64,000 nucleotides of DNA. Source: Patiriisocius marinus. GTDB taxonomy: Bacteria > Bacteroidota > Bacteroidia > Flavobacteriales > Flavobacteriaceae. The stretch lies in NCBI RefSeq assembly GCF_008974325.1, contig NZ_BKCG01000003.1:62001-126000 (forward strand), given 5' to 3'. Positions 1-64,000 of this stretch are shown here, piece by piece; the first letter of the stretch is position 1, and every line of letters begins with the position of its first letter. The notes beneath the pieces are model-generated. The model searched no databases. It had not been told where the DNA came from and saw only the letters and a program-made list of their open reading frames with translations. The translations under genes and the position numbers were made by a program.

Positions 1-620
1 TTTTCGAAACCTATGTCAGATAGACTCATATTTGGAAGCCTACTATGTGCGTATAAATTATCAAAGTGTTTTTCACAAGGATAATTTTTTAAATCTGTTT
101 TAGGTTCAAAAGTATCTTTCCATTTATTTTTAAATGGCGTGTAAACTACATAAGGATCACCATCTGCTTTAACTACATCATCTTTTTCAAATATTACTTG
201 ATCTTTGTAGTCATAGAATCCTATTTCAGAACTGTCATTAGAGTCACTGTCTTGCTTTTGCGTAGATAAAAATTTCTTAATTTCCTTGTCTCTTTCTTGA
301 GCATATACTTCGTAATCACGATTGGTAATTACATTTTGAATATTATAATCTGTTACTATATTTTTATAAACATCAATTGGCTTACCGTGGTAAATAGCTA
401 AACTACTACCGCGTTCTTGAAGTTTATTGCGCATTTCTTGTAAGGTTTCGTGTATAAACGTAACACGCGCATCATCTTTGGGTAATTCATTTAAAATTTC
501 AGAATCAAAAATAAAGATAGGCATTACGGGATATTTCCCATTTAATGCTTTATGAAACCCAACATTATCTTCAAGTCGTAAGTCCCTTCGGAACCAAAAT
601 ATATTTAATTTTTCAGCCAA
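1..620 (-). CDS. Cryptochrome/DNA photolyase family protein, N-terminal part
   Basis: Flavoprotein of the photolyase/cryptochrome family, which repairs UV pyrimidine dimers with blue light. About 206 N-terminal residues are visible; the C-terminal FAD-binding part lies beyond position 1. The hallmark FWFRRDLRLEDN near residue 8 opens the Rossmann-like antenna domain, followed by PIFIFDSEIL. No ATG is available: an in-frame TAA lies upstream, and the best start is TTG at 620, one base past the SDR stop codon, so the two genes are probably translationally coupled. It is the last visible gene of a light-stress operon with an SDR and an SRPBCC protein. The exact subtype (class I CPD photolyase or DASH/cryptochrome) cannot be set from this fragment. 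Confidence 0.88.
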   Translation of the reverse strand, partial: MAEKLNIFWFRRDLRLEDNVGFHKALNGKYPVMPIFIFDSEILNELPKDDARVTFIHETLQEMRNKLQERGSSLAIYHGKPIDVYKNIVTDYNIQNVITNRDYEVYAQERDKEIKKFLSTQKQDSDSNDSSEIGFYDYKDQVIFEKDDVVKADGDPYVVYTPFKNKWKDTFEPKTDLKNYPCEKHFDNLYAHSRLPNMSLSDIGFE

Positions 621-621
621 A

Positions 622-1314
622 TCAATCTGTTTTTAAAGTAGACATTCCTCCGTCAACACCAACTACTTGGCCAGACATCCAAGAACTATCTTCGCTAAGC
701 AAAAATGCGGCTATATTTGAAATATCCTTTGCTGTTCCTATTCTTTTTAAAGGATGACGTTCGCCCATCTTTTCTTTTTTCTCATCAGTAGAAAGCAGTC
801 TGCCTGCAAGGGGAGTATCAGTTAGGGAAGGAGCTATTACGTTCACTCTCATAGTAGGAGCATACTCGGCCGCTAAAGCTTTAGCAAAGCCTTCAATTGC
901 TCCTTTTGATGCAGCTACACTTGTGTGAAATGGCATACCTAAACCTACAGCTACGGTGCTAAAAAACACTAAACTTGAATTTTTAGAAGCGACAAGTTTT
1001 GGTAAAATACCTTGTACAACTTTTACTAATCCAATAAAATTAATGTCTAAATCTTGTTGAAAAGCTTCTGGTGAAATTCGTTTAAACGGTTTCAGATTAA
1101 TACTTCCTGGACAATATACTAAACCGTGAATTTCGTTTGGTAATTCTAAAGTAGAAATAGCATCAGTAGAAACATCAAATTCAATGTGTTTAACATTCTC
1201 AGGGACATTTTTATTAGTTCTTGAAGCGATAATAACGTTATTTTCTTCTGAAATTTTAAGTGCTATTTCATTTCCTATTCCGTAGGAACCTCCTATAAGT
1301 AATATGTTTTTCAT
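622..1314 (-). CDS. SDR family oxidoreductase, atypical active site
   Basis: Short-chain dehydrogenase/reductase fold of 230 residues, normal for classical SDRs. The glycine-rich nucleotide site GGSYGIG is at residues 8-14, a YCPGSIN segment replaces the usual NNAG, a Ser/Thr pair is at 119-120 and the catalytic-type Lys is at 137. The Tyr normally four residues before that Lys is Val133 (TSVAASK), so ordinary SDR catalysis is doubtful. The C-terminal VDGG signature is present near 220. It lies between the SRPBCC gene (21 bp upstream) and the photolyase gene. Families with a VAASK-type centre occur next to photolyases, but the substrate is not known to me. Confidence 0.85.
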   Translation of the reverse strand: MKNILLIGGSYGIGNEIALKISEENNVIIASRTNKNVPENVKHIEFDVSTDAISTLELPNEIHGLVYCPGSINLKPFKRISPEAFQQDLDINFIGLVKVVQGILPKLVASKNSSLVFFSTVAVGLGMPFHTSVAASKGAIEGFAKALAAEYAPTMRVNVIAPSLTDTPLAGRLLSTDEKKEKMGERHPLKRIGTAKDISNIAAFLLSEDSSWMSGQVVGVDGGMSTLKTD

Positions 1315-1335
1315 AAATATTTTTTGAAGTGAGAA

Positions 1336-1803
1336 TTACTCAGGGTAGATTCCGAAAAGCTCAATTAACTTTTCTCTTCTATAATTGAATATTTCATCTA
1401 ATTTTGGTTTTACAATTATAGGATGCACTAATTGTCCTAAAATACCCATTGGTACTTTATAATCAATAACATCTTCCATTTCTACACCACCTGGAATTTC
1501 TTTAATAAAATGCTTATGATGCCATAAAGAATAAGGTCCAAAGCGTTGCTCGTCAACAAAATAACTATTATTAACAACGTGTGTAATTTCTGTAACCCAT
1601 TTGGTTTTTATTCCTAAGACAGGAGTCACAATATATTGAATAATTTGACCGGAGTACATGGGTCTATCAGCTCCAGAAAGTATATTAAAACCCATATAGT
1701 CAGGAGTTATTGTTTTTAAATTTTTTGGGTTAGAAAGAAATTCCCAAGCAACTTCCTTTGATATGGGTAGCTTTTGAAGTGAACGTTTAGTGTATATTTT
1801 CAT
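1336..1803 (-). CDS. SRPBCC family protein (START/Bet v1-like)
   Basis: Protein of 155 residues with the helix-grip pattern of the SRPBCC superfamily (polyketide cyclase/ligand-binding type): an N-terminal strand and helix with SKEVAWEFLSNPKNLKTITP, a central beta-sheet, and a C-terminal helix ending in REKLIELFGIYPE. Such proteins bind hydrophobic ligands, and many bacterial photolyase operons carry one. It has no signal peptide and should be cytoplasmic. It lies 21 bp upstream of the SDR gene and 21 bp downstream of a 39-codon basic ORF, so all four are probably one transcript. The ligand is unknown. Confidence 0.85.
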   Translation of the reverse strand: MKIYTKRSLQKLPISKEVAWEFLSNPKNLKTITPDYMGFNILSGADRPMYSGQIIQYIVTPVLGIKTKWVTEITHVVNNSYFVDEQRFGPYSLWHHKHFIKEIPGGVEMEDVIDYKVPMGILGQLVHPIIVKPKLDEIFNYRREKLIELFGIYPE

Positions 1804-1824
1804 TAGTTATTTTGATAGTATAGA

Positions 1825-1944
1825 TTAACGGCGTGACAACACTTTGTTATTCATTGTGAGTAATCTATAATAATCTGTTTTAGACATTTTTTTCTTAAAT
1901 CTAGATCTCATTTTCCCTGTAATATTTTTTAAGTAAGTTTTCAT
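1825..1944 (-). CDS. Small basic protein, 39 aa, unknown
   Basis: ATG-initiated ORF of 39 residues with about a dozen Lys/Arg, including a RFKKKMSKTDYYRLL segment and an RR end. It has no membrane segment and I recognise no family. It sits at the head of the photolyase operon with 21 bp to the next gene. The high basic content would suit a nucleic-acid-binding or regulatory small protein, but that is speculation. It may also be a non-coding leader; conservation of the reading frame in relatives would decide. Confidence 0.4.
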   Translation of the reverse strand: MKTYLKNITGKMRSRFKKKMSKTDYYRLLTMNNKVLSRR

Positions 1945-2006
1945 AGCACAAATTTTCGACTAAGATAATTATGTTTTACATTTTAATAATTCCCTTAAAC
2001 AAAATA

Positions 2007-2038
2007 TTAACATATATTACAACAAAACAGTATGTTAA
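2007..2038. promoter_or_regulatory. Inverted repeat upstream of photolyase operon
   Basis: The gene-free stretch 1945-2286 contains a perfect 8-bp inverted repeat, TTAACATA, 16 bp, TATGTTAA, centred about 78 bp upstream of the first small ORF of the photolyase operon. This is a possible operator for a light- or stress-responsive regulator. The same gap also holds a TATATTTG box at 2086-2093 on the plus strand that could serve the DUF2911 gene, although I see no good -33 element. Nothing else is visible in the gap. Confidence 0.3.
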
Positions 2039-2286
2039 CGTTTTTAAGAGTGTTTTTGAAATGTGTTAGCCATGGTTAGTATAATTATATTTGCGGTGTT
2101 AGTAACGTTCTATATTCATATTTCAATAAACTTTTTTTATTTTTTTTAATCAGGATAAAATATGACAGTAGAATAGATAATTGAGTATTAAGTAATGATT
2201 CTATTTTTTAAGTTTTTGTTAACTCTTATCTAAAAGTCACTTCGCTAAATTCGCAACACTTAAAAAATTTAAACAAATTTATAATT

Positions 2287-3129
2287 ATGAAAAATGTATT
2301 TTTTTATTTAGCTGTTGTTTGTTTGTCTTTTAGCGCTATGGCTCAAATTCAAACACCTGCACCAAGTCCAACACAAAAGATGGATCAAAAAGTAGGATTG
2401 ACAGATGTAACTATTGAGTACTCTAGACCTTCTATGAAAGGTAGAACAATTTTTGGAGATTTAGTTCCTTATGACAAAATGTGGAGAACTGGAGCAAACA
2501 AAAACACTATGGTCACTTTTGGAGATGACGTTATGATAGGGGGAAAAGAAGTTAAAGCTGGAGAATATGCCGTATTTACTAAGCCTGGTGCTGTAAACTG
2601 GGAAGTATATTTTTATAATGATACAAATAACTGGGGAACTCCAGAAAAATGGGATGATAGTAAAGTAGTTGCTTCGGTAACAGCGAAAACTTCTGCAATG
2701 CCTATGTCTGTTGAAACTTTCACAATTTCACTTGATGATGTAAAAACTGATGGTGCAAATTTAGGATTGATGTGGGATAAGACATATGTTTCAGTACCGT
2801 TTACTACAATGACAGACAAGATGGTTTCTAAAAGTATCGAATCTGTTATGAATGGTCCTGCTGCTAATGACTATTACTCAGCTGCAGTATATTACTTAGA
2901 AAATGGAAAAGATATCAATAAAGCGAAAACGTGGATTGATCAAGCTGTTTCAATGAATGATGGTGCTTACTGGTATAAGAGACAACAATCTTTAATCTAC
3001 GCTAAAGCGGGAGATACTAAAGGAGCTATTAAAGCTGCAAAAAAATCTATGGAGCAAGCACAAACTGCTGGAAATATGGATTATGTAGCATTAAACAAGA
3101 AATCGTTGAAGGAATGGGGAGCTATGTAA
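2287..3129 (+). CDS. DUF2911 domain-containing secreted protein
   Basis: Protein of 280 residues with a Sec signal peptide (MKNVFFYLAVVCLSFSAMAQ, cleavage after AMA). Residues about 25-170 match the DUF2911 pattern: VTIEYSRPSMKGRTIFG, VPYDKMWRTGANKNT, GGKEVKAGEYAVFTKPG and a YNDTNNWGTP segment. The C-terminal 90 residues look helical and TPR-like (AAVYYLENGKDINKAKTWIDQA, then AKAGDTKGAIKAAKKS). The family is common in Bacteroidota and has no known function; periplasmic or outer-membrane location is inferred from the signal peptide. It is a single gene with its own terminator. Confidence 0.9.
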   Translation: MKNVFFYLAVVCLSFSAMAQIQTPAPSPTQKMDQKVGLTDVTIEYSRPSMKGRTIFGDLVPYDKMWRTGANKNTMVTFGDDVMIGGKEVKAGEYAVFTKPGAVNWEVYFYNDTNNWGTPEKWDDSKVVASVTAKTSAMPMSVETFTISLDDVKTDGANLGLMWDKTYVSVPFTTMTDKMVSKSIESVMNGPAANDYYSAAVYYLENGKDINKAKTWIDQAVSMNDGAYWYKRQQSLIYAKAGDTKGAIKAAKKSMEQAQTAGNMDYVALNKKSLKEWGAM

Positions 3130-3151
3130 TAATAGCATTATTAAATTACAC

Positions 3152-3187
3152 AAAAAAAATCCCGAACGAAAGTTCGGGATTTTTTTA
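3152..3187. terminator. Bidirectional rho-independent terminator
   Basis: A 9-bp stem ATCCCGAAC / GTTCGGGAT with a GAAA tetraloop (3159-3180), flanked by an A run on the left and a T run on the right. It ends the DUF2911 transcript and, read on the other strand, the thiolase-NlpC operon. Confidence 0.9.
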
Positions 3188-3205
3188 TTTTATATAAATA
3201 AGTAA

Positions 3206-3955
3206 TTAAACAATTCGCTTTATTACTCTAAGCTTATGAGTGTGTGTATTCTTTTCGTAGTTAAATATACCTGTGTGGTCTAATCGATCTATACGCACTT
3301 TTCCGTGTGCGTGTATTATATAGTGATCTTCCATTATAATACCTACGTGTACAATAGCCCCATCTGCATTATCAAAAAAGGCTAAATCTCCAGGTTCACT
3401 TTCTTCAATGAAACTTAAAGCTTCACCTTGGGTTGCTTGCTGGCTAGCATCTCGTAATAGCTTGTGTCCATTTAATTTATAGACCATTTGAGTAAAGCCA
3501 CTGCAATCAATTCCGAAAGGAGTTTTTCCTCCCCATAAATAAGGAGAATTTAAATACAGTAAAGCAGTTTCAATAAAACGCTCCTTAGGGTATACGTTTT
3601 GAAAATTTCGGCCTTCAAATTTATGACTCAAAAAGGATAGACCATTTAAAGTACTTCCCATAATTACGGATAGCATTTGGTTTTCTTCAGTTTGAATCAT
3701 ATCAACAAGATCCTCTGTTAAAATAGGTTGTTGATTTTTTAATTCGGTATGAATTTCTTCGGTTAAAAAAACAAATTGTTTATTGTCAATCCAACCTTCA
3801 TACTTATCATAATCTAAACGAATACGACTCCATTTTTTACGTTCTTCTAATACTTTAAAACTTTCACCGTAAAGTACCTGTGTAACCATTTCGCTACTAT
3901 CAGCAGCTTCAGCCCTCAAAGGGACAATACTAAGGTTACAAATTGCGTATTTCAT
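3206..3955 (-). CDS. SH3 domain and NlpC/P60 peptidoglycan endopeptidase
   Basis: Cell-wall cysteine peptidase of 249 residues. The N-terminal part (about 1-65) resembles a bacterial SH3 domain (VLYGESFKVLEERKKWSRIRL, EGWID). Residues about 120-245 are the NlpC/P60 catalytic domain, with Cys151 in GIDCSGF, His203 in IVHVGI and His215 in YIIHAHG as the Cys-His-His triad. No signal peptide is evident, although the family cleaves peptide stems in peptidoglycan; the same lack is common in flavobacterial homologs. It starts 27 bp after the thiolase stop, so the two are co-transcribed. Confidence 0.9.
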   Translation of the reverse strand: MKYAICNLSIVPLRAEAADSSEMVTQVLYGESFKVLEERKKWSRIRLDYDKYEGWIDNKQFVFLTEEIHTELKNQQPILTEDLVDMIQTEENQMLSVIMGSTLNGLSFLSHKFEGRNFQNVYPKERFIETALLYLNSPYLWGGKTPFGIDCSGFTQMVYKLNGHKLLRDASQQATQGEALSFIEESEPGDLAFFDNADGAIVHVGIIMEDHYIIHAHGKVRIDRLDHTGIFNYEKNTHTHKLRVIKRIV

Positions 3956-3982
3956 TATAGGAGTGTGGTCTTGGTCTTTTTA

Positions 3983-5161
3983 TTAAGCTAATTCTAAAAC
4001 CATTGCAGAAGCACCACCACCACCATTGCAAATAGCTGCGGCTCCTAGTTTACCTTTATTTTGTTTCATTACATTTACTAATGTAATAAGTATTCTAACT
4101 CCGCTACAACCTAGTGGATGACCTAATGATACAGCACCACCATTTACATTTACGTTAGCGTCGTTTAATCCTAAAATTTTCATATTTGCTAAACCTACTA
4201 CAGCAAAAGCTTCGTTAAATTCAAAGAAATCTACATCGTCTTGTGATACTCCAGCTTTCGCTAATGCCTTTGGCAATGCTAGGGAAGGAGCAGTAGTAAA
4301 CCATTCTGGTTCATGAGCAGCATCTGCATATCCTTTAATATATGCAAGAGGTGTTAAGTTTAATTCCTTAGCTTTTTCTTCACTCATTAATATCATCGCA
4401 CCAGCACCATCATTAATGGTAGATGCATTTGCAGCAGTTACAGTTCCTTCTTTAGTAAATGCAGCACGTAAAGCAGGAATTTTTTCCATTTTTACATTTT
4501 TGAATTCTTCATCTTCATCAACTATAAGAGCGTCACCACGGCGTTGTGGTACTGCTACAGGAACAACTTCATCTTTAAATTTTCCTTCACTCCATGCTTT
4601 TGCAGATCTGTTGTAAGATTGTACTGCAAATGCATCTTGATCTTCACGGCTAAAGTTGTGTTCGCTTGCGCACATATCTGCACAAACACCCATTGCGTTT
4701 TGATCATAAGCATCAACTAGACCGTCTTTTTGCATACCGTCTATTAGCGTTGCAGGACCAAACTTGACTCCGTTACGCATATGTACGTAATGAGGAATGT
4801 TACTCATACTTTCCATACCACCAGCAACAACTACTGAAGCATCACCCAAAGCAATTGCTTGAGCTGCATTCATAACTGCTTTCATTCCTGAAGCACAAAC
4901 CTTATTTACAGTAGTACATGGCACTTTATTTGAGATACCAGCACCAAGAGCAGCTTGCCTAGCAGGAGCTTGTCCTACACCAGCTTGAACAACGTTCCCC
5001 ATATACACCTCTTCTACAAGAGAAGGATCTAGATTGATGTTGTCTAATGCACCTTTTATAGCGGCACTACCTAATTGTACTGCTGTTAAAGAAGATAATG
5101 AACCCATAAAACTACCTATAGGTGTGCGTATTGCTGAAACGATTACAACTTTCTTGCTCAT
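3983..5161 (-). CDS. Acetyl-CoA C-acyltransferase (thiolase)
   Basis: Thiolase of 392 residues, the normal family length, that condenses two acetyl-CoA or cleaves 3-ketoacyl-CoA. Catalytic residues are all in place: Cys89 in NKVCASGMKA, His348 in NGGAVSLGHPLG and Cys378 in AICNGGGGASA. The sequence is closer to the acetoacetyl-CoA type (AtoB/PhaA) than to long-chain FadA, but substrate range cannot be read with certainty. Cytoplasmic. It is the first gene of an operon with the NlpC/P60 gene and has a recognisable sigma-A promoter at 5262-5292. Confidence 0.93.
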   Translation of the reverse strand: MSKKVVIVSAIRTPIGSFMGSLSSLTAVQLGSAAIKGALDNINLDPSLVEEVYMGNVVQAGVGQAPARQAALGAGISNKVPCTTVNKVCASGMKAVMNAAQAIALGDASVVVAGGMESMSNIPHYVHMRNGVKFGPATLIDGMQKDGLVDAYDQNAMGVCADMCASEHNFSREDQDAFAVQSYNRSAKAWSEGKFKDEVVPVAVPQRRGDALIVDEDEEFKNVKMEKIPALRAAFTKEGTVTAANASTINDGAGAMILMSEEKAKELNLTPLAYIKGYADAAHEPEWFTTAPSLALPKALAKAGVSQDDVDFFEFNEAFAVVGLANMKILGLNDANVNVNGGAVSLGHPLGCSGVRILITLVNVMKQNKGKLGAAAICNGGGGASAMVLELA

Positions 5162-5261
5162 AGTATTTCTGAAATTTTAACTCGTTATAGTATGTTATAT
5201 TCTAGTTAATTACGGTTATAAATAGGGATATTACTGCCTTAATAGTGCGTAATTATTCTTG

Positions 5262-5292
5262 CAAATTTACGGATTATTAACTAATTTATCAA
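5262..5292 (-). promoter_or_regulatory. Bacteroidota sigma-A promoter for thiolase operon
   Basis: On the minus strand a -7 box TAAATTTG (5262-5269) matches TAnnTTTG exactly and is preceded, 20 bp upstream, by a TTG (5290-5292) as the -33 element. The 5' leader to the thiolase ATG is about 90 nt. Confidence 0.6.
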
Positions 5293-5359
5293 TCATTCAT
5301 TCGCTCGGTTTTGGGATAAATCATTGTAGTTGTATACCTTTACTCAGCAGCTCAAAAAT

Positions 5360-7405
5360 ATGGAACGAATTTTAGGAACTTTATCACGTAATCAATCACT
5401 TATTTATAAAGTGTTTTTGTTCATTGCGTCCACGTTTTTAATTATTTACCTTTTTCCTAAAGGGGGACAGTTTAAATATAATTTTCAAAAAGGAAAACCT
5501 TGGCAATACGAAAACTTATATGCGCCTTTTGGTTTTACTATTAAAAAGGATGCTGAAACCTTAGCTGCCGAAGAGCAGAAAATTAGAGCTAATACGGTTC
5601 CGTTTTTCAATGTTAAAAAAGGATTAGTTAATGAAGTGAAAATTAATTTTGAACGCCTTTTAAATGAAACTTATATAGACTCGTTGTATGATATTTCGGT
5701 TTCCGAAATAAAACAGACAGGTATAAAACTTGTCGATAATATATATGAGAAGGGCGTTACAGATCAAATTTATCCTTATAATGACGAACAGTTAATTTAT
5801 CTAAAAAATGACAATACTATAACTGAAGCTACTTTTCAGCAACTTTTACAAGTAGAAAAACTCGATGAAGTTATTGGACAACCTTTCGCAAATGCTAAAA
5901 CCGATAGGAATGAAGTTCTCTTAAAAAAGATTTTAAATAGAGTTGTTCAGTCTAATGTTACATTTGATAAAGACCTTACCGAAACTACTATTGCAAGCCA
6001 AATTGAAACAATTAATCCTAATAGAGGGATTATTGAAAAAGGGGGGAGGATTATTGCAAAAGGAGAAGTTGTTGAAGGTGACACCTATCAAATTCTTGAT
6101 TCTTTAAGAGCGGAATACCAATCTCAGGTATGGTCTAAATCTAATTACTTATGGCTTATTGTTGGGTATAGCTTATTGGTAATGCTAGTTTTGCTAATGT
6201 TGTTTTTATTTCTGAAACAATACAGACCCGAAATCTATAATAATAGCACTAAAATTACTTTTATATTTTTCAATATTTTATTGATGGTATTGCTTACTAC
6301 AATAGTGGTAAAGCTTGATGCTAAGTACGTTTACGTTGTGCCATTGTGTATTTTACCGTTAATTTTAAAAGCATTTTTCGATGCACGTTTGGGGTTATTT
6401 GTTCATGTATTAACTATTCTACTTTTAGGGTTTATAGTGCCAAACAGTTTTGAATATATATTCTTACAAATAATAGCTGGTATTGTAACTATTTTAACGG
6501 CTTCAGAGCTTTATAAGCGAGCTAATTTATTTATTTCAGTTGGACAGATAACTTTAGTTTATATAGTAGGGTATTTCGCATTTATATTAATACATGAGGG
6601 GAATATTGAAAATGTAGCAATTGAAAATTTTGGGTATTTTGTATTATGTGGTTTAGCTACATTATTTGCTCACCCTTTAATTTACTTCTATGAAAAGTTA
6701 TTTGGATTGGTTTCCGATGTTTCACTTTTAGAGTTAAGTGATACTAATTCTAAACTGCTTAAAGAGTTATCTGATAAGGCACCAGGAACATTTCATCATT
6801 CCTTAAATGTAGCCAATTTGGCTGAAGCTGCTGCTCAAGAAATAGGGGCAAATTCAATGTTAGTTAGAGTAGGAGCATTGTATCACGATATAGGTAAAAT
6901 GGCAAACCCTACATATTTTACAGAAAACCAAGTAAATAATGTTAACACACATAGTGAATTAGATCCTATTGAAAGTGCATCAATAATTGTTGGTCACGTA
7001 ATTAAAGGAATTGAAATTGCTAGAAAAAATAAACTACCAGACAGAATCATAGATTTTATAAGAACACATCATGGAACAAGCTTAGTCTACTATTTCTATA
7101 AATTAGAATTAGAAACCCAAGGAGAAGCAGCTATGGAAGATTTTAGATATCCTGGGCCAATGCCTTTTTCTAAGGAAACAGCTATATTAATGATGAGTGA
7201 TAGCGTTGAAGCAGCTAGTAAAAGTTTGAAGAATCCTACGTCAACTAAAATAGATTCGTTTGTTGAAAAAATTATTAATGGACAAATGGAACAAGGACAG
7301 TTTTTAAATTCCAATATCACATTTAAAGAAATTGAATTAATTAAGAAAGTACTTAAAAAGAAGTTGAATAATATTTATCATTTAAGAGTAGAGTATCCTG
7401 AGTAA
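5360..7405 (+). CDS. pgpH: 7TM-HD family phosphohydrolase (PgpH type)
   Basis: Membrane protein of 681 residues with an extracytoplasmic 7TMR-HDED-type domain after one N-terminal helix (about 10-30), a seven-helix membrane region (about 263-447) and a cytoplasmic HD domain (about 470-650). HD motif residues are visible in APGTFHHSLN (near 479), ALYHDIGKM (near 508) and RTHHGTS (near 567). PgpH proteins hydrolyse cyclic di-AMP, and that is the likely role. I chose ATG at 5360 (MERILGTLSRNQSL) over an in-frame TTG at 5330 because homologs start with a short polar segment before the first helix. A weak AT-rich stem-loop follows at 7459-7490 in the otherwise empty stretch before the tRNAs. Confidence 0.9.
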   Translation: MERILGTLSRNQSLIYKVFLFIASTFLIIYLFPKGGQFKYNFQKGKPWQYENLYAPFGFTIKKDAETLAAEEQKIRANTVPFFNVKKGLVNEVKINFERLLNETYIDSLYDISVSEIKQTGIKLVDNIYEKGVTDQIYPYNDEQLIYLKNDNTITEATFQQLLQVEKLDEVIGQPFANAKTDRNEVLLKKILNRVVQSNVTFDKDLTETTIASQIETINPNRGIIEKGGRIIAKGEVVEGDTYQILDSLRAEYQSQVWSKSNYLWLIVGYSLLVMLVLLMLFLFLKQYRPEIYNNSTKITFIFFNILLMVLLTTIVVKLDAKYVYVVPLCILPLILKAFFDARLGLFVHVLTILLLGFIVPNSFEYIFLQIIAGIVTILTASELYKRANLFISVGQITLVYIVGYFAFILIHEGNIENVAIENFGYFVLCGLATLFAHPLIYFYEKLFGLVSDVSLLELSDTNSKLLKELSDKAPGTFHHSLNVANLAEAAAQEIGANSMLVRVGALYHDIGKMANPTYFTENQVNNVNTHSELDPIESASIIVGHVIKGIEIARKNKLPDRIIDFIRTHHGTSLVYYFYKLELETQGEAAMEDFRYPGPMPFSKETAILMMSDSVEAASKSLKNPTSTKIDSFVEKIINGQMEQGQFLNSNITFKEIELIKKVLKKKLNNIYHLRVEYPE

Positions 7406-7613
7406 GAACTATATTATTTAGAGCGATATTATAGCATTCTATATATCGATTCAATAGGTTTGAAATAACTAAAGTTACAATTATTTCAAAATTTATTATT
7501 TACTTATTAAATTAGGTGTAGAGCTATGTTGTTGAAAATAATAAGTTTATAAATAAGGTTTATTTTAATCTTAAAAAAATATCATTTTTAAGTAAAAAAA
7601 GTGTCTAATTATA

Positions 7614-7644
7614 TTGTGAGAATGTTTAATTAAATTTACCTTTG
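7614..7644 (+). promoter_or_regulatory. Sigma-A promoter of the tRNA cluster
   Basis: TTG at 7614-7616, a 20-bp spacer, then TACCTTTG at 7637-7644, an exact TAnnTTTG -7 box. It lies 35 bp upstream of tRNA-Ser and should drive all three tRNAs. Confidence 0.65.
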
Positions 7645-7678
7645 CAACCGCATTTAAATATGCAATCATTGAAATACT

Positions 7679-7767
7679 GGAGAGGTGCCTGAGTGGCCGA
7701 AAGGAGCGGTTTGCTAAATCGTCGTAGGTGGAAACACTTACCCAGGGTTCGAATCCCTGTCTCTCCG
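7679..7767 (+). tRNA. tRNA-Ser (anticodon GCU)
   Basis: Cloverleaf of about 89 nt with acceptor stem GGAGAGG/TCTCTCC, the long variable arm typical of serine tRNAs, T arm GGGTTCGAATCCC and anticodon loop TTGCTAA, giving GCU for AGC/AGU codons. The CCA end is not encoded. First of a three-tRNA cluster. Confidence 0.95.
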
Positions 7768-7841
7768 CAAATGTCAAGAAGAATAGAGTAGTAATACTTT
7801 ATTCTTTTTTATTTGAAAGTAAATAGTTCAGCTATTATTTT

Positions 7842-7916
7842 CGGGGTATAGCGTAGCCCGGTTATCGCGCCTCGTTTGGGACGAGGAGGTCGCAAGTTCG
7901 AATCTTGCTACCCCGA
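7842..7916 (+). tRNA. tRNA-Pro (anticodon UGG)
   Basis: Acceptor stem CGGGGTA/TACCCCG, anticodon stem CCTCG/CGAGG with loop TTTGGGA giving UGG, and T arm with GTTCGAATC. CCA not encoded. Confidence 0.95.
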
Positions 7917-7935
7917 CATTTAATTAATTACGAGA

Positions 7936-8009
7936 GGGCTCGTAGCTCAGCTGGATAGAGCACCTCCCTTCTAAGGAGGCGGTCACAGGTTCGAATCCTG
8001 TCGGGCTCA
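7936..8009 (+). tRNA. tRNA-Arg (anticodon UCU)
   Basis: Acceptor stem GGGCTCG/CGGGCTC (two wobble pairs), D arm GCTCAGCTGGATAGAGC, anticodon stem CCTCC/GGAGG with loop CTTCTAA giving UCU for AGA/AGG, and T arm AGGTTCGAATCCT. CCA not encoded. Confidence 0.95.
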
Positions 8010-8140
8010 CATTAAATCTTTATAAGAAACTGTTTTACAGTGGATTATGAAGATTTTTTTGTTTTGTAGCCTTTTTTTTTAAGCTATAATATATACTCTA
8101 GCTAAATTTTTTATGCAGTTATTCTTATGATAATTAGAAC

Positions 8141-8170
8141 AAAAAAAAATCTCCATTTGGAGATTTTTTT
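8141..8170. terminator. Rho-independent terminator of RND operon
   Basis: Stem AATCTCC/GGAGATT with loop ATTT, A run on the left and T run on the right. It lies downstream of the DUF2892 gene on the minus strand and could also stop the tRNA transcript from the left. The stretch 8010-8140 between tRNA-Arg and this hairpin shows nothing else. Confidence 0.75.
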
Positions 8171-8196
8171 AATTTAGATTTTTAAATCTTAATATA

Positions 8197-8418
8197 TCAC
8201 TTTGAAGATGGCACAGAACAACTTGCTCCATTCCCTTTTTTGACTCCTAATTTCATTAAAATTGTTTCTAAAAGACACCATTTTGTAAAAGCAGACTGGA
8301 TTAAATTAACGCCTATAAAGACAGTAAACCACATCCAATTTTCGTTTACATAAACTGTTAGTACAACGCTTAAAAGTACCATTACGCCAACAATAATTCT
8401 AAAATATTTATTTAACAT
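8197..8418 (-). CDS. DUF2892 small membrane protein
   Basis: Protein of 73 residues with two hydrophobic helices (about 6-25 and 29-47), matching the DUF2892 family (MLNKYFRIIVGVMVLLS, NWMWFTVFIGVNLIQSAFT, CLLETILMKLGVKK). The same membrane module is fused to rhodanese in YgaP, and stand-alone copies occur in sulfur-related clusters. Cys residues lie at the end of the second helix (KWCLLE) and near the C-terminus (ASCSVPSSK). It is the last gene of the tolC-adaptor-RND operon, 14 bp after the pump. Function unknown. Confidence 0.85.
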   Translation of the reverse strand: MLNKYFRIIVGVMVLLSVVLTVYVNENWMWFTVFIGVNLIQSAFTKWCLLETILMKLGVKKGNGASCSVPSSK

Positions 8419-8432
8419 AATTCTGATTTTTA

Positions 8433-11400
8433 TTATTTATAATTTTTTTTCTCAATCATATAGTACACTAGTGGAACAACTAATAACGTTAATACTGTAG
8501 ATACAATAGTACCTCCCATTAATGAAATAGCTAAACCTTGAAAAATTGGATCGAATAATATTACAAAAGCACCTATAACTACGGTACCTGCTGTTAATAG
8601 AATAGGAGTTGTTCTAACAGCTCCAGCTTCAATAGCAGCCTGTTTTAAAGGGACCCCTTCTGCTGTACGTAAATTAATAAAGTCAATCAGTAATACGGAA
8701 TTCCGGACCATAATACCAGCTAATGCAATCATTCCAATAAATGACGTAGCAGTAAAAAATGCTCCCATTATCCAGTGACCAATAATAATTCCAATAAGTG
8801 ATAATGGTATTGCAACCATCATAACAATAGGAGCCTTAAAGTTCTGAAACCATCCTACAATCAATATATAAATTAAGATAATTGCTCCTAAAAAGGCAAT
8901 TCCTAAGTCTCTAAAAACTTCAAGAGTAATTTGCCATTCTCCATCCCATTTCACAGTGTAATCATCTTCATAATCAGGTTGCCCTAAGTACATTTCATTA
9001 ATTTTATAACCTTGAGGTAATGGAATATTATCTAACTTTTTTTCCATACCTAAAATAGCATAAGCAGGACTTTCTAGTTTACCAGCCATATCAGCCATTA
9101 CGTACACCACACGCTTTTGGTTTTTTCTATAAATGCTTTTTGAACTGATAGCTTTGTTTATAGTAACTAAATCTGCGATAGGAACCATATTGCCTTGCTT
9201 AGACTGTACTTTAAGTTGTGAAATATCTGAAATGGTAGATTTCTCTTTTTCATCTAATGCTAAAACTAAACCTATTTGATTAGTAGCATTTTCATCATAA
9301 AGCATTGTTATTGGTCTATTAGATAAGGCCATATTCATTGTATAAGCAATTTGTTGTGGCGCAACACCATATAAAATTGCTTTCTCTTTATTAATGTCAA
9401 ATTGATATTCAATTTGATCATCTTCTACCATCCAGTCTATGTCAACCACATCATCAGTTTCTTTAAGTATGTTTTGAACGCTATTAGCAATTTTTATTTG
9501 CTCATCATAATCAGGGCCATAAATTTCTGCAACAATAGTTGAAAGTACAGGAGGTCCTGGTGGCACTTCTACTAATTTAACATTAGCGTTATATTTAGAA
9601 GCTATTTTAATAATGTCAGGACGAAATAATTTAGCTATATCGTGACTCTGTGCACTACGCTCACTTTTATCAATTAGGTTTACTTGGATATCAGCCATAT
9701 TACTACCACCTCGTAAATCGTAATGACGCACTAAACCATTAAAAGTAATAGGAGCAGAGGTCCCAATATAATTTTGATAATTTACCACTTCTGGGCGTGT
9801 AGCTAAATATTGAGCAATTTCTTGTGTTACTACAGCAGTTCGTTCTAGGGTAGTACCTTCAGGCATATCTATCACTACCTGAAATTCATTTTTATTATCA
9901 AAAGGAAGCATTTTTACAACAACTGAGTTTGTGAAAAACAAAACCATAGTTCCCATTAATACAAGAAAAGTACCTCCTAAAAACAACCATCTTTTAGCTT
10001 TACTTTCCATTAAAGGACGTTCAAACTTATTATAAACTCTATATATTAGTGTTTCTTCTAAAGGTTTCTCAACCTTTTCAACTTTCCCTTTTTTGTCTTT
10101 TTCTTTTAAAAATATATAACCTAAATATGGCGTAATTGTAAGTGCAACAAATAATGACAAAATCATCGCTATAGATGCACCTATTGGCATTGGTGCCATA
10201 TAAGGACCCATTAAACCCGAAACAAAAGCCATAGGTAATACAGAAGCAATCACTGTAAACGTTGCAAGAATAGTTGGATTACCTACCTCATTTATAGCAT
10301 ATAATGCAGCATCTTTAAAGGGTAAGCGTTTCATTTTAAAATGTCGGTGCATATTCTCCGCAATAATTATGGAGTCATCAACAACAATACCCGTCACAAA
10401 AACTAAAGCAAACAGTGTTATACGGTTAAGCGTATAATCGAGCATGTAATAACTTAGCAGTGTAAGTGCAAATGTGATAGGTACAGAAAGAAATACAACT
10501 AAACCTCCTCGCCATCCCATAGCTAGCATAACAACAAGTGTAACAGCGAAAATAGAACCAATTAAGTGCCATAATAATTCAGAAACTTTGTGAGAAGCTG
10601 TTTCTCCATAATTTCTAGTAATTTCAACTTTTACATCATCTGGAATTAACGTTTTTCTTAGATGATTAACTTTATCGATAATTACTTCTGAAATTTTCAT
10701 TGCATCGGCACCTTTTCTTTTTGCAACAGAAATAGTTACGGCAGGATATTCAGAATTGTAATCTAAAGCCTTTTCGCTCCCCTGACCAAAACCTAAACTC
10801 ACATAATTTTGAGGAACTTCAGGTCCATCAAATATGGAAGCTACCTGTTTTAAATAAACAGGTTGGTTTTGTTGCACACCAACTACAAGGTTTTCAACAT
10901 CAGTTGCAGACGATAAAAATTTACCTGTATTTACTAAAAACTCGGTATCATTTTTATCAAAGCTTCCAGAAATAAGCTGACTATTATTCGCCTTGATCAT
11001 TTCAGCAACAGAAAGAAAATCTAATCCACTTGAAGCAAGTTTGTCTTTATCGAGCACTACTCGTAACTGTCTATCTCTACCGCCTATTTTGTGTGTAATA
11101 GCAACATCTTTTACCTTTTTAATTTCAGCTTCAAGCTCGTGAGCCATTTGCCCTAATTGAAAATCATCATAATTTTCACTCCACAATGTAACTCCTAACA
11201 TTGGTACATCATCAATTGCACGAGTTTTTACTAATGGAAACGTAACACCCTCAGGCATTTTGTCCATATGTTTATTAATCTCATTGTATAATTTTACAAA
11301 AGATCGTTCAATATCTTCACCCACATAAAACTGAACAATGACCATTCCTTGCTCTTTCATTGATGTCGAATATACATACTCAACACCTTTGATATTAGAG

Positions 11401-11627
11401 ATTAATTGTTCTAGCGGCTTGATTACTCTAGATTCTACTTCGGTAGGACTTGCACCAGGATATCCTATAAAGATATCTGCCATAGGCACATCAATCTGTG
11501 GTTCTTCTTCCCTCGGGATTAAAAAAGAACTATATACTCCAACCACCATAAATACAATCATCAACAACACTGTGAGCTTAGATTGTATAAAGATTTTTGC
11601 AATTTTTCCTGCGATTCCTTCTTTCAT
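8433..11627 (-). CDS. RND efflux transporter permease subunit
   Basis: Inner-membrane proton-driven pump of 1064 residues (AcrB/MexB superfamily). It has 12 predicted helices, two large periplasmic loops and the proton-relay Asp-Asp pair in GIVVDDSIIIAENMHRHFKM near residue 419. The periplasmic part contains KDVAITHKIGGRDRQLRV and the C-terminal half IMVRNSVLLIDFINLRTAEG. Sequence features place it outside the heavy-metal CusA group found later in the window. Its operon supplies a TolC protein, a lipoprotein adaptor and DUF2892, and is preceded by the GTAAC-type operator. Neighbours suggest a substrate linked to sulfur or redox stress; that is inference. Confidence 0.93.
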   Translation of the reverse strand: MKEGIAGKIAKIFIQSKLTVLLMIVFMVVGVYSSFLIPREEEPQIDVPMADIFIGYPGASPTEVESRVIKPLEQLISNIKGVEYVYSTSMKEQGMVIVQFYVGEDIERSFVKLYNEINKHMDKMPEGVTFPLVKTRAIDDVPMLGVTLWSENYDDFQLGQMAHELEAEIKKVKDVAITHKIGGRDRQLRVVLDKDKLASSGLDFLSVAEMIKANNSQLISGSFDKNDTEFLVNTGKFLSSATDVENLVVGVQQNQPVYLKQVASIFDGPEVPQNYVSLGFGQGSEKALDYNSEYPAVTISVAKRKGADAMKISEVIIDKVNHLRKTLIPDDVKVEITRNYGETASHKVSELLWHLIGSIFAVTLVVMLAMGWRGGLVVFLSVPITFALTLLSYYMLDYTLNRITLFALVFVTGIVVDDSIIIAENMHRHFKMKRLPFKDAALYAINEVGNPTILATFTVIASVLPMAFVSGLMGPYMAPMPIGASIAMILSLFVALTITPYLGYIFLKEKDKKGKVEKVEKPLEETLIYRVYNKFERPLMESKAKRWLFLGGTFLVLMGTMVLFFTNSVVVKMLPFDNKNEFQVVIDMPEGTTLERTAVVTQEIAQYLATRPEVVNYQNYIGTSAPITFNGLVRHYDLRGGSNMADIQVNLIDKSERSAQSHDIAKLFRPDIIKIASKYNANVKLVEVPPGPPVLSTIVAEIYGPDYDEQIKIANSVQNILKETDDVVDIDWMVEDDQIEYQFDINKEKAILYGVAPQQIAYTMNMALSNRPITMLYDENATNQIGLVLALDEKEKSTISDISQLKVQSKQGNMVPIADLVTINKAISSKSIYRKNQKRVVYVMADMAGKLESPAYAILGMEKKLDNIPLPQGYKINEMYLGQPDYEDDYTVKWDGEWQITLEVFRDLGIAFLGAIILIYILIVGWFQNFKAPIVMMVAIPLSLIGIIIGHWIMGAFFTATSFIGMIALAGIMVRNSVLLIDFINLRTAEGVPLKQAAIEAGAVRTTPILLTAGTVVIGAFVILFDPIFQGLAISLMGGTIVSTVLTLLVVPLVYYMIEKKNYK

Positions 11628-11643
11628 TATTTTATTATATTTT

Positions 11644-11744
11644 GGGCGTTTTAACAGGCTATCCGTTTCAATTTTTTTAGTACCACATTTCGCATACGCT
11701 CTATGTGATATTAAAAAGGATTTTCACTTCTATCCTTAACGCAA
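11644..11744. repeat. REP-like palindromic intergenic element
   Basis: Roughly 100-bp imperfect palindrome lying between the RND permease and its adaptor. It starts with GGGCGTT and ends with AACGC, with inner matching segments GGCTATCCG / CTATCC, TTTTTTAGTACCACAT / ATGTGATATTAAAAA and a short apical loop. The GGGCGTT...GGCTATCCG...CTATCCTTAACGC layout resembles dispersed palindromic repeats that I associate with flavobacterial intergenic regions. No second copy was seen in this window. It may modulate relative expression of adaptor and pump. Confidence 0.5.
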
Positions 11745-11824
11745 TAAGTTCTGCTTGCTAATTATTCTTTTTTTTAAAATATCGCCATTATTATAAAAAT
11801 TAGAACGAATTTTTTTATTTGCTT

Positions 11825-12904
11825 TTACTTAATAGTAACTCTAGCTCCATTGTACAGTTTTCCTTCCGCAGAGAAAATGTAAGTTTCATTAGCTGTTAAA
11901 CCAGATAAAACTTCAACTTGATCACCAAAGGTTCTTCCTAGACGTAACCAGCGTAATAATGCAGTATTACTTTGGCTTACAGTGTAAACACCAGATAATT
12001 GACCATTAATAATAAGTGCTTGTTTAGGTATTAACACCATTTCAGTATTAGATTGTTTTTCAACTGGAAATTGTACCGTTACAAACATTCCAGATAGAAT
12101 ATTAGTTTCTGTTTTATCTAAAGCAATTTTCACTAAATATTGACCTCCTGTGTTTTTTGCAGAAGTACTTACTTCAGTAACTTTACCTTTTAAAGTTGTG
12201 TTCATTGCTTTCACTAAAACTGATACTTCAATATCTTTCTTTATTTGAGAAATTTCAGTTTCTGGAACCATTGCCATCACTTCAAAACTTCCTGGAGTTT
12301 CAATAGATATTAAAGGAACTCCTGGATTTGCCATATCTCCAGTTTCAATATTTTTGCTTGTAATAGTACCGCTAAAAGGAGCTGTGATGTTACTATATGC
12401 AAATTGGGCACTAATCTCATTTTTCATTTGTTTAGTAGCCTCTAAACGTGCTTTTGCCATCTCAAAATTTGCTGTTATATCATCCACTTCTTTCTGTGAA
12501 GCACTGTTTTCTGCAAACAAATTATTGAAACGATTATAATCCTTTTGTGCATTGTTAAAAGCTGCTGTTGCTTCTGTAATACTTGCATTTACTTGAGCTC
12601 TTTTTGCTTGTAAGTCTGTATTATTAATTGAAACTAAAAGTTGACCTTTACGTACTTTATCACCAACATTTACGTGCACTTTATTTACATAACCCATCAT
12701 TCTAGTGCTTAAGTTGGCACTATTTGAAGCTTGTATTTTTCCGCTTGCACTTAAAAAAGGACTATTACCATTTTCAGTAATCTGGTTCACTTTAACACGA
12801 ATTACAGGCGTATTATCAACAGGAGCTTTTTTATCTTCACTACCGCAACTAGCCATAAATAAAAATGTTGCGAGCGCTATTACTATGTATGTATATTTTT
12901 TCAT
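11825..12904 (-). CDS. RND periplasmic adaptor (membrane fusion protein)
   Basis: Membrane-fusion lipoprotein of 359 residues linking the RND pump to TolC. The lipobox LFMASC puts the lipid-bearing Cys at residue 20. A lipoyl-like hairpin follows (VHVNVGDKVRKGQLLVSINNTDL, later FSGTITSKNIETGDM), with a coiled-coil alpha-hairpin between the halves and a beta-barrel domain (FVTVQFPVEKQ). Its length is normal for HlyD/AcrA-type adaptors. It is 50 bp downstream of tolC and 197 bp upstream of the pump gene, a gap that holds the palindromic element. Confidence 0.93.
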   Translation of the reverse strand: MKKYTYIVIALATFLFMASCGSEDKKAPVDNTPVIRVKVNQITENGNSPFLSASGKIQASNSANLSTRMMGYVNKVHVNVGDKVRKGQLLVSINNTDLQAKRAQVNASITEATAAFNNAQKDYNRFNNLFAENSASQKEVDDITANFEMAKARLEATKQMKNEISAQFAYSNITAPFSGTITSKNIETGDMANPGVPLISIETPGSFEVMAMVPETEISQIKKDIEVSVLVKAMNTTLKGKVTEVSTSAKNTGGQYLVKIALDKTETNILSGMFVTVQFPVEKQSNTEMVLIPKQALIINGQLSGVYTVSQSNTALLRWLRLGRTFGDQVEVLSGLTANETYIFSAEGKLYNGARVTIK

Positions 12905-12954
12905 TTTGTTAGTTTTGTTTTATTAATTACTTACTGAAAAAGATGCTTCTTAAA

Positions 12955-14265
12955 CTATTCTTTAGTTAAATACTCTAAATAAGCTTGAGCGTAATTATAT
13001 TCAAAAATGGTTTGGTAATATTCTAGTTGTTTTTGGGCGTATTGCGTTTCAGCAAGTAATAAATCTGAAGTTTTTTCAAGTCCTTCTTTAAATCTATTTT
13101 CTCTAATTCTTAGTGATTCTTTAGATTGCTCTAAGGCTAAGCGATTCATTTTAAGTTTGTTTTCAGCATCAATAAGAGATCTTTTAGCTCTGTTCATTTC
13201 TAAGTTACTTTTAGAAACATATTGCTCATATTCTAATTTTGATTTTTGGAATTCCGCTTTACTTTTTTGGGCTTTTCCGAAGCGTTTAGAACCCTGAAAT
13301 ACATCCCAACTCAATTGAGCTCCTAATAAATAGCCGTTAGCATTGCCTTGAAAAACTTGATCATCATACAACTCATAACTTCCAAAGGCATTTAGACGCG
13401 GTAAAAATGCCATCTTATCAGCTTTGTTAATTGCTTCATAAGCACTTGATGCTAGTTCCATCGCTTTAATATCAGATCTATTCTCTGAAACACCTTTATT
13501 TGTTGATACCTCAAAGGTATTTATAGCTAGTGTATCACTAGGTTTATACATTACATATGCTTTGTCATTCATTAAAAATGATAAATAATCTGAGGCATTT
13601 TGGACATTGCTTTTTGCAGTTTGTAATTGGTTTTGAACATCAGTAACACGCACTTCCATATTTAAAACATCGACGCGTTGTAAGTATCCTTGTTTAAAGC
13701 TATTGTCAGTCAATTTTTTATTTTCTAAAGTAGTTGCTAATGCTTTTTCTAAAACATCAACTCCTTTATAGGCAAGCTGTAATTGCATATATGCTTTGTC
13801 AACTTCTAAAGCTAAATAGTCGCTAGTTCTCACTTGTTTTAGTGACATAGCTTCCATTTTAGATTTCGCAGCTTTTCTTTGAAATACACCATCTAGATTT
13901 ATTAATGGTTGTTGAATTTCAAATTTGGTAGCGAAGTTTTCGGTATGTGTAGGGTCGTTTAGTAATGCAGGATTGAAATCATTTTGAGTTAAAACCTCTT
14001 GATTAAGTTTAGAGCCAAATGCCATCAGGGGATTTGTGGTTGTAATACCGGTATGACTTGCAGTAATGTTTGGTAAAAAGACAGCATTGGTTTGTCTGTA
14101 ATCTGCTCTTGCTTCTATAAATTCTTGTTCGGAAATTTTAATAGAAGTGTTGCTTTCTATTACTTTTAATAATACGTCAGCTTTTGTTATTGGAGTTATT
14201 TCTTGCGCTTGCATAGAAAGCACCAAAAACAAAATACTAAATATAGATAGGTGTATGTTTTTCAT
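12955..14265 (-). CDS. TolC family outer membrane efflux protein
   Basis: Outer-membrane channel protein of 436 residues. The signal peptide is MKNIHLSIFSILFLVLSMQAQ, cut after QAQ. Two repeats of long alpha-helical hairpins follow, with the typical RQTNAVFLPNITASHTGI and LSWDVFQGSKRFGKAQ segments, and the protein ends in EYLTKE. ATG at 14265 is preferred over TTG at 14289 because it begins the signal peptide directly and leaves room for the promoter at 14287-14294. It is the first gene of the efflux operon. Confidence 0.93.
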   Translation of the reverse strand: MKNIHLSIFSILFLVLSMQAQEITPITKADVLLKVIESNTSIKISEQEFIEARADYRQTNAVFLPNITASHTGITTTNPLMAFGSKLNQEVLTQNDFNPALLNDPTHTENFATKFEIQQPLINLDGVFQRKAAKSKMEAMSLKQVRTSDYLALEVDKAYMQLQLAYKGVDVLEKALATTLENKKLTDNSFKQGYLQRVDVLNMEVRVTDVQNQLQTAKSNVQNASDYLSFLMNDKAYVMYKPSDTLAINTFEVSTNKGVSENRSDIKAMELASSAYEAINKADKMAFLPRLNAFGSYELYDDQVFQGNANGYLLGAQLSWDVFQGSKRFGKAQKSKAEFQKSKLEYEQYVSKSNLEMNRAKRSLIDAENKLKMNRLALEQSKESLRIRENRFKEGLEKTSDLLLAETQYAQKQLEYYQTIFEYNYAQAYLEYLTKE

Positions 14266-14286
14266 TAAACTAATAATTTGTTGTGT

Positions 14287-14333
14287 CAAAAATAACTTTA
14301 TTTAAAGTAGCGTTTGGTAACATTAGTTACCAA
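14287..14333 (-). promoter_or_regulatory. GTAAC-type operator and -7 box, tolC operon
   Basis: The near-perfect 20-bp palindrome TTGGTAACATTAGTTACCAA (14314-14333) has the GTA-N8-TAC geometry of Crp/Fnr-superfamily sites. Its centre (14323.5) is exactly 33 bp upstream of the centre of the -7 box TATTTTTG (14287-14294, minus strand), placing the operator near -40. No TTTG -33 element is present, which fits an activator-dependent promoter. Confidence 0.8.
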
Positions 14334-14334
14334 G

Positions 14335-14369
14335 AAAAAATGGCATTTATATAAAATATAAATGCCATT
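14335..14369 (-). terminator. Rho-independent terminator after SQR and 45-aa ORF
   Basis: Perfect 14-bp stem AATGGCATTTATAT / ATATAAATGCCATT with a 3-nt loop (14339-14369). On the minus strand it is followed by six T, so it ends the transcript that carries the SQR-like gene and the 45-aa ORF, just before the tolC operator. Confidence 0.85.
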
Positions 14370-14397
14370 AACCAACTAACCAAAACTGATAACCACA

Positions 14398-14535
14398 TCA
14401 GTTTACTTTTCTAGTGCCTCCGTGTCCTCCAGCTACAACTACCATTATTTTAATGCTTAAATAAATGAATTTGAAAAACTGAATGATGGGATTCATCATC
14501 TTAAATCTTTGATATTTTGATATTCTTTGTGTCAT
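14398..14535 (-). CDS. Small hydrophobic protein, 45 aa, GGHGGTR tail
   Basis: ATG-initiated ORF of 45 codons between the SQR-like gene and its terminator; a second start two codons before NPIIQFF would give 33 residues. The product has one hydrophobic helix (PIIQFFKFIYLSIKIMVVVA) followed by a glycine-rich GGHGGTRK tail. It ends 29 bp before a perfect terminator hairpin, as expected for a real last gene of an operon. I do not recognise the family with certainty. An inner-membrane location and a link to the neighbouring sulfide or efflux genes are inferences. Confidence 0.5.
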   Translation of the reverse strand: MTQRISKYQRFKMMNPIIQFFKFIYLSIKIMVVVAGGHGGTRKVN

Positions 14536-14625
14536 GTTTTCTGTATTAAAATTTCAGAATAAATTCTTATAAACCTTTTTCTACATTAAATAATCCCAAT
14601 TAAGGAACTAACCTTTTTTTGATTT

Positions 14626-14709
14626 GATTCCTATTCGGGAATCAACCTTTTTTGATGTGATTCCTATTCGGGAATCAACCTTTTTTGATGTGATTCCTAT
14701 TCGGGAATC
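14626..14709. repeat. Three tandem 33-bp copies of the SQR gene 3' end
   Basis: Three identical hairpins GATTCCTATTCGGGAATC start at 14626, 14659 and 14692, with a period of exactly 33 bp and the identical linker AACCTTTTTTGATGT. The last copy is the 3' end of the SQR-like gene and contains its stop codon. Read in the gene frame each copy encodes LIPE-stop, so the array consists of in-frame duplications downstream of the real stop. A degraded fourth unit may lie at 14605-14625. Confidence 0.9.
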
Positions 14710-16154
14710 AACCACCAAAAGGGTTTCATTTTTGCTTTATAGATAAAGGCGTAGTGGAGGGCTAATTTTAGCCAATGTCCTGCTAATCCAATTTCTCCAA
14801 AAGTTTTCCCTAATTTTCTGCCTTGCGTTTTGGGATATTTTTCATAATCTGGTACAATTGGGAATGTTGTAATACTAACACCACTTCCTTTTGTAATACC
14901 AAATCCTGCCGAAGCAATACAAGCAGCACCCATATTTCCTAAACTTCCTTTATGATGCAATGATACTTTACCACTTTTAATACTGTCTATAATATTATCT
15001 GCGACTAGTTTAGCCGTTATTCCTGATGGCATACCTGTTCTTGGTGGTGCAGGGGAGATAACCGTACCATTTTTACTTTTACGTGGTTTAGAGATTGCGT
15101 GTGGTGGTGCAAATGCAATACCTGGCGCAAAAATGTTACTGTAACTTGGATTTTGATAAGTTTCAGGCCAATCTTTTACAGACCATTCTTCATAAGGTTT
15201 AGCAGTATAATCTGCATCAACTATCATAAAACCATTAAAAAGCTTTGTAGTTATATCATTTTCATTTTTATCATAAGCTTTAAAACCGTGTCCTGAAAAA
15301 GACGGAATCAACATTGCAAAATCATATGCTTCTGTTTTAAATTCACCTTCTAAATTTTCATAGTGTGCAATTCCATCTTCAATTCTATTCACTCCAGCTC
15401 CAAGTATCCATTTTATATCTCTGTCTTCAAAAATCATTTCGACCATTTCATTCGACTTCATTGTCATATCTCCATAGCTCAACAACATTCCGTCCATCCC
15501 AAAATCGCCTAATTTATATTCGTTAGAGATCCAGGTTACTTCAGCCATATCACGTACTTTGTGTTTACGTAATTCTTGCTCAACATTTAATATGTATTCA
15601 AAAGCTGCACCTTGACAGGTTGACTTAGCGTGACCGGTTCCAATTAAAATTTTTGCTTTTTTACCATTTTTCATTTCTTGGATTAGGCTTTTTAGTCCAT
15701 CCCAAGCGTGATCTGCGTGTGTATAAGTACAGACTGAATATGTTTTGTTTTCTCCAGGAATTAAACCTTCGGTGGCTTCAAAATTTAGTCTTGGCCCCGT
15801 TGCATTTATTAAATAATCGTAAGTAATTTTTTCTTGTTTTCCTTTGTCCTTTCCTACAACGTATTCAGATAGTACATAAGGTTTCATTTCTGTTTTATCA
15901 CCTTCTGGATAAAAAGAAATAGCTTTTGCTTGCTTAAAATCGATATTTTTCCTTTTGTATAAAGGAGCAAGTGGGAACAAAATTTGTTCAGATTTCATTC
16001 TACCAATACCTACCCATATATTTGAAGGAATCCATTGGTAATTACTATTAGGAGACACTACTACAACTTCATGTTCTTTAGATAATTTTCTACGTAAATG
16101 TGCTGCTGAAACATGTCCAGAAATACCAGCTCCAAGAATAACTATTTTAGCCAT
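14697..16154 (-). CDS. NAD(P)/FAD-dependent oxidoreductase, sulfide:quinone oxidoreductase-like
   Basis: Flavoprotein of 485 residues with the N-terminal dinucleotide motif GAGISG (8-13) and a second Rossmann region. It resembles sulfide:quinone oxidoreductases, which pass electrons from sulfide to the quinone pool and release sulfane sulfur. Cys142 (YSVCTYTHADHA), Cys180 (STCQGAAFEY) and Cys412 (GAACIASAGFG) are candidates for the catalytic and persulfide cysteines. The C-terminus is amphipathic and hydrophobic (LALHYAFIYKAKMKPFWWLIPE), fitting membrane attachment. It has its own GTAAC-type operator and only a short leader. Assignment to a numbered SQR type is not possible by eye; a flavocytochrome c-type flavoprotein is the alternative. 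Confidence 0.8.
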   Translation of the reverse strand: MAKIVILGAGISGHVSAAHLRRKLSKEHEVVVVSPNSNYQWIPSNIWVGIGRMKSEQILFPLAPLYKRKNIDFKQAKAISFYPEGDKTEMKPYVLSEYVVGKDKGKQEKITYDYLINATGPRLNFEATEGLIPGENKTYSVCTYTHADHAWDGLKSLIQEMKNGKKAKILIGTGHAKSTCQGAAFEYILNVEQELRKHKVRDMAEVTWISNEYKLGDFGMDGMLLSYGDMTMKSNEMVEMIFEDRDIKWILGAGVNRIEDGIAHYENLEGEFKTEAYDFAMLIPSFSGHGFKAYDKNENDITTKLFNGFMIVDADYTAKPYEEWSVKDWPETYQNPSYSNIFAPGIAFAPPHAISKPRKSKNGTVISPAPPRTGMPSGITAKLVADNIIDSIKSGKVSLHHKGSLGNMGAACIASAGFGITKGSGVSITTFPIVPDYEKYPKTQGRKLGKTFGEIGLAGHWLKLALHYAFIYKAKMKPFWWLIPE

Positions 16155-16169
16155 TTATATATTTTTTTA

Positions 16170-16214
16170 TAAAGGTAATTTGCTAGTTAAGAGTTTACTG
16201 TAACCAAAGTTACA
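16170..16214 (-). promoter_or_regulatory. GTAAC-type operator and -7 box, SQR-like gene
   Basis: Palindrome TGTAACCAAAGTTACA (16199-16214) is centred at 16206.5, exactly 33 bp upstream of the centre of the minus-strand box TACCTTTA (16170-16177). The box lies only 15 bp before the ATG, so the leader is about 10 nt or less. Confidence 0.8.
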
Positions 16215-16296
16215 TAAGGGTTAATTAGTTTTTTCACCTCAATAAATGGTTTCTATTTACGCATTGATAATACTGAAATAGCACCTTTTTTTAAAA

Positions 16297-16758
16297 TTAA
16301 TCCTGAACAATAACTCTCGATTTCATGGTAATTTTAGAATTAATTGAATTTGAAATTAAACAAGCTTTTTCAGCCTTTTCAATGATACGTTCTGTTCGTT
16401 CTATTTTAGAAGTATTAGTTATAACAACTTCTGGAAAAAGTAACACTTCACTAATTACAAACTTGCCATCAACTTTTTCTAAAATACCTTTTGAATCGCA
16501 TTTAAAACTTTCGTATTCTAATTTTGAAAATTCAGCAATTGCTAAAAATGTTGTCATTAAACAACTACTTACTGCTGCTGTAAACAAATGTTCTGGTGAC
16601 CAAATGTTTGGAATCCCTCCTGGAAATTCTGGTGGAGTAGCAACTTCTAAACAATTTGATTGATTGGTTTCTTTATTAGTTAATTCTGGAGAACACATAA
16701 TTCCTTTTCTATCGTGTGTCCATTTTACATTCACATTGTATGTATGTTTTTCCATCAT
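16297..16758 (-). CDS. OsmC/Ohr family protein
   Basis: OsmC-family thiol peroxidase of 153 residues. The two conserved Cys are Cys66 in AAVSSCLMTTF and Cys133 in EKACLISNSI, with Glu56 in SPEHLF next to the first. The family reduces organic hydroperoxides, and some members act on organic persulfides, which would suit the neighbouring sulfide genes. Cytoplasmic. It is a single gene with its own promoter and a TGAT-N4-ATCA palindrome. Starting with MMEKHTY, it could also begin at the second Met. Confidence 0.9.
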   Translation of the reverse strand: MMEKHTYNVNVKWTHDRKGIMCSPELTNKETNQSNCLEVATPPEFPGGIPNIWSPEHLFTAAVSSCLMTTFLAIAEFSKLEYESFKCDSKGILEKVDGKFVISEVLLFPEVVITNTSKIERTERIIEKAEKACLISNSINSKITMKSRVIVQD

Positions 16759-16781
16759 CTTTTATTTGAAATAATTATTAT

Positions 16782-16827
16782 TAAAAGTAGTTGTAATCTG
16801 TTTGTTTATAACTGATTTATATCAGTT
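16782..16827 (-). promoter_or_regulatory. Fnr-like operator and -7 box, osmC
   Basis: Perfect 7-bp inverted repeat AACTGAT-TTAT-ATCAGTT (16810-16827), close to the Fnr consensus TTGAT-N4-ATCAA, is centred exactly 33 bp upstream of the minus-strand box TACTTTTA (16782-16789). It has the same geometry as the GTAAC sites but a different half-site. Confidence 0.65.
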
Positions 16828-16899
16828 TTGAGTAGAAATTTCAATCGTAAGTAACGCTAGTTTAAAGACTCCTAATTTTTATTAAAATATATACTAAAA

Positions 16900-16944
16900 A
16901 GTAACATTCGTCACATTTCTTTTAAAAATGGATTCTTAATTTTA
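16900..16944 (+). promoter_or_regulatory. GTAAC-type operator and -7 box, 38-aa gene
   Basis: AGTAACATTCGTCACA (16900-16915), with one half-site variant (GTCAC), is centred exactly 33 bp upstream of the plus-strand box TAATTTTA (16937-16944), which lies 25 bp before the ATG at 16970. Confidence 0.7.
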
Positions 16945-16969
16945 CTTAACTAAATTAAAAACAACCACT

Positions 16970-17086
16970 ATGGGAAGCAATTCAAATACAACACTTTATA
17001 TAGTTGCAGGAATTATTATTTTGCATTTTCTAGTTGGATTTATATGGCTTGCATATAAATTGACAAAGAAAAAAAACGATGAATAA
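16970..17086 (+). CDS. Small single-pass membrane protein, 38 aa
   Basis: ATG-initiated ORF of 38 codons encoding one clean transmembrane helix (YIVAGIIILHFLVGFIWLAY, about 10-29) followed by a basic tail KLTKKKNDE, so N-out/C-in topology is likely. It has a regulon-type operator and -7 box upstream and a terminator downstream, i.e. a complete transcription unit. It faces the cydAB operon tail to tail. Small subunits such as CydX and CcoS are of this size and shape, so a role with the cytochrome bd oxidase is a reasonable guess but is not shown by sequence. Confidence 0.7.
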   Translation: MGSNSNTTLYIVAGIIILHFLVGFIWLAYKLTKKKNDE

Positions 17087-17096
17087 CAACCAATTT

Positions 17097-17145
17097 AAAT
17101 GAACAATTATGTACTACTATATTACTTATTTGTTCATTTTTTTTT
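17097..17145 (+). terminator. Terminator of the 38-aa gene
   Basis: Stem AAATGAACAA / TTGTTCATTT with a 23-nt loop and a following T tract ending at 17145. It overlaps the 3' end of the convergent membrane-protein gene at 17126. Confidence 0.6.
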
Positions 17146-17422
17146 CAAGGTATTTTATTGCAACTAAACCAATAGCTCCTCCAATAAATGAAACTAGCAT
17201 ATTAATGGTGAAGAGTATATAATTTACTGTTCCTGTTCTCATTATTGAAACGGGATCAAACCCTAATCTCTCAAATAGTTTAATAAAAAATATACTTCCA
17301 AAAACTCCTGCAAGGGTATTTCCAGTAAATCCAAAACTATATTTTTTCTTTGCTGCGCCTAAAACTGTTGCTCCTAAAATGCCAATAAAAACACTAATTA
17401 TTGATATAAGTGTATCTGTCAT
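17126..17422 (-). CDS. Small membrane protein of cyd operon, unknown
   Basis: Protein of 98 residues with three hydrophobic segments (about 5-22, 32-50 and 66-88) and a basic C-terminus YLEKKMNK. The glycine-rich first helix (FIGILGATVLGA) and the second (GNTLAGVFGSIFFIKLF) recall small GlsB/YeaQ-type membrane proteins, but the match is weak. It lies 23 bp after cydB and belongs to the same transcript, so it may help assembly or stability of the bd oxidase. That role is inferred from position only. Confidence 0.7.
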   Translation of the reverse strand: MTDTLISIISVFIGILGATVLGAAKKKYSFGFTGNTLAGVFGSIFFIKLFERLGFDPVSIMRTGTVNYILFTINMLVSFIGGAIGLVAIKYLEKKMNK

Positions 17423-17445
17423 AACAGTTGTTTTAAAAGGTTTAA

Positions 17446-18522
17446 TTAATGTTCTCCATACCCAACGTCATCCATTTTACCTCTAAATACGCGATATTGA
17501 ATAAACATATAAATGGCAACCAATATTGCTGCGATAACAAACCAATATACTCCTACAGTCAATCCATACTCATCAGCAGCAACATTGTAAAGTGTTAGTG
17601 AAGGGTTTACATTATTAGTAGAAGGTAATACTTTAGGGAATATTGATGATACGGTTGAAACTAAACCTCCAAATAAAAATAGCGATGAAAACAAAAAACC
17701 TAAACCATCTTTCTTAAATGTTTTCACGTTGAATAATCCAAATATTCCTGTAAAAGTTATTAGCGGAAATATCCAAAGCCAAGGGTATTCCATAAAATTA
17801 TGAAATGGTTTAGGTTCAATAATATGCCAAATTGTTAATGAAAATATAACTAACGCTAATAGAACAAAGTTTAAGTTAAATATTACTTTTTTTAATTTTT
17901 GATTTAAACCTGAATTTGTTTTAAATATAATCCAGTTAGCTCCGTGAATTGCTAATGCTATTACGCCAATAACTCCTAGTAATAATGTAAACCAATCTAT
18001 AATACCAAGTTGTTCTGCTTGAGGACTAAAAGTAGTATTCCATAATGGTAGAAAGAAATAATGTGCTTCGTGAGTTGACACACCGTTTGTTACCATACCT
18101 AAATTAACACCCCTTACAATATTACCTAAAGCAATACCAAAAAATAAGGCTAATAGAAAACTAGAAATACCAAAAGCTTTATCCCAGATGGCTTCCCACA
18201 TTTTATTATGAACTAAACCTCTTAATTCAAGACCTATCGCTCTAAAAATTAGTAGCCATAAAATCATAATTAAAGGTAGATAAAAACCACTAAAAGAGGA
18301 AGCGTAAAGCGTAGGGAAAGCAAAAAATAAAACGCCTCCTACTGCAATAAGCCACACTTCGTTTGCATCCCAAAATGGACCAATAGCGTTAGTAATAGCT
18401 TTTTTATCTTTCTCTTTTTTCGCAAAAAATAAATGAATAATTCCTGCACCAAAATCGTAACCATCAAGAATTACGTAAATGGTTAACATTGTCATTAAAA
18501 CGATATACCAAAATAACTCCAT
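17446..18522 (-). CDS. cydB: Cytochrome bd ubiquinol oxidase subunit II
   Basis: Integral membrane subunit of 358 residues with about eight to nine helices. CydB signatures include the N-terminal WYIVLMTMLTIYVILDGYDFGAG, then GPFWDANEVWLIAVGGVLFFAFP and the AIGLELRG segment. With CydA it forms the high-affinity quinol oxidase that works at low oxygen and resists sulfide, NO and cyanide. The start is 2 bp from the cydA stop, so translation is coupled. Confidence 0.96.
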   Translation of the reverse strand: MELFWYIVLMTMLTIYVILDGYDFGAGIIHLFFAKKEKDKKAITNAIGPFWDANEVWLIAVGGVLFFAFPTLYASSFSGFYLPLIMILWLLIFRAIGLELRGLVHNKMWEAIWDKAFGISSFLLALFFGIALGNIVRGVNLGMVTNGVSTHEAHYFFLPLWNTTFSPQAEQLGIIDWFTLLLGVIGVIALAIHGANWIIFKTNSGLNQKLKKVIFNLNFVLLALVIFSLTIWHIIEPKPFHNFMEYPWLWIFPLITFTGIFGLFNVKTFKKDGLGFLFSSLFLFGGLVSTVSSIFPKVLPSTNNVNPSLTLYNVAADEYGLTVGVYWFVIAAILVAIYMFIQYRVFRGKMDDVGYGEH

Positions 18523-18524
18523 AA

Positions 18525-19859
18525 TTAGATGTGTTTAGTTGTTTCAGGTCCTTTATTAATAATCTTTCCTGCTAGCATGATAAATAATAGTCCTAATAGT
18601 AAATAAAGACCAATAAAACCAAGCAATGTAAATAGCGTATTTCCAGATGAAACTGTAGGTGAAATACCATCTGCAGTACGTAATAAGTTATAAACTAACC
18701 AAGGTTGTCGTCCAAGTTCTGCTGTATACCAGCCCGTAGTATTTGCTATGTACGGAAATGGTAACATGAAAAGTAGCAGCCATAAAATCCACTTAGTAGT
18801 GTATAATTTTTTACGATATAATTGAACACTAGCAATAAGCATTAATGCTATAAATATTGTTCCTAAGCCCACCATTATATGATATGCATAATATAATCCA
18901 GGAATATTAGTAGGGTAGACGCTTTCATCAAATTCATTAAGTCCTTTAATTTTGGCATCCCATCTTTGATAGGTTAAAAAACTGAGAATATTTGGTACTG
19001 CAATTTTATTATCAAGCTTTTTATTATCAACATCCGGTTGACCTATCAATATAATTTCAGAACCACCTTCTTCAGTTTCGAAAATACCTTCCATAGCTGC
19101 AAAAGTTACTGGCTGATATTCTATAACATTTTTAGCTGCTAAATCTCCCGTAGGGAATGCTACTAAAACACTTGAAACTAAACCAAACAATACTCCAGTT
19201 TTAACAAATAGTTTTCCAAAATCATTGTGCTTATTATTAAGTAAGTAAAAGGCTCCAATGGCAGCAACTACAAATGATGATGTAATTATAGATGCCATCT
19301 GGTTATGTATATAAGATGGTAAAAGCCAAGGGTTAGAAAATAAAGCTCCAAAATTATTGAGCACATACCTACCATTCTCTAGTATTTCATAACCAACAGG
19401 GTTTTGCATCCAAGAATGTGTAGCAATAATTAAATAACCACTTGCCCAAGATCCTAAAAAGACTAAAAAGCCGGTTATAAAATGTAGTTTTTGACCAAGA
19501 AGTTTTTCTCCAAATAAGAAGAGTCCTAAAAAGGATGATTCAAGAAAAAATGAAAACATTCCTTCCATTGCAAGGGTTTGACCAATGATTCCTCCAGTAA
19601 GTTCAGAAAATTTGGCCCAATTTGTCCCAAATTGGAATTCCATGGGGATACCAGTTACTACACCCATAGCAAAGTTGAGTGCGAAAATCTTCATCCAAAA
19701 TTTGGCAGCATCATTATATTTATCAATTTTAGTTCTAAGAAATCTCCATTTAAAATAGACTACCATCAGGGATAATCCCATTGTTAATTGAGGAAATAAG
19801 TAGTGAAATGTGATGGTAAATGCAAATTGCATCCTATCGTAAAAGAGCATATCTTCCAT
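18525..19859 (-). CDS. cydA: Cytochrome bd ubiquinol oxidase subunit I
   Basis: Heme-bearing subunit of 444 residues. Heme ligands are visible as His19 (TFHYLFPQLTMG), His185 (SYIHNQ) and Met329 (YHIMVG); Glu99 and Glu107 of the proton path are in AMEGMFSFFLES, and GRQPW is at 383-387. The Q loop is short, as in the smaller CydA class. It is the first gene of cydA-cydB-17126, driven by a -7 box TATCTTTG with an operator upstream. Confidence 0.97.
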   Translation of the reverse strand: MEDMLFYDRMQFAFTITFHYLFPQLTMGLSLMVVYFKWRFLRTKIDKYNDAAKFWMKIFALNFAMGVVTGIPMEFQFGTNWAKFSELTGGIIGQTLAMEGMFSFFLESSFLGLFLFGEKLLGQKLHFITGFLVFLGSWASGYLIIATHSWMQNPVGYEILENGRYVLNNFGALFSNPWLLPSYIHNQMASIITSSFVVAAIGAFYLLNNKHNDFGKLFVKTGVLFGLVSSVLVAFPTGDLAAKNVIEYQPVTFAAMEGIFETEEGGSEIILIGQPDVDNKKLDNKIAVPNILSFLTYQRWDAKIKGLNEFDESVYPTNIPGLYYAYHIMVGLGTIFIALMLIASVQLYRKKLYTTKWILWLLLFMLPFPYIANTTGWYTAELGRQPWLVYNLLRTADGISPTVSSGNTLFTLLGFIGLYLLLGLLFIMLAGKIINKGPETTKHI

Positions 19860-19894
19860 ACTAAAACAACTTTATTACTGGTTATTTAATAATA

Positions 19895-19940
19895 CAAAGA
19901 TACAGTACAGAACTTTAGATAATATGTAACATAGGTTGCA
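19895..19940 (-). promoter_or_regulatory. GTAAC-type operator and -7 box, cydAB
   Basis: TGTAACATAGGTTGCA (19925-19940), with one half-site changed to GTTGC, is centred 34 bp upstream of the centre of the exact TAnnTTTG box TATCTTTG (19895-19902, minus strand). It shares the 236-bp divergent region with the separate operator of the copper receptor operon. Confidence 0.65.
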
Positions 19941-20046
19941 TTAAGTCTCTTTTTTATAACTCACTATAAATTAATTGTATCATATTTCTTATTATGAAAT
20001 TTTAAAAATTTATTATTTGCACTATTTCTTACATTATCATTAATAA

Positions 20047-20091
20047 GGTGACATTTGTTACCCTTTAAGAAGAAAAAGCAGTTTATTTTTG
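20047..20091 (+). promoter_or_regulatory. GTAAC-type operator and -7 box, copper receptor operon
   Basis: GGTGACATTTGTTACC (20047-20062) is centred exactly 33 bp upstream of the exact box TATTTTTG (20084-20091, plus strand). The box ends 4 bp before the GTG start of the next gene. Confidence 0.8.
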
Positions 20092-20095
20092 TAAT

Positions 20096-20464
20096 GTGAA
20101 ATTATTTATCGCTACCATACTTTCATTAATACTTTTAAGCAATAGCTTTAGATCTACTGTTGTTTATGGTTGGTATGTACTAGATTTAGACAGTTTTGTT
20201 GAGCAACTTTGCGAAAATAAAGACAACGTAAAATTAGAATGCAATGGTAAATGTTTTTTAACTAAAATAAACCAAGATACTTCCACAGATGAAAGCTCTA
20301 CTTTTCCAGCAATAGAATGGGATCAATTAGTCTATTTTTCACCTGAGTTTTCGGAAAATTTTGAAGTTTTAATTTCTATTCCTAAAACTATTATTCATTG
20401 GCGTGTGGTACACTATAAAGAAACCTCAGCAAATTCAATTTTTCATCCTCCAAAAGTTTCATAA
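20096..20464 (+). CDS. Small Cys-containing exported protein, receptor partner
   Basis: Protein of 122 residues with an N-terminal hydrophobic signal segment (MKLFIATILSLILLSNSF). The core has three Cys, Cys39, Cys49 and Cys53, in a LCENKDNVKLECNGKCFL block, a good metal- or thiol-chemistry site. I associate such short proteins with the ECNGKC motif with TonB-receptor genes in Bacteroidota, without a named function. The GTG start lies only 4 bp after the -7 box, so the mRNA should be leaderless or nearly so. It is co-transcribed with the copper-type receptor 82 bp downstream. A periplasmic role in copper handling is inferred. Confidence 0.75.
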   Translation: MKLFIATILSLILLSNSFRSTVVYGWYVLDLDSFVEQLCENKDNVKLECNGKCFLTKINQDTSTDESSTFPAIEWDQLVYFSPEFSENFEVLISIPKTIIHWRVVHYKETSANSIFHPPKVS

Positions 20465-20546
20465 TTCTTATAATTTTTTTTTAGAGAACTCATTATTACT
20501 ATGTGTTCTCAATAACGCTATACTTTAGAATTAAGAAATATAATAT

Positions 20547-22655
20547 ATGAAACTTACATATTTAGTGCTTCTAAGCACACTAATGTCTACTTGTCTATTT
20601 GCGCAAGAGATATCTAAAAAAGAACAAGATTCTACTGCTAAAAAAGTAGTTGAGTTAAATACCGTTATTATTACTGGAAAAAGTACATCTGATCCAGTTC
20701 TAACAACATTAAAAACTGATTTAACAAAAGATGTTGTCCAACCAATAAATGTAGCCGATTTATTTAGCGACTTTAATGGATTCTCTTTAATAAAGCGAGG
20801 TAATTATGCGATAGATCCATCATTTAGAGCTTCCCAATACGAACAATTAAATATTCAGTTTGATGGAGGTACAAAAGCAATGCATGCTTGCCCTAACCGT
20901 ATGGACCCAATTACTACGCATGTAGTCCCAGAAGATATTGAACGTATTGAGGTTATTAAAGGTCCTTATACCGTTAGATACGGAGCTACTTTTGGAGGGA
21001 TAATAAACTTAGTAACTCAAAAACCACAGCAGTTAGGTGATGGTTTTCACGGAACAGTGAGTAGTGGTTATGAAACTAACGGAAATTCGCTTGTAACGTC
21101 GCTAAAACTTCATCAAATAACTGACAAATATGATATTACTGCTAATGCTGGGTATCGTGATTTTGGAAATTATAAAGATGGAGATGGGACTGAAATTCCA
21201 TCAGCATTTAGAAGTTTAGATTATGGTTTAAGATTAGGGTATAATATTACCGAAACTCAAAGAGTGCAAGCACACTGGCGTCAATCGTTTGGGCGTGATG
21301 TATTGCACGCAGGATTGCCAATGGATACTGATGAAGACAATAGTTCTATTTTGTCTTTAGATTATAAAATATCAGATTTAAGCGGTTTAATAGATGAAGT
21401 AAATGCAAAAATATATTATTCGTTTGTAGATCATATTATGTCTAATGCTAGAAGAACAACATCGATGACAACCGATGCTTTATCAAGTATTGACGCTTCA
21501 ACAACAGGAGGGAAGCTAGAATTAAAAATGAAACCTACTGAAAAGTGGATTTTATATGGTGGTTTAGATGCTGTACTTATCGCTAGAGATGGTGGAAGAA
21601 CTCGCTCTGTAAAAAGAAATATGATGGGAGAATTATTACCAGAACCAGTGGTGTTTCAAGATAAAATTTGGCAAGATTCATTTGTGAATGATTATGGATT
21701 ATTTGCTGAAAATAAATATGCAATATCTGATAAAACTATTCTAACGGCAGGGATTCGTTATGATTTAGTAGTTTCAGATATTCAAGATCCTGAAGCAGAT
21801 TTTCAGGAATTGTATTCAAATTTAAATCAGCGTGAAGAACATAATATTTCGGCTACGGTTTCAGGAAAACATCAAATTTCAGAAAATAAAACTCTTGAAG
21901 TTGCTTTTGGTCGTGGTGTTCGTTCTGCAAATATGATTGAACGTTATATTAATCATTTTACAGTAGGGCAAGATTCGTATGAATATGTAGGAAATCCAAA
22001 TTTAGATGCCGAAGTTAATAACCAATTTGAAATAGGGTTTAAAGGTCATAAGCGTTTTGATACTACTTTTGAAGCATTGCGCTATAGTATTTCAGGGTAC
22101 TATTCTATTTATGAGAATTATATTGTTGCCGTGATTGATCCAACTTTAGAGAGAAAATTTATGCCAACTGCAACTCCGCAAGAGGTTAAACGATTTGTAA
22201 ATATTGATAAAGCATATAAAACAGGTTTTGAAGCTGAAGCAGTAATCGATTTTGCTTCATATTTTAACTTTATTACAGGTGTATCTTATATTTACGCCAA
22301 AAATAGTGATTTAGATGAGTCTTTACCTTTAACGCCGCCTTTGGTTACTCGTTTAGGTTTAGGGTTTGATAAAGATTTTTATTGGGCTTCATTAAATTAT
22401 ATAATTACATCTAAACAAGACAATATTGCTCTTAGTTTTGGTGAGCAAGAAACTTCAGGATATGAAACCTTAGATTTAAAAATAGGGGCTAAGCCTTTTA
22501 AGGATTTGAGTGTAGGTTTTGCAGTATTAAATTTATTTGATGAAACGTATAATAACCATTTAAATTTCTCATTTAAAAATCAAGCAGATTTTGATAGTGT
22601 TCCCATTAACGATCCAGGAAGAAACTTCTCATTTTTTGTGAAGTATGATTTTTAA
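20547..22655 (+). CDS. TonB-dependent copper receptor (OprC/NosA-like)
   Basis: Outer-membrane TonB-dependent receptor of 702 residues: signal peptide to about residue 20 (STCLFAQ), plug domain from about 35 to 160 with IERIEVIKGPYTVRYG, and a beta-barrel ending in a Phe (FFVKYDF). In the plug HACPNRMDP gives Cys115 and Met119 (CxxxM), and the barrel has His296-Ile-Met298 (HxM). OprC uses a CxxxM-HxM site for copper, so copper uptake is the likely function. It does not resemble SusC or siderophore receptors with a CarboxypepD domain. Confidence 0.85.
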   Translation: MKLTYLVLLSTLMSTCLFAQEISKKEQDSTAKKVVELNTVIITGKSTSDPVLTTLKTDLTKDVVQPINVADLFSDFNGFSLIKRGNYAIDPSFRASQYEQLNIQFDGGTKAMHACPNRMDPITTHVVPEDIERIEVIKGPYTVRYGATFGGIINLVTQKPQQLGDGFHGTVSSGYETNGNSLVTSLKLHQITDKYDITANAGYRDFGNYKDGDGTEIPSAFRSLDYGLRLGYNITETQRVQAHWRQSFGRDVLHAGLPMDTDEDNSSILSLDYKISDLSGLIDEVNAKIYYSFVDHIMSNARRTTSMTTDALSSIDASTTGGKLELKMKPTEKWILYGGLDAVLIARDGGRTRSVKRNMMGELLPEPVVFQDKIWQDSFVNDYGLFAENKYAISDKTILTAGIRYDLVVSDIQDPEADFQELYSNLNQREEHNISATVSGKHQISENKTLEVAFGRGVRSANMIERYINHFTVGQDSYEYVGNPNLDAEVNNQFEIGFKGHKRFDTTFEALRYSISGYYSIYENYIVAVIDPTLERKFMPTATPQEVKRFVNIDKAYKTGFEAEAVIDFASYFNFITGVSYIYAKNSDLDESLPLTPPLVTRLGLGFDKDFYWASLNYIITSKQDNIALSFGEQETSGYETLDLKIGAKPFKDLSVGFAVLNLFDETYNNHLNFSFKNQADFDSVPINDPGRNFSFFVKYDF

Positions 22656-22664
22656 GTAAAAAAT

Positions 22665-22697
22665 AAAACCCCTTTTGAGAATATCAAAAGGGGTTTT
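22665..22697. terminator. Bidirectional rho-independent terminator
   Basis: Perfect 14-bp stem AAAACCCCTTTTGA / TCAAAAGGGGTTTT with 5-nt loop, between the convergent receptor and dps genes. It serves both strands. Confidence 0.92.
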
Positions 22698-22718
22698 AAA
22701 ATTTAAAATAAATATATT

Positions 22719-23192
22719 CTAGTTTTGATATGCGGAAAGCATCCATACTAATTTTTCTTGTTGTACAATATAATCACTCATTAATGCTGCAGTTCCTTCA
22801 TCATTAGCATCACCAGCCAAATTTAATATTGCTCGTTCTTTTATAAGTAAGATGCTTAAAGTCTTTAATATGCTTTTAATAGCATCTTCACCATCGGTAA
22901 CATTCTCTTTTGCTTTTATATCACTCATTTCAATGTATTGTGCAAAAGTATGTACTGGAGTAGCACTTAAGGTAAGAACGCGCTCTGCAATTTCATCAAC
23001 TTTTTCTAATGCATCATTATATAATTCTTCAAATTTTAAATGTAATTCGAAAAAATTCTTTCCTTTAATATTCCAATGAAATCCTCTAAGATTCATATAA
23101 AACAATTGATAATTTGCTAATAAATCGTTTAGTTCTTTTGCGGTAGTTTGAGATGCTATTACATCTAAGCCAATGTTATTCTTATTTTCCAT
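22719..23192 (-). CDS. dps: Dps family DNA-binding ferritin
   Basis: Dodecameric mini-ferritin of 157 residues that oxidises and stores iron and protects DNA from peroxide. The ferroxidase ligands keep the family spacing: His39 (RGFHWNIKG), His51 (ELHLKFEELYND), Asp66 and Glu70 (EKVDEIAE). The start at MENKNNIG (23192) is chosen over an upstream in-frame start because it follows the previous stop by 7 bp and matches family length. It is the last gene of the peroxiredoxin, persulfide-dioxygenase-like, dps operon. Confidence 0.93.
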   Translation of the reverse strand: MENKNNIGLDVIASQTTAKELNDLLANYQLFYMNLRGFHWNIKGKNFFELHLKFEELYNDALEKVDEIAERVLTLSATPVHTFAQYIEMSDIKAKENVTDGEDAIKSILKTLSILLIKERAILNLAGDANDEGTAALMSDYIVQQEKLVWMLSAYQN

Positions 23193-23199
23193 AATTATA

Positions 23200-24528
23200 T
23201 TATTTAAAATTATTAATGTCGTCACTTAAATCATATACGGTAGTATTTTTTAATATATTTTCTAGAATACTACTTCCTGCAGCACTTCTATAACCACCAG
23301 CACAATGAACAACTACAGGCTTGTTTATAGGTATGTTATTTGCATTTTCTCTTAACTCGTTTAAAGGGTATGATTTTGCAGTGTCAAAAAAGCGCTCTTC
23401 ATTAACCTCACTGGTGTTTCTTATATCTATGATGGTATAGTTTTCTGGGTTTTCTTTAAAATCTACCAAATTTAATTTTTCGGTTTTTAAAAGATTTTCT
23501 TCTGAAATAGTAATTACTTGTGTCACTTGCTTTTCATAGCCAATTTTTGCAACTCTATTTAAAATATAATTTTTCTGCTCTTCTGAATCTATTACTAGTG
23601 TAAATGGTTCATTAGGCTGTACAATTGCTCCTAGCCAAGTTTCAAATTTTTCAGTTTCAGAAACACCCATTATGTTAATACTTCCTGATAAATGTCCCTT
23701 TTTAAAATCTGCTTCATCACGTATATCTACAATTAAACCTTTGGCATTTTCACTATTTTTAAATGGAATACTTTCTATTGAAGGTTTTAAACTTTCGGCT
23801 CCTGCCTTGTTAGTATCTACATCAAAACCAAAATATGAAGGTATAAATGGCTGCCCATCTAGTATGGTATTCATAAATTCTTCTTTGGTTTGTTTTTTAA
23901 AAGCCCAATTGCCTAAGCGTTCATTTCCAAGCGTGCTGCTATTTGCTTCACTTAAATTTTTACCACACAATGATCCTGCTCCGTGAGCTGGATATACTAA
24001 AGCATTGTCTGGCAAGTTGTTAAATTTTGTTGTAATCGTATTGTACATCATGTTGGCAAGTTCTTCACGTTTTGCTTTCATGTTACCAGCTTTTTCACGT
24101 AAATCAGGCCTTCCTACATCACCAATAAATAGTGTGTCTCCTGTAAATAATGCAGTTTTGTCTTTATTTGTTGCTACAATGGTAATACTGTCTGGTGAGT
24201 GTCCTGGCGTGTTTATAGCTTTTAGAGTAATATCTCCTATTGTGATTGAGTCGCCGTCATCAAAAGCTTTGTGAGGGTAATCTGCACCTAATTTTTCACT
24301 GTTATAAATTGTTGCTCCAGTTTCTTTATGAATTTGTAAATGAGAGCTCACAAAATCTGCGTGTGGATGAGTTTCAATAACTGCAATTATAGTAGCATTA
24401 TTTACTTTAGCAAAATCATAATACGCTTTTGGATCACGTTCTGGATCTATTACCGCCATTTCACCATTACTTACAATTGCATAAGAATAGTGGGCAAGAG
24501 GTTTGTATTCAAATTGTTTTATATTCAT
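23200..24528 (-). CDS. MBL-fold persulfide dioxygenase-like protein with two rhodanese domains
   Basis: Protein of 442 residues from ATG 24528. The metallo-beta-lactamase part (about 1-235) has the ETHE1/CstB-like iron ligands His54, His56 (THPHADF), His110 (NTPGHSPDS) and Asp131 (FTGDTLFIGDVGRPD). Two rhodanese domains follow (about 255-345 and 350-442). The second has the active Cys409 in VHCAGGYRSA; the first lacks a Cys at the matching place and is probably structural. Such fusions oxidise or transfer sulfane sulfur made by sulfide:quinone oxidoreductase. Its gene lies between a peroxiredoxin and dps. A weak stem-loop (GGCTTT/AAAGCC) sits in the 52-bp gap upstream. Confidence 0.88.
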   Translation of the reverse strand: MNIKQFEYKPLAHYSYAIVSNGEMAVIDPERDPKAYYDFAKVNNATIIAVIETHPHADFVSSHLQIHKETGATIYNSEKLGADYPHKAFDDGDSITIGDITLKAINTPGHSPDSITIVATNKDKTALFTGDTLFIGDVGRPDLREKAGNMKAKREELANMMYNTITTKFNNLPDNALVYPAHGAGSLCGKNLSEANSSTLGNERLGNWAFKKQTKEEFMNTILDGQPFIPSYFGFDVDTNKAGAESLKPSIESIPFKNSENAKGLIVDIRDEADFKKGHLSGSINIMGVSETEKFETWLGAIVQPNEPFTLVIDSEEQKNYILNRVAKIGYEKQVTQVITISEENLLKTEKLNLVDFKENPENYTIIDIRNTSEVNEERFFDTAKSYPLNELRENANNIPINKPVVVHCAGGYRSAAGSSILENILKNTTVYDLSDDINNFK

Positions 24529-24580
24529 AATAAATAAATTTAATAAGGCTTTAGTAAATATACCAAAGCCCTTTGTTAAA

Positions 24581-25246
24581 TTAGATATCTTTTTTAGCAA
24601 GATACCAAGTAATTTTCTCTATAGATTTATCTTCAAGACGTTGGTTTAGAGCGTCTAATGTTTTAGGTGGTGGACAAATTGCTTTGTCTCCTCTTTTCCA
24701 ATCTAGCGGCATTGCCACTTTGTGTTCATCAGACATTTGAAGCGCATCTAATGCTCTTAATATTTCATCCATATTTCTACCTACATTTAGAGGGTAGTAC
24801 ATTACAAGACGTATTTTTTTAGATGGATCTATAAAGAATACGGCTCTTACAGCTGCAGTCTCACTTTCATTAGGCTGTAGCATTCCGTATAATTTTGATA
24901 CTTTCATGTCAATATCTGCAATTATTGGAAAGTCAAAATAAACTCCTGTATTTTCTCTTACATTTTGTACCCAACCTAAATGTGCATGAATGCTATCAAT
25001 ACTTAATCCTAATAACTCAGTATTAAGTGCATCAAATTCAGATTTTCTTACAGCAAAACCACTCATTTCGGTTGTACAAACTGGTGTAAAATCTGCTGGG
25101 TGAGAAAACAAAACAATCCATTTGTCTTTAGCAAATTCTGACATTTTTATTTTACCTTTTGTAGTAACAGCTTCAAAATCTGGTGCTGTATCTCCAATTC
25201 TAGGCATTGAAATAACTTGTTCTGGTAATAAAATTTCCTTATCCAT
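24581..25246 (-). CDS. Peroxiredoxin, Prx6-like
   Basis: AhpC/TSA-family peroxidase of 221 residues of the Prx6/1-Cys-like group. The peroxidatic Cys57 is in DFTPVCTTEMSGF. The long C-terminal extension with RAVFFIDPSKKIRLVMYYP and GRNMDEILRALDALQ is typical of that group. An additional Cys lies in KAICPPPKTLD and is absent from the paralog at 34457. It reduces peroxides in the cytoplasm. It is the first gene of the Prx, PDO-rhodanese, Dps operon, with an operator and -7 box upstream. Confidence 0.95.
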   Translation of the reverse strand: MDKEILLPEQVISMPRIGDTAPDFEAVTTKGKIKMSEFAKDKWIVLFSHPADFTPVCTTEMSGFAVRKSEFDALNTELLGLSIDSIHAHLGWVQNVRENTGVYFDFPIIADIDMKVSKLYGMLQPNESETAAVRAVFFIDPSKKIRLVMYYPLNVGRNMDEILRALDALQMSDEHKVAMPLDWKRGDKAICPPPKTLDALNQRLEDKSIEKITWYLAKKDI

Positions 25247-25279
25247 AATAGTTTAAATTTATTGTTATTAATTATGGTA

Positions 25280-25324
25280 TAAAGATACACTATGAGTTGA
25301 GTGCTTTAAGTGACTAAGGTTACA
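25280..25324 (-). promoter_or_regulatory. GTAAC-type operator and -7 box, peroxiredoxin-PDO-dps operon
   Basis: AGTGACTAAGGTTACA (25309-25324) is centred exactly 33 bp upstream of the minus-strand box TATCTTTA (25280-25287). Confidence 0.75.
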
Positions 25325-25419
25325 TAAACCGTTATTAATTAAAAAATTTGATTAATCATTTATTATATTTTTTATTATTAATTTTAGTCTAGTGAAAAAA
25401 TAGATATATTTAGATTCTT

Positions 25420-25932
25420 ATGGAATTATCTAATGAAATTGTTTTACGGCCAAGGTTTACAATAGAGTCCACAGATGCTCCAGATAAACTATTAGCTACT
25501 TTTGAGGAATCTAAAACACACACGGTAGATTTTGTAATAAGTAGGATTGATGATCACGTTTTTATCCGAATACCAAAAAACAAACAACATTTTTGGTCTC
25601 CTCAATTACACTTAGAAATATATAAAATTGAAAGTCAGCCTACAATAATTAAAGGTCTTTATGGTCCTAATCCTACTGTATGGACCATGTTTATGTTTTT
25701 GCATTTTGTAGTAGGAACACTCTTTATTGGAGCAGGAGTCTGGATGTATACAAATATCGCTTTAGGCGATCCTTTCATTTTTCCTATTGTTGCACTAATA
25801 ACCTTATTTATAATGTGGTTTGTTCTATATTTTTCGGGAAGATTAGGTAAGCAAGCAGGTAAAAAAGAAATGCTCCAATTACAAGCGTATTTCTACGAAA
25901 CTTTAAAAAAAGGCCACAGTAGTTTGTTGTAG
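25420..25932 (+). CDS. Conserved membrane protein, unknown function
   Basis: Protein of 170 residues with a soluble N-terminal half (about 1-85, mixed beta pattern with HVFIRIPKNKQHFWSPQLHLEI) and two adjacent helices (about 89-111 and 120-142), then a basic amphipathic tail ending KKGHSSLL. I do not recognise the family; the N-terminus faces the cytoplasm or periplasm depending on helix orientation. It is divergent from the peroxiredoxin operon but lacks a regulon-type site at the right spacing. A stem around GGCCACA/TGTAGCC overlaps its stop and may be its terminator. Confidence 0.75.
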   Translation: MELSNEIVLRPRFTIESTDAPDKLLATFEESKTHTVDFVISRIDDHVFIRIPKNKQHFWSPQLHLEIYKIESQPTIIKGLYGPNPTVWTMFMFLHFVVGTLFIGAGVWMYTNIALGDPFIFPIVALITLFIMWFVLYFSGRLGKQAGKKEMLQLQAYFYETLKKGHSSLL

Positions 25933-25985
25933 CCTTTAATTTTATTATGCTTAGTGTGCTGCTTTCTAAAGTTTATTTTGAATAA

Positions 25986-27131
25986 TTATTCTCCTATCAA
26001 ATTAAAAGCTCCTTTAGTTAAAAACTGTGAAGTTGGCGTTAAGTTAGGTGCTTTTTCAATAATTGAAAACCCGTTATAACTTACCTTAGTTGAAATTTCT
26101 TCTTGACTAAAATAATAACTATTGTCTTCTTTTTTGTTGAGTATTAATATGTAAGAAATATTATCAACTTCAACTATAGCTTCACTTGGTAATGCTTTAG
26201 ATACAGTTGTTTCAGTAATAATATTAGCATCTACAAACATACCTGTTAGAAAATTAGTTTCATCCTCATTTTCAATATGCCCATGAACAGCTATTTTTCT
26301 ATCTGGTTGTATTGAAGTTCCTACGAGATGCACTTCAGCTTTATATATCTCTGAAGAGGCTTCGGAAATTTTAAAATCAATTTTTTGTCCTTTTTTAATG
26401 TTCAAAATATCTTTTTCAAAAACTGAAAGTTCTAAATGAATATGATCTGTATCAATGATTTCTAATATTTCAGTTGCAGGCGAAACATAACTCCCTTTTG
26501 TAATATTCATTTTAGTGATACTTCCTGAAATTGGTGCGTACATACTAACAATTGAACTAATTAATCCTTCGCGTACTCTTGATGGAGAAATGTTTAGCAT
26601 CCTTAATTGCTTGTCTAAACCAGTATGTTTAGCGACAGCTGTTTTATAATCACTCTCTGCTTTTAAATAACTTTTTTGAGATGTTATATTTTCAGCTTTC
26701 ATTGTAGTTTGCCTATCGTATTCAGATTTCAAATACATGAGTTGTTCATTTACCTCCATATATTCTTGTTGAAGACTTACAAATTGAGGGTTTTCAATGG
26801 TAACTAATACTTGGCCTTTTTTAACAACATCTCCCACTAGTAGTGGTGTTGTTTTTATATAACCTCCCATTGTAGCACTTACTACAGCTCTGTTTTCTGG
26901 TGGTACATCAATCATTCCATTTACTGATATAATTTTAGGAAATGCTTTTTCTTCTAGTTTTCCTAGCTTCATCTCATTTTGTTCAAATTGTGTTTGAGTT
27001 ACTTTTATTAATCCATCATCAACTGTTAAATTATCAGTATCATTGGTATCTATTTTATTATTTGTTTCTCCACAACTCCACAGTAATACTATTACAGTTA
27101 GAGTTACTATTTTATATATATTACGTTTCAT
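25986..27131 (-). CDS. CusB-type efflux RND periplasmic adaptor
   Basis: Membrane-fusion lipoprotein of 381 residues, lipobox LLWSC with Cys20. It has the usual barrel-sandwich halves (VVSATMGGYIKTTPLLVGDVVKKGQVLVTI and APISGSITKMNITKGSYV), a helical hairpin in between, and CusB/CzcB-like SVNGMIDVPPENRAVVSA near the start. It connects the CusA-like pump to the outer-membrane channel. No His/Met-rich metal-binding N-terminus like E. coli CusB is seen. It is the last gene of an eight-gene operon, 10 bp after the pump gene. Confidence 0.93.
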   Translation of the reverse strand: MKRNIYKIVTLTVIVLLWSCGETNNKIDTNDTDNLTVDDGLIKVTQTQFEQNEMKLGKLEEKAFPKIISVNGMIDVPPENRAVVSATMGGYIKTTPLLVGDVVKKGQVLVTIENPQFVSLQQEYMEVNEQLMYLKSEYDRQTTMKAENITSQKSYLKAESDYKTAVAKHTGLDKQLRMLNISPSRVREGLISSIVSMYAPISGSITKMNITKGSYVSPATEILEIIDTDHIHLELSVFEKDILNIKKGQKIDFKISEASSEIYKAEVHLVGTSIQPDRKIAVHGHIENEDETNFLTGMFVDANIITETTVSKALPSEAIVEVDNISYILILNKKEDNSYYFSQEEISTKVSYNGFSIIEKAPNLTPTSQFLTKGAFNLIGE

Positions 27132-27141
27132 AACGTTGATT

Positions 27142-30100
27142 TTAAAAAGTTAAGTAATTAATTGAAATAACAGTTTTATTGTATTCTTTGAGTTTTTCTA
27201 AATGATCTAACTGTATTTCGTATGCGCTTTCTAGGCTTTGGATATATTGATAAAAATCTATTTCACCATTTCTAAAACTACCGTTAGCTGTTTTTAATAT
27301 TTCAGAAGAAAGTGCTTCTCCTTCGTTTTCATAATAATTTAATGTTTCTTGTAATTGAGTAAGATTAATTGAGAGTTTGTTAAACTTAGACCTTAATTGC
27401 ACTTCATATTCACTAGATTGAGCTTTAGCTATATTTTCGGCTATTTTAGAAGCTTTAATTTTAGAAGATTGACCACCAAAAAGGATAGGTATTTTTAAAC
27501 CTATTTGATATCCATATAAACTACCATTTAATTGCGAATTTGTACCTTGAAAATAATTAAGACTGATATCTGGCAATAACTTTTGTTTTTCAAAACGTCG
27601 TTCTGCTGCTAGCATAACTATTCTGTTTTCGTAGTATGAAATTTCGGGACTATTATTTATCTCTAGTTTTAATAATTCTACTTTTTTAGAATCTTCAATC
27701 TCAATACTAATCGCTTCATCAACTTGTACTATTTTTAATAAGGTAGTATAACTTAATAACACATCCTTTTGAGCTTGTGCATATTTCATACTAAGTAGTT
27801 TTTGCTTAGAAGCAGCAGTAATTTTTTCTAAGTAATTAGTCTCACCTAGCTCAAAACGTCTTGCAGCTATTTCAGAAAAATTTGTAAATAAACTATCTAA
27901 ACGCATATAAGTTTCTTCCTTTTTACTTGCTATTTGATAATCGTAATAAGCTATGGTAAGTTCACGTTCTATTTTCTTTTTATCTATTTCATAACTAGAG
28001 GAAGCTACTTTTGAATGCGCCTGGTTTAATTTTTTTTCAGAAAAGTAAACTGTTGGAAATTTAATATCTTGCTGAACACCAAAAACTCGTAAGGGTAAAT
28101 TATTAAAGGCCTGATTGTTTTCATCAAATTGGTAAAAAACTTCAGTTTTATCAAAACTAAATGCACTATTTATTAATGCATCAACTCTAGTAACTTCAAG
28201 TTCACTTGTTTTTAAACCCATATTATTTTCAATTGCAATAGGTATCAATTGCTCTAAATTAAGTGGTTCTTGTTGTGCTTGAGCATTCACCGAAAATAAT
28301 ATCACCAATATAGTTGCACTATATATTCCTTTTTTAGAATTATACTTTTTTGATTTTCGTTTGCTTAAATAAGCATAAAGTACAGGTAAAACTACTAAAG
28401 TTAATAGGGTAGCAGTTATCAGTCCACCTATAACAACTGTCGCTAGTGGCCGTTGCACTTCAGCTCCTGCATTAGTTGAAATTGCCATAGGTAAGAATCC
28501 TAATGCCGCTGCAGAAGCTGTCAATAATACTGCACGTAATCTATCTTTAGTTCCTTGTTTTATTAATGCTTCAATACTTTCAAAACCTTCTTTTTCAAGT
28601 TCTTTAAAATGTTCAATTAAAACAATTCCATTTAGTACGGCAATACCAAACAATGCGATAAATCCAACTCCAGCCGAAATACTAAAAGGTAAATCACGCA
28701 TCCACAATAATAAAATTCCCCCAACAGCCGCTAATGGAATTGCAGAGTAGATCATTAATGCTTCTTTAACAGATTTGAAAGCAAAATAAAGAAGAACAAA
28801 AATTAGAATTAGTGCAATGGGTACCGCAATCATCAATCTAGATTTTGCACTTTGTAAATTCTCGAATTGACCTCCATAGGTAATGGTATATCCAGTGGGT
28901 AGTTGTATGTTTTTGTTTATTAAACGTTGCACATCATCAACTACAGATTGTAAGTCTCGGTTTCTTACATTAACACCTACAACAATTCTACGTCTAGTAT
29001 CATCTCTCGAAATTTTTGCTGCACCTTTTTGGTAGGTTATAGTTGCTAATTCACTTAATGGAATTTTTCCTCCAGTAGGTACATCAATATAGAGGTTTTT
29101 TAGATGTTCAATATCTTGACGTTTCGATTTATCTAGCCTAACAACTAAATCGAACCTTTTTTCACCTTCAAATACACTACCTGCCGTTTTACCAGCAAAT
29201 CCCATTGAAATCATATCATTTAGCTCCTGTATATTTAAACCATAGCGCGCAATTTTTGCTCGATTATATTGTACACTCATTTCTGGTAATCCAGCTATTT
29301 TTTCAACCGAAATATCTGCTGCTCCTGCTACGCCTTCAATTAATCTACCTATTTCATTTCCTTTTTTAGCGAGAATATCTAAATCATCACCAAAAATTTT
29401 AATAGCGATATCTGCTCTAACACCCGTAATAAGTTCGTTAAAACGCATTTCAATTGGTTGTGTAAATTCAACTTCCATACCTGGAATAATAGCAAGTGCT
29501 TCTTTAAATTTATCAGCTAACTCATCTTTTGTTTTTGCAGATGTCCATTCACTTTTTGGGTTTAAAACTATAATGACATCACTTTCCTCCATTGACATTG
29601 GATCGGTTGGTACTTCAGCAGCGCCTATTCTAGTAACCACTTGTTTAACTTCTGGAAATTCTTTTAAAAGTATTTTTTCTATTTCAGTAGTAATTTTTAC
29701 GGTATTACTTAATGATGTTCCAGTTTTTAGAACTGGCTGAATAACAAAATCACCTTCATCTAGAGTAGGTACAAATTCTGCTCCCATAGTCGTATATAAA
29801 AAAGTTGCTCCTGCTAATAGTACTAACGCAATACTTAAAACTATTTTTTTGCTTTTTAAAGCCCAGTCAATAACAGGTTCGTAAATTTTATTTAACCATT
29901 TCATTAACCTCACAGAAATATTCTTATCTGTAACATTTGATGGTTTTAAAAACATAGAAGCTACCACAGGAACGTAAGTAAAACAAAGTATCATAGCACC
30001 TATTAAAGCAAAACTGAAGGTTAATGCCATTGGTTTAAACATTTTACCTTCTACGCCACTCAAGGATAAAATGGGAATAAATACAATTAGAATTATGAGT

Positions 30101-31470
30101 TGTCCAAAAATGGCAGAATTCATCATTTTTGATGCGCCATTAAGAGTAATAGAATCTTTTAAAAGCTGACCTTCTGTTTTAGAGAGTGTAGTAATTTCAG
30201 TTTTATTTTGAGTTATTTTAAAGGCTATAAATTCAACAATAATAACTGCTCCGTCTATAATGATTCCAAAATCAATAGCACCTAAACTCATTAAATTAGC
30301 ATCAACACCAAATACGTACATTAATGATAGAGCAAACAATAGGGTTAAAGGTATTACTGATGCGACTAACAATCCTGAACGTAGATTTCCTAATAATAGA
30401 ACCACTACAAAAATTACAATAAGGCAGCCTAAAATTAAATTTTCGCTTACTGTAAAAGTTGTTTTTGCTATTAAATCACTCCGGTCTAGAAATGCGTTAA
30501 TAAAAACACCTTCAGGTAATGATTTTGAGATAGAAGCTACACGCTCTTTTACAGCTTCAATTACTTTTTTAGAGTTAGCATCTTTGAGCATCATTACTTG
30601 CCCAAGTACTTTTTCGCCTTCTCCATTTCCCGTGATAGCACCAAAACGAATAGCATTTCCGAAACCGACTTTTGCTACATCTTTAATGTAAATGGGAATC
30701 CCATTTATATTTATAACTACAATGTTTTCAATGTCTTCTAAGGATGTTACTAAACCCTCGCCACGTATAAAATAAGCTTGATTTACTTTTTCAATATAAC
30801 CACCTCCAGATATACTATTATTCTGTTCAAGAGCTGTAAATATTTCATTAGCCGAAATATTCATAGCGTTTAACTTGTCAGTATTAATTGCAACTTCGTA
30901 TTGTTTTAAAAAACCTCCCCAAGTATTTACTTCTACCACTCCAGGAATTCCTGAAAGTTGACGTTTTACTACCCAATCTTGAATAGTGCGAAGATCTTCA
31001 GCAGTGTATTTATTTTTAAATTCTGGTTCTACATCTAGAATGTATTGGTAAATTTCACCCAAACCTGTTGTTATTGGCCCCATTTCTGGTGAGCCAAAAC
31101 CTTCAGGAATTTTCTCTGAAGCCGATTTGATTTTTTCAGCAATTAGTTGCCTTGGTAAATAGGTTCCCATATTGTCTTCAAAAACAATAGTAACAACTGA
31201 TAAACCAAACTTTGATACTGAACGAATTTCAAGTACACCCGGTAAATTTGCCATTTCTAGCTCAACTGGATAAGTGATAAATTTCTCCATATCTTGTGTA
31301 GAAAGATTACGAGAAGTAGTGATTACTTGAACTTGATTGTTCGTTACATCTGGTACAGCACCAATGGGTATTTGTGATAAAGAGTACAACCCAAATCCAA
31401 TAATTAGCGTTGTAAATAAAAGAATAACAAATTTATTCTTAATACTGAAGTTTATAATATATGATAGCAT
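27142..31470 (-). CDS. CusA/CzcA heavy-metal RND pump fused to TolC-like channel
   Basis: Fusion protein of 1442 residues. Residues 1 to about 1040 form a complete heavy-metal RND pump: 12 helices, IPIGAVPDVTNNQVQVIT near the start, the HME signature GAIDFGIIIDGAVIIVEF, and the periplasmic PIEMRFNELITGVRADIAIKIFG typical of CzcA/CusA. Residues about 1066-1442 form a TolC-like outer-membrane factor with coiled-coil hairpins. Between them lies a signal-peptide-like stretch (KKGIYSATILVILFSVNAQA, up to residue 1065), so the channel may be cut free by signal peptidase. Metal specificity (Cu, Ag, Zn, Co) cannot be fixed; the neighbouring genes favour copper. Such fusions are known in Bacteroidota. 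Confidence 0.92.
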   Translation of the reverse strand: MLSYIINFSIKNKFVILLFTTLIIGFGLYSLSQIPIGAVPDVTNNQVQVITTSRNLSTQDMEKFITYPVELEMANLPGVLEIRSVSKFGLSVVTIVFEDNMGTYLPRQLIAEKIKSASEKIPEGFGSPEMGPITTGLGEIYQYILDVEPEFKNKYTAEDLRTIQDWVVKRQLSGIPGVVEVNTWGGFLKQYEVAINTDKLNAMNISANEIFTALEQNNSISGGGYIEKVNQAYFIRGEGLVTSLEDIENIVVININGIPIYIKDVAKVGFGNAIRFGAITGNGEGEKVLGQVMMLKDANSKKVIEAVKERVASISKSLPEGVFINAFLDRSDLIAKTTFTVSENLILGCLIVIFVVVLLLGNLRSGLLVASVIPLTLLFALSLMYVFGVDANLMSLGAIDFGIIIDGAVIIVEFIAFKITQNKTEITTLSKTEGQLLKDSITLNGASKMMNSAIFGQLIILIVFIPILSLSGVEGKMFKPMALTFSFALIGAMILCFTYVPVVASMFLKPSNVTDKNISVRLMKWLNKIYEPVIDWALKSKKIVLSIALVLLAGATFLYTTMGAEFVPTLDEGDFVIQPVLKTGTSLSNTVKITTEIEKILLKEFPEVKQVVTRIGAAEVPTDPMSMEESDVIIVLNPKSEWTSAKTKDELADKFKEALAIIPGMEVEFTQPIEMRFNELITGVRADIAIKIFGDDLDILAKKGNEIGRLIEGVAGAADISVEKIAGLPEMSVQYNRAKIARYGLNIQELNDMISMGFAGKTAGSVFEGEKRFDLVVRLDKSKRQDIEHLKNLYIDVPTGGKIPLSELATITYQKGAAKISRDDTRRRIVVGVNVRNRDLQSVVDDVQRLINKNIQLPTGYTITYGGQFENLQSAKSRLMIAVPIALILIFVLLYFAFKSVKEALMIYSAIPLAAVGGILLLWMRDLPFSISAGVGFIALFGIAVLNGIVLIEHFKELEKEGFESIEALIKQGTKDRLRAVLLTASAAALGFLPMAISTNAGAEVQRPLATVVIGGLITATLLTLVVLPVLYAYLSKRKSKKYNSKKGIYSATILVILFSVNAQAQQEPLNLEQLIPIAIENNMGLKTSELEVTRVDALINSAFSFDKTEVFYQFDENNQAFNNLPLRVFGVQQDIKFPTVYFSEKKLNQAHSKVASSSYEIDKKKIERELTIAYYDYQIASKKEETYMRLDSLFTNFSEIAARRFELGETNYLEKITAASKQKLLSMKYAQAQKDVLLSYTTLLKIVQVDEAISIEIEDSKKVELLKLEINNSPEISYYENRIVMLAAERRFEKQKLLPDISLNYFQGTNSQLNGSLYGYQIGLKIPILFGGQSSKIKASKIAENIAKAQSSEYEVQLRSKFNKLSINLTQLQETLNYYENEGEALSSEILKTANGSFRNGEIDFYQYIQSLESAYEIQLDHLEKLKEYNKTVISINYLTF

Positions 31471-31548
31471 TTTTCATAAAATAATCAATGTGAATAGCGC
31501 CCAACTTTTTAAAAAGTATAGGTGCTTAAATAAATTTAATCTGATTAA

Positions 31549-31947
31549 TTATGAATGCCTAGGAGGCTGAAAGAGCCCTTCTAAATGAAGTGATGATGAA
31601 GGTGATTGATAATAAAAATTATTCTTTTTTAATTCAATAAACTCTAAGTTTCTAAACTCTTCTTTAGTTGTATTTAATATAATCCCTGTAAATGCAGAAC
31701 TACAAGATTGATGTTGAAAAGGTAGTTGTTCATGTTCTTCTTGTTCCTCTTTATGATCTTTATCATGATCCGCTTTTAGCTCACCATAATGTTTAGAAAT
31801 AAAAACAATTAAACTGTCTCCATATTGTTCATTATGATAATTTGCATGTTCAATAAGATCATCTAATTGAAGTATATCATCAGTATGCACACCAAAGTTT
31901 TGGAGTAGAATTAGAAGAGTGAATGATATGGAAAATAAAAACTTCAA
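31549..31947 (-). CDS. His/Glu-rich periplasmic protein preceding Cus pump
   Basis: Protein of 132 residues with a signal peptide (MKFLFSISFTLLILLQNFG). The middle has a metal-binding-looking cluster of His, Asp and Glu (KADHDKDHKEEQEEHEQLPFQH) and one Cys (QSCSSAF). I associate short proteins of this pattern with the position just upstream of CusA/CzcA genes in flavobacteria; they have no established name. A role as periplasmic metal buffer or sensor for the pump is likely but inferred. It is 27 bp after the cupin gene and 78 bp before the pump. Confidence 0.8.
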   Translation of the reverse strand: MKFLFSISFTLLILLQNFGVHTDDILQLDDLIEHANYHNEQYGDSLIVFISKHYGELKADHDKDHKEEQEEHEQLPFQHQSCSSAFTGIILNTTKEEFRNLEFIELKKNNFYYQSPSSSLHLEGLFQPPRHS

Positions 31948-31974
31948 GATTTAAATATACTTATTTTAGTTAAA

Positions 31975-32343
31975 TTATTTAATTAATAGAAATTTACAGT
32001 CTGTAACTGGAGTAACTCCGTGATCTAAATCTTTTGGTAATGTGATAATATCGCCCTTGCTAACGATAGTTTCGTTAGTACCAATGGTAATTTTTGCACT
32101 TCCTTCAAGCATAAGCAAAGGAGCATCCATTGGTGCGCTATGAGGCGCTAAATCTTGTCCTTTTTTTAAAGCAAATACAATCATTTTATAATGGCTGTCA
32201 AAAACAGTTTTTGTAACCATTCTATCATCATACTCGACTTTAGAGGAAAGATTGTTTTTACTTAATATTTCAGCATTATTTTCTACACTAGTACAACTTG
32301 AAAAAAGTAGCACGGCTAATAAAGTTATTAAAACTTGTTTCAT
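31975..32343 (-). CDS. Cupin-domain lipoprotein
   Basis: Protein of 122 residues starting MKQVLITLLAVLLFSSCTS, with a lipobox Cys at 17. Residues about 45-120 fit a single conserved cupin barrel (HSAPMDAPLLMLEGSAKITIGTNETIVSKGDIITLPKDLDHGV), with His residues in both motifs for metal binding. I chose ATG 32343 because it gives a clean lipoprotein signal; the upstream in-frame codons overlap the preceding gene. Its function in a metal/sulfur operon is unknown; a metal-binding or small-molecule-sensing role outside the cytoplasm is possible. Confidence 0.85.
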   Translation of the reverse strand: MKQVLITLLAVLLFSSCTSVENNAEILSKNNLSSKVEYDDRMVTKTVFDSHYKMIVFALKKGQDLAPHSAPMDAPLLMLEGSAKITIGTNETIVSKGDIITLPKDLDHGVTPVTDCKFLLIK

Positions 32344-32383
32344 AATAGTTGTATTAAGTGGTTTTACAAATGTGAAATAGTTG

Positions 32384-33409
32384 TTAATTGATATTAGTTT
32401 CATCAAAGGTAATTGCCCAAATACCGCGAACTTGGTTAACATCGTAATTAACTGCTTTGTCTGTAGGGTAAAGGTCTTTAATTTTATTTAAAACTAGCGG
32501 TTCAATATGTGTTGTAGTATTACCGTGGCATTGCAAACACATCGTGTTGGTTGTAATTGGGTAATAAAAGTGTGAGATTCCATCTTTTGTTTCAACAATT
32601 GGCTCTACCTTTTTACCAGTTGCAACAATAGTTTTATAGTTATTAATCATCCCAATTTCTTTTGTATTTGCTAAATTTGAAGGGTTTCTTGGTTTGTCTG
32701 AAACGCGCCTTATAGTAGCATTTTGTGCTGTAGCCATACTATCTGTAATTGGGTATGCTTGTTTATTACAAAAGGCTACTGCTTCTAAAGTTCCCTTTTT
32801 TTGAATTGTACCCATTAAGTTTTTTCCCAATTCTTTTTTAGTACTTAAAGCATAGTCGAGTCCTATTTCTGATGGTGTTATAATTGAGTTTGAATCTAAA
32901 TCTCCAACAGATTTCCCTCTGTTGTTATACTTCATTTTGCTATTACTTTCTTCCTCTATATGTTGTTTGAACCATTCTGGTTCGTCAATTTTATAATCAT
33001 ACATATAGTCTGCAATTAGCCTAATATCTTCTTCTTTAAATTTTTGGTAAGGCATTAGATTAAAGCGACGGATAGCACCCCTCATTTTAGCATTTTCTTC
33101 AGAAGGCTTTTTTGTGAAATTCCAAATTGCTTCAATAAAGTCTTTTTTACTAATATCATTGTTAATGTAATGTGATTTTACTGCAACCATTGGAGGTGCA
33201 ATTCGTTCACTCATTGAAGATTTTGGACTATGACAAACATAACAATTGTTCTCTAGTAATTTTTTGCCTGGATGGTCTTTAGCTGTATAGGCTAATTGCT
33301 CATCCACATCAGTAACTTTAGAATATTTTTTTTCGTTACTATTATTACAGTTAATAAAAGTTAGAGCAATAATAATTAAGAAGAGTATCCTTGATATTTT
33401 TAATCTCAT
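32384..33409 (-). CDS. Diheme lipoprotein: cytochrome c plus DUF3365 domain
   Basis: Lipoprotein of 341 residues (lipobox TFINC, Cys21). The N-terminal part holds a class I cytochrome c motif CYVCH (56-60), with a likely Met ligand in NLMPYQKF. The C-terminal part (about 165-335) matches DUF3365/Tll0287-like heme-sensor domains, with GTLEAVAFCNKQAYPITDS and a second heme motif CLQCH (291-295). It should be attached to a membrane in the periplasm and carry two hemes, suggesting redox sensing or electron transfer. It lies 6 bp after the DUF202 gene. Confidence 0.88.
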   Translation of the reverse strand: MRLKISRILFLIIIALTFINCNNSNEKKYSKVTDVDEQLAYTAKDHPGKKLLENNCYVCHSPKSSMSERIAPPMVAVKSHYINNDISKKDFIEAIWNFTKKPSEENAKMRGAIRRFNLMPYQKFKEEDIRLIADYMYDYKIDEPEWFKQHIEEESNSKMKYNNRGKSVGDLDSNSIITPSEIGLDYALSTKKELGKNLMGTIQKKGTLEAVAFCNKQAYPITDSMATAQNATIRRVSDKPRNPSNLANTKEIGMINNYKTIVATGKKVEPIVETKDGISHFYYPITTNTMCLQCHGNTTTHIEPLVLNKIKDLYPTDKAVNYDVNQVRGIWAITFDETNIN

Positions 33410-33415
33410 AATACA

Positions 33416-33664
33416 TTATTTATAAAATTTACGAATATTCCTTTTGACATACAAAAATCGAATAAGACCAATAAAAAACAGGATAGGACCAATTAATATT
33501 AATAAAAATCCAACCCATTTGATTTCTTGAAGAATGTCTAATTTAATAATTGCAAATCCAGAACTTAAAAAGACAATAAATGACCTAAAATAGGCTAAAA
33601 ATGTACGTTCATTTGCTAGTCGAGTACGTTCTATTGCTAATTTGTCTGTAGTTTTAAGTTCCAT
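33416..33664 (-). CDS. DUF202 (YidH) membrane protein
   Basis: Protein of 82 residues matching DUF202: LAIERTRLANERTFLAYFRS (the conserved Arg-rich N-terminal motif) followed by two helices (about 28-45 and 50-72). The family is widespread, found in inner membranes, and has no established biochemical function. Spacing of 8 bp from the HMA gene and 6 bp to the diheme lipoprotein shows it is within the operon. Confidence 0.92.
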   Translation of the reverse strand: MELKTTDKLAIERTRLANERTFLAYFRSFIVFLSSGFAIIKLDILQEIKWVGFLLILIGPILFFIGLIRFLYVKRNIRKFYK

Positions 33665-33672
33665 AGTAGTTG

Positions 33673-33939
33673 CTAATTAAATTTACCTGTTGCGCAACTT
33701 ACAAAAGATTTTGCTTTACTAAGTATTTTGTTTTCGACACCTTCAGGTGGGTATCCCATTTTAATAAGATTAATTTCAGCTAGTGCTAAATCATCTTCAG
33801 TCTCGTAATTAAATGATACAATCGATGTTTCAGGGTCAACTTTAATGTCACTAATTCCTTGTAATATAGCTAAGCGTGTAGTTATAGTATTTCCACAACC
33901 ACCACATTTTAAGTTTTGTACTGTTATATCAGTTTTCAT
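33673..33939 (-). CDS. Heavy-metal-associated (HMA) domain protein
   Basis: Protein of 88 residues starting MKTDITVQNLKCGGCGNTI, with the HMA fold and a CGGC pair in place of the usual CxxC (Cys12 and Cys15), suited to Cu(I) or Zn(II). A third Cys lies near the end (SFVSCATG). The first in-frame start upstream would overlap the rhodanese gene; ATG 33939 leaves 5 bp. It is likely a cytoplasmic metal chaperone or buffer for the operon. Confidence 0.87.
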   Translation of the reverse strand: MKTDITVQNLKCGGCGNTITTRLAILQGISDIKVDPETSIVSFNYETEDDLALAEINLIKMGYPPEGVENKILSKAKSFVSCATGKFN

Positions 33940-33944
33940 AAGTA

Positions 33945-34319
33945 TTATTTTTTGAAAGGCCAACTCATGTAGCCGCCCTTTAAATCGTATATTTTAGTGA
34001 ACCCCATCGCTATAAGTTTTGCAGCTGCTTTTTGACTTCGTGCGCCAGAACGACAAAAAAGATATACAGGTTGTTCTTTATTTAATTTTTCAAAGTTAGT
34101 GTTGAAATGTTCTTTTTGAAAAAAATCTATGTTTAATGCCTTGCCAATTGTTCCTTGATTATATTCATTTGCGGTACGAACGTCTACAAGTTGTATGTTT
34201 TCAGTATTTATTGCAGATTGATATTCCGAAGGATTTAATATTTTAATAGCATCAGTTTGTTGTGCTTTTGATCCAAAGAGTGAACTTAAAAAAGTCATAA
34301 TTAGTAATAGGTTTTTCAT
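33945..34319 (-). CDS. Exported single-domain rhodanese
   Basis: Rhodanese-like sulfurtransferase of 124 residues with a signal peptide (MKNLLLIMTFLSSLFGSKAQ, cut after KAQ). The domain shows QLVDVRTANEYNQGTIGKALNID and the active-site loop YLFCRSGARS with Cys89. Export means it would handle sulfane sulfur in the periplasm. It is the first gene of the long operon running down to cusB, with a near-perfect operator and -7 box. Confidence 0.92.
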   Translation of the reverse strand: MKNLLLIMTFLSSLFGSKAQQTDAIKILNPSEYQSAINTENIQLVDVRTANEYNQGTIGKALNIDFFQKEHFNTNFEKLNKEQPVYLFCRSGARSQKAAAKLIAMGFTKIYDLKGGYMSWPFKK

Positions 34320-34337
34320 TTATTAATTTTACTACAG

Positions 34338-34382
34338 TAAAACTACTCCTTTAATTTCTAGATTAATGTAACTTAAGTTACC
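34338..34382 (-). promoter_or_regulatory. GTAAC-type operator and -7 box, rhodanese-to-cusB operon
   Basis: TGTAACTTAAGTTACC (34367-34382) contains the perfect 14-bp palindrome GTAACTTAAGTTAC. Its centre is exactly 33 bp upstream of the minus-strand box TAGTTTTA (34338-34345), 18 bp before the ATG. Confidence 0.8.
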
Positions 34383-34390
34383 GTACACTA

Positions 34391-34420
34391 TAAAAAAAGC
34401 GACGATTTCTCGCCGCTTTA
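34391..34420 (-). terminator. Rho-independent terminator of second peroxiredoxin gene
   Basis: Minus-strand hairpin AAAGCGGCGA / TCGTCGCTTT (one G-U pair) with a GAAA loop, followed by a run of T. It separates the peroxiredoxin unit from the downstream operon operator. Confidence 0.85.
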
Positions 34421-34456
34421 TTTTATCTAACCTCAACTAAAAAATAAATACGTCGA

Positions 34457-35116
34457 TTATAATGATTTTTTGGCTAGATAAAAATCTACTTTTTCACAAG
34501 TATCATCTGCGATACGTGCATTCATTTCGTCTAATGTTTTTGGTGGTGGGATTATAACTTTATCACCTTTTTTCCAATCTAATGGCATTGCTACGCTATG
34601 TTTATCTGAAATTTGAAGTGCTTCAAGTGCTCTTAAAATTTCATCCATATTTCTACCTACATTAAGAGGATAGTACATTATTAAGCGAATTTTCTTTTTA
34701 GGATCTATAAAGAATACAGCTCTTACTGCTGCAGTTTCACTTTCATTAGGTTGTAACATTCCATAGCGTTTAGATACTTTCATATCTATATCTGCAATGA
34801 TTGGAAAATCAAAATAGACACCTGTTTTTTCACGTACATTATTAACCCATCCTAAATGTGAGTGAATACTATCAATGCTTAATCCTAATAATTCCGTATT
34901 CAATGCTGTAAACTCATCTTGACGAAGAGCGAAACCACTCATTTCAGTTGTACACACAGGAGTAAAATCTGCTGGATGTGAAAACATTACAGTCCATTTG
35001 TCTTTTGCAAAAGTTGAAAACTGAATATCTCCTTTAGTTGTTTTTGCTTTAAAATCGGGTGCTTGATCTCCAATTCTTGGCATTGGATATACACTTATTG
35101 TTTCAGTATTTTCCAT
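34457..35116 (-). CDS. Peroxiredoxin, Prx6-like, second copy
   Basis: Close paralog of the peroxiredoxin at 24581, 219 residues, with the peroxidatic Cys55 in DFTPVCTTEMSGF and the same long C-terminal extension. It differs near the C-terminus: the Cys of the first copy's KAICPPP is Ile here, while DDTCEKV carries a Cys not seen in the other copy. It is monocistronic, with its own operator upstream and terminator downstream. Confidence 0.95.
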   Translation of the reverse strand: MENTETISVYPMPRIGDQAPDFKAKTTKGDIQFSTFAKDKWTVMFSHPADFTPVCTTEMSGFALRQDEFTALNTELLGLSIDSIHSHLGWVNNVREKTGVYFDFPIIADIDMKVSKRYGMLQPNESETAAVRAVFFIDPKKKIRLIMYYPLNVGRNMDEILRALEALQISDKHSVAMPLDWKKGDKVIIPPPKTLDEMNARIADDTCEKVDFYLAKKSL

Positions 35117-35138
35117 TGTATATGTTTTATTTATAAGG

Positions 35139-35183
35139 TAAAATTAAAAATAGAGAGACATGTTTACAGTAACTATTGTTACA
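35139..35183 (-). promoter_or_regulatory. GTAAC-type operator and -7 box, second peroxiredoxin
   Basis: AGTAACTATTGTTACA (35168-35183), with two perfect half-sites, is centred exactly 33 bp upstream of the minus-strand box TAATTTTA (35139-35146). The rest of the gap up to 35359 shows no second operator for the divergent CotH gene. Confidence 0.8.
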
Positions 35184-35359
35184 TAAATAGGACTTTATTT
35201 GATAATTATTCTGTGCTGAAATGCGCTTCTTATTAAAGAGATTTGAGCATCATTTTATTCAAATAAAAAAAAATTAATCTTTCCTTAACATTTCCGAAGG
35301 ATACCATTTACTTAATCGTCAAATAGTAAATATTTAATTAATCACCATTACATAAATTA

Positions 35360-37693
35360 ATGAAACAACTATTTAAACTAGTGTTATCAATTATAGTTTT
35401 TGCTTCAGTTACAGCTAATGTAAGCGGGCAAGACTTATATGATATTAATACAATTCAAACTATTGAAATTGTTTTCGCGCAGTCTAATTGGGACGAACTA
35501 TTAGATGCTGAAAAGGCTGGAGATAATAATTATACAGAGGCCGAATCTGTAACAATTAATGGAGAGCTTTTTGAGCAAGTGGGCGTAAAATATAAAGGGA
35601 ATAGCTCTTATAATGCGAGTTATGATAAAAATCCGTTTCACATTGAGTTAGACACTTATGTTGATCAGGATTATCAAGGTTATAAGGATATAAAACTTGC
35701 TAATGTTTATTTTGATCCATCATTTGTTCGTGAAACTATAGCTTATAATATTGCTAGGCAATATATGGATGCACCAGAAGCTAATTATGCTAATGTATAT
35801 GTAAATGGTGAGTTAATAGGTTTATATACTAATACTGAAGCTATTACTAAAACATTTGTAGATTCTAGATTTGGATCTAAAGACAATGCTTTTTTTAGTT
35901 GCAGTCCTCCAGATGGTGCTGGACCGCAATCTAACGATTATCCAAACCTAGAATATTTAGGAACTTCTATTTCTAACTACGAAGATGCTTACGAAATTAA
36001 ATCTGACGATGATACTGATCCAACAGTAGCAGTTGCAGACTGGAATGATTTAATAGAGCTTACTGATATTTTAAATAACGACACCTCAAATATTGAATCT
36101 GTTTTAGATGTTGACAGAGCATTATGGATGTTAGCTTTTGATAATGTAATTGTAAACCTTGATAGTTATATAGGAGCTTTTAAACAAAACTATTACTTGT
36201 ATCAATCAGATTACGGAGTGTTTAACTCGGTAGTTTGGGATTTAAATATGTCATTTGGTACGTTCGCTGATACTGGCGAAGGTGGAGGTGGCCCTGGACC
36301 AGGTGGTGGAGGGTTAAACTCAACTACAGAGAAAGCTGAAATGGATCATTTGCTACACGATACTAGTACAGACTTTCCATTAGTTTCAAAATTGCTTTCT
36401 ATTCCACGTTTCAAAAAAATGTATTTAGCGCATTTCAAAACGATATTAACGGAGAATATTACAAACTCAGCATATTTAACTATGGCTAATGATTATCAGG
36501 CCATAGTAGATGCTGCTGTTGCAGCAGACACAAATAAGTTTTATACTTATGCTCAATTTGTTGGGAATATTGATACAGATTATAATTTAGGAATGAATAC
36601 TGCGGCAGGACTTACAAATTTAATGGATGCTCGTGGTACATATTTATCTGCATTGTCAGATTTTACAGTAACTCAACCTACAATTTCAAACGTAGACGTA
36701 TCAACTACAGATCTTGAAGTAGGTAATGAAATAACATTTACTGCTACTGTACTAAATTCAAATACATCAGGAGTATTATTAGGGTACAGAACTGATGAAC
36801 ATGCACCATTTAATTCAATACAAATGTTTGACGATGGAGCACATAATGATGGCGCTGCTGGAGATAATGTTTATGGTGTAGATTATACTATTACCAATGA
36901 TTACACACAATATTATGTGTATGCAGAAAATGATGATATAGGTGCATTTTCACCAGCAAGAGCGCAACACGAATTCTACTCAATCACTGCTAACTATATT
37001 CCATTACCAATAGGAGATTTAGTTATTAATGAGTTAATGGCTTCGAATGAAACTACTGCATCAGATCAAGATGGTGAGTTTGATGATTGGATTGAATTAT
37101 ACAACAATAGTACTGAGACCTTAAGTCTTGATGGTTTATACCTTTCAGATGATCCTGATGATTTATTACAATGGGCATTTCCTGATGGTCTTACTTTAGA
37201 TCCTGATAGTTATTTAATTGTTTGGTGTGATAAAGATGATGATCAAGACGGTTTGCATGCAGACATTAAGTTTTCTGCTGATGGGGAAAACGCTATTTTA
37301 TCTTACGCAGATGGAACAATTATAGAATCGGTTGAATTTGGAGAACAAGAAACAGATATGGGGTACGCTAGAATCCCTAATGGTACAGGCGATTTTATTA
37401 TTAAACAAGCCACATTTGGTATTAATAATGAAATTGTACTTGACGTAGATTTTAATTATCTAGAAGAACAAATTAGTTACTATCCAAATCCAGTAACCAA
37501 TGTTTTAAATATTGAAAACAACGCAGGATTTATATCAAAAATCAAAATACAGTCAGTACTGGGACAGTTGTTATTTGAGCAATCATATACTACTTCTTCT
37601 TCATTAATTACAATTGATATGTCAACTTATTCTAAAGGAACCTATTTCTTTACAATGAATGATAATACAGTAATCAAAATTCTTAAAAATTAG
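35360..37693 (+). CDS. CotH-family protein with lamin-tail domain and T9SS tail
   Basis: Secreted protein of 777 residues. The order is: signal peptide (to about residue 23), CotH kinase-like domain (about 30-390, with GVKYKGNSS at 75-83 and WDLNMSFGTF near 290), a beta-rich linker, lamin-tail domain (about 553-680, VINELMASNE and DDWIELYNNS), and a type A type IX secretion sorting domain in the last 75 residues (YYPNPVTNVLNIEN, ending VIKILKN). A glycine/proline-rich loop (EGGGGPGPGGGG) lies near 310. It should be exported through the outer membrane and surface-attached or released. CotH of Bacillus phosphorylates spore-coat proteins; the target here is unknown. Confidence 0.9.
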   Translation: MKQLFKLVLSIIVFASVTANVSGQDLYDINTIQTIEIVFAQSNWDELLDAEKAGDNNYTEAESVTINGELFEQVGVKYKGNSSYNASYDKNPFHIELDTYVDQDYQGYKDIKLANVYFDPSFVRETIAYNIARQYMDAPEANYANVYVNGELIGLYTNTEAITKTFVDSRFGSKDNAFFSCSPPDGAGPQSNDYPNLEYLGTSISNYEDAYEIKSDDDTDPTVAVADWNDLIELTDILNNDTSNIESVLDVDRALWMLAFDNVIVNLDSYIGAFKQNYYLYQSDYGVFNSVVWDLNMSFGTFADTGEGGGGPGPGGGGLNSTTEKAEMDHLLHDTSTDFPLVSKLLSIPRFKKMYLAHFKTILTENITNSAYLTMANDYQAIVDAAVAADTNKFYTYAQFVGNIDTDYNLGMNTAAGLTNLMDARGTYLSALSDFTVTQPTISNVDVSTTDLEVGNEITFTATVLNSNTSGVLLGYRTDEHAPFNSIQMFDDGAHNDGAAGDNVYGVDYTITNDYTQYYVYAENDDIGAFSPARAQHEFYSITANYIPLPIGDLVINELMASNETTASDQDGEFDDWIELYNNSTETLSLDGLYLSDDPDDLLQWAFPDGLTLDPDSYLIVWCDKDDDQDGLHADIKFSADGENAILSYADGTIIESVEFGEQETDMGYARIPNGTGDFIIKQATFGINNEIVLDVDFNYLEEQISYYPNPVTNVLNIENNAGFISKIKIQSVLGQLLFEQSYTTSSSLITIDMSTYSKGTYFFTMNDNTVIKILKN

Positions 37694-37718
37694 AATTTTA
37701 GTTTTTTTAATTTTAATT

Positions 37719-37751
37719 AAAAAAGATCTCCAAGCGGAGATCTTTTTTTTT
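37719..37751. terminator. Bidirectional rho-independent terminator
   Basis: Stem AAAAGATCTCC / GGAGATCTTTT with loop AAGC, followed by a T run; it lies between the convergent CotH gene and the gene ending at 37774. Confidence 0.9.
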
Positions 37752-37773
37752 GTTTGTTTTTCTGAAATAGTAT

Positions 37774-38340
37774 CTATTCAATACATTTAAGATTATTTAT
37801 AAAATAATTTTTCGGATAGATAGGTTCCGTTATTTGCTCGTTGCTAATAACATCTTGTAAATTAACATCATAGTTTTGATTCATTGTTGTTATACGGAGC
37901 GTTTTCATAGGGGATGAGCTTAATTTTTCTAAAGCAAAATCATCCATATAAAAAGAAGCCTCACTAGTACTATTACTCATTGTTTCTTCTCCTTGAGTTT
38001 GTCTTCCACAGGTTACTTCACCTAAATAAGGGACTGATACAAATGAGCCATCTTCAAGAGCAAATGACAACCTGCTTTTGTCATTATAGCATACTTTAGG
38101 AGGCAGTTGCATAGCATTTAATGATAAATGTAACACAACACTTTTTACGTTTTCCTCACGCATTAATGAAAAGTAAATAAATACGGTTTGGTTTCCACCA
38201 ACAATAAATTCAGTAAGAATTTCCTGTGTTAACTGAAATTTTTCTTCATCAGTATCTACATTAATTTTGTAGTCACAATCATTTTGTGCCACAGCAGCAA
38301 TTGAAAATACTAAGGATAACAGCGTAAAGATTTTTCTCAT
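37774..38340 (-). CDS. Exported protein of unknown function
   Basis: Protein of 188 residues from MRKIFTLLSLVFSIAAVAQ, a clear signal peptide; the upstream Met would lie inside the preceding gene. The mature part is mostly beta and has Cys residues in NDCDYK, PPKVCYN, EVTCGRQ and a terminal KCIE, which could form disulfides. I do not recognise the family. Its ATG overlaps the stop of the methyltransferase gene (ATGA), so it is co-translated with it, but the functions are probably unrelated. Confidence 0.8.
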   Translation of the reverse strand: MRKIFTLLSLVFSIAAVAQNDCDYKINVDTDEEKFQLTQEILTEFIVGGNQTVFIYFSLMREENVKSVVLHLSLNAMQLPPKVCYNDKSRLSFALEDGSFVSVPYLGEVTCGRQTQGEETMSNSTSEASFYMDDFALEKLSSSPMKTLRITTMNQNYDVNLQDVISNEQITEPIYPKNYFINNLKCIE

Positions 38341-39509
38341 TTCTTGATTTTTGAACAAATTAACATCATTTTTTTTTCATTTTCCACAGTTGTGAAAAAT
38401 AGATAGATAGAACCACCGTCCTTAATGTTCCATTTTTTACGTAATTGTTGTACACTTTCTGGAAAATTACGAGTGGTTATGTTAGCTTTATCAAATGTGA
38501 TGCCACGGCGCATTTCAGCTTTATTATAGGGTATTACAGCTTCAATATTAAAACGTCTTCCGGGAAATTTAACTAACTCATTATTAGTGTATAAATGTGT
38601 ATGTTGGTGTAATTTGTCGACACCTAATTTTGACGACACTACTTTGAAACCACCGCTTTTTAATATGGCTGCATTTGGTTCATACAAGTATTTCTGAGGA
38701 AGTTTATATGTTGCTATTGCTTCATTCTCGTATCTAAAACTAAAAGTTTCATTCTCGTTATTTAAAAGATTGATTGTATTAATAATTAATGGTGAAATGT
38801 TATGTTTTTCAATAATCCATAAAAGCTCTTTGACTTCATTGTCAACTGCAACAATATCAATTGATTTCACATAATCTAGTTCATTCAATCCTACATTTAT
38901 ATCGAGCATTGGTGATGTTTTAATTAGTAAACGATCACTATGTTTTAATAAATAGGGTAGTAGTTTTGGTACGTTTGGTTCACAGTCTTCCAAAAGAAAA
39001 ACTTTTCCTTTCTCATCACTTCGTCTTGAGGGATCAATATAGATTAAATCAAATTTTTTATCTTTCAATAATTCTATTCCATCGCCAATATGTACTGTTA
39101 GATTATCCTTTTTTAATATGGTAGCATTATGTATAACTAACTGTGCTAAACTTTCGTTACGTTCAACATGAATAACTTTATTGTGTTGTTTTGAAAAGTA
39201 ATAAGTGTCAATACCAAAACCACCAGTAACATCTATAGTACTTGTGGAGGGTAGCAGTGAAGCCTTATATGCAGCTGTTTTTTCTGAAGAGGTTTGTTCT
39301 AAATTTAGTTTTGGAGGATATAATATTCCATCAGTTTTAAACCAAGTAGGAAGCTTTTTTTGAGCCTTTTGTCTACTTTCAACCTGAATTATTAATTCCT
39401 GAACAGTAATGCCCTCAAAGGGGCTTCCAGAAAAAGCTAGGGTAGTAATTTTTTGCTCAAATTCTCGAATAAATTTTTGAACTTCGGGTTTAAGTAATAA
39501 TGGATTCAC
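38337..39509 (-). CDS. SAM-dependent methyltransferase with THUMP-like domain
   Basis: Protein of 390 residues with an N-terminal helical part, a class I SAM-binding core (TIDVTGGFGIDTYYF, then VIHVERNESLA, HIGDGIELL and LIYIDPSRR) and a C-terminal THUMP-like domain (about 290-385, with FPGRRFNIEAVIPYN and TRNFPESVQQLRKKW). The DPSRR motif fits RNA-modifying enzymes of the family, but the exact nucleoside is not known. It overlaps the next gene (38340) and starts at the stop of the AI-2E family gene, so all are one operon. Confidence 0.88.
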   Translation of the reverse strand: MNPLLLKPEVQKFIREFEQKITTLAFSGSPFEGITVQELIIQVESRQKAQKKLPTWFKTDGILYPPKLNLEQTSSEKTAAYKASLLPSTSTIDVTGGFGIDTYYFSKQHNKVIHVERNESLAQLVIHNATILKKDNLTVHIGDGIELLKDKKFDLIYIDPSRRSDEKGKVFLLEDCEPNVPKLLPYLLKHSDRLLIKTSPMLDINVGLNELDYVKSIDIVAVDNEVKELLWIIEKHNISPLIINTINLLNNENETFSFRYENEAIATYKLPQKYLYEPNAAILKSGGFKVVSSKLGVDKLHQHTHLYTNNELVKFPGRRFNIEAVIPYNKAEMRRGITFDKANITTRNFPESVQQLRKKWNIKDGGSIYLFFTTVENEKKMMLICSKIKK

Positions 39510-40600
39510 TAATATAAATCTTTGGTCAAACGTTTTACAATTTTATATTCTGACATAAATTCCTTTGAAATAACTTTCAATGCTGTATATGTTGGTACTG
39601 CCAGAATCATACCTGCTACACCAAAAACGAAACCCCCTATAAGTATTACTAAGAAAATTTCTAAAGGATGTGATCTTACACTTTTTCCAAATATAATAGG
39701 TTGAGTTATTAAATTGTCAAATAGTTGAGCAATTGAATAGCCTATAAAAATATATGTTAATTGAGGTAAAAGTTCAGAAGAGAAGTCTGCTCCTAAATTG
39801 TTAGATGTGACAACAAGTAGCATCAATACCATTCCTAACATAGGTCCTAAATAAGGTACAATATTTAAAAAAGCACAAATCATTGCAATTGCAATTACAT
39901 TTTCGACATCAAAGAAAAGTAACAATACTGTATAAAAAATGGTTAGGATTAATATTTGAAATAAGAGTCCAGTAAAATATCTAGATAGAAGTTCACGTAT
40001 TTTATTAAGTGTCTTTAAATACTTGTGTTCAGTGCCACTTTTGGCAAAAACAGTTACAGAATGATTAATTAAATCTTCTTCTTTCAATAAGAAAAATGAA
40101 ATGAATAGCACAGAAAACACCCCAATTATCACGTTTCCGACATTTCCAAAAAAGATATCTACAAAACTTGGAACTACTTCTGTATTAAAATTTTTAACAT
40201 ATTCAGTTCTTTTTACCGCTTCTACTAAATCAATTTGTTCTACGCCAAGATAATCACTAGCCTGAATGTTTAATTCGTTTAAATCTTTCTTTACGCTATT
40301 GAAGTCTATGTCTTGAATATTTTTACTTTCTTCTATAATTATAGGAACAAAAATGTAAGCTAATAGGCAAAACGCTCCTATTGCAATACACAAAGTAATA
40401 ATAGCCGCTACGGTATTTTTTAAGTGAACTTTGTCTTTAAGGAATATAATTATTGGTCTTCCTATTAGAGATATAACGGCAGCAATACCTATATATAGTA
40501 GAAGCGCTTGGATTTTATATAAAAACCAAAGTAATAAAACCACACCAGCTACAATGGCCAAGGCTCTTAAAATCCCGAATGCTACAACTTTAATATTCAC
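39509..40600 (-). CDS. AI-2E family transporter (PerM-like permease)
   Basis: Inner-membrane protein of about 363 residues with eight predicted helices. The family signatures are FISFFLLKEEDLI in the middle and AFLNIVPYLGPMLGMVLMLLV, then DNLITQPIIFGKSVRSHPLEIFLVILIGG. The family name derives from a few proposed autoinducer-2 exporters; most members, including flavobacterial ones, have no proven substrate. I place the start at GTG 40600 (MNIKVVAFGILRAL); an earlier GTG at 40615 is possible, but the bases between form a TATATTTA -7-like box. Confidence 0.9.
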   Translation of the reverse strand: MNIKVVAFGILRALAIVAGVVLLLWFLYKIQALLLYIGIAAVISLIGRPIIIFLKDKVHLKNTVAAIITLCIAIGAFCLLAYIFVPIIIEESKNIQDIDFNSVKKDLNELNIQASDYLGVEQIDLVEAVKRTEYVKNFNTEVVPSFVDIFFGNVGNVIIGVFSVLFISFFLLKEEDLINHSVTVFAKSGTEHKYLKTLNKIRELLSRYFTGLLFQILILTIFYTVLLLFFDVENVIAIAMICAFLNIVPYLGPMLGMVLMLLVVTSNNLGADFSSELLPQLTYIFIGYSIAQLFDNLITQPIIFGKSVRSHPLEIFLVILIGGFVFGVAGMILAVPTYTALKVISKEFMSEYKIVKRLTKDLY

Positions 40601-40634
40601 GTTGTAAATATACACGATTCAAAAGATGAGAGTG

Positions 40635-41138
40635 TCAATTTTTTGTTAATGAATAACAAGCAATAGCAGCAGCTTGAACAACGTTCATACTACTATTTTT
40701 ACCATACATGTTAATGTGAAGATGTGTTTCAATCATTTGTAATATTTCTTCTGAAACACCCATTTTTTCATTACCTAGTACGAGGGCTATTTTTTGGTTA
40801 TTATCATTTTTAAAAGTGTTTAAAGGTTGACTTTTACTGCTTAACTCAAGGGCAACAACGGTATATTCATTTTTTAAACAAAAGGAAATAGCATTCACAG
40901 TATTTTCATAATAGCTGTAAGGAATATGAGTTTGTGTATTGCGAGCAGTACGTTTTAATCTAACAGATTTAATATCTGGCCTGTTTTTACAGAAATAAAT
41001 TTCCTGAATACCTAAAGCATCACTCAGTCTAAATAATCCGCCTACATTAGCAGGACTATCCACGCCATCACATATTATGATGAGTGATTTTTTTTGTAAA
41101 CCTAAAGTTGTGGAGTTGTGAGATAACTGAAGCGCCAT
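40635..41138 (-). CDS. TrmH family (SPOUT) RNA methyltransferase
   Basis: Protein of 167 residues with the SPOUT knot pattern: ICDGVDSPANVGGLFRLSDALG at the front (the N-G-R motif), LVLGNEKMGVSEEIL in the middle and the SSMNVVQAAAIACYSL motif at the end. It methylates a ribose 2'-OH in tRNA or rRNA; the site is not evident. It lacks the N-terminal substrate-binding domain of larger rRNA-type enzymes. It is in a run of minus-strand genes with short gaps. Confidence 0.92.
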   Translation of the reverse strand: MALQLSHNSTTLGLQKKSLIIICDGVDSPANVGGLFRLSDALGIQEIYFCKNRPDIKSVRLKRTARNTQTHIPYSYYENTVNAISFCLKNEYTVVALELSSKSQPLNTFKNDNNQKIALVLGNEKMGVSEEILQMIETHLHINMYGKNSSMNVVQAAAIACYSLTKN

Positions 41139-41153
41139 AGCAAAGTCACTTTG

Positions 41154-41798
41154 TTAGTTTTCGAAAGCATATTTAATGATATTGGCTCCCATTCTTAAAG
41201 CCTTAAGTCTCACTTGTGGTGGATCATTGTGTACTTCTTCACTTTCCCAACCATCGCCTAAATCACTTTCAAAAGTATATAGTAAAACGAGTCTACCTTC
41301 TTTTTCAATACCAAAAGCTTGTGGACGAGAACTATCATGCTCGTGTATTTTTGGTAAGCCATCGGGAAACTTATATTTACTTGAAAAAATAGGGTGATTT
41401 GATGGAAGTTCTTTTAATTCTTCGTTTGGAAAAATTTTAACAAGCTCTTTTCTTAAATATTGATCCATACCATAGTTATCATCAATATGAAGAAATCCAC
41501 CACTTAATAAATAGTTTCTTAAATTTTCAGCTTCCTCTAAAGTGAAGAACACATTTCCGTGACCTGTCATATGAACAAAAGGAAAATCAAAAATGTCTAT
41601 GTTATCAGGCTTGACAACTTGTGTTTTTTCTTGAATTTTTGTGTTTATCTCTTTATTGCAAAAATTTACTAGATTAGGTAATGCTGTAGGATTACTATAC
41701 CAATCACCTCCGCCACCATATTGTAGGACTGCGATTTCTTGAGCAGTAACAATTGTAGCACTAAAAAGTGTAGCTATAAAGAACAAAGAGGCTTTCAT
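41154..41798 (-). CDS. DUF4159 domain exported protein
   Basis: Protein of 214 residues with a signal peptide (MKASLFFIATLFSATIVTAQ). The DUF4159 pattern is visible: LQYGGGGDWYSNPTALPNLVNFCN, DIFDFPFVHMTGHGNVFF, then LRNYLLSGGFLHIDDNYG and HPIFSSKYKF. The fold is related to class I glutamine-amidotransferase-like proteins, but no catalytic Cys is in the usual place. Function unknown. Periplasmic by signal peptide. Confidence 0.9.
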   Translation of the reverse strand: MKASLFFIATLFSATIVTAQEIAVLQYGGGGDWYSNPTALPNLVNFCNKEINTKIQEKTQVVKPDNIDIFDFPFVHMTGHGNVFFTLEEAENLRNYLLSGGFLHIDDNYGMDQYLRKELVKIFPNEELKELPSNHPIFSSKYKFPDGLPKIHEHDSSRPQAFGIEKEGRLVLLYTFESDLGDGWESEEVHNDPPQVRLKALRMGANIIKYAFEN

Positions 41799-41840
41799 AG
41801 CATCAAAAATAACGAATACTTTATTGAAGTAAGGGGATAA

Positions 41841-42050
41841 TTAAAGGGAAATTTTTGCTAATATTTCAGCTCCAAGATCATTTGTAAAATTTGTCCAATC
41901 TTCTATTAATGTAGGTTCTTTTAATTCAACAAGATTTGAATTGAGCTCTTCAATTAAATTAGTAATTGTATGCTCCTTAACAATAGTCGTTTTATTGACT
42001 GGAGATTGTTTTAATGTAGTTCTTAATTTTCTTTTTTGTAGTGTTTCCAA
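41841..42050 (-). CDS. Hypothetical small protein, 69 aa
   Basis: ATG-initiated ORF of 69 codons between the DUF4159 and rsmE genes. The product is soluble, with a basic Thr-rich N-terminus (LQKRKLRTTLKQSPVNKTT) and an acidic helical C-terminal half (LIEELNSNLVELKEPTLIEDW). No family or motif is recognised. Gaps of 42 bp and 158 bp on either side do not argue strongly for or against an operon. Confidence 0.5.
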   Translation of the reverse strand: METLQKRKLRTTLKQSPVNKTTIVKEHTITNLIEELNSNLVELKEPTLIEDWTNFTNDLGAEILAKISL

Positions 42051-42208
42051 AATTTGTGTAATTACTTATAAATTAGGGGGTAAGGCAATTTACTTCTAAT
42101 TATTGGTAAAATATTTGTTTTTGTAGCCATTTTCGACGAAATCACCAAAATAAGTGTGAAATATCGTTAAAAGTACAGATAAACGACCATAAAAAAGGAC
42201 GAAATAAC

Positions 42209-42916
42209 TTATTGGATGAAAGAAACACTATGGCAAGCAACAATTGCTGCAGTTTCAGTTCGTAATCTTGAAGTGCCTAAAGAGACACTTTTAAATCCGT
42301 TTTCTAGTGCCAGATGTATTTCAGGAATTGAGAAATCTCCTTCTGGTCCAATCATAACAAGTTGTGATTTTTTAGCTTCAAGTAGAGAGCTTAATGGTGC
42401 TCTTAAAATATCATCTTCACAATGTGCAATGCATTTTAACGCTTCAGAATGATTTTCCGTGATAAATTCTTTGAATGTTCTAATAGGTTCTAAAATTGGA
42501 AAATGTGCCTTTAGTGATTGCTTTGCTGCACTATGTATAATTTTTTCGTAACGCTCAGGTTTAATTATTTTACGTTCACTATGATCACAGATTATAGGAG
42601 TTATTTTATGAATTCCTATTTCTGTTGCTTTTTCTAAAAACCATTCAAATCTATCATTAAGTTTTGTTGGAGCTACTGCCATGTGTAAAAAATATGGAAG
42701 TGGCTGTATTTCAACTATTTCTTCAATTGTGACAACAGTTCGCTTTGGGTCGTTAGAATTTATTGTTGCTTTGTAGAAATTCCCAACACCATCAGTTAGT
42801 TGTAATGTATCACCTATCTGCTTGCGTAATACTTTGCTTATATGTCGGCTCTCTTCCTTATCAAATTGATATAGAGTAGAGCTAGAGTTTAAATTTGAAC
42901 TATAAAAAAGCTGCAT
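42209..42916 (-). CDS. rsmE: 16S rRNA (uracil-1498-N3)-methyltransferase
   Basis: SPOUT-class methyltransferase of 235 residues that methylates U1498 of 16S rRNA. There is an N-terminal PUA-like domain (about 1-70, DKEESRHISKVLRKQIGDTLQLTDG) and a C-terminal knot domain with PTKLNDRFEWFLEKATEIGIHKI, CDHSERK, LVMIGPEGDFS and the end motif LGTSRLRTETAAIVA. It is 22 bp from tsaD on the upstream side, and the two are co-transcribed. Confidence 0.95.
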   Translation of the reverse strand: MQLFYSSNLNSSSTLYQFDKEESRHISKVLRKQIGDTLQLTDGVGNFYKATINSNDPKRTVVTIEEIVEIQPLPYFLHMAVAPTKLNDRFEWFLEKATEIGIHKITPIICDHSERKIIKPERYEKIIHSAAKQSLKAHFPILEPIRTFKEFITENHSEALKCIAHCEDDILRAPLSSLLEAKKSQLVMIGPEGDFSIPEIHLALENGFKSVSLGTSRLRTETAAIVACHSVSFIQ

Positions 42917-42938
42917 ATCTGTTAGTTAGTTGTCTTAA

Positions 42939-43961
42939 TTAAAGTTTCATTCGTGCATTAGCTGCAACATTGTTTTCGGCATACATGTCTTCTTTGTATT
43001 TCAATTCGCCTACAATAGCAATCATACCAGCATTATCTGTACAATATTCAAATTTAGGTATATGTACGGTCCATCCATATTTATTTTCAGCTTCAAGTAA
43101 TGCAGCTCTAATTCCGCTATTAGCCGAAACTCCACCGCCTATAGCAACCTCTTTAATTCCGGTATGAGCAACAGCATTTTTTAATTTATCCATTAAATAC
43201 GAAACAATGGTAAATTGTAAACTTGCACAAACGTCATTCATGTTTTCTACTATGAAATTAGGGTTTTCAAGTACATTTTTCTCTACAAAATAGAGTACTG
43301 AAGTCTTTAAACCACTAAAACTAAAATCTAATGGAGCAACACGAGGCTTCGGAAATTTGAATCGTTTAGGATCTCCTTCCTTTGCATATGTATCTATCAA
43401 TGGACCACCAGGATAAGGAAGTCCAAGAATTTTAGCGCTTTTGTCAAAAGCTTCACCTACAGCATCATCAATTGTTTGACCAATTACTTCTTGCTCAAAA
43501 TAACTAGACACCTTTACAATTTGGGTATGACCACCGCTAATAGTTAAAGCCAAAAACGGAAACTTAGGAGTTGAATGTCCTTCATCTTTAATAAAATGTG
43601 CTAATATATGCGCTTGCATATGATTAACATCTATTAACGGAATGTCTAAACCATAGGCTAAAGACTTTGCAAATGAGGTGCCTACAAGTAAAGATCCCAT
43701 TAATCCAGGACCTCTTGTAAATGCTATTGCGCTTAGTTGTTTTTTGTCGATATTTGCCTTTTTTAAGGCTTGATTTACAACAGGAACAATATTTTGTTGA
43801 TGCGCTCTAGAAGCGAGTTCAGGAACCACACCACCATATTCTTCATGAATTTTTTGTGTAGCAACCTCATTCGATAAGATAACCCCATTGTTGATTACGG
43901 CAGCGGCAGTATCATCGCAAGATGATTCAATACCAAGAATATAACAGTTTTTTTCGTCCAC
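42939..43961 (-). CDS. tsaD: tRNA threonylcarbamoyladenosine transferase subunit TsaD
   Basis: ASKHA-fold enzyme of 340 residues that transfers the threonylcarbamoyl group to A37 of ANN-reading tRNAs. The N-terminal ILGIESSCDDTAAAV phosphate motif, the metal-binding His114 and His118 (DVNHMQAHIL) and the SGGHTQIV and GGGVSANSGIR motifs are all intact. Essential housekeeping gene. It is divergent from the tamB gene, with a short intergenic region. Confidence 0.97.
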   Translation of the reverse strand: MDEKNCYILGIESSCDDTAAAVINNGVILSNEVATQKIHEEYGGVVPELASRAHQQNIVPVVNQALKKANIDKKQLSAIAFTRGPGLMGSLLVGTSFAKSLAYGLDIPLIDVNHMQAHILAHFIKDEGHSTPKFPFLALTISGGHTQIVKVSSYFEQEVIGQTIDDAVGEAFDKSAKILGLPYPGGPLIDTYAKEGDPKRFKFPKPRVAPLDFSFSGLKTSVLYFVEKNVLENPNFIVENMNDVCASLQFTIVSYLMDKLKNAVAHTGIKEVAIGGGVSANSGIRAALLEAENKYGWTVHIPKFEYCTDNAGMIAIVGELKYKEDMYAENNVAANARMKL

Positions 43962-44011
43962 GAGCGTTTAAGGCATATTATTTGGTTGTAAAATTATAAC
44001 TTTATAAGCGT

Positions 44012-47000
44012 ATCAAAAAATTTAGAAAAATACTTGTCCGTACCTTCGTAATCCTTGTATTACTGTTGCTTTTATTGGTGATTATTTTATCTATTCCTGC
44101 AGTTCAAACCAAAGTAGCTGAGAGAGTTACCGATAGTTTGAACGAAACTTATGGTACAGACATTCATATTAAAAGATTAGGATTAAACTGGCGAGGAGAA
44201 GTAGATGCTCGCGATGTTTATATTGCAGATCACCATCAAGACACCCTAATTTACGCTGAAGAACTCCAAACAAACGTACTTAGCTTTAGAAATTTAATAA
44301 AAGGCGAATTAGGATTTGGTAATATAGATTTAACGAAAGCTAAATTATACGTAAAAACCTATAAAGGTGAAGAGAATGACAACCTTTCAATGTTTGCAGA
44401 CTCCTTTAATACTGGTAGTGAAAGTACTTCAGTATTTAAAATGGCTAGCGATAAAGTACAAATTTTAGATAGTCACATAGTAATTAGTGATGAAAATCTA
44501 GCCAGTCCAGAAGTATTCAATTTAAAAAATGTAAACGCTAAAGCAGATGACTTACGCATTGTAGGTCCTGAAGTTTTTGCTGATATTGAATCCCTTTCAC
44601 TAGATGCACAACGTGGATTTAGTATTAAAAATATTAAAACTAAGTTTGCTTATACATTAACCGAAATGCGACTTGAAGAAATGACGCTTGAAACAGAGCA
44701 ATCAAATATTCAAGGAGATATTAAAATGGTTTATGGGGAAGAAGGTTACACCGATTTTGAAAATCGCGTGGTTTTAGTCGGAAATTTTAAAGATTCGAAA
44801 CTTGCTACAAACGATTTAAATGGGTTCTATAATGAATTTGGCTCAAATCAAGTTTTTGATTTTTCAGGAACTATCGATGGTACATTAAATGATTTCAGTT
44901 TTAAGAATGGAAGGGTAGCAACAGGAAGTACTTATGCTGCAGGAGATTTTTATTTTAAAAACTTACTGAAAGGAAGTAATGCGTTTAGTGTCAACCTGCA
45001 AAGGCACAACATCAAAACTAGTTATTACGATTTAAGAAGATTGATGCCTAGAGTTTTGGGTAATAATCTTCCAAGTGATTTGAAATCATTAGGTGTTGTT
45101 AAATACGAAGGTTCTACACAGGTTTCAACAAAAAAATTGACAACAGATGGGATTTTTTCAAGTGAGTTAGGGAAGGCCGTGGCTAAATTATCAATGTTAA
45201 ATTATACTGATACTAAAAAAGCTGAATATGATGGTGATGTAAAATTAGAAGCATTTAACTTAGGGAAACTTACGCAAACTAGTTCACTTGGTACTATCAC
45301 AGCAGATCTAAAATTTGATGGACGCGGTTTTACTCAGCAAACTGTTGATACTCGAATTAATGGAACCATTTCATCTTTTGTATTCCAAGGGTATAATTAC
45401 CAGAATATTTCGGTTTCCGGGAAATTAAAAAACCCTGTGTTTAATGGCGATTTGACCATTGATGACCCTAATATCAAGTTAGATTTTGATGGTTTGATTG
45501 ATGTTTCAGAAGAGGCAAATCAATACGACTTTAAAGCGGATGTCCATTTTGCTGAACTCAACAAATTGAATTTAATTAAACGTGACAGCGTAAGTGTTTT
45601 TGCGGGTAAAGTTTCCGTAGATATGTACGGAACCACCATTGATGATGTGATTGGTAAAATCCAATTCCAAGAAACGTTTTATCAAAATGAAAGAGATGAT
45701 TACTATTTTGACGATTTCAATATTTTATCTTCTTTTAATAAAGGGGAGCATATTATTGAAGTTAACTCTCCAGATATTGTTAATGGGCGAATTTCAGGAA
45801 AATATTTAATTGAAGATATTCCTAATCTATTTGTAAACGGAATTGGTAGTATTTATGCAAATTACATTCCTCAGGAAGTAACTACCAATCAATATATTGA
45901 CTATGAATTTACAGTGTACAATAAAATAGTGGAACTGTTTGTACCTCAAATTCAGCTAGGAGAAAATTCTAGAATAAAAGGATCAGTTTCTTCAGACGAA
46001 TCTAAGTTTAAACTTGACTTTAAATCTCCTGAAATTTTACTTTTAGAAAATTATCTTTCGAATATTAATATTCAAGTTGATAATGATAACCCATTATTTA
46101 ACACCTATATCGAAATAGATTCAATTTATACAGGTGTGTATGATGTAATTGATTTTAGCTTAATTAACAAAACGTATAAAGACACATTATATATTAGATC
46201 TGAGTTTAAAGGTGGTAAGAAAAAAGAAGATCTTTTTAATATGTCATTATATCACACAATTAATCCAAACGGTAAATCTGTTGTAGGAATAAAAAAGAGT
46301 GACATCACTTATAAGGATAATGTGTGGTTTATTAATGAAAACGATAATAACCTTAATAAAGTCACATTTGACGATAATTTTAATACGGTTAGAATAGATT
46401 CATTAATGCTAAACCATAACCTTGAGCGAATAGCAATGGCAGGGGTTTTAAGAGACTCTACTTATAAAAATATTAAAGTGAAATTTTCAGATGTTAACAT
46501 TGGTAATTTAGTTCCACCAGTTGACAGTTTAAAATTGTCTGGTAATACAAATGGTAGCCTAAGCTTTTTACAAGAAAATGGAGCTTACTTCCCTAATAGT
46601 TCAATTACAATCGATAACGTTACTATTAACGAAACTGAATTTGGGGATTTAAATCTTGAAATTGAAGGGAATAAAAATTTAACTAAGTATAATATAAATA
46701 CTACATTAACTAATAATAAAATTAAATCGATTAATGCAACTGGTGTAATAGATGTAGCTCCTAAAAATCCTACAATCGATCTTGATGTGGTACTTAATGA
46801 ATTTAATCTAAGAGCATTTAGTCCTTTTGGAGGTGATGTAATTACAGATATTCGAGGTTTTGCTTCAGGTAGTGCAAAAGTCTCAGGAAATTATAATGAA
46901 CCTGATATCCAAGGGCGACTTAATCTAAACAAAAGTGGATTAAAAATTCCTTATTTAAATACAGATTTTGATTTGAGCAATACAACTCAAGTTGTATTAA

Positions 47001-48451
47001 CTAAAAACAAACTTGAAATAAGCGAAACGGAAATTACAGATACTAAATACAAAACAGAAGGAATATTTACGGGTATTGCTACACATAAAAACTTTGGTGA
47101 TTGGGCTTTAAAACTAGATATAGAAGCACCAGAAAGACTTTTAGTTCTTGATACTCCTCCAGATGAGGATGAGCTCTATTACGGTACTGCCTTTATTAGT
47201 GGTAATGCCGAAATATCTGGTCCTGTAGAAGAGTTAGTAATAAAAGTATTTGCTACAACCGAAGAAGGAACATCATTTAAAATTCCTTTAAGTGATACAG
47301 AATCAATAGGAGATGATAGTTTTATAAAATTTCTTTCTCCTGAAGAAAAGCAAGCCAGAATTAGTGGAGAGCAAATTGTAAGTGAAGATGTGAAGGGTTT
47401 GACAATTGATTTTGATCTTGACATTAACGATAAAGCTGAAGTAGAAGTTGTAATTGATAAAGTAAATAACTCCACATTAAAAGGTAGAGGAGCAGGGACT
47501 TTATTAATTAGGCTAAATACCTTAGGAAAGTTTAATATGTGGGGAGAATTTACAGTAATTGAAGGACTTTACGATTTTAGATATAGCGGAATTATTCAAA
47601 AGAAAATTGGTGTTGTTCCTGGTGGTAACATCAATTGGGATGGAGAACCGGAGAGAGCACGACTAAATATTAGTGCGAAATATGAAACAGATGCTAATCC
47701 TTCAGTTTTATTAGATAACCCTTCATTCAATCAAAAAATACCTGTTGAAGTACTTATTGATTTAACTGGCGAGATTATACAACCCGATTTAAATTTTAGA
47801 ATAGATTTTCCAAGAACTGGTTCTACTGTTCGAAGTGAATTAGATTTTAAATTACAGAACCAAGAGGAACGTGAAAAACAAGCTATATTTTTGCTTGCAA
47901 CAGGTGGTTTTGTTAATGATAACCTAGGGGGTGCAAATATTACAGGAACTTTAGCTGATCGTGTAAGCGGACTTGTTAATGAACTTTTTGCTGATGAAGA
48001 TGGAAAGTTTAGTGTAGGGCTTGATTATTCTCAAGGTAGCAGGTTGCCTAATGCTGAAACAGCAGATAGGGTAGGTATAACGTTACAAACCCAAATTAAC
48101 GAGCGTATATTGATTAATGGTAAAGTTGGTGTACCTGTGGGTGGTGTAAGTGAAACTGCTATTGCCGGTGATATTGAAGTGCAATGGTTAATAAATGAAG
48201 ATGGAACTTTACGTATGAATTTCTTTAATCGTCAAGCAGATATTCAATTTATTGGTGAAGATCAAATTTTTGAACAAGGACTAGGAATGTCTTATTCAGT
48301 AGATTTTGATACTTTAAGCGAACTAGTTAATAAGCTATTTGGTAAGAAAATTTCTAAAGAGAAAGAAGCAGCTGAAAAGCCTATTATTCCAGATGATAAT
48401 AGTCTTCCACCAGAAAATCTAAATGATAAAGGTAATCGAGAGGAAGACTAA
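44012..48451 (+). CDS. TamB domain (DUF490) translocation/assembly protein
   Basis: Large periplasmic-spanning protein of about 1479 residues. It has an N-terminal membrane anchor, a very long beta-taco repeat region, and the C-terminal TamB/DUF490 domain (last 400 or so residues, with LTIDFDLDINDKAEVEVVIDK and GRGAGTLLIRLNTLGKFNMWG). TamB-like proteins take part in outer-membrane protein assembly or lipid transport. No ATG, GTG or TTG exists between the upstream stop at 43997 and TTG 44066. Starting at 44066 would cut the anchor in half, whereas reading from ATC 44012 gives a typical basic-then-hydrophobic anchor (KKFRKILVRTFVILVLLLLL). I prefer the upstream start with low certainty; the downstream reading frame is certain. 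Confidence 0.88.
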   Translation: MKKFRKILVRTFVILVLLLLLLVIILSIPAVQTKVAERVTDSLNETYGTDIHIKRLGLNWRGEVDARDVYIADHHQDTLIYAEELQTNVLSFRNLIKGELGFGNIDLTKAKLYVKTYKGEENDNLSMFADSFNTGSESTSVFKMASDKVQILDSHIVISDENLASPEVFNLKNVNAKADDLRIVGPEVFADIESLSLDAQRGFSIKNIKTKFAYTLTEMRLEEMTLETEQSNIQGDIKMVYGEEGYTDFENRVVLVGNFKDSKLATNDLNGFYNEFGSNQVFDFSGTIDGTLNDFSFKNGRVATGSTYAAGDFYFKNLLKGSNAFSVNLQRHNIKTSYYDLRRLMPRVLGNNLPSDLKSLGVVKYEGSTQVSTKKLTTDGIFSSELGKAVAKLSMLNYTDTKKAEYDGDVKLEAFNLGKLTQTSSLGTITADLKFDGRGFTQQTVDTRINGTISSFVFQGYNYQNISVSGKLKNPVFNGDLTIDDPNIKLDFDGLIDVSEEANQYDFKADVHFAELNKLNLIKRDSVSVFAGKVSVDMYGTTIDDVIGKIQFQETFYQNERDDYYFDDFNILSSFNKGEHIIEVNSPDIVNGRISGKYLIEDIPNLFVNGIGSIYANYIPQEVTTNQYIDYEFTVYNKIVELFVPQIQLGENSRIKGSVSSDESKFKLDFKSPEILLLENYLSNINIQVDNDNPLFNTYIEIDSIYTGVYDVIDFSLINKTYKDTLYIRSEFKGGKKKEDLFNMSLYHTINPNGKSVVGIKKSDITYKDNVWFINENDNNLNKVTFDDNFNTVRIDSLMLNHNLERIAMAGVLRDSTYKNIKVKFSDVNIGNLVPPVDSLKLSGNTNGSLSFLQENGAYFPNSSITIDNVTINETEFGDLNLEIEGNKNLTKYNINTTLTNNKIKSINATGVIDVAPKNPTIDLDVVLNEFNLRAFSPFGGDVITDIRGFASGSAKVSGNYNEPDIQGRLNLNKSGLKIPYLNTDFDLSNTTQVVLTKNKLEISETEITDTKYKTEGIFTGIATHKNFGDWALKLDIEAPERLLVLDTPPDEDELYYGTAFISGNAEISGPVEELVIKVFATTEEGTSFKIPLSDTESIGDDSFIKFLSPEEKQARISGEQIVSEDVKGLTIDFDLDINDKAEVEVVIDKVNNSTLKGRGAGTLLIRLNTLGKFNMWGEFTVIEGLYDFRYSGIIQKKIGVVPGGNINWDGEPERARLNISAKYETDANPSVLLDNPSFNQKIPVEVLIDLTGEIIQPDLNFRIDFPRTGSTVRSELDFKLQNQEEREKQAIFLLATGGFVNDNLGGANITGTLADRVSGLVNELFADEDGKFSVGLDYSQGSRLPNAETADRVGITLQTQINERILINGKVGVPVGGVSETAIAGDIEVQWLINEDGTLRMNFFNRQADIQFIGEDQIFEQGLGMSYSVDFDTLSELVNKLFGKKISKEKEAAEKPIIPDDNSLPPENLNDKGNREED

Positions 48452-48481
48452 TTAAGTTTTTATTTAATGGATAACAAGTTG

Positions 48482-48865
48482 CTATAAGCTAGCAATCATT
48501 GATATTTCTACGTTTACGAACTTAGGTAGGTTTGCAACTTCAACCGTTTCTCTAGCTGGTGCAGTAGCTTCGTCAAAGTAACGAGCATATACTTCATTGA
48601 TCTTACTAAAGTTGTTCATATCACTTATGAAAATTGATGATTTAATTACGTTTTCAAAAGTCATTCCAGCAGCAGCTAAAACAGCTTTCATATTTTCCAT
48701 AACTAAAGTAGTTTCTGCTTGTATTTCTGCTATCTCTAATTCCCCAGTAGTAGGGTTAATAGCAATTTGCCCTGAAGTATAAAGCATATTACCGTGTAAT
48801 ACTGCCTGGTTGTACGGTCCAATAGGAGCAGGGGCTTTGTCTGTGTTAATTATTCTTTTACTCAT
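48482..48865 (-). CDS. ridA: RidA family reactive imine/enamine deaminase
   Basis: YjgF/YER057c/UK114-fold protein of 127 residues, the normal length. It hydrolyses reactive enamines and imines such as 2-aminoacrylate released by PLP enzymes. The signature APIGPYNQAVLHGNMLYTSGQIAINP is at 12-37, and the substrate-binding Arg and the last motif are in APARETVEVANLPKFVNVEISMIA. Convergent with the tamB gene with 30 bp between and no clear terminator. Confidence 0.95.
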   Translation of the reverse strand: MSKRIINTDKAPAPIGPYNQAVLHGNMLYTSGQIAINPTTGELEIAEIQAETTLVMENMKAVLAAAGMTFENVIKSSIFISDMNNFSKINEVYARYFDEATAPARETVEVANLPKFVNVEISMIASL

Positions 48866-48903
48866 TACATGTTGATTTAAATGAAAATTTCAGAATTATA
48901 AAA

Positions 48904-51618
48904 TTATAATCCCTGATCAGGTTCTCTTCTTTGATCGTATTTAATATCGCTAAGTATTGATGATTTAATCCCTACGAAAAAGTACCAAGAAGTATTTACA
49001 GAACCAATAGGAGTCCAATTGAAACTCATTTTCCAACTTTCTAAATCTCTTTGAAATCTAAAATTTGTTTGAGTAACCCCCTTGTTTTTAAAATCATATC
49101 CTGATGAAAATCCTACTTTCCATCTCGGGCTCAATTCTAGGTTAGAACTAAACATTAAGGATTGAGATGAAATCTCATCCTGTCTTGCAGTATTGTTATA
49201 GGTTATCGTGTAGGCGAGTCTTAAGTCCCAAGGAATTTTATAATTATACCAATCTTTATTGGTTACAGTTTTTTCTTCATCGTCATCTCCGTAATCATCA
49301 CCTCTAAATCTATCAGTGGTATCTCCAAAAAGATCATCCTGTCGACCACCATTTCTAAAGGTTTGATTATCTTCTCGTTCATCTTCTTCGCTTTTACCTT
49401 CAAAATCTTTGCTTGAAAAAGAATAGTTTAAACTCACGTTAGCACGATTTAATCTAAATAAACTACCGCCATTATCAATATTGAAAACATCAATTTTTTG
49501 ATTGTTGTTATCTAAAGCGTAAGGATCTAGTTCACCACTAAAGTTAATATCTAATTTTGGAATAATAGGGATTGCTCCACGAACATTTAATTGGCTCCAT
49601 TGTAAGGAATCACCAGCAAGGTTATAGCTAGTTGTAAAGTTTAAATTGTTTAAAAGAATTACCTTTTTAGGTTCTAAAGCAGTAGTGTCGCTATCACGTA
49701 TTTTGGCTTCAAATGTGTTGCTTAAAGCTAAGCCCACATTACTTGAATAAACGCGTCCTGGCGCTCCATTTAGAGTCCCTAGAAAGCGAGAATATTGAAC
49801 AATTTCATCATTTAAATCAGGATCTGCTGTTGCGGGAATAGTATATTCATCATAGTACTGTTCAAATCCTGGATTGACAGAATAGCTAACCGAAGGACGC
49901 ATTACGTGTCTTAATTTCTGAATTTTTTTATCATCACCAAAATTAAACGAACCATATACTGTGGTTCCTAAACTTGCTGAAAAATTATACGTTGAATATC
50001 TATCAAATCCATTTACAGTATCTGTTACAACACCTCCATCACCATCATTTGCAGTTTCATCATATCGTTGTTCAAAAGTTGTAAAAGTCCAAGTTTCAGT
50101 AAATGTTGTACTTGCTGAAGCACTTAAATAATCAAGTACTTTAAAGTTTGTACTTATTGGAATTCTGTGTTGAACACCTATCAAAGCATCATCGAACATT
50201 TCAGCAGTAAAAAACAATGAATCAGTAGTGTTGATTCTGTTTTGTGCGGTCACATCATACTGTAAATTGATGTTATCAATAATTCCTTTTTTGACACCTG
50301 TTTTAGGTGCGAATGGAAAAATACGAGATATGTTTGCCGTAACATTTGGCAAGGACATATTGATTTGTTGCGTTTGTGTATTCTGTTGTAAATTAATTGC
50401 TGCTGAAGTATTTATCTGTGGCTCTCCTTCAAAAGTTTTAGAATAACTAACAGACGAACTTAACTGGTTGTTTAAAACACTTGAGTTGTTTACGATGTTA
50501 ACTGACTGTCTAAAATACTCACTACTACCAAAATTTACTTGTGCATTAAATCGAGAATTAGGACTAGATTTTTGATCTTGTGAGTGACTCCATTGTATAT
50601 TATAAATTGTACTCTGTGCAAAATCTGGAAAACCTCTTTCTTCAGTAATAATGTTTTCATAACGTAGGTTTAAGTTTCCGCTAAATTTATATTTAACTGC
50701 GTAAGATGATTCTGTTCGTAAAGCGTAGCTACCATTGGTATAGTAATCACCTAATAACGTTAAATCGAAATATTCAGAAAGCGCTAAGTAATACCCTCCA
50801 TTTTGGAAGAAAAATCCACGACTACTATTTTCTCCAAATGTTGGGAGAATAAATCCTGAAGTACGATCGTCTGTCAAAGGAAAATAGGCAAATGGAAGTC
50901 CAATGGGAGTAGGGACATCTGCAATGTACATATTAGTTAGTCCTGTTACAATTTTCTTTTTAGGAACAAACTTGGCTTTTCGAGTATAGAAGTAATAGTC
51001 AGGATTTTCTATATCTCGAGATGTAGTAAACTTTACGTTTCGAAGAAATATAACGGAGTCATTTATTTTCTTTGTTTTTTCAGCAATGTATTTAAAACCA
51101 GATTCTTCACCTCTTGAGTTGTAAACTATTGCTTGCTCAGTATCATAATTAAATTTAATAGAATCTGGTTCAACTACATTAGGTCCTTGGGTAAAAACAG
51201 GTCTTTGTGTATAAGCTCCTGTGCTGTCAATACCTCTAGCATAAACTTCATTTGTAGCGTAGTCAAGTATTATTTCACCAGCATCAATACGCACATCGCC
51301 ATAGATTAAATAAGCTTTGTTGTATAAATATATTTTACTGTTTAAGTTGTCAATATATACGTAGTCTTCACCATAGTATTCAACGATATCTGTAAGTACT
51401 TCTTTCGGTACTTTTATAGTGTCATTTTTAGTGCTATCTACTTCACGTTCATTAACTTCTTGAAGTATTTCAGTAGCGGGAATCACAATAGATTCTGGTG
51501 TTTCTTCGGCAGGAATATTTGGGATTTCCGTGGTAGGAATTTCTTGCGCAAAGAGTTGTGCATTCAAGCAAAGCAGAAATGTGAATAAAATGAATAAATT
51601 AAGCTGTTTGTACGGCAC
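48904..51618 (-). CDS. LptD-like LPS assembly outer membrane protein
   Basis: Outer-membrane beta-barrel protein of 904 residues with a signal peptide (LFILFTFLLCLNAQLFAQ). An N-terminal OstA-like slip domain is at about 75-200 (INSKIYLYNKAYLIYGDVRIDAGEIILDY), followed by the LptD barrel, with NMYIADVPTPIGLPFAYFPL and SGFILPTFGENSSRGFFFQNGGYYLALSEYFDLTLLGDYYTNGS. It inserts lipopolysaccharide into the outer leaflet. The start is a GTG at 51618. Flavobacterial LptD differs from the E. coli form and lacks its Cys pattern. It is divergent from the amidase gene. Confidence 0.9.
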   Translation of the reverse strand: MPYKQLNLFILFTFLLCLNAQLFAQEIPTTEIPNIPAEETPESIVIPATEILQEVNEREVDSTKNDTIKVPKEVLTDIVEYYGEDYVYIDNLNSKIYLYNKAYLIYGDVRIDAGEIILDYATNEVYARGIDSTGAYTQRPVFTQGPNVVEPDSIKFNYDTEQAIVYNSRGEESGFKYIAEKTKKINDSVIFLRNVKFTTSRDIENPDYYFYTRKAKFVPKKKIVTGLTNMYIADVPTPIGLPFAYFPLTDDRTSGFILPTFGENSSRGFFFQNGGYYLALSEYFDLTLLGDYYTNGSYALRTESSYAVKYKFSGNLNLRYENIITEERGFPDFAQSTIYNIQWSHSQDQKSSPNSRFNAQVNFGSSEYFRQSVNIVNNSSVLNNQLSSSVSYSKTFEGEPQINTSAAINLQQNTQTQQINMSLPNVTANISRIFPFAPKTGVKKGIIDNINLQYDVTAQNRINTTDSLFFTAEMFDDALIGVQHRIPISTNFKVLDYLSASASTTFTETWTFTTFEQRYDETANDGDGGVVTDTVNGFDRYSTYNFSASLGTTVYGSFNFGDDKKIQKLRHVMRPSVSYSVNPGFEQYYDEYTIPATADPDLNDEIVQYSRFLGTLNGAPGRVYSSNVGLALSNTFEAKIRDSDTTALEPKKVILLNNLNFTTSYNLAGDSLQWSQLNVRGAIPIIPKLDINFSGELDPYALDNNNQKIDVFNIDNGGSLFRLNRANVSLNYSFSSKDFEGKSEEDEREDNQTFRNGGRQDDLFGDTTDRFRGDDYGDDDEEKTVTNKDWYNYKIPWDLRLAYTITYNNTARQDEISSQSLMFSSNLELSPRWKVGFSSGYDFKNKGVTQTNFRFQRDLESWKMSFNWTPIGSVNTSWYFFVGIKSSILSDIKYDQRREPDQGL

Positions 51619-51732
51619 CCTATACGTCGATTATTTTGTATTTTGGCTTAGTTTTTGGAACGTCAAAACTAAGCATATTTTTTTTGCTTCGATTTAAAAA
51701 AACAAATTTATAAATTCCGCGTTGATACTCAT

Positions 51733-52854
51733 ATGAAAACGAAACCTTTATCTTTAATATTTATTGCAGTAATGACGATGTTCAATGCCATCTGTTTCAC
51801 TACAAAGGCACAAAATACGAAACCTTTTGTCGTAGTTTTAGATGCAGGACACGGAGGAACTGATGTAGGGAATCTAGGTAATGGCTTTATAGAGAAAGAC
51901 ATTGTCCTTGATGTTACTTTGCAAATAGGAGCGATTCTAGAAAAAATTCCAGATTTTAAAGTTATTTATACAAGAAAAACAGATGTTTTAATTGATTTAT
52001 ACAGAAGAGGGCCAATTGCAAATGAAGCAGATGCAGATATTTTTGTTTCTATACATTGTGATGCTTTTACAAACCAAGCACACGGAATAGGAACTTTTGT
52101 AATGGGGGTTGCTAAATCTGAAAAAAACTTAGAAACAGCTAAAAAGGAAAATGAAGTTATTTTCTTAGAAGAAAATTATGAAGAAAATTATGCTGGTTTT
52201 AATCCTAACTCACCTGAATCGTTAATTGGTTTGACATTAATGCAAGAAGAATATTTAGATCAAAGTATTACACTTGCTGGATTAATACAAACAAACATAG
52301 TTAACAATCTAAAAAGAAAAGATAGAAGTGTGCGCTCAGCTCCTTTTTGGGTACTCCACAGTTCATATATGCCTAGTGTTCTTGTTGAACTTGGTTTTTT
52401 AACTAATAAACAAGAAGGTCCTTATGTAAATTCAAAAAAAGGTAGAAGAGAATTGGCTAGAGAAGTAGCAAATGGGATTATTACTTATAAAAATAATATT
52501 AAATTAGCTACCAGTGGAGCGCAAAACCCAGTAATAACGGAGCAGGAAATTGAGGAAGCTATTAAAATTTCAGAAGAAGATATTTACAAAGGTGTTGATT
52601 TTAAAGTGCAACTAGCAGCAAGTAAAAGAAAACTAGAAACAAAACCTCAAAATTTTAAAGGTCTTAAAGATGTTGATCGTGATAAAGAGGGAGATTTATA
52701 CAAGTATTACTACGGAAATACTTCAGATTACACTAAAATTCAACTTATGAAAACCTATGCACAGGAAAAAGGGTACTCCTCAGCCTTTGTAGTTGCTTAT
52801 AAAGGAGGAAAAAAAGTTAAACTTTCAGAAGTGCTCAGTACAAAGGATAATTAA
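51733..52854 (+). CDS. N-acetylmuramoyl-L-alanine amidase
   Basis: Zinc amidase_3 enzyme of 373 residues with a signal peptide (to about residue 26, TTKAQ). It cuts the amide bond between MurNAc and the peptide stem. Zinc and catalytic residues lie in VVLDAGHGGTDVGNLGNGFIEKD, VSIHCDAF and VLVELGFLTN. The C-terminal part (about 265-370, FKVQLAASKRKLETKPQNF and YYGNTSDYTKIQLM) resembles a SPOR-type repeat for binding denuded glycan. It precedes the MlaD-type gene by 43 bp. Confidence 0.93.
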   Translation: MKTKPLSLIFIAVMTMFNAICFTTKAQNTKPFVVVLDAGHGGTDVGNLGNGFIEKDIVLDVTLQIGAILEKIPDFKVIYTRKTDVLIDLYRRGPIANEADADIFVSIHCDAFTNQAHGIGTFVMGVAKSEKNLETAKKENEVIFLEENYEENYAGFNPNSPESLIGLTLMQEEYLDQSITLAGLIQTNIVNNLKRKDRSVRSAPFWVLHSSYMPSVLVELGFLTNKQEGPYVNSKKGRRELAREVANGIITYKNNIKLATSGAQNPVITEQEIEEAIKISEEDIYKGVDFKVQLAASKRKLETKPQNFKGLKDVDRDKEGDLYKYYYGNTSDYTKIQLMKTYAQEKGYSSAFVVAYKGGKKVKLSEVLSTKDN

Positions 52855-52897
52855 CAAGATTTATTGTTAAATTTGTTTCTTAAAACAATCACACAAT

Positions 52898-53851
52898 TTG
52901 AAACTCTCAAGAGAAGTTAAAACAGGAATCCTCGCAATTGGTGCGATACTATTATTCATTTTTGGATATAGCTATCTTAAAGGCACAAATTTGCTTGAGA
53001 AAAACCGTACCTTTTTTGTAGAATATGGTAATGTAGAAGGTTTAGCCTCTGCAGCACCTGTTACTATAAATGGTCTGGTGGTTGGTAAAGTATTAGATAT
53101 CGCATACCAAAATAAGACTGGTAAATTGATTGTTAAATTTTCAGTAGAAGAAGAAGATTTCCAATTTTCAAAATCAAGCACTGTACGTATATACAGTACG
53201 GGACTTATTGGTGGAAAGTCTTTAGGGATTTTTCCTAAATATGAGTCTGATAAATTTGCTGTATCTGGAGATACACTTGTAGGTAGTATTGAAGATGGTA
53301 TGCTAACAGCTGTAACTAAAGCATTAGGACCCCTTGAAAAGAAAGTAAATGTTACTCTTGCTACGGTAGATTCGTTAATGATATCATTTACTAATTTATT
53401 AGATGAAGAAACTACACGTAATTTACAAGGAGCTATAGCAAACCTTAATACTACTATGAAATCACTTAATGGTGCTTCAGGTAGTCTAGATGGATTATTA
53501 CGTAATAACAGTGATAAATTAGACCGTACGTTCACAAACTTAGATGAAATGGCGGTCAATTTTAACTCTTTGTCAGATTCGCTTGCCCAATTAGAGACAG
53601 GTAAACTTGTAAATGAATTTCAGTCAGTAGTTAGTAGATTTGAAGATATAGCTTCAGGTTTAGAAAATGGAGAAGGATCTGTAGGTAAATTATTAAAAGA
53701 TGACGCCCTTTACGAAAATTTGGAAGGAGCATCGCGCCAGTTAGAACAACTATTACAAGATGTAAAACTTAATCCTAAGCGTTACGTACATATATCAGTT
53801 TTTGGAAGAAAAAACACTGAATACAACACGCCGGATAACCCAGACCAATAA
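52898..53851 (+). CDS. MlaD/MCE family lipid transport protein
   Basis: Protein of 317 residues with one N-terminal helix (about 7-27) and an MCE domain at about 35-115 (FFVEYGNVEGLASAAPVTINGLVVGKVLDI, IYSTGLIGGKSLGI), followed by a long helical region. Such proteins form periplasmic rings that carry phospholipids between membranes. The TTG start at 52898 gives MKLSREVKTGILAIG, typical of flavobacterial MlaD. It ends 3 bp before the Fe-S protein gene. No ATPase or permease genes lie nearby. Confidence 0.92.
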   Translation: MKLSREVKTGILAIGAILLFIFGYSYLKGTNLLEKNRTFFVEYGNVEGLASAAPVTINGLVVGKVLDIAYQNKTGKLIVKFSVEEEDFQFSKSSTVRIYSTGLIGGKSLGIFPKYESDKFAVSGDTLVGSIEDGMLTAVTKALGPLEKKVNVTLATVDSLMISFTNLLDEETTRNLQGAIANLNTTMKSLNGASGSLDGLLRNNSDKLDRTFTNLDEMAVNFNSLSDSLAQLETGKLVNEFQSVVSRFEDIASGLENGEGSVGKLLKDDALYENLEGASRQLEQLLQDVKLNPKRYVHISVFGRKNTEYNTPDNPDQ

Positions 53852-53854
53852 ATA

Positions 53855-55156
53855 ATGCAATACATACCAAACATCATTTTTTTACTCCTGCTAATTGCGG
53901 GAGTTGGCTATTTTACTATTAACATACGTAAAGTAATTCGTAATATTAAGCAAGGTATTCCCGTTGATGCTAGTGATAATAAAGCTGAGCGTTATGGAAA
54001 TGTTGCACGAATAGCTTTAGGGCAATCTAAAATGGTAAAACGACCAGTTTCTGGAATATTACACTTTATTACATATGTAGGTTTCATAATTATCAATATT
54101 GAAGTTTTAGAAATTATTATTGATGGAATATTTGGAACACATCGTGCATTTTCAGGAATGGGAAGTGTTTATGGATTTCTAATTGCGTGTTTTGAAATTC
54201 TAGCAGTACTTGTTTTTGTATCAGTTGTAATATTTTGGCTACGCCGAAATATTATTAAGATAAAACGTTTCTTTAAACCTGAAATGAAAGGCTGGCCAAA
54301 GCAAGATGGAAATTTCATTTTATATTTTGAAATGATATTAATGGCATTGTTCTTAATTATGAACGCTACTGATGTTCCTTTTCAACAAATGAATAACGGG
54401 AACGTTATTTCACAACATATCGCTGGTTTCTTTTCTGGAACTTCAGAAAGTACTCTTCATATAATTGAGCGTAGTGCTTGGTGGATTCATATTATTGGAA
54501 TTTTAATATTCCTAAACTACTTATATTTCTCTAAGCATTTACATATATTACTTGCTTTCCCTAATGTTTATTTTGGTCGTGTAACTCCTAAAGGTCAATT
54601 TAAAAATAACGAAGCTGTGACAGCTGAAGTTAAAATGATGATGGACCCTAATGTAGATCCTTTTGCTGCTCCACCAGCAGATGCTCCAGCTCCGGCTAAA
54701 TTTGGTGCAAGTGATGTAATGGATTTAACGCAAATCCAATTATTAAATGCTTATACGTGTACGGAATGTGGTCGTTGTACAGATGAATGTCCTGCAAACA
54801 AAACAGGTAAAAAATTATCTCCTCGTAAAATTATGATGGATACAAGAGACCGTCTACAAGAAGTAGGTAAAAATCTAGATGCAAATAAGGGAGTATTTGT
54901 ACCAGATAACAAACAATTATTAGGCGATTATATTAGTACTGAAGAGTTATGGGCTTGTACAACTTGTAACGCATGTGTAGAAGCTTGTCCTGTAAGTATT
55001 GATCCATTATCGATAATTATGGATATGCGTCAATACCTAGTCATGGAGCAAAGTGCCGCACCTAATGAGCTAAATGTAACAATGACAAATATTGAAAATA
55101 ATGGAGCTCCTTGGCCTTTTAATCAACAAGATAGATTGAACTGGGCGAAAGAATAA
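53855..55156 (+). CDS. Membrane 4Fe-4S dicluster electron-transfer protein
   Basis: Protein of 433 residues with about five membrane helices in the first 240 residues, in a NarI/HdrE-like layout with His pairs, e.g. GILHFITYVGF and WWIHIIGILIFLNYLYFSKHLHILL. A ferredoxin domain follows (about 290-400) with two clusters, CTECGRCTDECP and CTTCNACVEACP. It probably passes electrons from quinol to the CCG-domain partner encoded at 55998, like HdrDE or GlpC-type pairs. The cognate substrate is unknown. Start ATG is 3 bp after the mlaD stop. Confidence 0.9.
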   Translation: MQYIPNIIFLLLLIAGVGYFTINIRKVIRNIKQGIPVDASDNKAERYGNVARIALGQSKMVKRPVSGILHFITYVGFIIINIEVLEIIIDGIFGTHRAFSGMGSVYGFLIACFEILAVLVFVSVVIFWLRRNIIKIKRFFKPEMKGWPKQDGNFILYFEMILMALFLIMNATDVPFQQMNNGNVISQHIAGFFSGTSESTLHIIERSAWWIHIIGILIFLNYLYFSKHLHILLAFPNVYFGRVTPKGQFKNNEAVTAEVKMMMDPNVDPFAAPPADAPAPAKFGASDVMDLTQIQLLNAYTCTECGRCTDECPANKTGKKLSPRKIMMDTRDRLQEVGKNLDANKGVFVPDNKQLLGDYISTEELWACTTCNACVEACPVSIDPLSIIMDMRQYLVMEQSAAPNELNVTMTNIENNGAPWPFNQQDRLNWAKE

Positions 55157-55165
55157 TGCATAGAT

Positions 55166-55489
55166 ATGAAATATTATTTTGAACTTTTATTGCTAATATT
55201 CAGTATTCAAGCAATGAATGCACAAAATATCCACGATTTTAAAAAAGACTCATTACAGTTTAAAATCTACGGAAATATTACATATCAATCTAATAATGCT
55301 GTAGACATTAAAGTTACAAAAGTGTTTTGTGATTATTGTAATGAGAAACAGAAAGGATACTTAACCCAAGTAGGTTGGCGAAATATGTATAATACTCGAA
55401 ATGACGATGACACTGTTGTTGAAAATGGAGAAACAAAGAAAATTTTATACATACGAGTAGCAAAATCAGATTTTAGAAAATTAAAGTAG
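55166..55489 (+). CDS. Small exported protein, unknown
   Basis: Protein of 107 residues with a signal peptide (MKYYFELLLLIFSIQAMNAQ). The mature part is beta-rich with a CDYC pair (VTKVFCDYCNEKQKGY) that could bind metal or form a disulfide. No family is recognised. It sits 9 bp after the Fe-S dicluster gene and 28 bp before the HAD gene, splitting what is usually a tight Fe-S gene pair, and may be a later insertion. Confidence 0.7.
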   Translation: MKYYFELLLLIFSIQAMNAQNIHDFKKDSLQFKIYGNITYQSNNAVDIKVTKVFCDYCNEKQKGYLTQVGWRNMYNTRNDDDTVVENGETKKILYIRVAKSDFRKLK

Positions 55490-55517
55490 AATTAGTAATT
55501 ACAATAATAAGAGAGAA

Positions 55518-55952
55518 ATGGACCAACAAGAAGCAGAAAAAATGTTACACGAAAAGGTAGAAGCTGGAGAAACAGTAAGCCCGGTATTACCTGAAGGTGT
55601 AAAAAACTATCTAATAGACATAGATGGCACTATTACTGAAGATGTCCCGAATGAAGAGCCTGAACGTATGGCTACTTGCGAACCATTTCCAGATGCATTA
55701 AAAACATTAAACAAATGGTATGATGAAGGACATTTAATTTGTTTTTTCACTTCTAGAACAGAAGATCATAGAGAAGTTACCGAAACTTGGCTTAAAAAAC
55801 ACGGTTTTAACTATCATTCACTTTTAATGGGTAAACCACGTGGTGGTAATTACCATTGGGTTGATAATCACCTTGTAAAAGCAACACGATATAAAGGAAA
55901 ATTTACTGATTTAGTAGATAAAGAAGTAACTATTCAGGTATTTGAGGAATAA
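55518..55952 (+). CDS. HAD-like phosphatase family protein
   Basis: Protein of 144 residues with the HAD motif I YLIDIDGTITED (Asp nucleophile near residue 34), motif II FFTSRTED, a Lys in MGKPRGG and an acidic motif VDNHL. The small size and lack of a cap suggest a phosphatase acting on a phosphorylated sugar or nucleotide. Homologs in Bacteroidota are often labelled phosphoheptose isomerase, but the sequence has no SIS domain. It is inside the Fe-S gene cluster, of unclear relation. Confidence 0.82.
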   Translation: MDQQEAEKMLHEKVEAGETVSPVLPEGVKNYLIDIDGTITEDVPNEEPERMATCEPFPDALKTLNKWYDEGHLICFFTSRTEDHREVTETWLKKHGFNYHSLLMGKPRGGNYHWVDNHLVKATRYKGKFTDLVDKEVTIQVFEE

Positions 55953-55997
55953 TAAGATTTTAATAAAAAAAGGTCCCCGTCTCACCGGGAAATAGAT

Positions 55998-56789
55998 ATG
56001 AGCGAATTACTAAAAGTCCCAACAATGGCCGAATTTATGGCCCAAGGAAAACAACCTGAAGTATTATTTTGGGTAGGTTGTGCTGGAAGTTTTGACGATA
56101 GAGCAAAGAAAATTACTAAAGCGTTTGTTAAATTATTAAATAACGCAGGAGTAGAATTTGCTGTATTGGGAACAGAAGAAAGCTGTACTGGTGATCCCGC
56201 TAAAAGAGCAGGGAACGAATTTTTATTTCAGATGCAAGCAGTGACTAATATTGAAGTCATGAATGCATATGAGGTTAAAAAAATTGTAACTGCTTGTCCT
56301 CATTGCTTCAATACTATAAACAATGAATATCCTCAATTAGGTGGTAAATACGAAGTTATGCACCACACTCAGTTTTTAAAAGAACTATTAAATGAAGGAA
56401 GACTTAAAGTTGAAGGTGGAAAATTTAAAGGAAAGAAAATTACTTTTCACGACCCTTGTTATTTAGGTCGCGCTAACGGTGAATATGAAGCTCCAAGAGA
56501 TCTATTAAGAAAACTTGAAGTGGAACTTGTTGAAATGAAACGTTGCAAAACAAAAGGACTATGTTGTGGAGCTGGTGGATCTCAAATGTTTAAAGAAGCG
56601 GAACCAGGAACTAAAGAAATAAACATTGAACGTACAGAAGAAGCAATAGAAACAGGTGCTGAAATTATAGCAGCAGGTTGTCCATTCTGTAATACAATGA
56701 TGACAGATGGCGTAAAACACGAAGAAAAAGAAGGTGATGTAAAAGTGATGGATGTTGCAGAAATGATTGCAACGGCAGGTGATCTCTAA
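55998..56789 (+). CDS. CCG-domain Fe-S protein (LutA/HdrB-like)
   Basis: Protein of 263 residues with two cysteine-rich CCG-type domains. Cys residues appear in FWVGCAGSF, EESCTGDPAKR, TACPHCFNT, HDPCYLGR, CKTKGLCCGAGGSQMF and AGCPFCNTM, the pattern that binds a non-cubane 4Fe-4S cluster. It pairs with the membrane ferredoxin protein at 53855. Family members serve in lactate oxidation (LutA), glycerol-3-phosphate oxidation (GlpC) and heterodisulfide reduction (HdrB); the substrate here is not evident. Cytoplasmic. Confidence 0.9.
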   Translation: MSELLKVPTMAEFMAQGKQPEVLFWVGCAGSFDDRAKKITKAFVKLLNNAGVEFAVLGTEESCTGDPAKRAGNEFLFQMQAVTNIEVMNAYEVKKIVTACPHCFNTINNEYPQLGGKYEVMHHTQFLKELLNEGRLKVEGGKFKGKKITFHDPCYLGRANGEYEAPRDLLRKLEVELVEMKRCKTKGLCCGAGGSQMFKEAEPGTKEINIERTEEAIETGAEIIAAGCPFCNTMMTDGVKHEEKEGDVKVMDVAEMIATAGDL

Positions 56790-56847
56790 ACATTTTTAGA
56801 TTTTGTAAGTTATTATTAAAGTAAATCATTATTGTAAATTAAAGTTA

Positions 56848-57333
56848 ATGTTAGCAAATTTTTCAGACCTTCCTAATGACTCAAGAATATGGGTTTATCA
56901 ATCTAACCGAAAGTTTACGGAAGATGAAACTTCATTTATAGAAGAAACAACTGCTGAGTTTTTAAAGCAATGGACAGCTCACGGTGCTAATCTTGAAGCA
57001 GGATTCGAAATCAAGTATAATAGATTTATAGTTATAGGTTTAAACCAAGAAAATGCTTCAGCTTCTGGCTGTAGTATTGATGCATCTGTACATTTTATAC
57101 AGCAATTACAAGAAAAGTTAAATCTTGATTTACTTGATAAAATGAACGTAACGTATTATAACGGACCCCATATAGCTCATAAATCTCTTACTGATTTTAG
57201 AGCGATGGCTAAAAATAAATCTGTTTCCCCCAACACTATTGTTTTTAACAACTTAGTTAATACAAAAGAAGAATATTTAGAAAACTGGGAAGTTCCTGCA
57301 AAGGAAAGCTGGCACAATAGATTTCTAGCATAG
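56848..57333 (+). CDS. Conserved protein of unknown function
   Basis: Cytoplasmic protein of 161 residues, conserved in Bacteroidota. Homologs are often labelled ABC transporter ATPase, but there is no Walker A (GxxxxGKS), Walker B or LSGGQ motif here. The sequence has a mixed alpha/beta pattern with SDLPNDSRIWVYQSNRKFT and a GCSIDASVHFIQQL segment, where a Cys follows a Ser-rich turn. Function unknown. It lies 19 bp upstream of the GH3 fusion gene. Confidence 0.85.
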   Translation: MLANFSDLPNDSRIWVYQSNRKFTEDETSFIEETTAEFLKQWTAHGANLEAGFEIKYNRFIVIGLNQENASASGCSIDASVHFIQQLQEKLNLDLLDKMNVTYYNGPHIAHKSLTDFRAMAKNKSVSPNTIVFNNLVNTKEEYLENWEVPAKESWHNRFLA

Positions 57334-57352
57334 TTTTTGTACTTTTAAGTAT

Positions 57353-60271
57353 ATGAAAAAACTGTTTGCCCTCGCACTCCTTTTATTGTCTTTTGTTACA
57401 TCAATAGCACAACAAATAAACCCTCTTATAGTAGAAAATGACTATCAAAACCAACGAATGTGGGTTGATAGTATTTATAACCAAATGTCCCTTCAAGAAA
57501 AAGTAGGACAATTGTTTATGGTTGATGTTTTTTCGAGCGATCCAAAGCCTAAAACTGATAAAATAAATGCTCTTATTCGTGATCAACATATTGGTGGTGT
57601 AATTTTTTCAAAAGGGGGCCCTAAAAGGCAAGCTAAATTAAATAATCAATTTCAATCTCAAGCAAAAGTGCCTTTACTTATAGGTATGGATGCAGAGTGG
57701 GGTCTTGCAATGAGATTGGATTCTACTTATGCTTTTCCTTGGAATATGACTTTGGGGGCAATTACAGATAATAAAATTGTTGAGAAAGTTGGATATCGTA
57801 TAGGTAGGCACTCTAAAAGATTAGGAGTTCATATTAATTTTGCACCTGTTGTAGATATTAACACTAATCCAAAAAATCCAATTATTGGAAACCGTTCTTT
57901 TGGTGAAGATAAAGATAATGTTACTGAAAAATCACTTGCTTTTATGCAAGGAATGCAGCGTGCTGGAATTTTAGCAAATGCGAAACATTTTCCAGGTCAC
58001 GGTGACACAGATACAGATTCTCATAAAACACTTCCAACGATTAATTTTACAAAAGAACGTATAGACAGTATAGAGCTTTATCCATATCGTAGATTAATAC
58101 GAGAAGGATTAAGTAGTGTAATGGTAGCACATTTAAATGTCCCGTCATTAGAAGAGAAAGAAGGATTACCATCTTCCATATCTAAAACTATTGTAAATGA
58201 TATGTTGAAAGGCGAATTAGCTTTCAACGGCTTAATATTTACTGATGCACTTAATATGAAAGGTGCTGCAAATTTCAAACAACCAGGAGAAATTGACCTT
58301 GCAGCATTTTTGGCAGGTAATGATGTGTTGCTAATTTCCGAAGATATTCCAAAGGCACATGCGTTATTAGTAAATGCTTATAGAGAGGAAGTTGTGAGTG
58401 AAGAGCGTTTAGCGCATTCAGTTAAAAAAATTCTATACGCTAAGTATAAAGTAGGTTTACACACTTATCAGCCTGTAAATGCAAACTATATTGTTGAAGA
58501 TTTAAATAGTATTGTAGATGATGTTGTTTATGAGGAAGCAATAGGTAAAGCCTTAACAGTTCTTAAAAATGATAATGCTATATTACCTATTAAAGATTTA
58601 CAAAATAAGCGAATTGCATACATTAATCTTGGTGATGATTCTGGTACAACTTTTCTAGATGCCTTACAAAAATATTCGCAAGTAGATTTTGTGAAAGCAA
58701 ATACCTTAGATGAGTATATTACTAAATTATCAAAGTATAATTATGTTATTGCTGGATTTCATAAATCTAATGCAAACCCTTGGAAGGGCTACAAATTTTC
58801 TGATAAAGAATTAGTTTGGTTGTATGAAATAGCAAGAACTAATACACTTATTCTTGATGTATTTGCAAGACCTTATGCACTATTAGATTTAAAAACGACC
58901 ACAAATTTCGATGGTATTATTATGTCTTATCAGAACAGTGAAATTTCTCAAAATTTATCTGCACAATTAATTTTTGGTGCTCGTGAAGGAGAAGGTAAAT
59001 TACCTGTTTCACTTGGAGAAAATTTCCCATTAAATACACATTTAAGAACTACAAGTTTAAATAGATTAGCATACGGTACACCAGAAAGTGTTGGGATGAG
59101 TAGTTATAAACTTCGTAAAATAGATTCACTTGCTAGAGCAGGTGTTGCAGGTGGTATGATGCCTGGTGCACAGATTTTAGTAGCTAGAAAAGGAAAGGTA
59201 GTATATCATAAAAACTTTGGGTATCACGAACAAAATAGAAAACAACCAGTTACTGATAACAGCATTTACGATCTTGCATCCTTAACTAAAATATTAGCAA
59301 CCTTACCGCAAATTATGCAATTAGTAGATGAAGGTGTTCTCTCTATGGATACTAAATTAGCTACAATGCTACCTGAATATGCTGGTACTGATAAAGCTAA
59401 TATTACTCTTAGAAGAATGTTAACACATACTGCACGATTAAAAGCGTGGATACCATATTATGTAGGTACATTAGATACTGCAACTAAAAAACCTATGACT
59501 AAATGGTATGCTAAAACTAGTAGTCAAGATTTTCCTTATAAAGTTGCTAATGAACTTTATATGAAACGTGAATTTAAAGATAGTATCTATCTTCAAATTA
59601 AGGAAAGTGAATTACGTAGTCGTTCTGGCTATAAGTATAGTGATTTGCCTTACTATTTACTAATGCGCTATTTAGAAAAACATCATAAAGATAAGTTAGA
59701 AAATATTGTACAACGCGACTTTTATAACTCTATGGGAGCTTCAACAATGACATACCATCCTTTGGATAAATTTAGCAAAACTCGAATAGCCCCTACGGAA
59801 GATGACACCTATTTTAGAATGCAAAAAGTACAGGGTTATGTACACGATCAAGGAGCAGCAATGTTAGGAGGTGTAAGTGGCCACGCTGGTCTTTTTAGTA
59901 ATGCTAATGATGTAGCTAAAATGATGCAGATGTACTTAAATAAAGGCTACTACGGAGGTAAACGCTACATTAGTGAGGATACTTTAGAAGATTTTAATAC
60001 TTGCTACTATTGTGATGATAATGTACGTCGTGGTGTAGGTTTTGATAAACCCCAATTAGGAGATTCAGGCCCAACCTGTGGGTGTGTTTCTATGACTAGT
60101 TTTGGGCATAGTGGATTTACAGGAACTTTTACTTGGGCTGATCCCGAGCAGGATATAGTATATGTGTTTTTGTCTAATAGAACATTTCCTAATGCAGACA
60201 ATAGAAAGTTAATAGGTTCTAACTTGAGAAGTAAAATTCAAGAAGCAATCTATGAGGCGATAGATTATTAA
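57353..60271 (+). CDS. GH3 beta-N-acetylglucosaminidase/beta-lactamase-like fusion
   Basis: Exported protein of 972 residues with signal peptide to about 19. Residues about 40-390 form the glycoside hydrolase family 3 domain, with the NagZ-type loop KHFPGHGDTDTDSH near 210 and the Asp nucleophile in FTDALNMKGA. A GH3 C-terminal sandwich follows, then a serine-hydrolase domain of the class C beta-lactamase type (about 590-960) with Ser643-Leu-Thr-Lys646, YSDLPYY and a GHSGFTG box. The pair probably removes GlcNAc and acts on muropeptides in peptidoglycan recycling. This fusion is common in Bacteroidota. Confidence 0.92.
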   Translation: MKKLFALALLLLSFVTSIAQQINPLIVENDYQNQRMWVDSIYNQMSLQEKVGQLFMVDVFSSDPKPKTDKINALIRDQHIGGVIFSKGGPKRQAKLNNQFQSQAKVPLLIGMDAEWGLAMRLDSTYAFPWNMTLGAITDNKIVEKVGYRIGRHSKRLGVHINFAPVVDINTNPKNPIIGNRSFGEDKDNVTEKSLAFMQGMQRAGILANAKHFPGHGDTDTDSHKTLPTINFTKERIDSIELYPYRRLIREGLSSVMVAHLNVPSLEEKEGLPSSISKTIVNDMLKGELAFNGLIFTDALNMKGAANFKQPGEIDLAAFLAGNDVLLISEDIPKAHALLVNAYREEVVSEERLAHSVKKILYAKYKVGLHTYQPVNANYIVEDLNSIVDDVVYEEAIGKALTVLKNDNAILPIKDLQNKRIAYINLGDDSGTTFLDALQKYSQVDFVKANTLDEYITKLSKYNYVIAGFHKSNANPWKGYKFSDKELVWLYEIARTNTLILDVFARPYALLDLKTTTNFDGIIMSYQNSEISQNLSAQLIFGAREGEGKLPVSLGENFPLNTHLRTTSLNRLAYGTPESVGMSSYKLRKIDSLARAGVAGGMMPGAQILVARKGKVVYHKNFGYHEQNRKQPVTDNSIYDLASLTKILATLPQIMQLVDEGVLSMDTKLATMLPEYAGTDKANITLRRMLTHTARLKAWIPYYVGTLDTATKKPMTKWYAKTSSQDFPYKVANELYMKREFKDSIYLQIKESELRSRSGYKYSDLPYYLLMRYLEKHHKDKLENIVQRDFYNSMGASTMTYHPLDKFSKTRIAPTEDDTYFRMQKVQGYVHDQGAAMLGGVSGHAGLFSNANDVAKMMQMYLNKGYYGGKRYISEDTLEDFNTCYYCDDNVRRGVGFDKPQLGDSGPTCGCVSMTSFGHSGFTGTFTWADPEQDIVYVFLSNRTFPNADNRKLIGSNLRSKIQEAIYEAIDY

Positions 60272-60340
60272 TATCATTTAAATAAAAATGATAGTGGGTT
60301 CTTCGTTGTATCTTAGCAGTTACTGAATAACAAAATATTT

Positions 60341-61471
60341 ATGAGAATAGCGATTGTATGTTATCCCACTTTTGGTGGTAGTGGAGTAGTAGCGACTGAA
60401 TTAGGTGTCGCATTAGCAGAACGTGGCCATGAAATACATTTTATAACATACAAACAACCTGTTCGTTTAGATTTGCTTTCGCGAAATATCCATTTTCATG
60501 AAGTTTCAGTACCAAAATATCCGTTGTTTAAATACCAGCCGTATGAATTAGCTTTGTCTAGTAAGCTAGTGGATATGGTCAAACTTTATAAAATTGACGT
60601 TTTACACGTACATTATGCAATACCACACGCATATGCAGGGTACATGGCAAAACAAATGTTAGCTGAAGAAGGCATTACTATCCCAATGGTTACAACCTTA
60701 CATGGAACAGATATTACATTAGTAGGAAATCATCCATTTTATAAACCTGCGGTTACATTTAGTATCAACAATAGCGATTGTGTAACATCAGTATCACAGA
60801 GTTTGAAAGACGATACATTACGTCTTTTCAATATAAAGAAAGAAATCTATGTAGTTCCTAATTTTATCGATACCAAAAATTTCAACAATCCTTATACTGA
60901 ATGCCAGCGTGATTTAATGGCTACTCCTAATGAGCGTATTATAACCCATGTAAGTAATTTGCGACCAGTAAAAAGGGTAAGTGATATTGTGAAAATATTT
61001 AATATCATTCAAAAAGAAATTCCTTCTAAATTATTAATAGTTGGTGAAGGTCCTGAATCTGAACCAGCAGAACTATTAGCTGAAGAATTGGGCATTTCAG
61101 ATAAAATTCTATTTATGGGGAATAGTAATGAAGTAGATAAAATTCTATGTTTTACTGATTTGTTTTTACTTCCATCTGAAAAAGAAAGTTTTGGACTTGC
61201 AGCATTAGAAGCAATGGCAAGTGGAGTTCCAGTAATTTCAAGTAATACTGGAGGACTATCAGAGGTTAATATTCATGGTGAAAGTGGTTTTCTAAGTGAT
61301 GTTGGGAATATTGAAGAAATGGCAGCAAACGCTCTTAAAATTTTAAGTAACGACGAAACTTTAGCAGCTTTTAAAACTAGAGCCAAAAAATCGGCTATTA
61401 GGTTTGATACTGATACCGTAGTTCCTCAATATGAAGCAATTTACCGCAATGCAATTTCAGGTAATTGTTAA
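60341..61471 (+). CDS. bshA: N-acetyl-alpha-D-glucosaminyl L-malate synthase BshA
   Basis: GT4-family glycosyltransferase of 376 residues, the first enzyme of bacillithiol synthesis, joining UDP-GlcNAc to L-malate. The signature N-terminus YPTFGGSGVVATELGVALAERGHEIHF is present, together with THLHGTDITLVG-like TLHGTDITLVGN, RPVKR and the nucleotide-sugar site EKESFGLAALEAMASGVPVI. Bacillithiol is the low-molecular-weight thiol of many flavobacteria and links functionally to the peroxide and persulfide genes elsewhere in the window. Confidence 0.95.
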   Translation: MRIAIVCYPTFGGSGVVATELGVALAERGHEIHFITYKQPVRLDLLSRNIHFHEVSVPKYPLFKYQPYELALSSKLVDMVKLYKIDVLHVHYAIPHAYAGYMAKQMLAEEGITIPMVTTLHGTDITLVGNHPFYKPAVTFSINNSDCVTSVSQSLKDDTLRLFNIKKEIYVVPNFIDTKNFNNPYTECQRDLMATPNERIITHVSNLRPVKRVSDIVKIFNIIQKEIPSKLLIVGEGPESEPAELLAEELGISDKILFMGNSNEVDKILCFTDLFLLPSEKESFGLAALEAMASGVPVISSNTGGLSEVNIHGESGFLSDVGNIEEMAANALKILSNDETLAAFKTRAKKSAIRFDTDTVVPQYEAIYRNAISGNC

Positions 61472-61488
61472 ATAGTAATTATCATAAA

Positions 61489-61857
61489 TTATTTAGGTGT
61501 ACGTATTATTTTTTCCATTTTACGTCCTTTAGCTAATTCATCTACAAGTTTATCTAAATACCGTACTTGTTTTGTAAGTGGGTTAATTAATTCTTCAATT
61601 CGATATCCACAAATAACACCTTTAATTAAATGTGCATTTGGATTTAGAGAAGCTCTTTGGAAAAAAGTTTTAAAGGTTATTTTTTCAGCTATAAATTCTT
61701 CTATTTTTGACTCGTTAAATCCTGTTAACCATTCTATTACTTGATGTAATTCGTCTTTAGTTCTACCTTTCTTTTCAACTTTTGTAACGTAATGTGGATA
61801 GACTGAACCAAATATCATTTTCGCAATTCTGTCATTATGTTCTGGCGTAGTTTTCAT
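61489..61857 (-). CDS. DUF2200 family protein
   Basis: Protein of 122 residues matching DUF2200 along its length (HNDRIAKMIFGSVYPHYVTKVEKKGRT, TFFQRASLNPNAHLIKGVICGYRIEEL, ending KMEKIIRTPK). It is cytoplasmic, basic and helical; the function is unknown. It is a single gene convergent with bshA with 17 bp between. Confidence 0.92.
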   Translation of the reverse strand: MKTTPEHNDRIAKMIFGSVYPHYVTKVEKKGRTKDELHQVIEWLTGFNESKIEEFIAEKITFKTFFQRASLNPNAHLIKGVICGYRIEELINPLTKQVRYLDKLVDELAKGRKMEKIIRTPK

Positions 61858-61970
61858 TCGCTATTATATTTTAGATTAATAATTTTAAAAGGATTTTAAT
61901 TTAAAGTGTTTTTTAATTACAAGATACTTTAATCATCAAAAAACATATTCATTCTGAAATTTTACTAATT

Positions 61971-62010
61971 AAAAAGTCTTGGCTATTATCAATTGTAACC
62001 AAGACTTTTT
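61971..62010 (-). terminator. Terminator downstream of asnB
   Basis: 12-bp stem AAAAAGTCTTGG / CCAAGACTTTTT with a 16-nt loop, flanked by T on either strand. It lies 70 bp after the asnB stop. Apart from this hairpin the 222-bp gap 61858-62079 shows nothing. Confidence 0.75.
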
Positions 62011-62079
62011 TTAATCAAATAGAGTAAAAATTGATGTTTTAATATTTCCGAAGATATTATTGAAACTCTTTAAAGTACA

Positions 62080-63768
62080 TTAATAACCTTCCTCATGTAC
62101 TCCACCAACAGCGCGACCACTAGGATCATTCATATTTTTAAAACTCTCATCCCAATCTAAAGCTACTTGGCTACTACAGGCAACACTTGGTACAGAAGGT
62201 ACTGTTAATGCTGCTGCATCACTAGGAAAATGTTCTTCAAAAATAGTACGATAATAGAATTCCTCTTTACTGGTTGGTGTCTGGATAGGGAAGCGGTATT
62301 TTGCATTTGCCATTTGGTCATCGCTAACTTCACTATTCACTAATTCCTTTAAAGTGTCAATCCAGCTATAGCCCACACCATCACTAAATTGTTCTTTTTG
62401 TCTCCAAGCAACTTCGTGTGGTAGCATATCGCCAAAAGCTTCACGTAGTACCCATTTTTCCATTGCTTGTTTATCAGTAGGTGCTTTTTGTCCGGCAATA
62501 ATCATTTTGTCTTCAGGATTTAATCTCATAGCTACGTCCATAAATTCCTTGTCTAAAAATGGAACACGACCTTCAATTCCCCAGGATGCTAGTGATTTGT
62601 TTGCACGTAGACAATCATACATATGTAACTTATCTAGTTTACGAACATTTTCCTCGTGAAAATCTTTTGCTGATGGTGCTTTATGAAAGTATAAATAACC
62701 TCCAAAAATTTCATCGGCCCCTTCGCCAGATAATACCATTTTTATTCCCATAGCCTTAATTGCACGGGCAAGTAAAAACATAGGGGTGGAGGCTCTAATA
62801 GTGGTAATATCATATGTTTCAACGTGATAAATTACATCACGTAATGCGTCAATTCCTTCTTGAATTGTAAAGTAAACTTCGTGGTGAACAGTTCCTAAAT
62901 GATCTGCTACTTTTTTTGCAGCAATTAAATCTGGGGATCCTTCTAGTCCTATTGCAAATGAGTGGAGCTGTGGGTACCAAGCACCTTCAGTATCACCACT
63001 TTCTATACGTTTATCAGCATATTTTTTTGCAACAGCTGAAGTAATACTTGAATCTAAACCTCCTGAAAGTAATACACCATAGGGCACATCACTCATTAAT
63101 TGTCTATGCACAGCAGCATCGAGCGCTTCTCTTAAATCTGAAATACTCGTTTGATTATCCTTTACGTTATCATATTCCATCCAGTCTCTTTTCCACCATC
63201 GTTTTAATTCGCCATCACTACTATGTAAATAATGCCCTGGTGGAAATAGTTCAATTTTAGTACAGAATCCTTCTAATGCTTTTAATTCGCTTGCTACATA
63301 AAAGGTACCGTCTTTATCCCAACCCATATATAATGGGATAATTCCCATATGGTCTCTAGCTATAAGATACTCATTAGTAGCCACATCATATAATGCAAAT
63401 CCAAAAATTCCGTTTAGTTCATCTAGAAAATCAGTTCCTTTTTCTTTATAAAGAGCTAGGATTACTTCGCAATCACTTTTAGTTTGAAAATCGTAAGTAC
63501 CTTCAAATTGTTTACGTAGTTCTAAGTGATTATAGATTTCTCCATTTGCAGCAAGTACAAGTTTTTTGTCTTTACTAAAAAGAGGTTGTTTCCCAGAGGT
63601 TGGGTCTACAATTGCTAAACGCTCGTGAGTTAGTATCGCTCGCTTATTATTGAAAATTCCGCTCCAGTCTGGTCCGCGATGACGTAAACTTTTAGACATT
63701 GTTAATAATTGTGGTCGCAACGTTTCACTAGGTTGCTTTAGATCAAAGGCACATACAATTCCGCACAT
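62080..63768 (-). CDS. asnB: Glutamine-hydrolysing asparagine synthase B
   Basis: Protein of 562 residues making asparagine from aspartate, ATP and glutamine. The N-terminal nucleophile Cys2 is in MCGIVCAFD, with glutaminase motifs RHRGPDWSG and NGEIYNH. The synthetase domain shows the PPi-loop SGGLDSSIT near 234 and LSGEGADEIFGGY near 350. Length matches E. coli AsnB-type enzymes. Expression is probably controlled by the leader peptide and terminator immediately upstream. Confidence 0.96.
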   Translation of the reverse strand: MCGIVCAFDLKQPSETLRPQLLTMSKSLRHRGPDWSGIFNNKRAILTHERLAIVDPTSGKQPLFSKDKKLVLAANGEIYNHLELRKQFEGTYDFQTKSDCEVILALYKEKGTDFLDELNGIFGFALYDVATNEYLIARDHMGIIPLYMGWDKDGTFYVASELKALEGFCTKIELFPPGHYLHSSDGELKRWWKRDWMEYDNVKDNQTSISDLREALDAAVHRQLMSDVPYGVLLSGGLDSSITSAVAKKYADKRIESGDTEGAWYPQLHSFAIGLEGSPDLIAAKKVADHLGTVHHEVYFTIQEGIDALRDVIYHVETYDITTIRASTPMFLLARAIKAMGIKMVLSGEGADEIFGGYLYFHKAPSAKDFHEENVRKLDKLHMYDCLRANKSLASWGIEGRVPFLDKEFMDVAMRLNPEDKMIIAGQKAPTDKQAMEKWVLREAFGDMLPHEVAWRQKEQFSDGVGYSWIDTLKELVNSEVSDDQMANAKYRFPIQTPTSKEEFYYRTIFEEHFPSDAAALTVPSVPSVACSSQVALDWDESFKNMNDPSGRAVGGVHEEGY

Positions 63769-63825
63769 AATTTTATTTTTTAATTGATTAGTTTCAAGTT
63801 TTATTAAGCATTTTCAAAAAAGAGC

Positions 63826-63860
63826 AAAAAAAAACCGCCAAGTCTATAAAAACTTGGCGG
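63826..63860 (-). terminator. Attenuator terminator in asnB leader
   Basis: Minus-strand hairpin CCGCCAAGT / ACTTGGCGG (63835-63860, 9-bp stem, 8-nt loop) directly followed by nine T (63834-63826), 58 bp before the asnB ATG. It has the strength of a full rho-independent terminator but sits inside the leader of the gene rather than after one. Confidence 0.9.
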
Positions 63861-63883
63861 CTGAGTATAAGGTACAAGTTTCT
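63848..63883 (-). promoter_or_regulatory. Candidate antiterminator pairing in asnB leader
   Basis: Minus-strand AGAAACTTG (63883-63875), just after the leader-peptide stop, can pair over nine positions (one G-U) with CAAGTTTTT (63856-63848), which covers half of the 5' arm of the terminator. The two structures exclude each other. A ribosome finishing the leader peptide would cover the first strand; one stalled on the Asn codons would leave it free. Confidence 0.6.
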
Positions 63884-63884
63884 G

Positions 63885-63938
63885 TTACGTCTTGGCGTTA
63901 TTATTATTGAAATTATTATTTATAACAGATGTAAACAT
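63885..63938 (-). CDS. Asn-rich leader peptide of asnB
   Basis: ATG-initiated ORF of 17 codons, MFTSVINNNFNNNNAKT, with seven Asn codons within eight consecutive codons (six AAT, one AAC), ending 24 nt before the attenuator hairpin. The position, the Asn bias and the following terminator upstream of asparagine synthase match a translation-coupled attenuation leader. A possible -7 box TAATTTTA lies upstream at 63966-63973; its -33 element is not clear. Bases from 63974 to the window end show no gene. Confidence 0.8.
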   Translation of the reverse strand: MFTSVINNNFNNNNAKT

Positions 63939-64000
63939 TTCTTGTGTGTTGTCTTATTTGAAATTTAAAATTAGATAAAAAAAATGAATTAACACTGCAA

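Follow-up and report, generated by a model that had tools for sequence, protein, structure and literature searches.

Closest described systems

In 2005 a palindrome identical to the operator described here, GTAACnnnnGTTAC, was reported for HcpR2, a Crp/Fnr regulator of hcp (Rodionov, PMC1274295). The initial annotation of this DNA knew of no description of the regulon, but the palindrome itself was already in print for HcpR2 and hcp. HcpR2 differs from P0001, the candidate regulator in Patiriisocius marinus, by a Pro instead of a Val at CRP position 181. In addition, the HcpR2 regulon is hcp, for which no PF03063 match was found in the P. marinus genome; the same search was positive in 5 of 14 control genomes.

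The geometry resembles that of NtcA, whose class II site at ilvG lies 22 nt from the -10 box, with a similar arrangement at glnA (PMC3898017). The likeness extends to the GTA-N8-TAC core, the class II position and the R-V-x-V-x-R recognition helix. However, NtcA is described as exerting nitrogen control with 2-oxoglutarate (PMC3898017), whereas the genes found here are mostly sulfur genes, and P0001 scored 39.3 bits against the NtcA equivalog model, compared with a cut-off of 244.95.

PgRsp of Porphyromonas gingivalis is a related Crp/Fnr protein of 207 aa, which was modelled on 3DV8 and binds its own promoter in EMSA; the main text of that paper contains neither the word 'consensus' nor the term 'binding site' (PMC6955866). 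One of its cysteines matches P0001, but the PgRsp fingerprint Cys76, Met78, His85 is absent, P0001 having CAM at 77-79, no matching His and an extra CC. PgRsp, with its Cys76-x-Met78, was rejected as the P0001 ortholog, PgRsp-type proteins appearing as more distant relatives in a Porphyromonas search: five Porphyromonas proteins with the fingerprint (C76, M78, H85) were 32-33% identical to the Porphyromonas loveana regulator and had no CC pair. The recognition helix of nine PgRsp-like Porphyromonas proteins reads TARAVVSR in eight and TARVVISR in one.

The cst operon of Staphylococcus aureus carries TauE, PDO-rhodanese and SQR. Its regulator CstR provides persulfide-responsive control of sulfur detoxification, but it is a CsoR-like repressor, unlike the Crp/Fnr protein at class II spacing considered here; FisR of Cupriavidus, which has three conserved cysteines, activates sulfide oxidation in response to sulfane sulfur, but it belongs to the Fis family and is sigma-54-dependent (PMC9774590). 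In CstR/SqrR/FisR-type persulfide sensors conserved cysteines form polysulfide bridges, whereas for P0001 the evidence is cysteine conservation.

Proposed operators in the window and in the genome

The window, the whole 64-kb stretch analysed, contains eight palindromes GTAAC-N4-GTTAC followed by a TAnnTTT[G/A] box, at all the positions previously annotated (14-mers starting at 14317, 16200, 16901, 19926, 20048, 25310, 34368 and 35169). Four are exact and four have one mismatch; one- or two-base variants had been announced, and none with two was present. The annotated centre-to-centre distances were reproduced, the gap being N22 (33 bp) in seven cases and N23 (34 bp) at cydAB. The box ends 4-35 nt 5' of the start codon. 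With at most one mismatch the window holds ten palindromes, those at 7465 and 32003 having no box. When all 1024 half-sites were placed N22/23 before the box, GTAAC ranked first with four exact matches (runner-up 1, mean 0.006), and it reached eight once one half-site position was allowed to differ.

Five of the operators are on the minus strand with a gap of N22. The first, GTAACTAATGTTAC (14317-14330, box TATTTTTG), heads a tolC-MFP-RND run and is conserved in a congeneric genome, where the TolC-like outer membrane efflux protein (PF02321; longest ORF 12955-14289, minus strand) has a 78% identical counterpart; its likely ATG, 21 nt past the box, gives 436 aa. The second, GTAACTTTGGTTAC (16200-16213, box TACCTTTA), also conserved in the congener, precedes a sulfide:quinone oxidoreductase-like gene (SQR; 14697-16154, minus strand), whose top PDB matches are sulfide-quinone reductases (E 3.6e-33). 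The OsmC gene located upstream of the SQR site (16297-16758) was left out of the target list. The third operator, GTAACCTTAGTCAC (25310-25323, box TATCTTTA), has an exact palindrome as its counterpart in the congener and precedes three minus-strand genes, for a peroxiredoxin (24581-25246; PF00578, PF10417), a metallo-beta-lactamase/rhodanese fusion of the persulfide dioxygenase (PDO) type (23200-24600; PF00753 and PF00581) and a Dps-like ferritin (22719-23225; PF00210). The fourth, GTAACTTAAGTTAC (34368-34381, box TAGTTTTA), conserved in the congener, is the promoter of a rhodanese-to-cusB run: the rhodanese gene (33945-34319, minus strand; PF00581) heads a same-strand series down to 25986, which presumably forms one operon. 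The fifth, GTAACAATAGTTAC (35169-35182, box TAATTTTA), precedes a second peroxiredoxin (34457-35116, minus strand; PF00578, PF10417), for which no separate ortholog was found within the congener stretch.

The remaining minus-strand operator, GCAACCTATGTTAC (19926-19939), is separated by N23 from TATCTTTG and precedes the minus-strand cytochrome bd oxidase genes cydA (18525-19859) and cydB (17446-18522; together 17446-19859; PF01654, PF02322); its GCAAC half-site and the N23 gap are both kept in the congener. Two operators are on the plus strand. One, GTAACATTCGTCAC (16901-16914, N22, box TAATTTTA), precedes a gene for a 38-aa protein with one hydrophobic stretch (16970-17086, plus strand; MGSNSNTTLYIV...), 73% identical in the congener, where the operator is ATAACATTGGTCAC, with two mismatches and unchanged spacing. 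The other, GTGACATTTGTTAC (20048-20061, N22, box TATTTTTG), precedes a 122-aa gene and a TonB-dependent receptor (20547-22655, plus strand; PF00593, PF07715), whose copper role is a label of the initial annotation only; the GTGAC half-site is kept in the congener.

The 3.56-Mb genome contains 11 exact palindromes, compared with 6 for the reversed pattern, and 4 of the 11 fall within the window (binomial p 3e-5). Eight precede genes and have the box, with one mismatch in one case (C5:151982), and three are inside ORFs and have none. In this genome exact palindromes with a box are thus confined to promoters, a result that speaks for the initial annotation. The mismatch-free full pattern (palindrome and box) occurs at six places, all promoters. 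Four further promoters outside the window carry a site: the DUF983-crp operon, headed by a mismatch-free full pattern; a TauE/SafE exporter, with the palindrome at N23, and a PDO-rhodanese gene, with one mismatch in the box, both downstream neighbours of the regulator; and a second Dps. A one-mismatch place at C6:178495 was not counted, no large ORF starting nearby in the orientation of the box.

The spacing fits a class II site centred near -41.5, a place at which a -33/-35 element would not be needed. When 90 distinct sites, picked by motif and box, were profiled, no -33 TTTG was conspicuous. TTG at gaps 18-22 was found in 0 of 17 palindrome promoters, but in only 5 of 47 control promoters; with so weak a control, the missing -33 element was dropped as an argument for activation.

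The candidate regulator P0001 and its co-occurrence with the sites

The probable regulator gene does lie outside the window, as annotated, at C5:150497-151120 of the same genome, and, as anticipated for a Crp/Fnr gene of this regulon, the motif is found ahead of its own operon. P0001 is a 208-aa member of the Crp/Fnr superfamily, with a cNMP-binding-like domain (PF00027, 37.0 bits, above the cut-off of 27.5) and a Crp-type helix-turn-helix (PF13545, 24.7 bits, just below the cut-off of 27). Its Foldseek matches were 3dv8, CRP, FNR and NtcA, with TM-scores of only about 0.5-0.6, and the AlphaFold model is least sure at the cysteines (block pLDDT 65 and 63). In the alignment with NtcA its recognition helix, TSRVVISR, falls on STRVTVTR. 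Among 46 regulator sequences R182, V184 and R187 are invariant and V183 is present in 45; the equivalent of CRP position 181 is Val in 45 and Ile in one. Cys77 is present in all 46 and Cys83 and Cys84 in 45, within the part of the alignment that corresponds to the effector-pocket loop in NtcA and CRP.

Conservation was found in relatives. All seven genes that could be compared in the congener have retained the site, once with two mismatches, and a cluster like that of the window lies there within 36 kb together with the regulator block. The pattern recurs in related genera: exact full patterns numbered 46 versus 2 for the reversed pattern in 39 genomes, and 28 versus 1 in an order-level sample of 79. 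A site was present in 17 of 24 genomes with a regulator homolog (E<=1e-15) versus 0 of 15 without in the first sample, and in 12 of 37 with a homolog (E<=1e-40) versus 0 of 42 without in the second (p 3.6e-5), these genomes being related, not independent, and some belonging to more than one sample. All 12 site-bearing genomes of the order-wide sample have a regulator homolog; one site-bearing genome of the first sample (G020) has only a 34% homolog. Among the 19 genomes of the first sample whose homolog is close (E<1e-48), 3 have no exact full pattern, and at the order level this applies to 25 of the 37 with a homolog.

In 55 regulator-bearing loci GTAAC-N4-GTTAC ranked first of 1024 half-sites, with 112 copies in 49 loci (second 46; at most 4 copies with other gap lengths between half-sites), and six loci had no exact palindrome. 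The box accompanied 93 of the 112 (91 at N22 and 2 at N23, each palindrome counted once), 19 having none; for the six palindromes next in abundance it was seen with 0 of 134 copies. N23 was rejected as a second spacing class: its 15 TTTR boxes mostly came from antisense reading of the palindrome where the regulator gene ends, the conserved codons there mimicking a box. In P. loveana, where the regulator is unlinked, only two places match with at most one mismatch, one ahead of TauE/SafE and the other ahead of PDO-rhodanese.

Proposed regulon and alternative readings

The NtcA-like class II geometry proposed in the initial annotation for a Crp/Fnr regulon is supported by site conservation, confinement to promoters and the site of the crp operon. 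We infer that the palindromes probably serve P0001 as an autoregulated class II activator of sulfide and persulfide detoxification. A P0001 dimer would bind as NtcA does at class II promoters, leaving 22 bp to the downstream -7 box, and help RNA polymerase start transcription, including that of its own operon. Its targets would oxidise, transfer and export sulfide sulfur (SQR, two persulfide-dioxygenase/rhodanese enzymes, a rhodanese and the TauE/SafE exporter) and protect against peroxide and iron (two peroxiredoxins, two Dps), further targets being cytochrome bd oxidase, efflux pumps and the TonB receptor. The recurring targets point to sulfide/persulfide: among the genes behind 133 sites in the 55 loci were TauE/SafE (33), PDO-rhodanese (16), a second PDO (12), rhodanese (12) and SQR (5), the regulator's neighbours being over-counted in loci fetched around it. 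In many Bacteroidota a single DNA sequence at a fixed distance from the gene start appears to serve for turning on the detoxification of sulfide and peroxide.

Sulfane sulfur (persulfide or polysulfide) is the most probable signal, and Cys77, Cys83 and Cys84 would sense it. With the same regulator and regulon, Cu(I), haem/redox, NO or peroxide acting on the cysteines or on bound haem is possible, if rather unlikely. Efflux pumps with an HMA-domain protein and a TonB receptor are among the window targets, with cytochrome bd and peroxiredoxins, which leaves room for copper or redox as the signal, and the related PgRsp binds haem and affects oxidative-stress genes (PMC6955866). However, sulfur genes make up most of the targets seen repeatedly outside the genus, the P. 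loveana sites precede only such genes, and all nine PgRsp-like Porphyromonas proteins lack the Cys83-Cys84 pair.

Repression by P0001, the palindrome blocking transcription until an inducer removes the protein, would match CstR, SqrR and BigR, described as repressors (PMC9774590). It is nevertheless quite improbable, because one exact spacing is hardly needed by a repressor and N22, kept in 91 of the 93 cases with a box, puts the palindrome just ahead of the core promoter, in the position of a class II activator.

Recognition of the sites by another Crp/Fnr protein is more improbable still. The genome has 12 PF00027 matches, and one of these proteins (L004, on contig C12) has R-P at the places of R180-P181 in HcpR2, the published reader of the same palindrome (PMC1274295). 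Between L004 homologs and the motif there is a weak association (3 of 5 versus 9 of 74 genomes, p 0.02). But no more than 5 of 79 genomes have such a homolog, including only 3 of the 12 that bear the motif, and contig C12 holds none of the exact palindromes nor any full-pattern place with 0-2 mismatches; with homologs so rare and no hcp found in the genome, both HcpR2 and L004 were rejected as readers.

A chance or promoter-linked repeat of no regulatory meaning is a negligible prospect in view of the ranks, controls, conservation and co-occurrence at 0-1 mismatches, despite the noise of weak matches. At three mismatches the reversed pattern was commoner in the genome (122+99 matches versus 78+67), and therefore only 0-1 mismatches were used, two being allowed for the congener ortholog of the 38-aa gene, of fixed place and spacing.

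If P0001 acts as proposed, a sulfide/persulfide defence switch would be named for many Flavobacteriaceae of the sea as well as for some further Bacteroidota, unnamed genes (DUF983, DUF2490, the 38-aa protein) would be tied to sulfur stress, and a phylum with unusual promoters would gain a clear fixed-spacing operator. For and against a broader proposal we see about equal grounds: the family spread through Bacteroidota may be a dedicated sulfane-sulfur sensor, in which a three-cysteine site replaces the cyclic-nucleotide pocket, making it a class II counterpart of cst-operon control with NtcA-type recognition on another branch. Within the limited literature covered, no earlier Crp/Fnr protein would have been shown to be a persulfide sensor. 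Residue 181, which is Glu in CRP, Pro in HcpR2 and Val in NtcA and P0001, would provide a test case for Crp/Fnr specificity.

Operators within and outside the window

The eight palindromes GTAAC-N4-GTTAC and the TAnnTTT[G/A] boxes that the initial annotation had placed in the window were all found there, four of the palindromes being exact and four carrying one mismatch. The spacing, described as fixed, is 22 bases from palindrome to box in seven of the eight promoters and 23 bases in cydAB. At this distance from a box in the window, GTAAC ranks first among the 1024 possible half-sites (four exact occurrences, one for the runner-up). The exact palindrome occurs 11 times genome-wide; eight copies precede genes and have the box, and the remaining three lie within open frames of 414, 577 and 1289 codons and lack it. 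Two other one-mismatch palindromes of the window (7465 and 32003) lack a -7 box at either N22 or N23 and are not counted as members of the regulon.

Four promoters outside the window carry the operator: that of a second Dps gene (PF00210; contig C3, L014:7823), those of DUF983-crp (C5:150052) and TauE/SafE (C5:151120, or L013:8121-8134; spacing N23) on contig C5, and that of a metallo-beta-lactamase (MBL)-rhodanese gene (C5:151982; box TAATTTAG, one mismatch). Under the site-and-box criteria used, the predicted regulon comprises about 12 promoters in this genome. Since the DUF983 and Crp/Fnr reading frames share 17 bases, the DUF983-crp site most likely controls the Crp/Fnr gene; a candidate regulator under its own predicted operator, which the initial annotation had proposed to look for, is therefore present. 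The TauE/SafE operator and the 3' end of the regulator gene overlap, the TAA stop of the gene falling inside the GTAAC half-site; the same arrangement is seen at position 6624 of several loci (e.g. L080, L088).

The congener genome G006 largely preserves the order of genes seen in the window, and the regulator block comes next in the same cluster. Conservation upstream of orthologues, on which the proposal had been made to depend, was observed for all seven comparable sites, in identical place and spacing; even the deviations are retained in G006, cydAB having its GCAAC half-site with N23 and the receptor gene its GTGAC half-site. The operator of the 38-aa gene has two mismatches in G006. On these sequence comparisons, the regulon is real and conserved.

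Association of the operator with a candidate Crp/Fnr regulator

Fifty-five regulator-bearing loci were obtained from a scan of named genomes, mostly Flavobacteriaceae, the rest being a few Saprospiraceae, one Fluviicola, Porphyromonas loveana and unplaced MAGs. Owing to the kinship of these loci, their counts cannot be treated as independent, and the scan relied on peptide patterns that preferentially pick up close relatives. GTAAC-N4-GTTAC was the commonest such palindrome (112 copies, in 49 of the 55 loci; GCTTT came second with 46, the mean being 1.1), and gaps other than N4 were nearly empty. The box is present at 93 of the 112 exact copies, 91 of them at N22, and at none of the 134 copies of the next six commonest palindromes in these loci. 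The 19 exact palindromes without a matching box include L121:6629, L123:6631, L124:6641 and L125:6640; four of the 19 lie directly after the regulator gene in Flavobacterium, where other promoter forms may be used.

In a sample of 39 genomes, own genome included, the exact full pattern (palindrome, spacer and box) occurred in 46 places, compared with two when reversed. It was found in 17 of 24 genomes with a homologue of the regulator (E<=1e-15) and in none of the 15 without; with a stricter cut picked after the fact (E<1e-48), the figures are 16 of 19 and one of 20 (p 4e-7). Leeuwenhoekiella blandensis MED217 carries 11 copies of the exact full pattern. In an order-level sample of 79 genomes, own genome included, the pattern was present in 12 (28 places, compared with one when reversed); all 12 encode a homologue (E<=1e-40), and none of the 42 genomes lacking a homologue has the pattern (p 3.6e-5). 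The exact site is absent from 25 of the 37 homologue-bearing genomes of this sample, which have either degenerate sites or distant homologues reading other sites. By comparative genomics, the regulator of this regulon has likely been identified.

In the 2.3-Mb genome of P. loveana, the full pattern with at most one mismatch occurs only twice, before TauE/SafE and before PDO-rhodanese (PDO, persulfide dioxygenase). Within about 6 kb of the P. loveana regulator gene there is neither an exact palindrome nor a one-mismatch palindrome with box, and its neighbours are, by our reading, not sulfur genes. The strongest evidence for an action of the regulator on its site in trans, and for sulfur genes as the core targets, comes from this genome. 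Among 26 Porphyromonas genomes searched, the CC-type regulator was found only in P. loveana (L127, L138, L141); ten others have homologues 32-35% identical, and the nine of these that were read all lack the CC pair, which may reflect a gain in P. loveana or a loss in the other Porphyromonas.

The regulator (208 aa, C5:150497-151120) has a Crp/Fnr fold according to Pfam, Foldseek and an AlphaFold model (mean pLDDT 86, pTM 0.62), and among sequences with solved structures it is closest to 3dv8, a Crp/Fnr protein of Eubacterium rectale, and to NtcA. The 46 family members group in one well-supported clade (100/99). Outside it fall six PgRsp-like proteins from Porphyromonas and another four Crp/Fnr proteins encoded by the genome of the window; the tree has long branches (tool warning). 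Cys77 is present in all 46 members, Cys83 and Cys84 in 45; this segment presumably forms the effector pocket, as predicted from the alignment and the CRP structure. R182 and R187 are invariant and V183 is replaced once; they align with R, R and V of NtcA, and in CRP numbering R182 and R187 correspond to positions 180 and 185, and V183 to position 181. A valine replacing Glu-181 would fit a GTAAC half-site rather than TTGAT or TGTGA. Residues 180, 181 and 185 of CRP numbering are discussed in a 2005 paper, where a similar argument was made for Pro-181 of HcpR2 (PMC1274295).

According to PMC3898017, the NtcA site of class II promoters is centred near -41.5; at ilvG, 22 nt separate it from the -10 box. 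The NtcA-like class II geometry initially suggested agrees with this spacing, the operator occupying the place of NtcA at such promoters. By analogy, the regulator would activate transcription by polymerase contact.

Predicted targets, proposed signal and precedents

The predicted sulfur targets in the own genome are SQR (sulfide:quinone oxidoreductase), two PDO-rhodanese enzymes, TauE/SafE and a rhodanese run, which continues as far as the genes for an HMA protein and for efflux of the cusAB type. Protective and respiratory targets are two peroxiredoxins (Prx), two Dps and cydAB; the others are a 122-aa protein together with the TonB receptor, the TolC/RND run, DUF983-crp and the 38-aa protein. 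In the 55 loci, 133 sites with at most one mismatch were found, and BLAST against this panel gave the following first genes behind them: TauE/SafE 33, PDO-rhodanese 16, DUF983 15, rhodanese 12, PDOb 12, Prx2 8, SQR 5, regulator 4, TolC 2, OsmC 1 and unassigned 25. Fourteen of the 25 unassigned sites are an artefact, the antisense reading of the palindrome at the regulator gene end; five of the remaining unassigned genes, when scanned, proved to encode a sulfate permease, proteins of the Sulf_transp and Cons_hypoth698 (YeiH-type) families, a YgaP-like membrane domain and a DUF2490 protein. The cst operon of Staphylococcus encodes TauE/SafE, PDO-rhodanese and SQR, a similar gene content, but its regulator belongs to another family.

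The signal is probably something made upon sulfide oxidation, and the cysteines of the regulator would sense it; the main rival reading is that the signal is copper, haem or redox. The papers searched on sulfane-sulfur sensing name CstR, SqrR, BigR, PigS, FisR, OxyR, CsoR and MarR-type regulators. In the available text of PMC9774590, on sulfane-sulfur sensing, 'FNR' is absent and 'CRP' occurs in the references only; both words are absent from the accessible parts of PMC12423496, PMC11211675 and PMC13295329. Neither this regulon nor a persulfide sensor of the Crp/Fnr family was found described in a full-text literature search, in which the spelling Crp/Fnr was mostly not matched and which could have missed a report. 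The operator sequence is already known, the palindrome being printed in PMC1274295; as far as this search reached, the proposed function of the regulator family looks new, and so does the sulfur regulon.

The 38-aa protein (16970-17086, + strand), which has its own operator and is encoded near cydAB, contains one hydrophobic stretch and is 73% identical in G006. The CusA-type pump (27142-31470, - strand; 1442 aa) has an outer-membrane efflux protein fused at its C-terminus (ACR_tran 5-1035, OEP from 1265), and the fusion is matched in G006 over 1443 columns.
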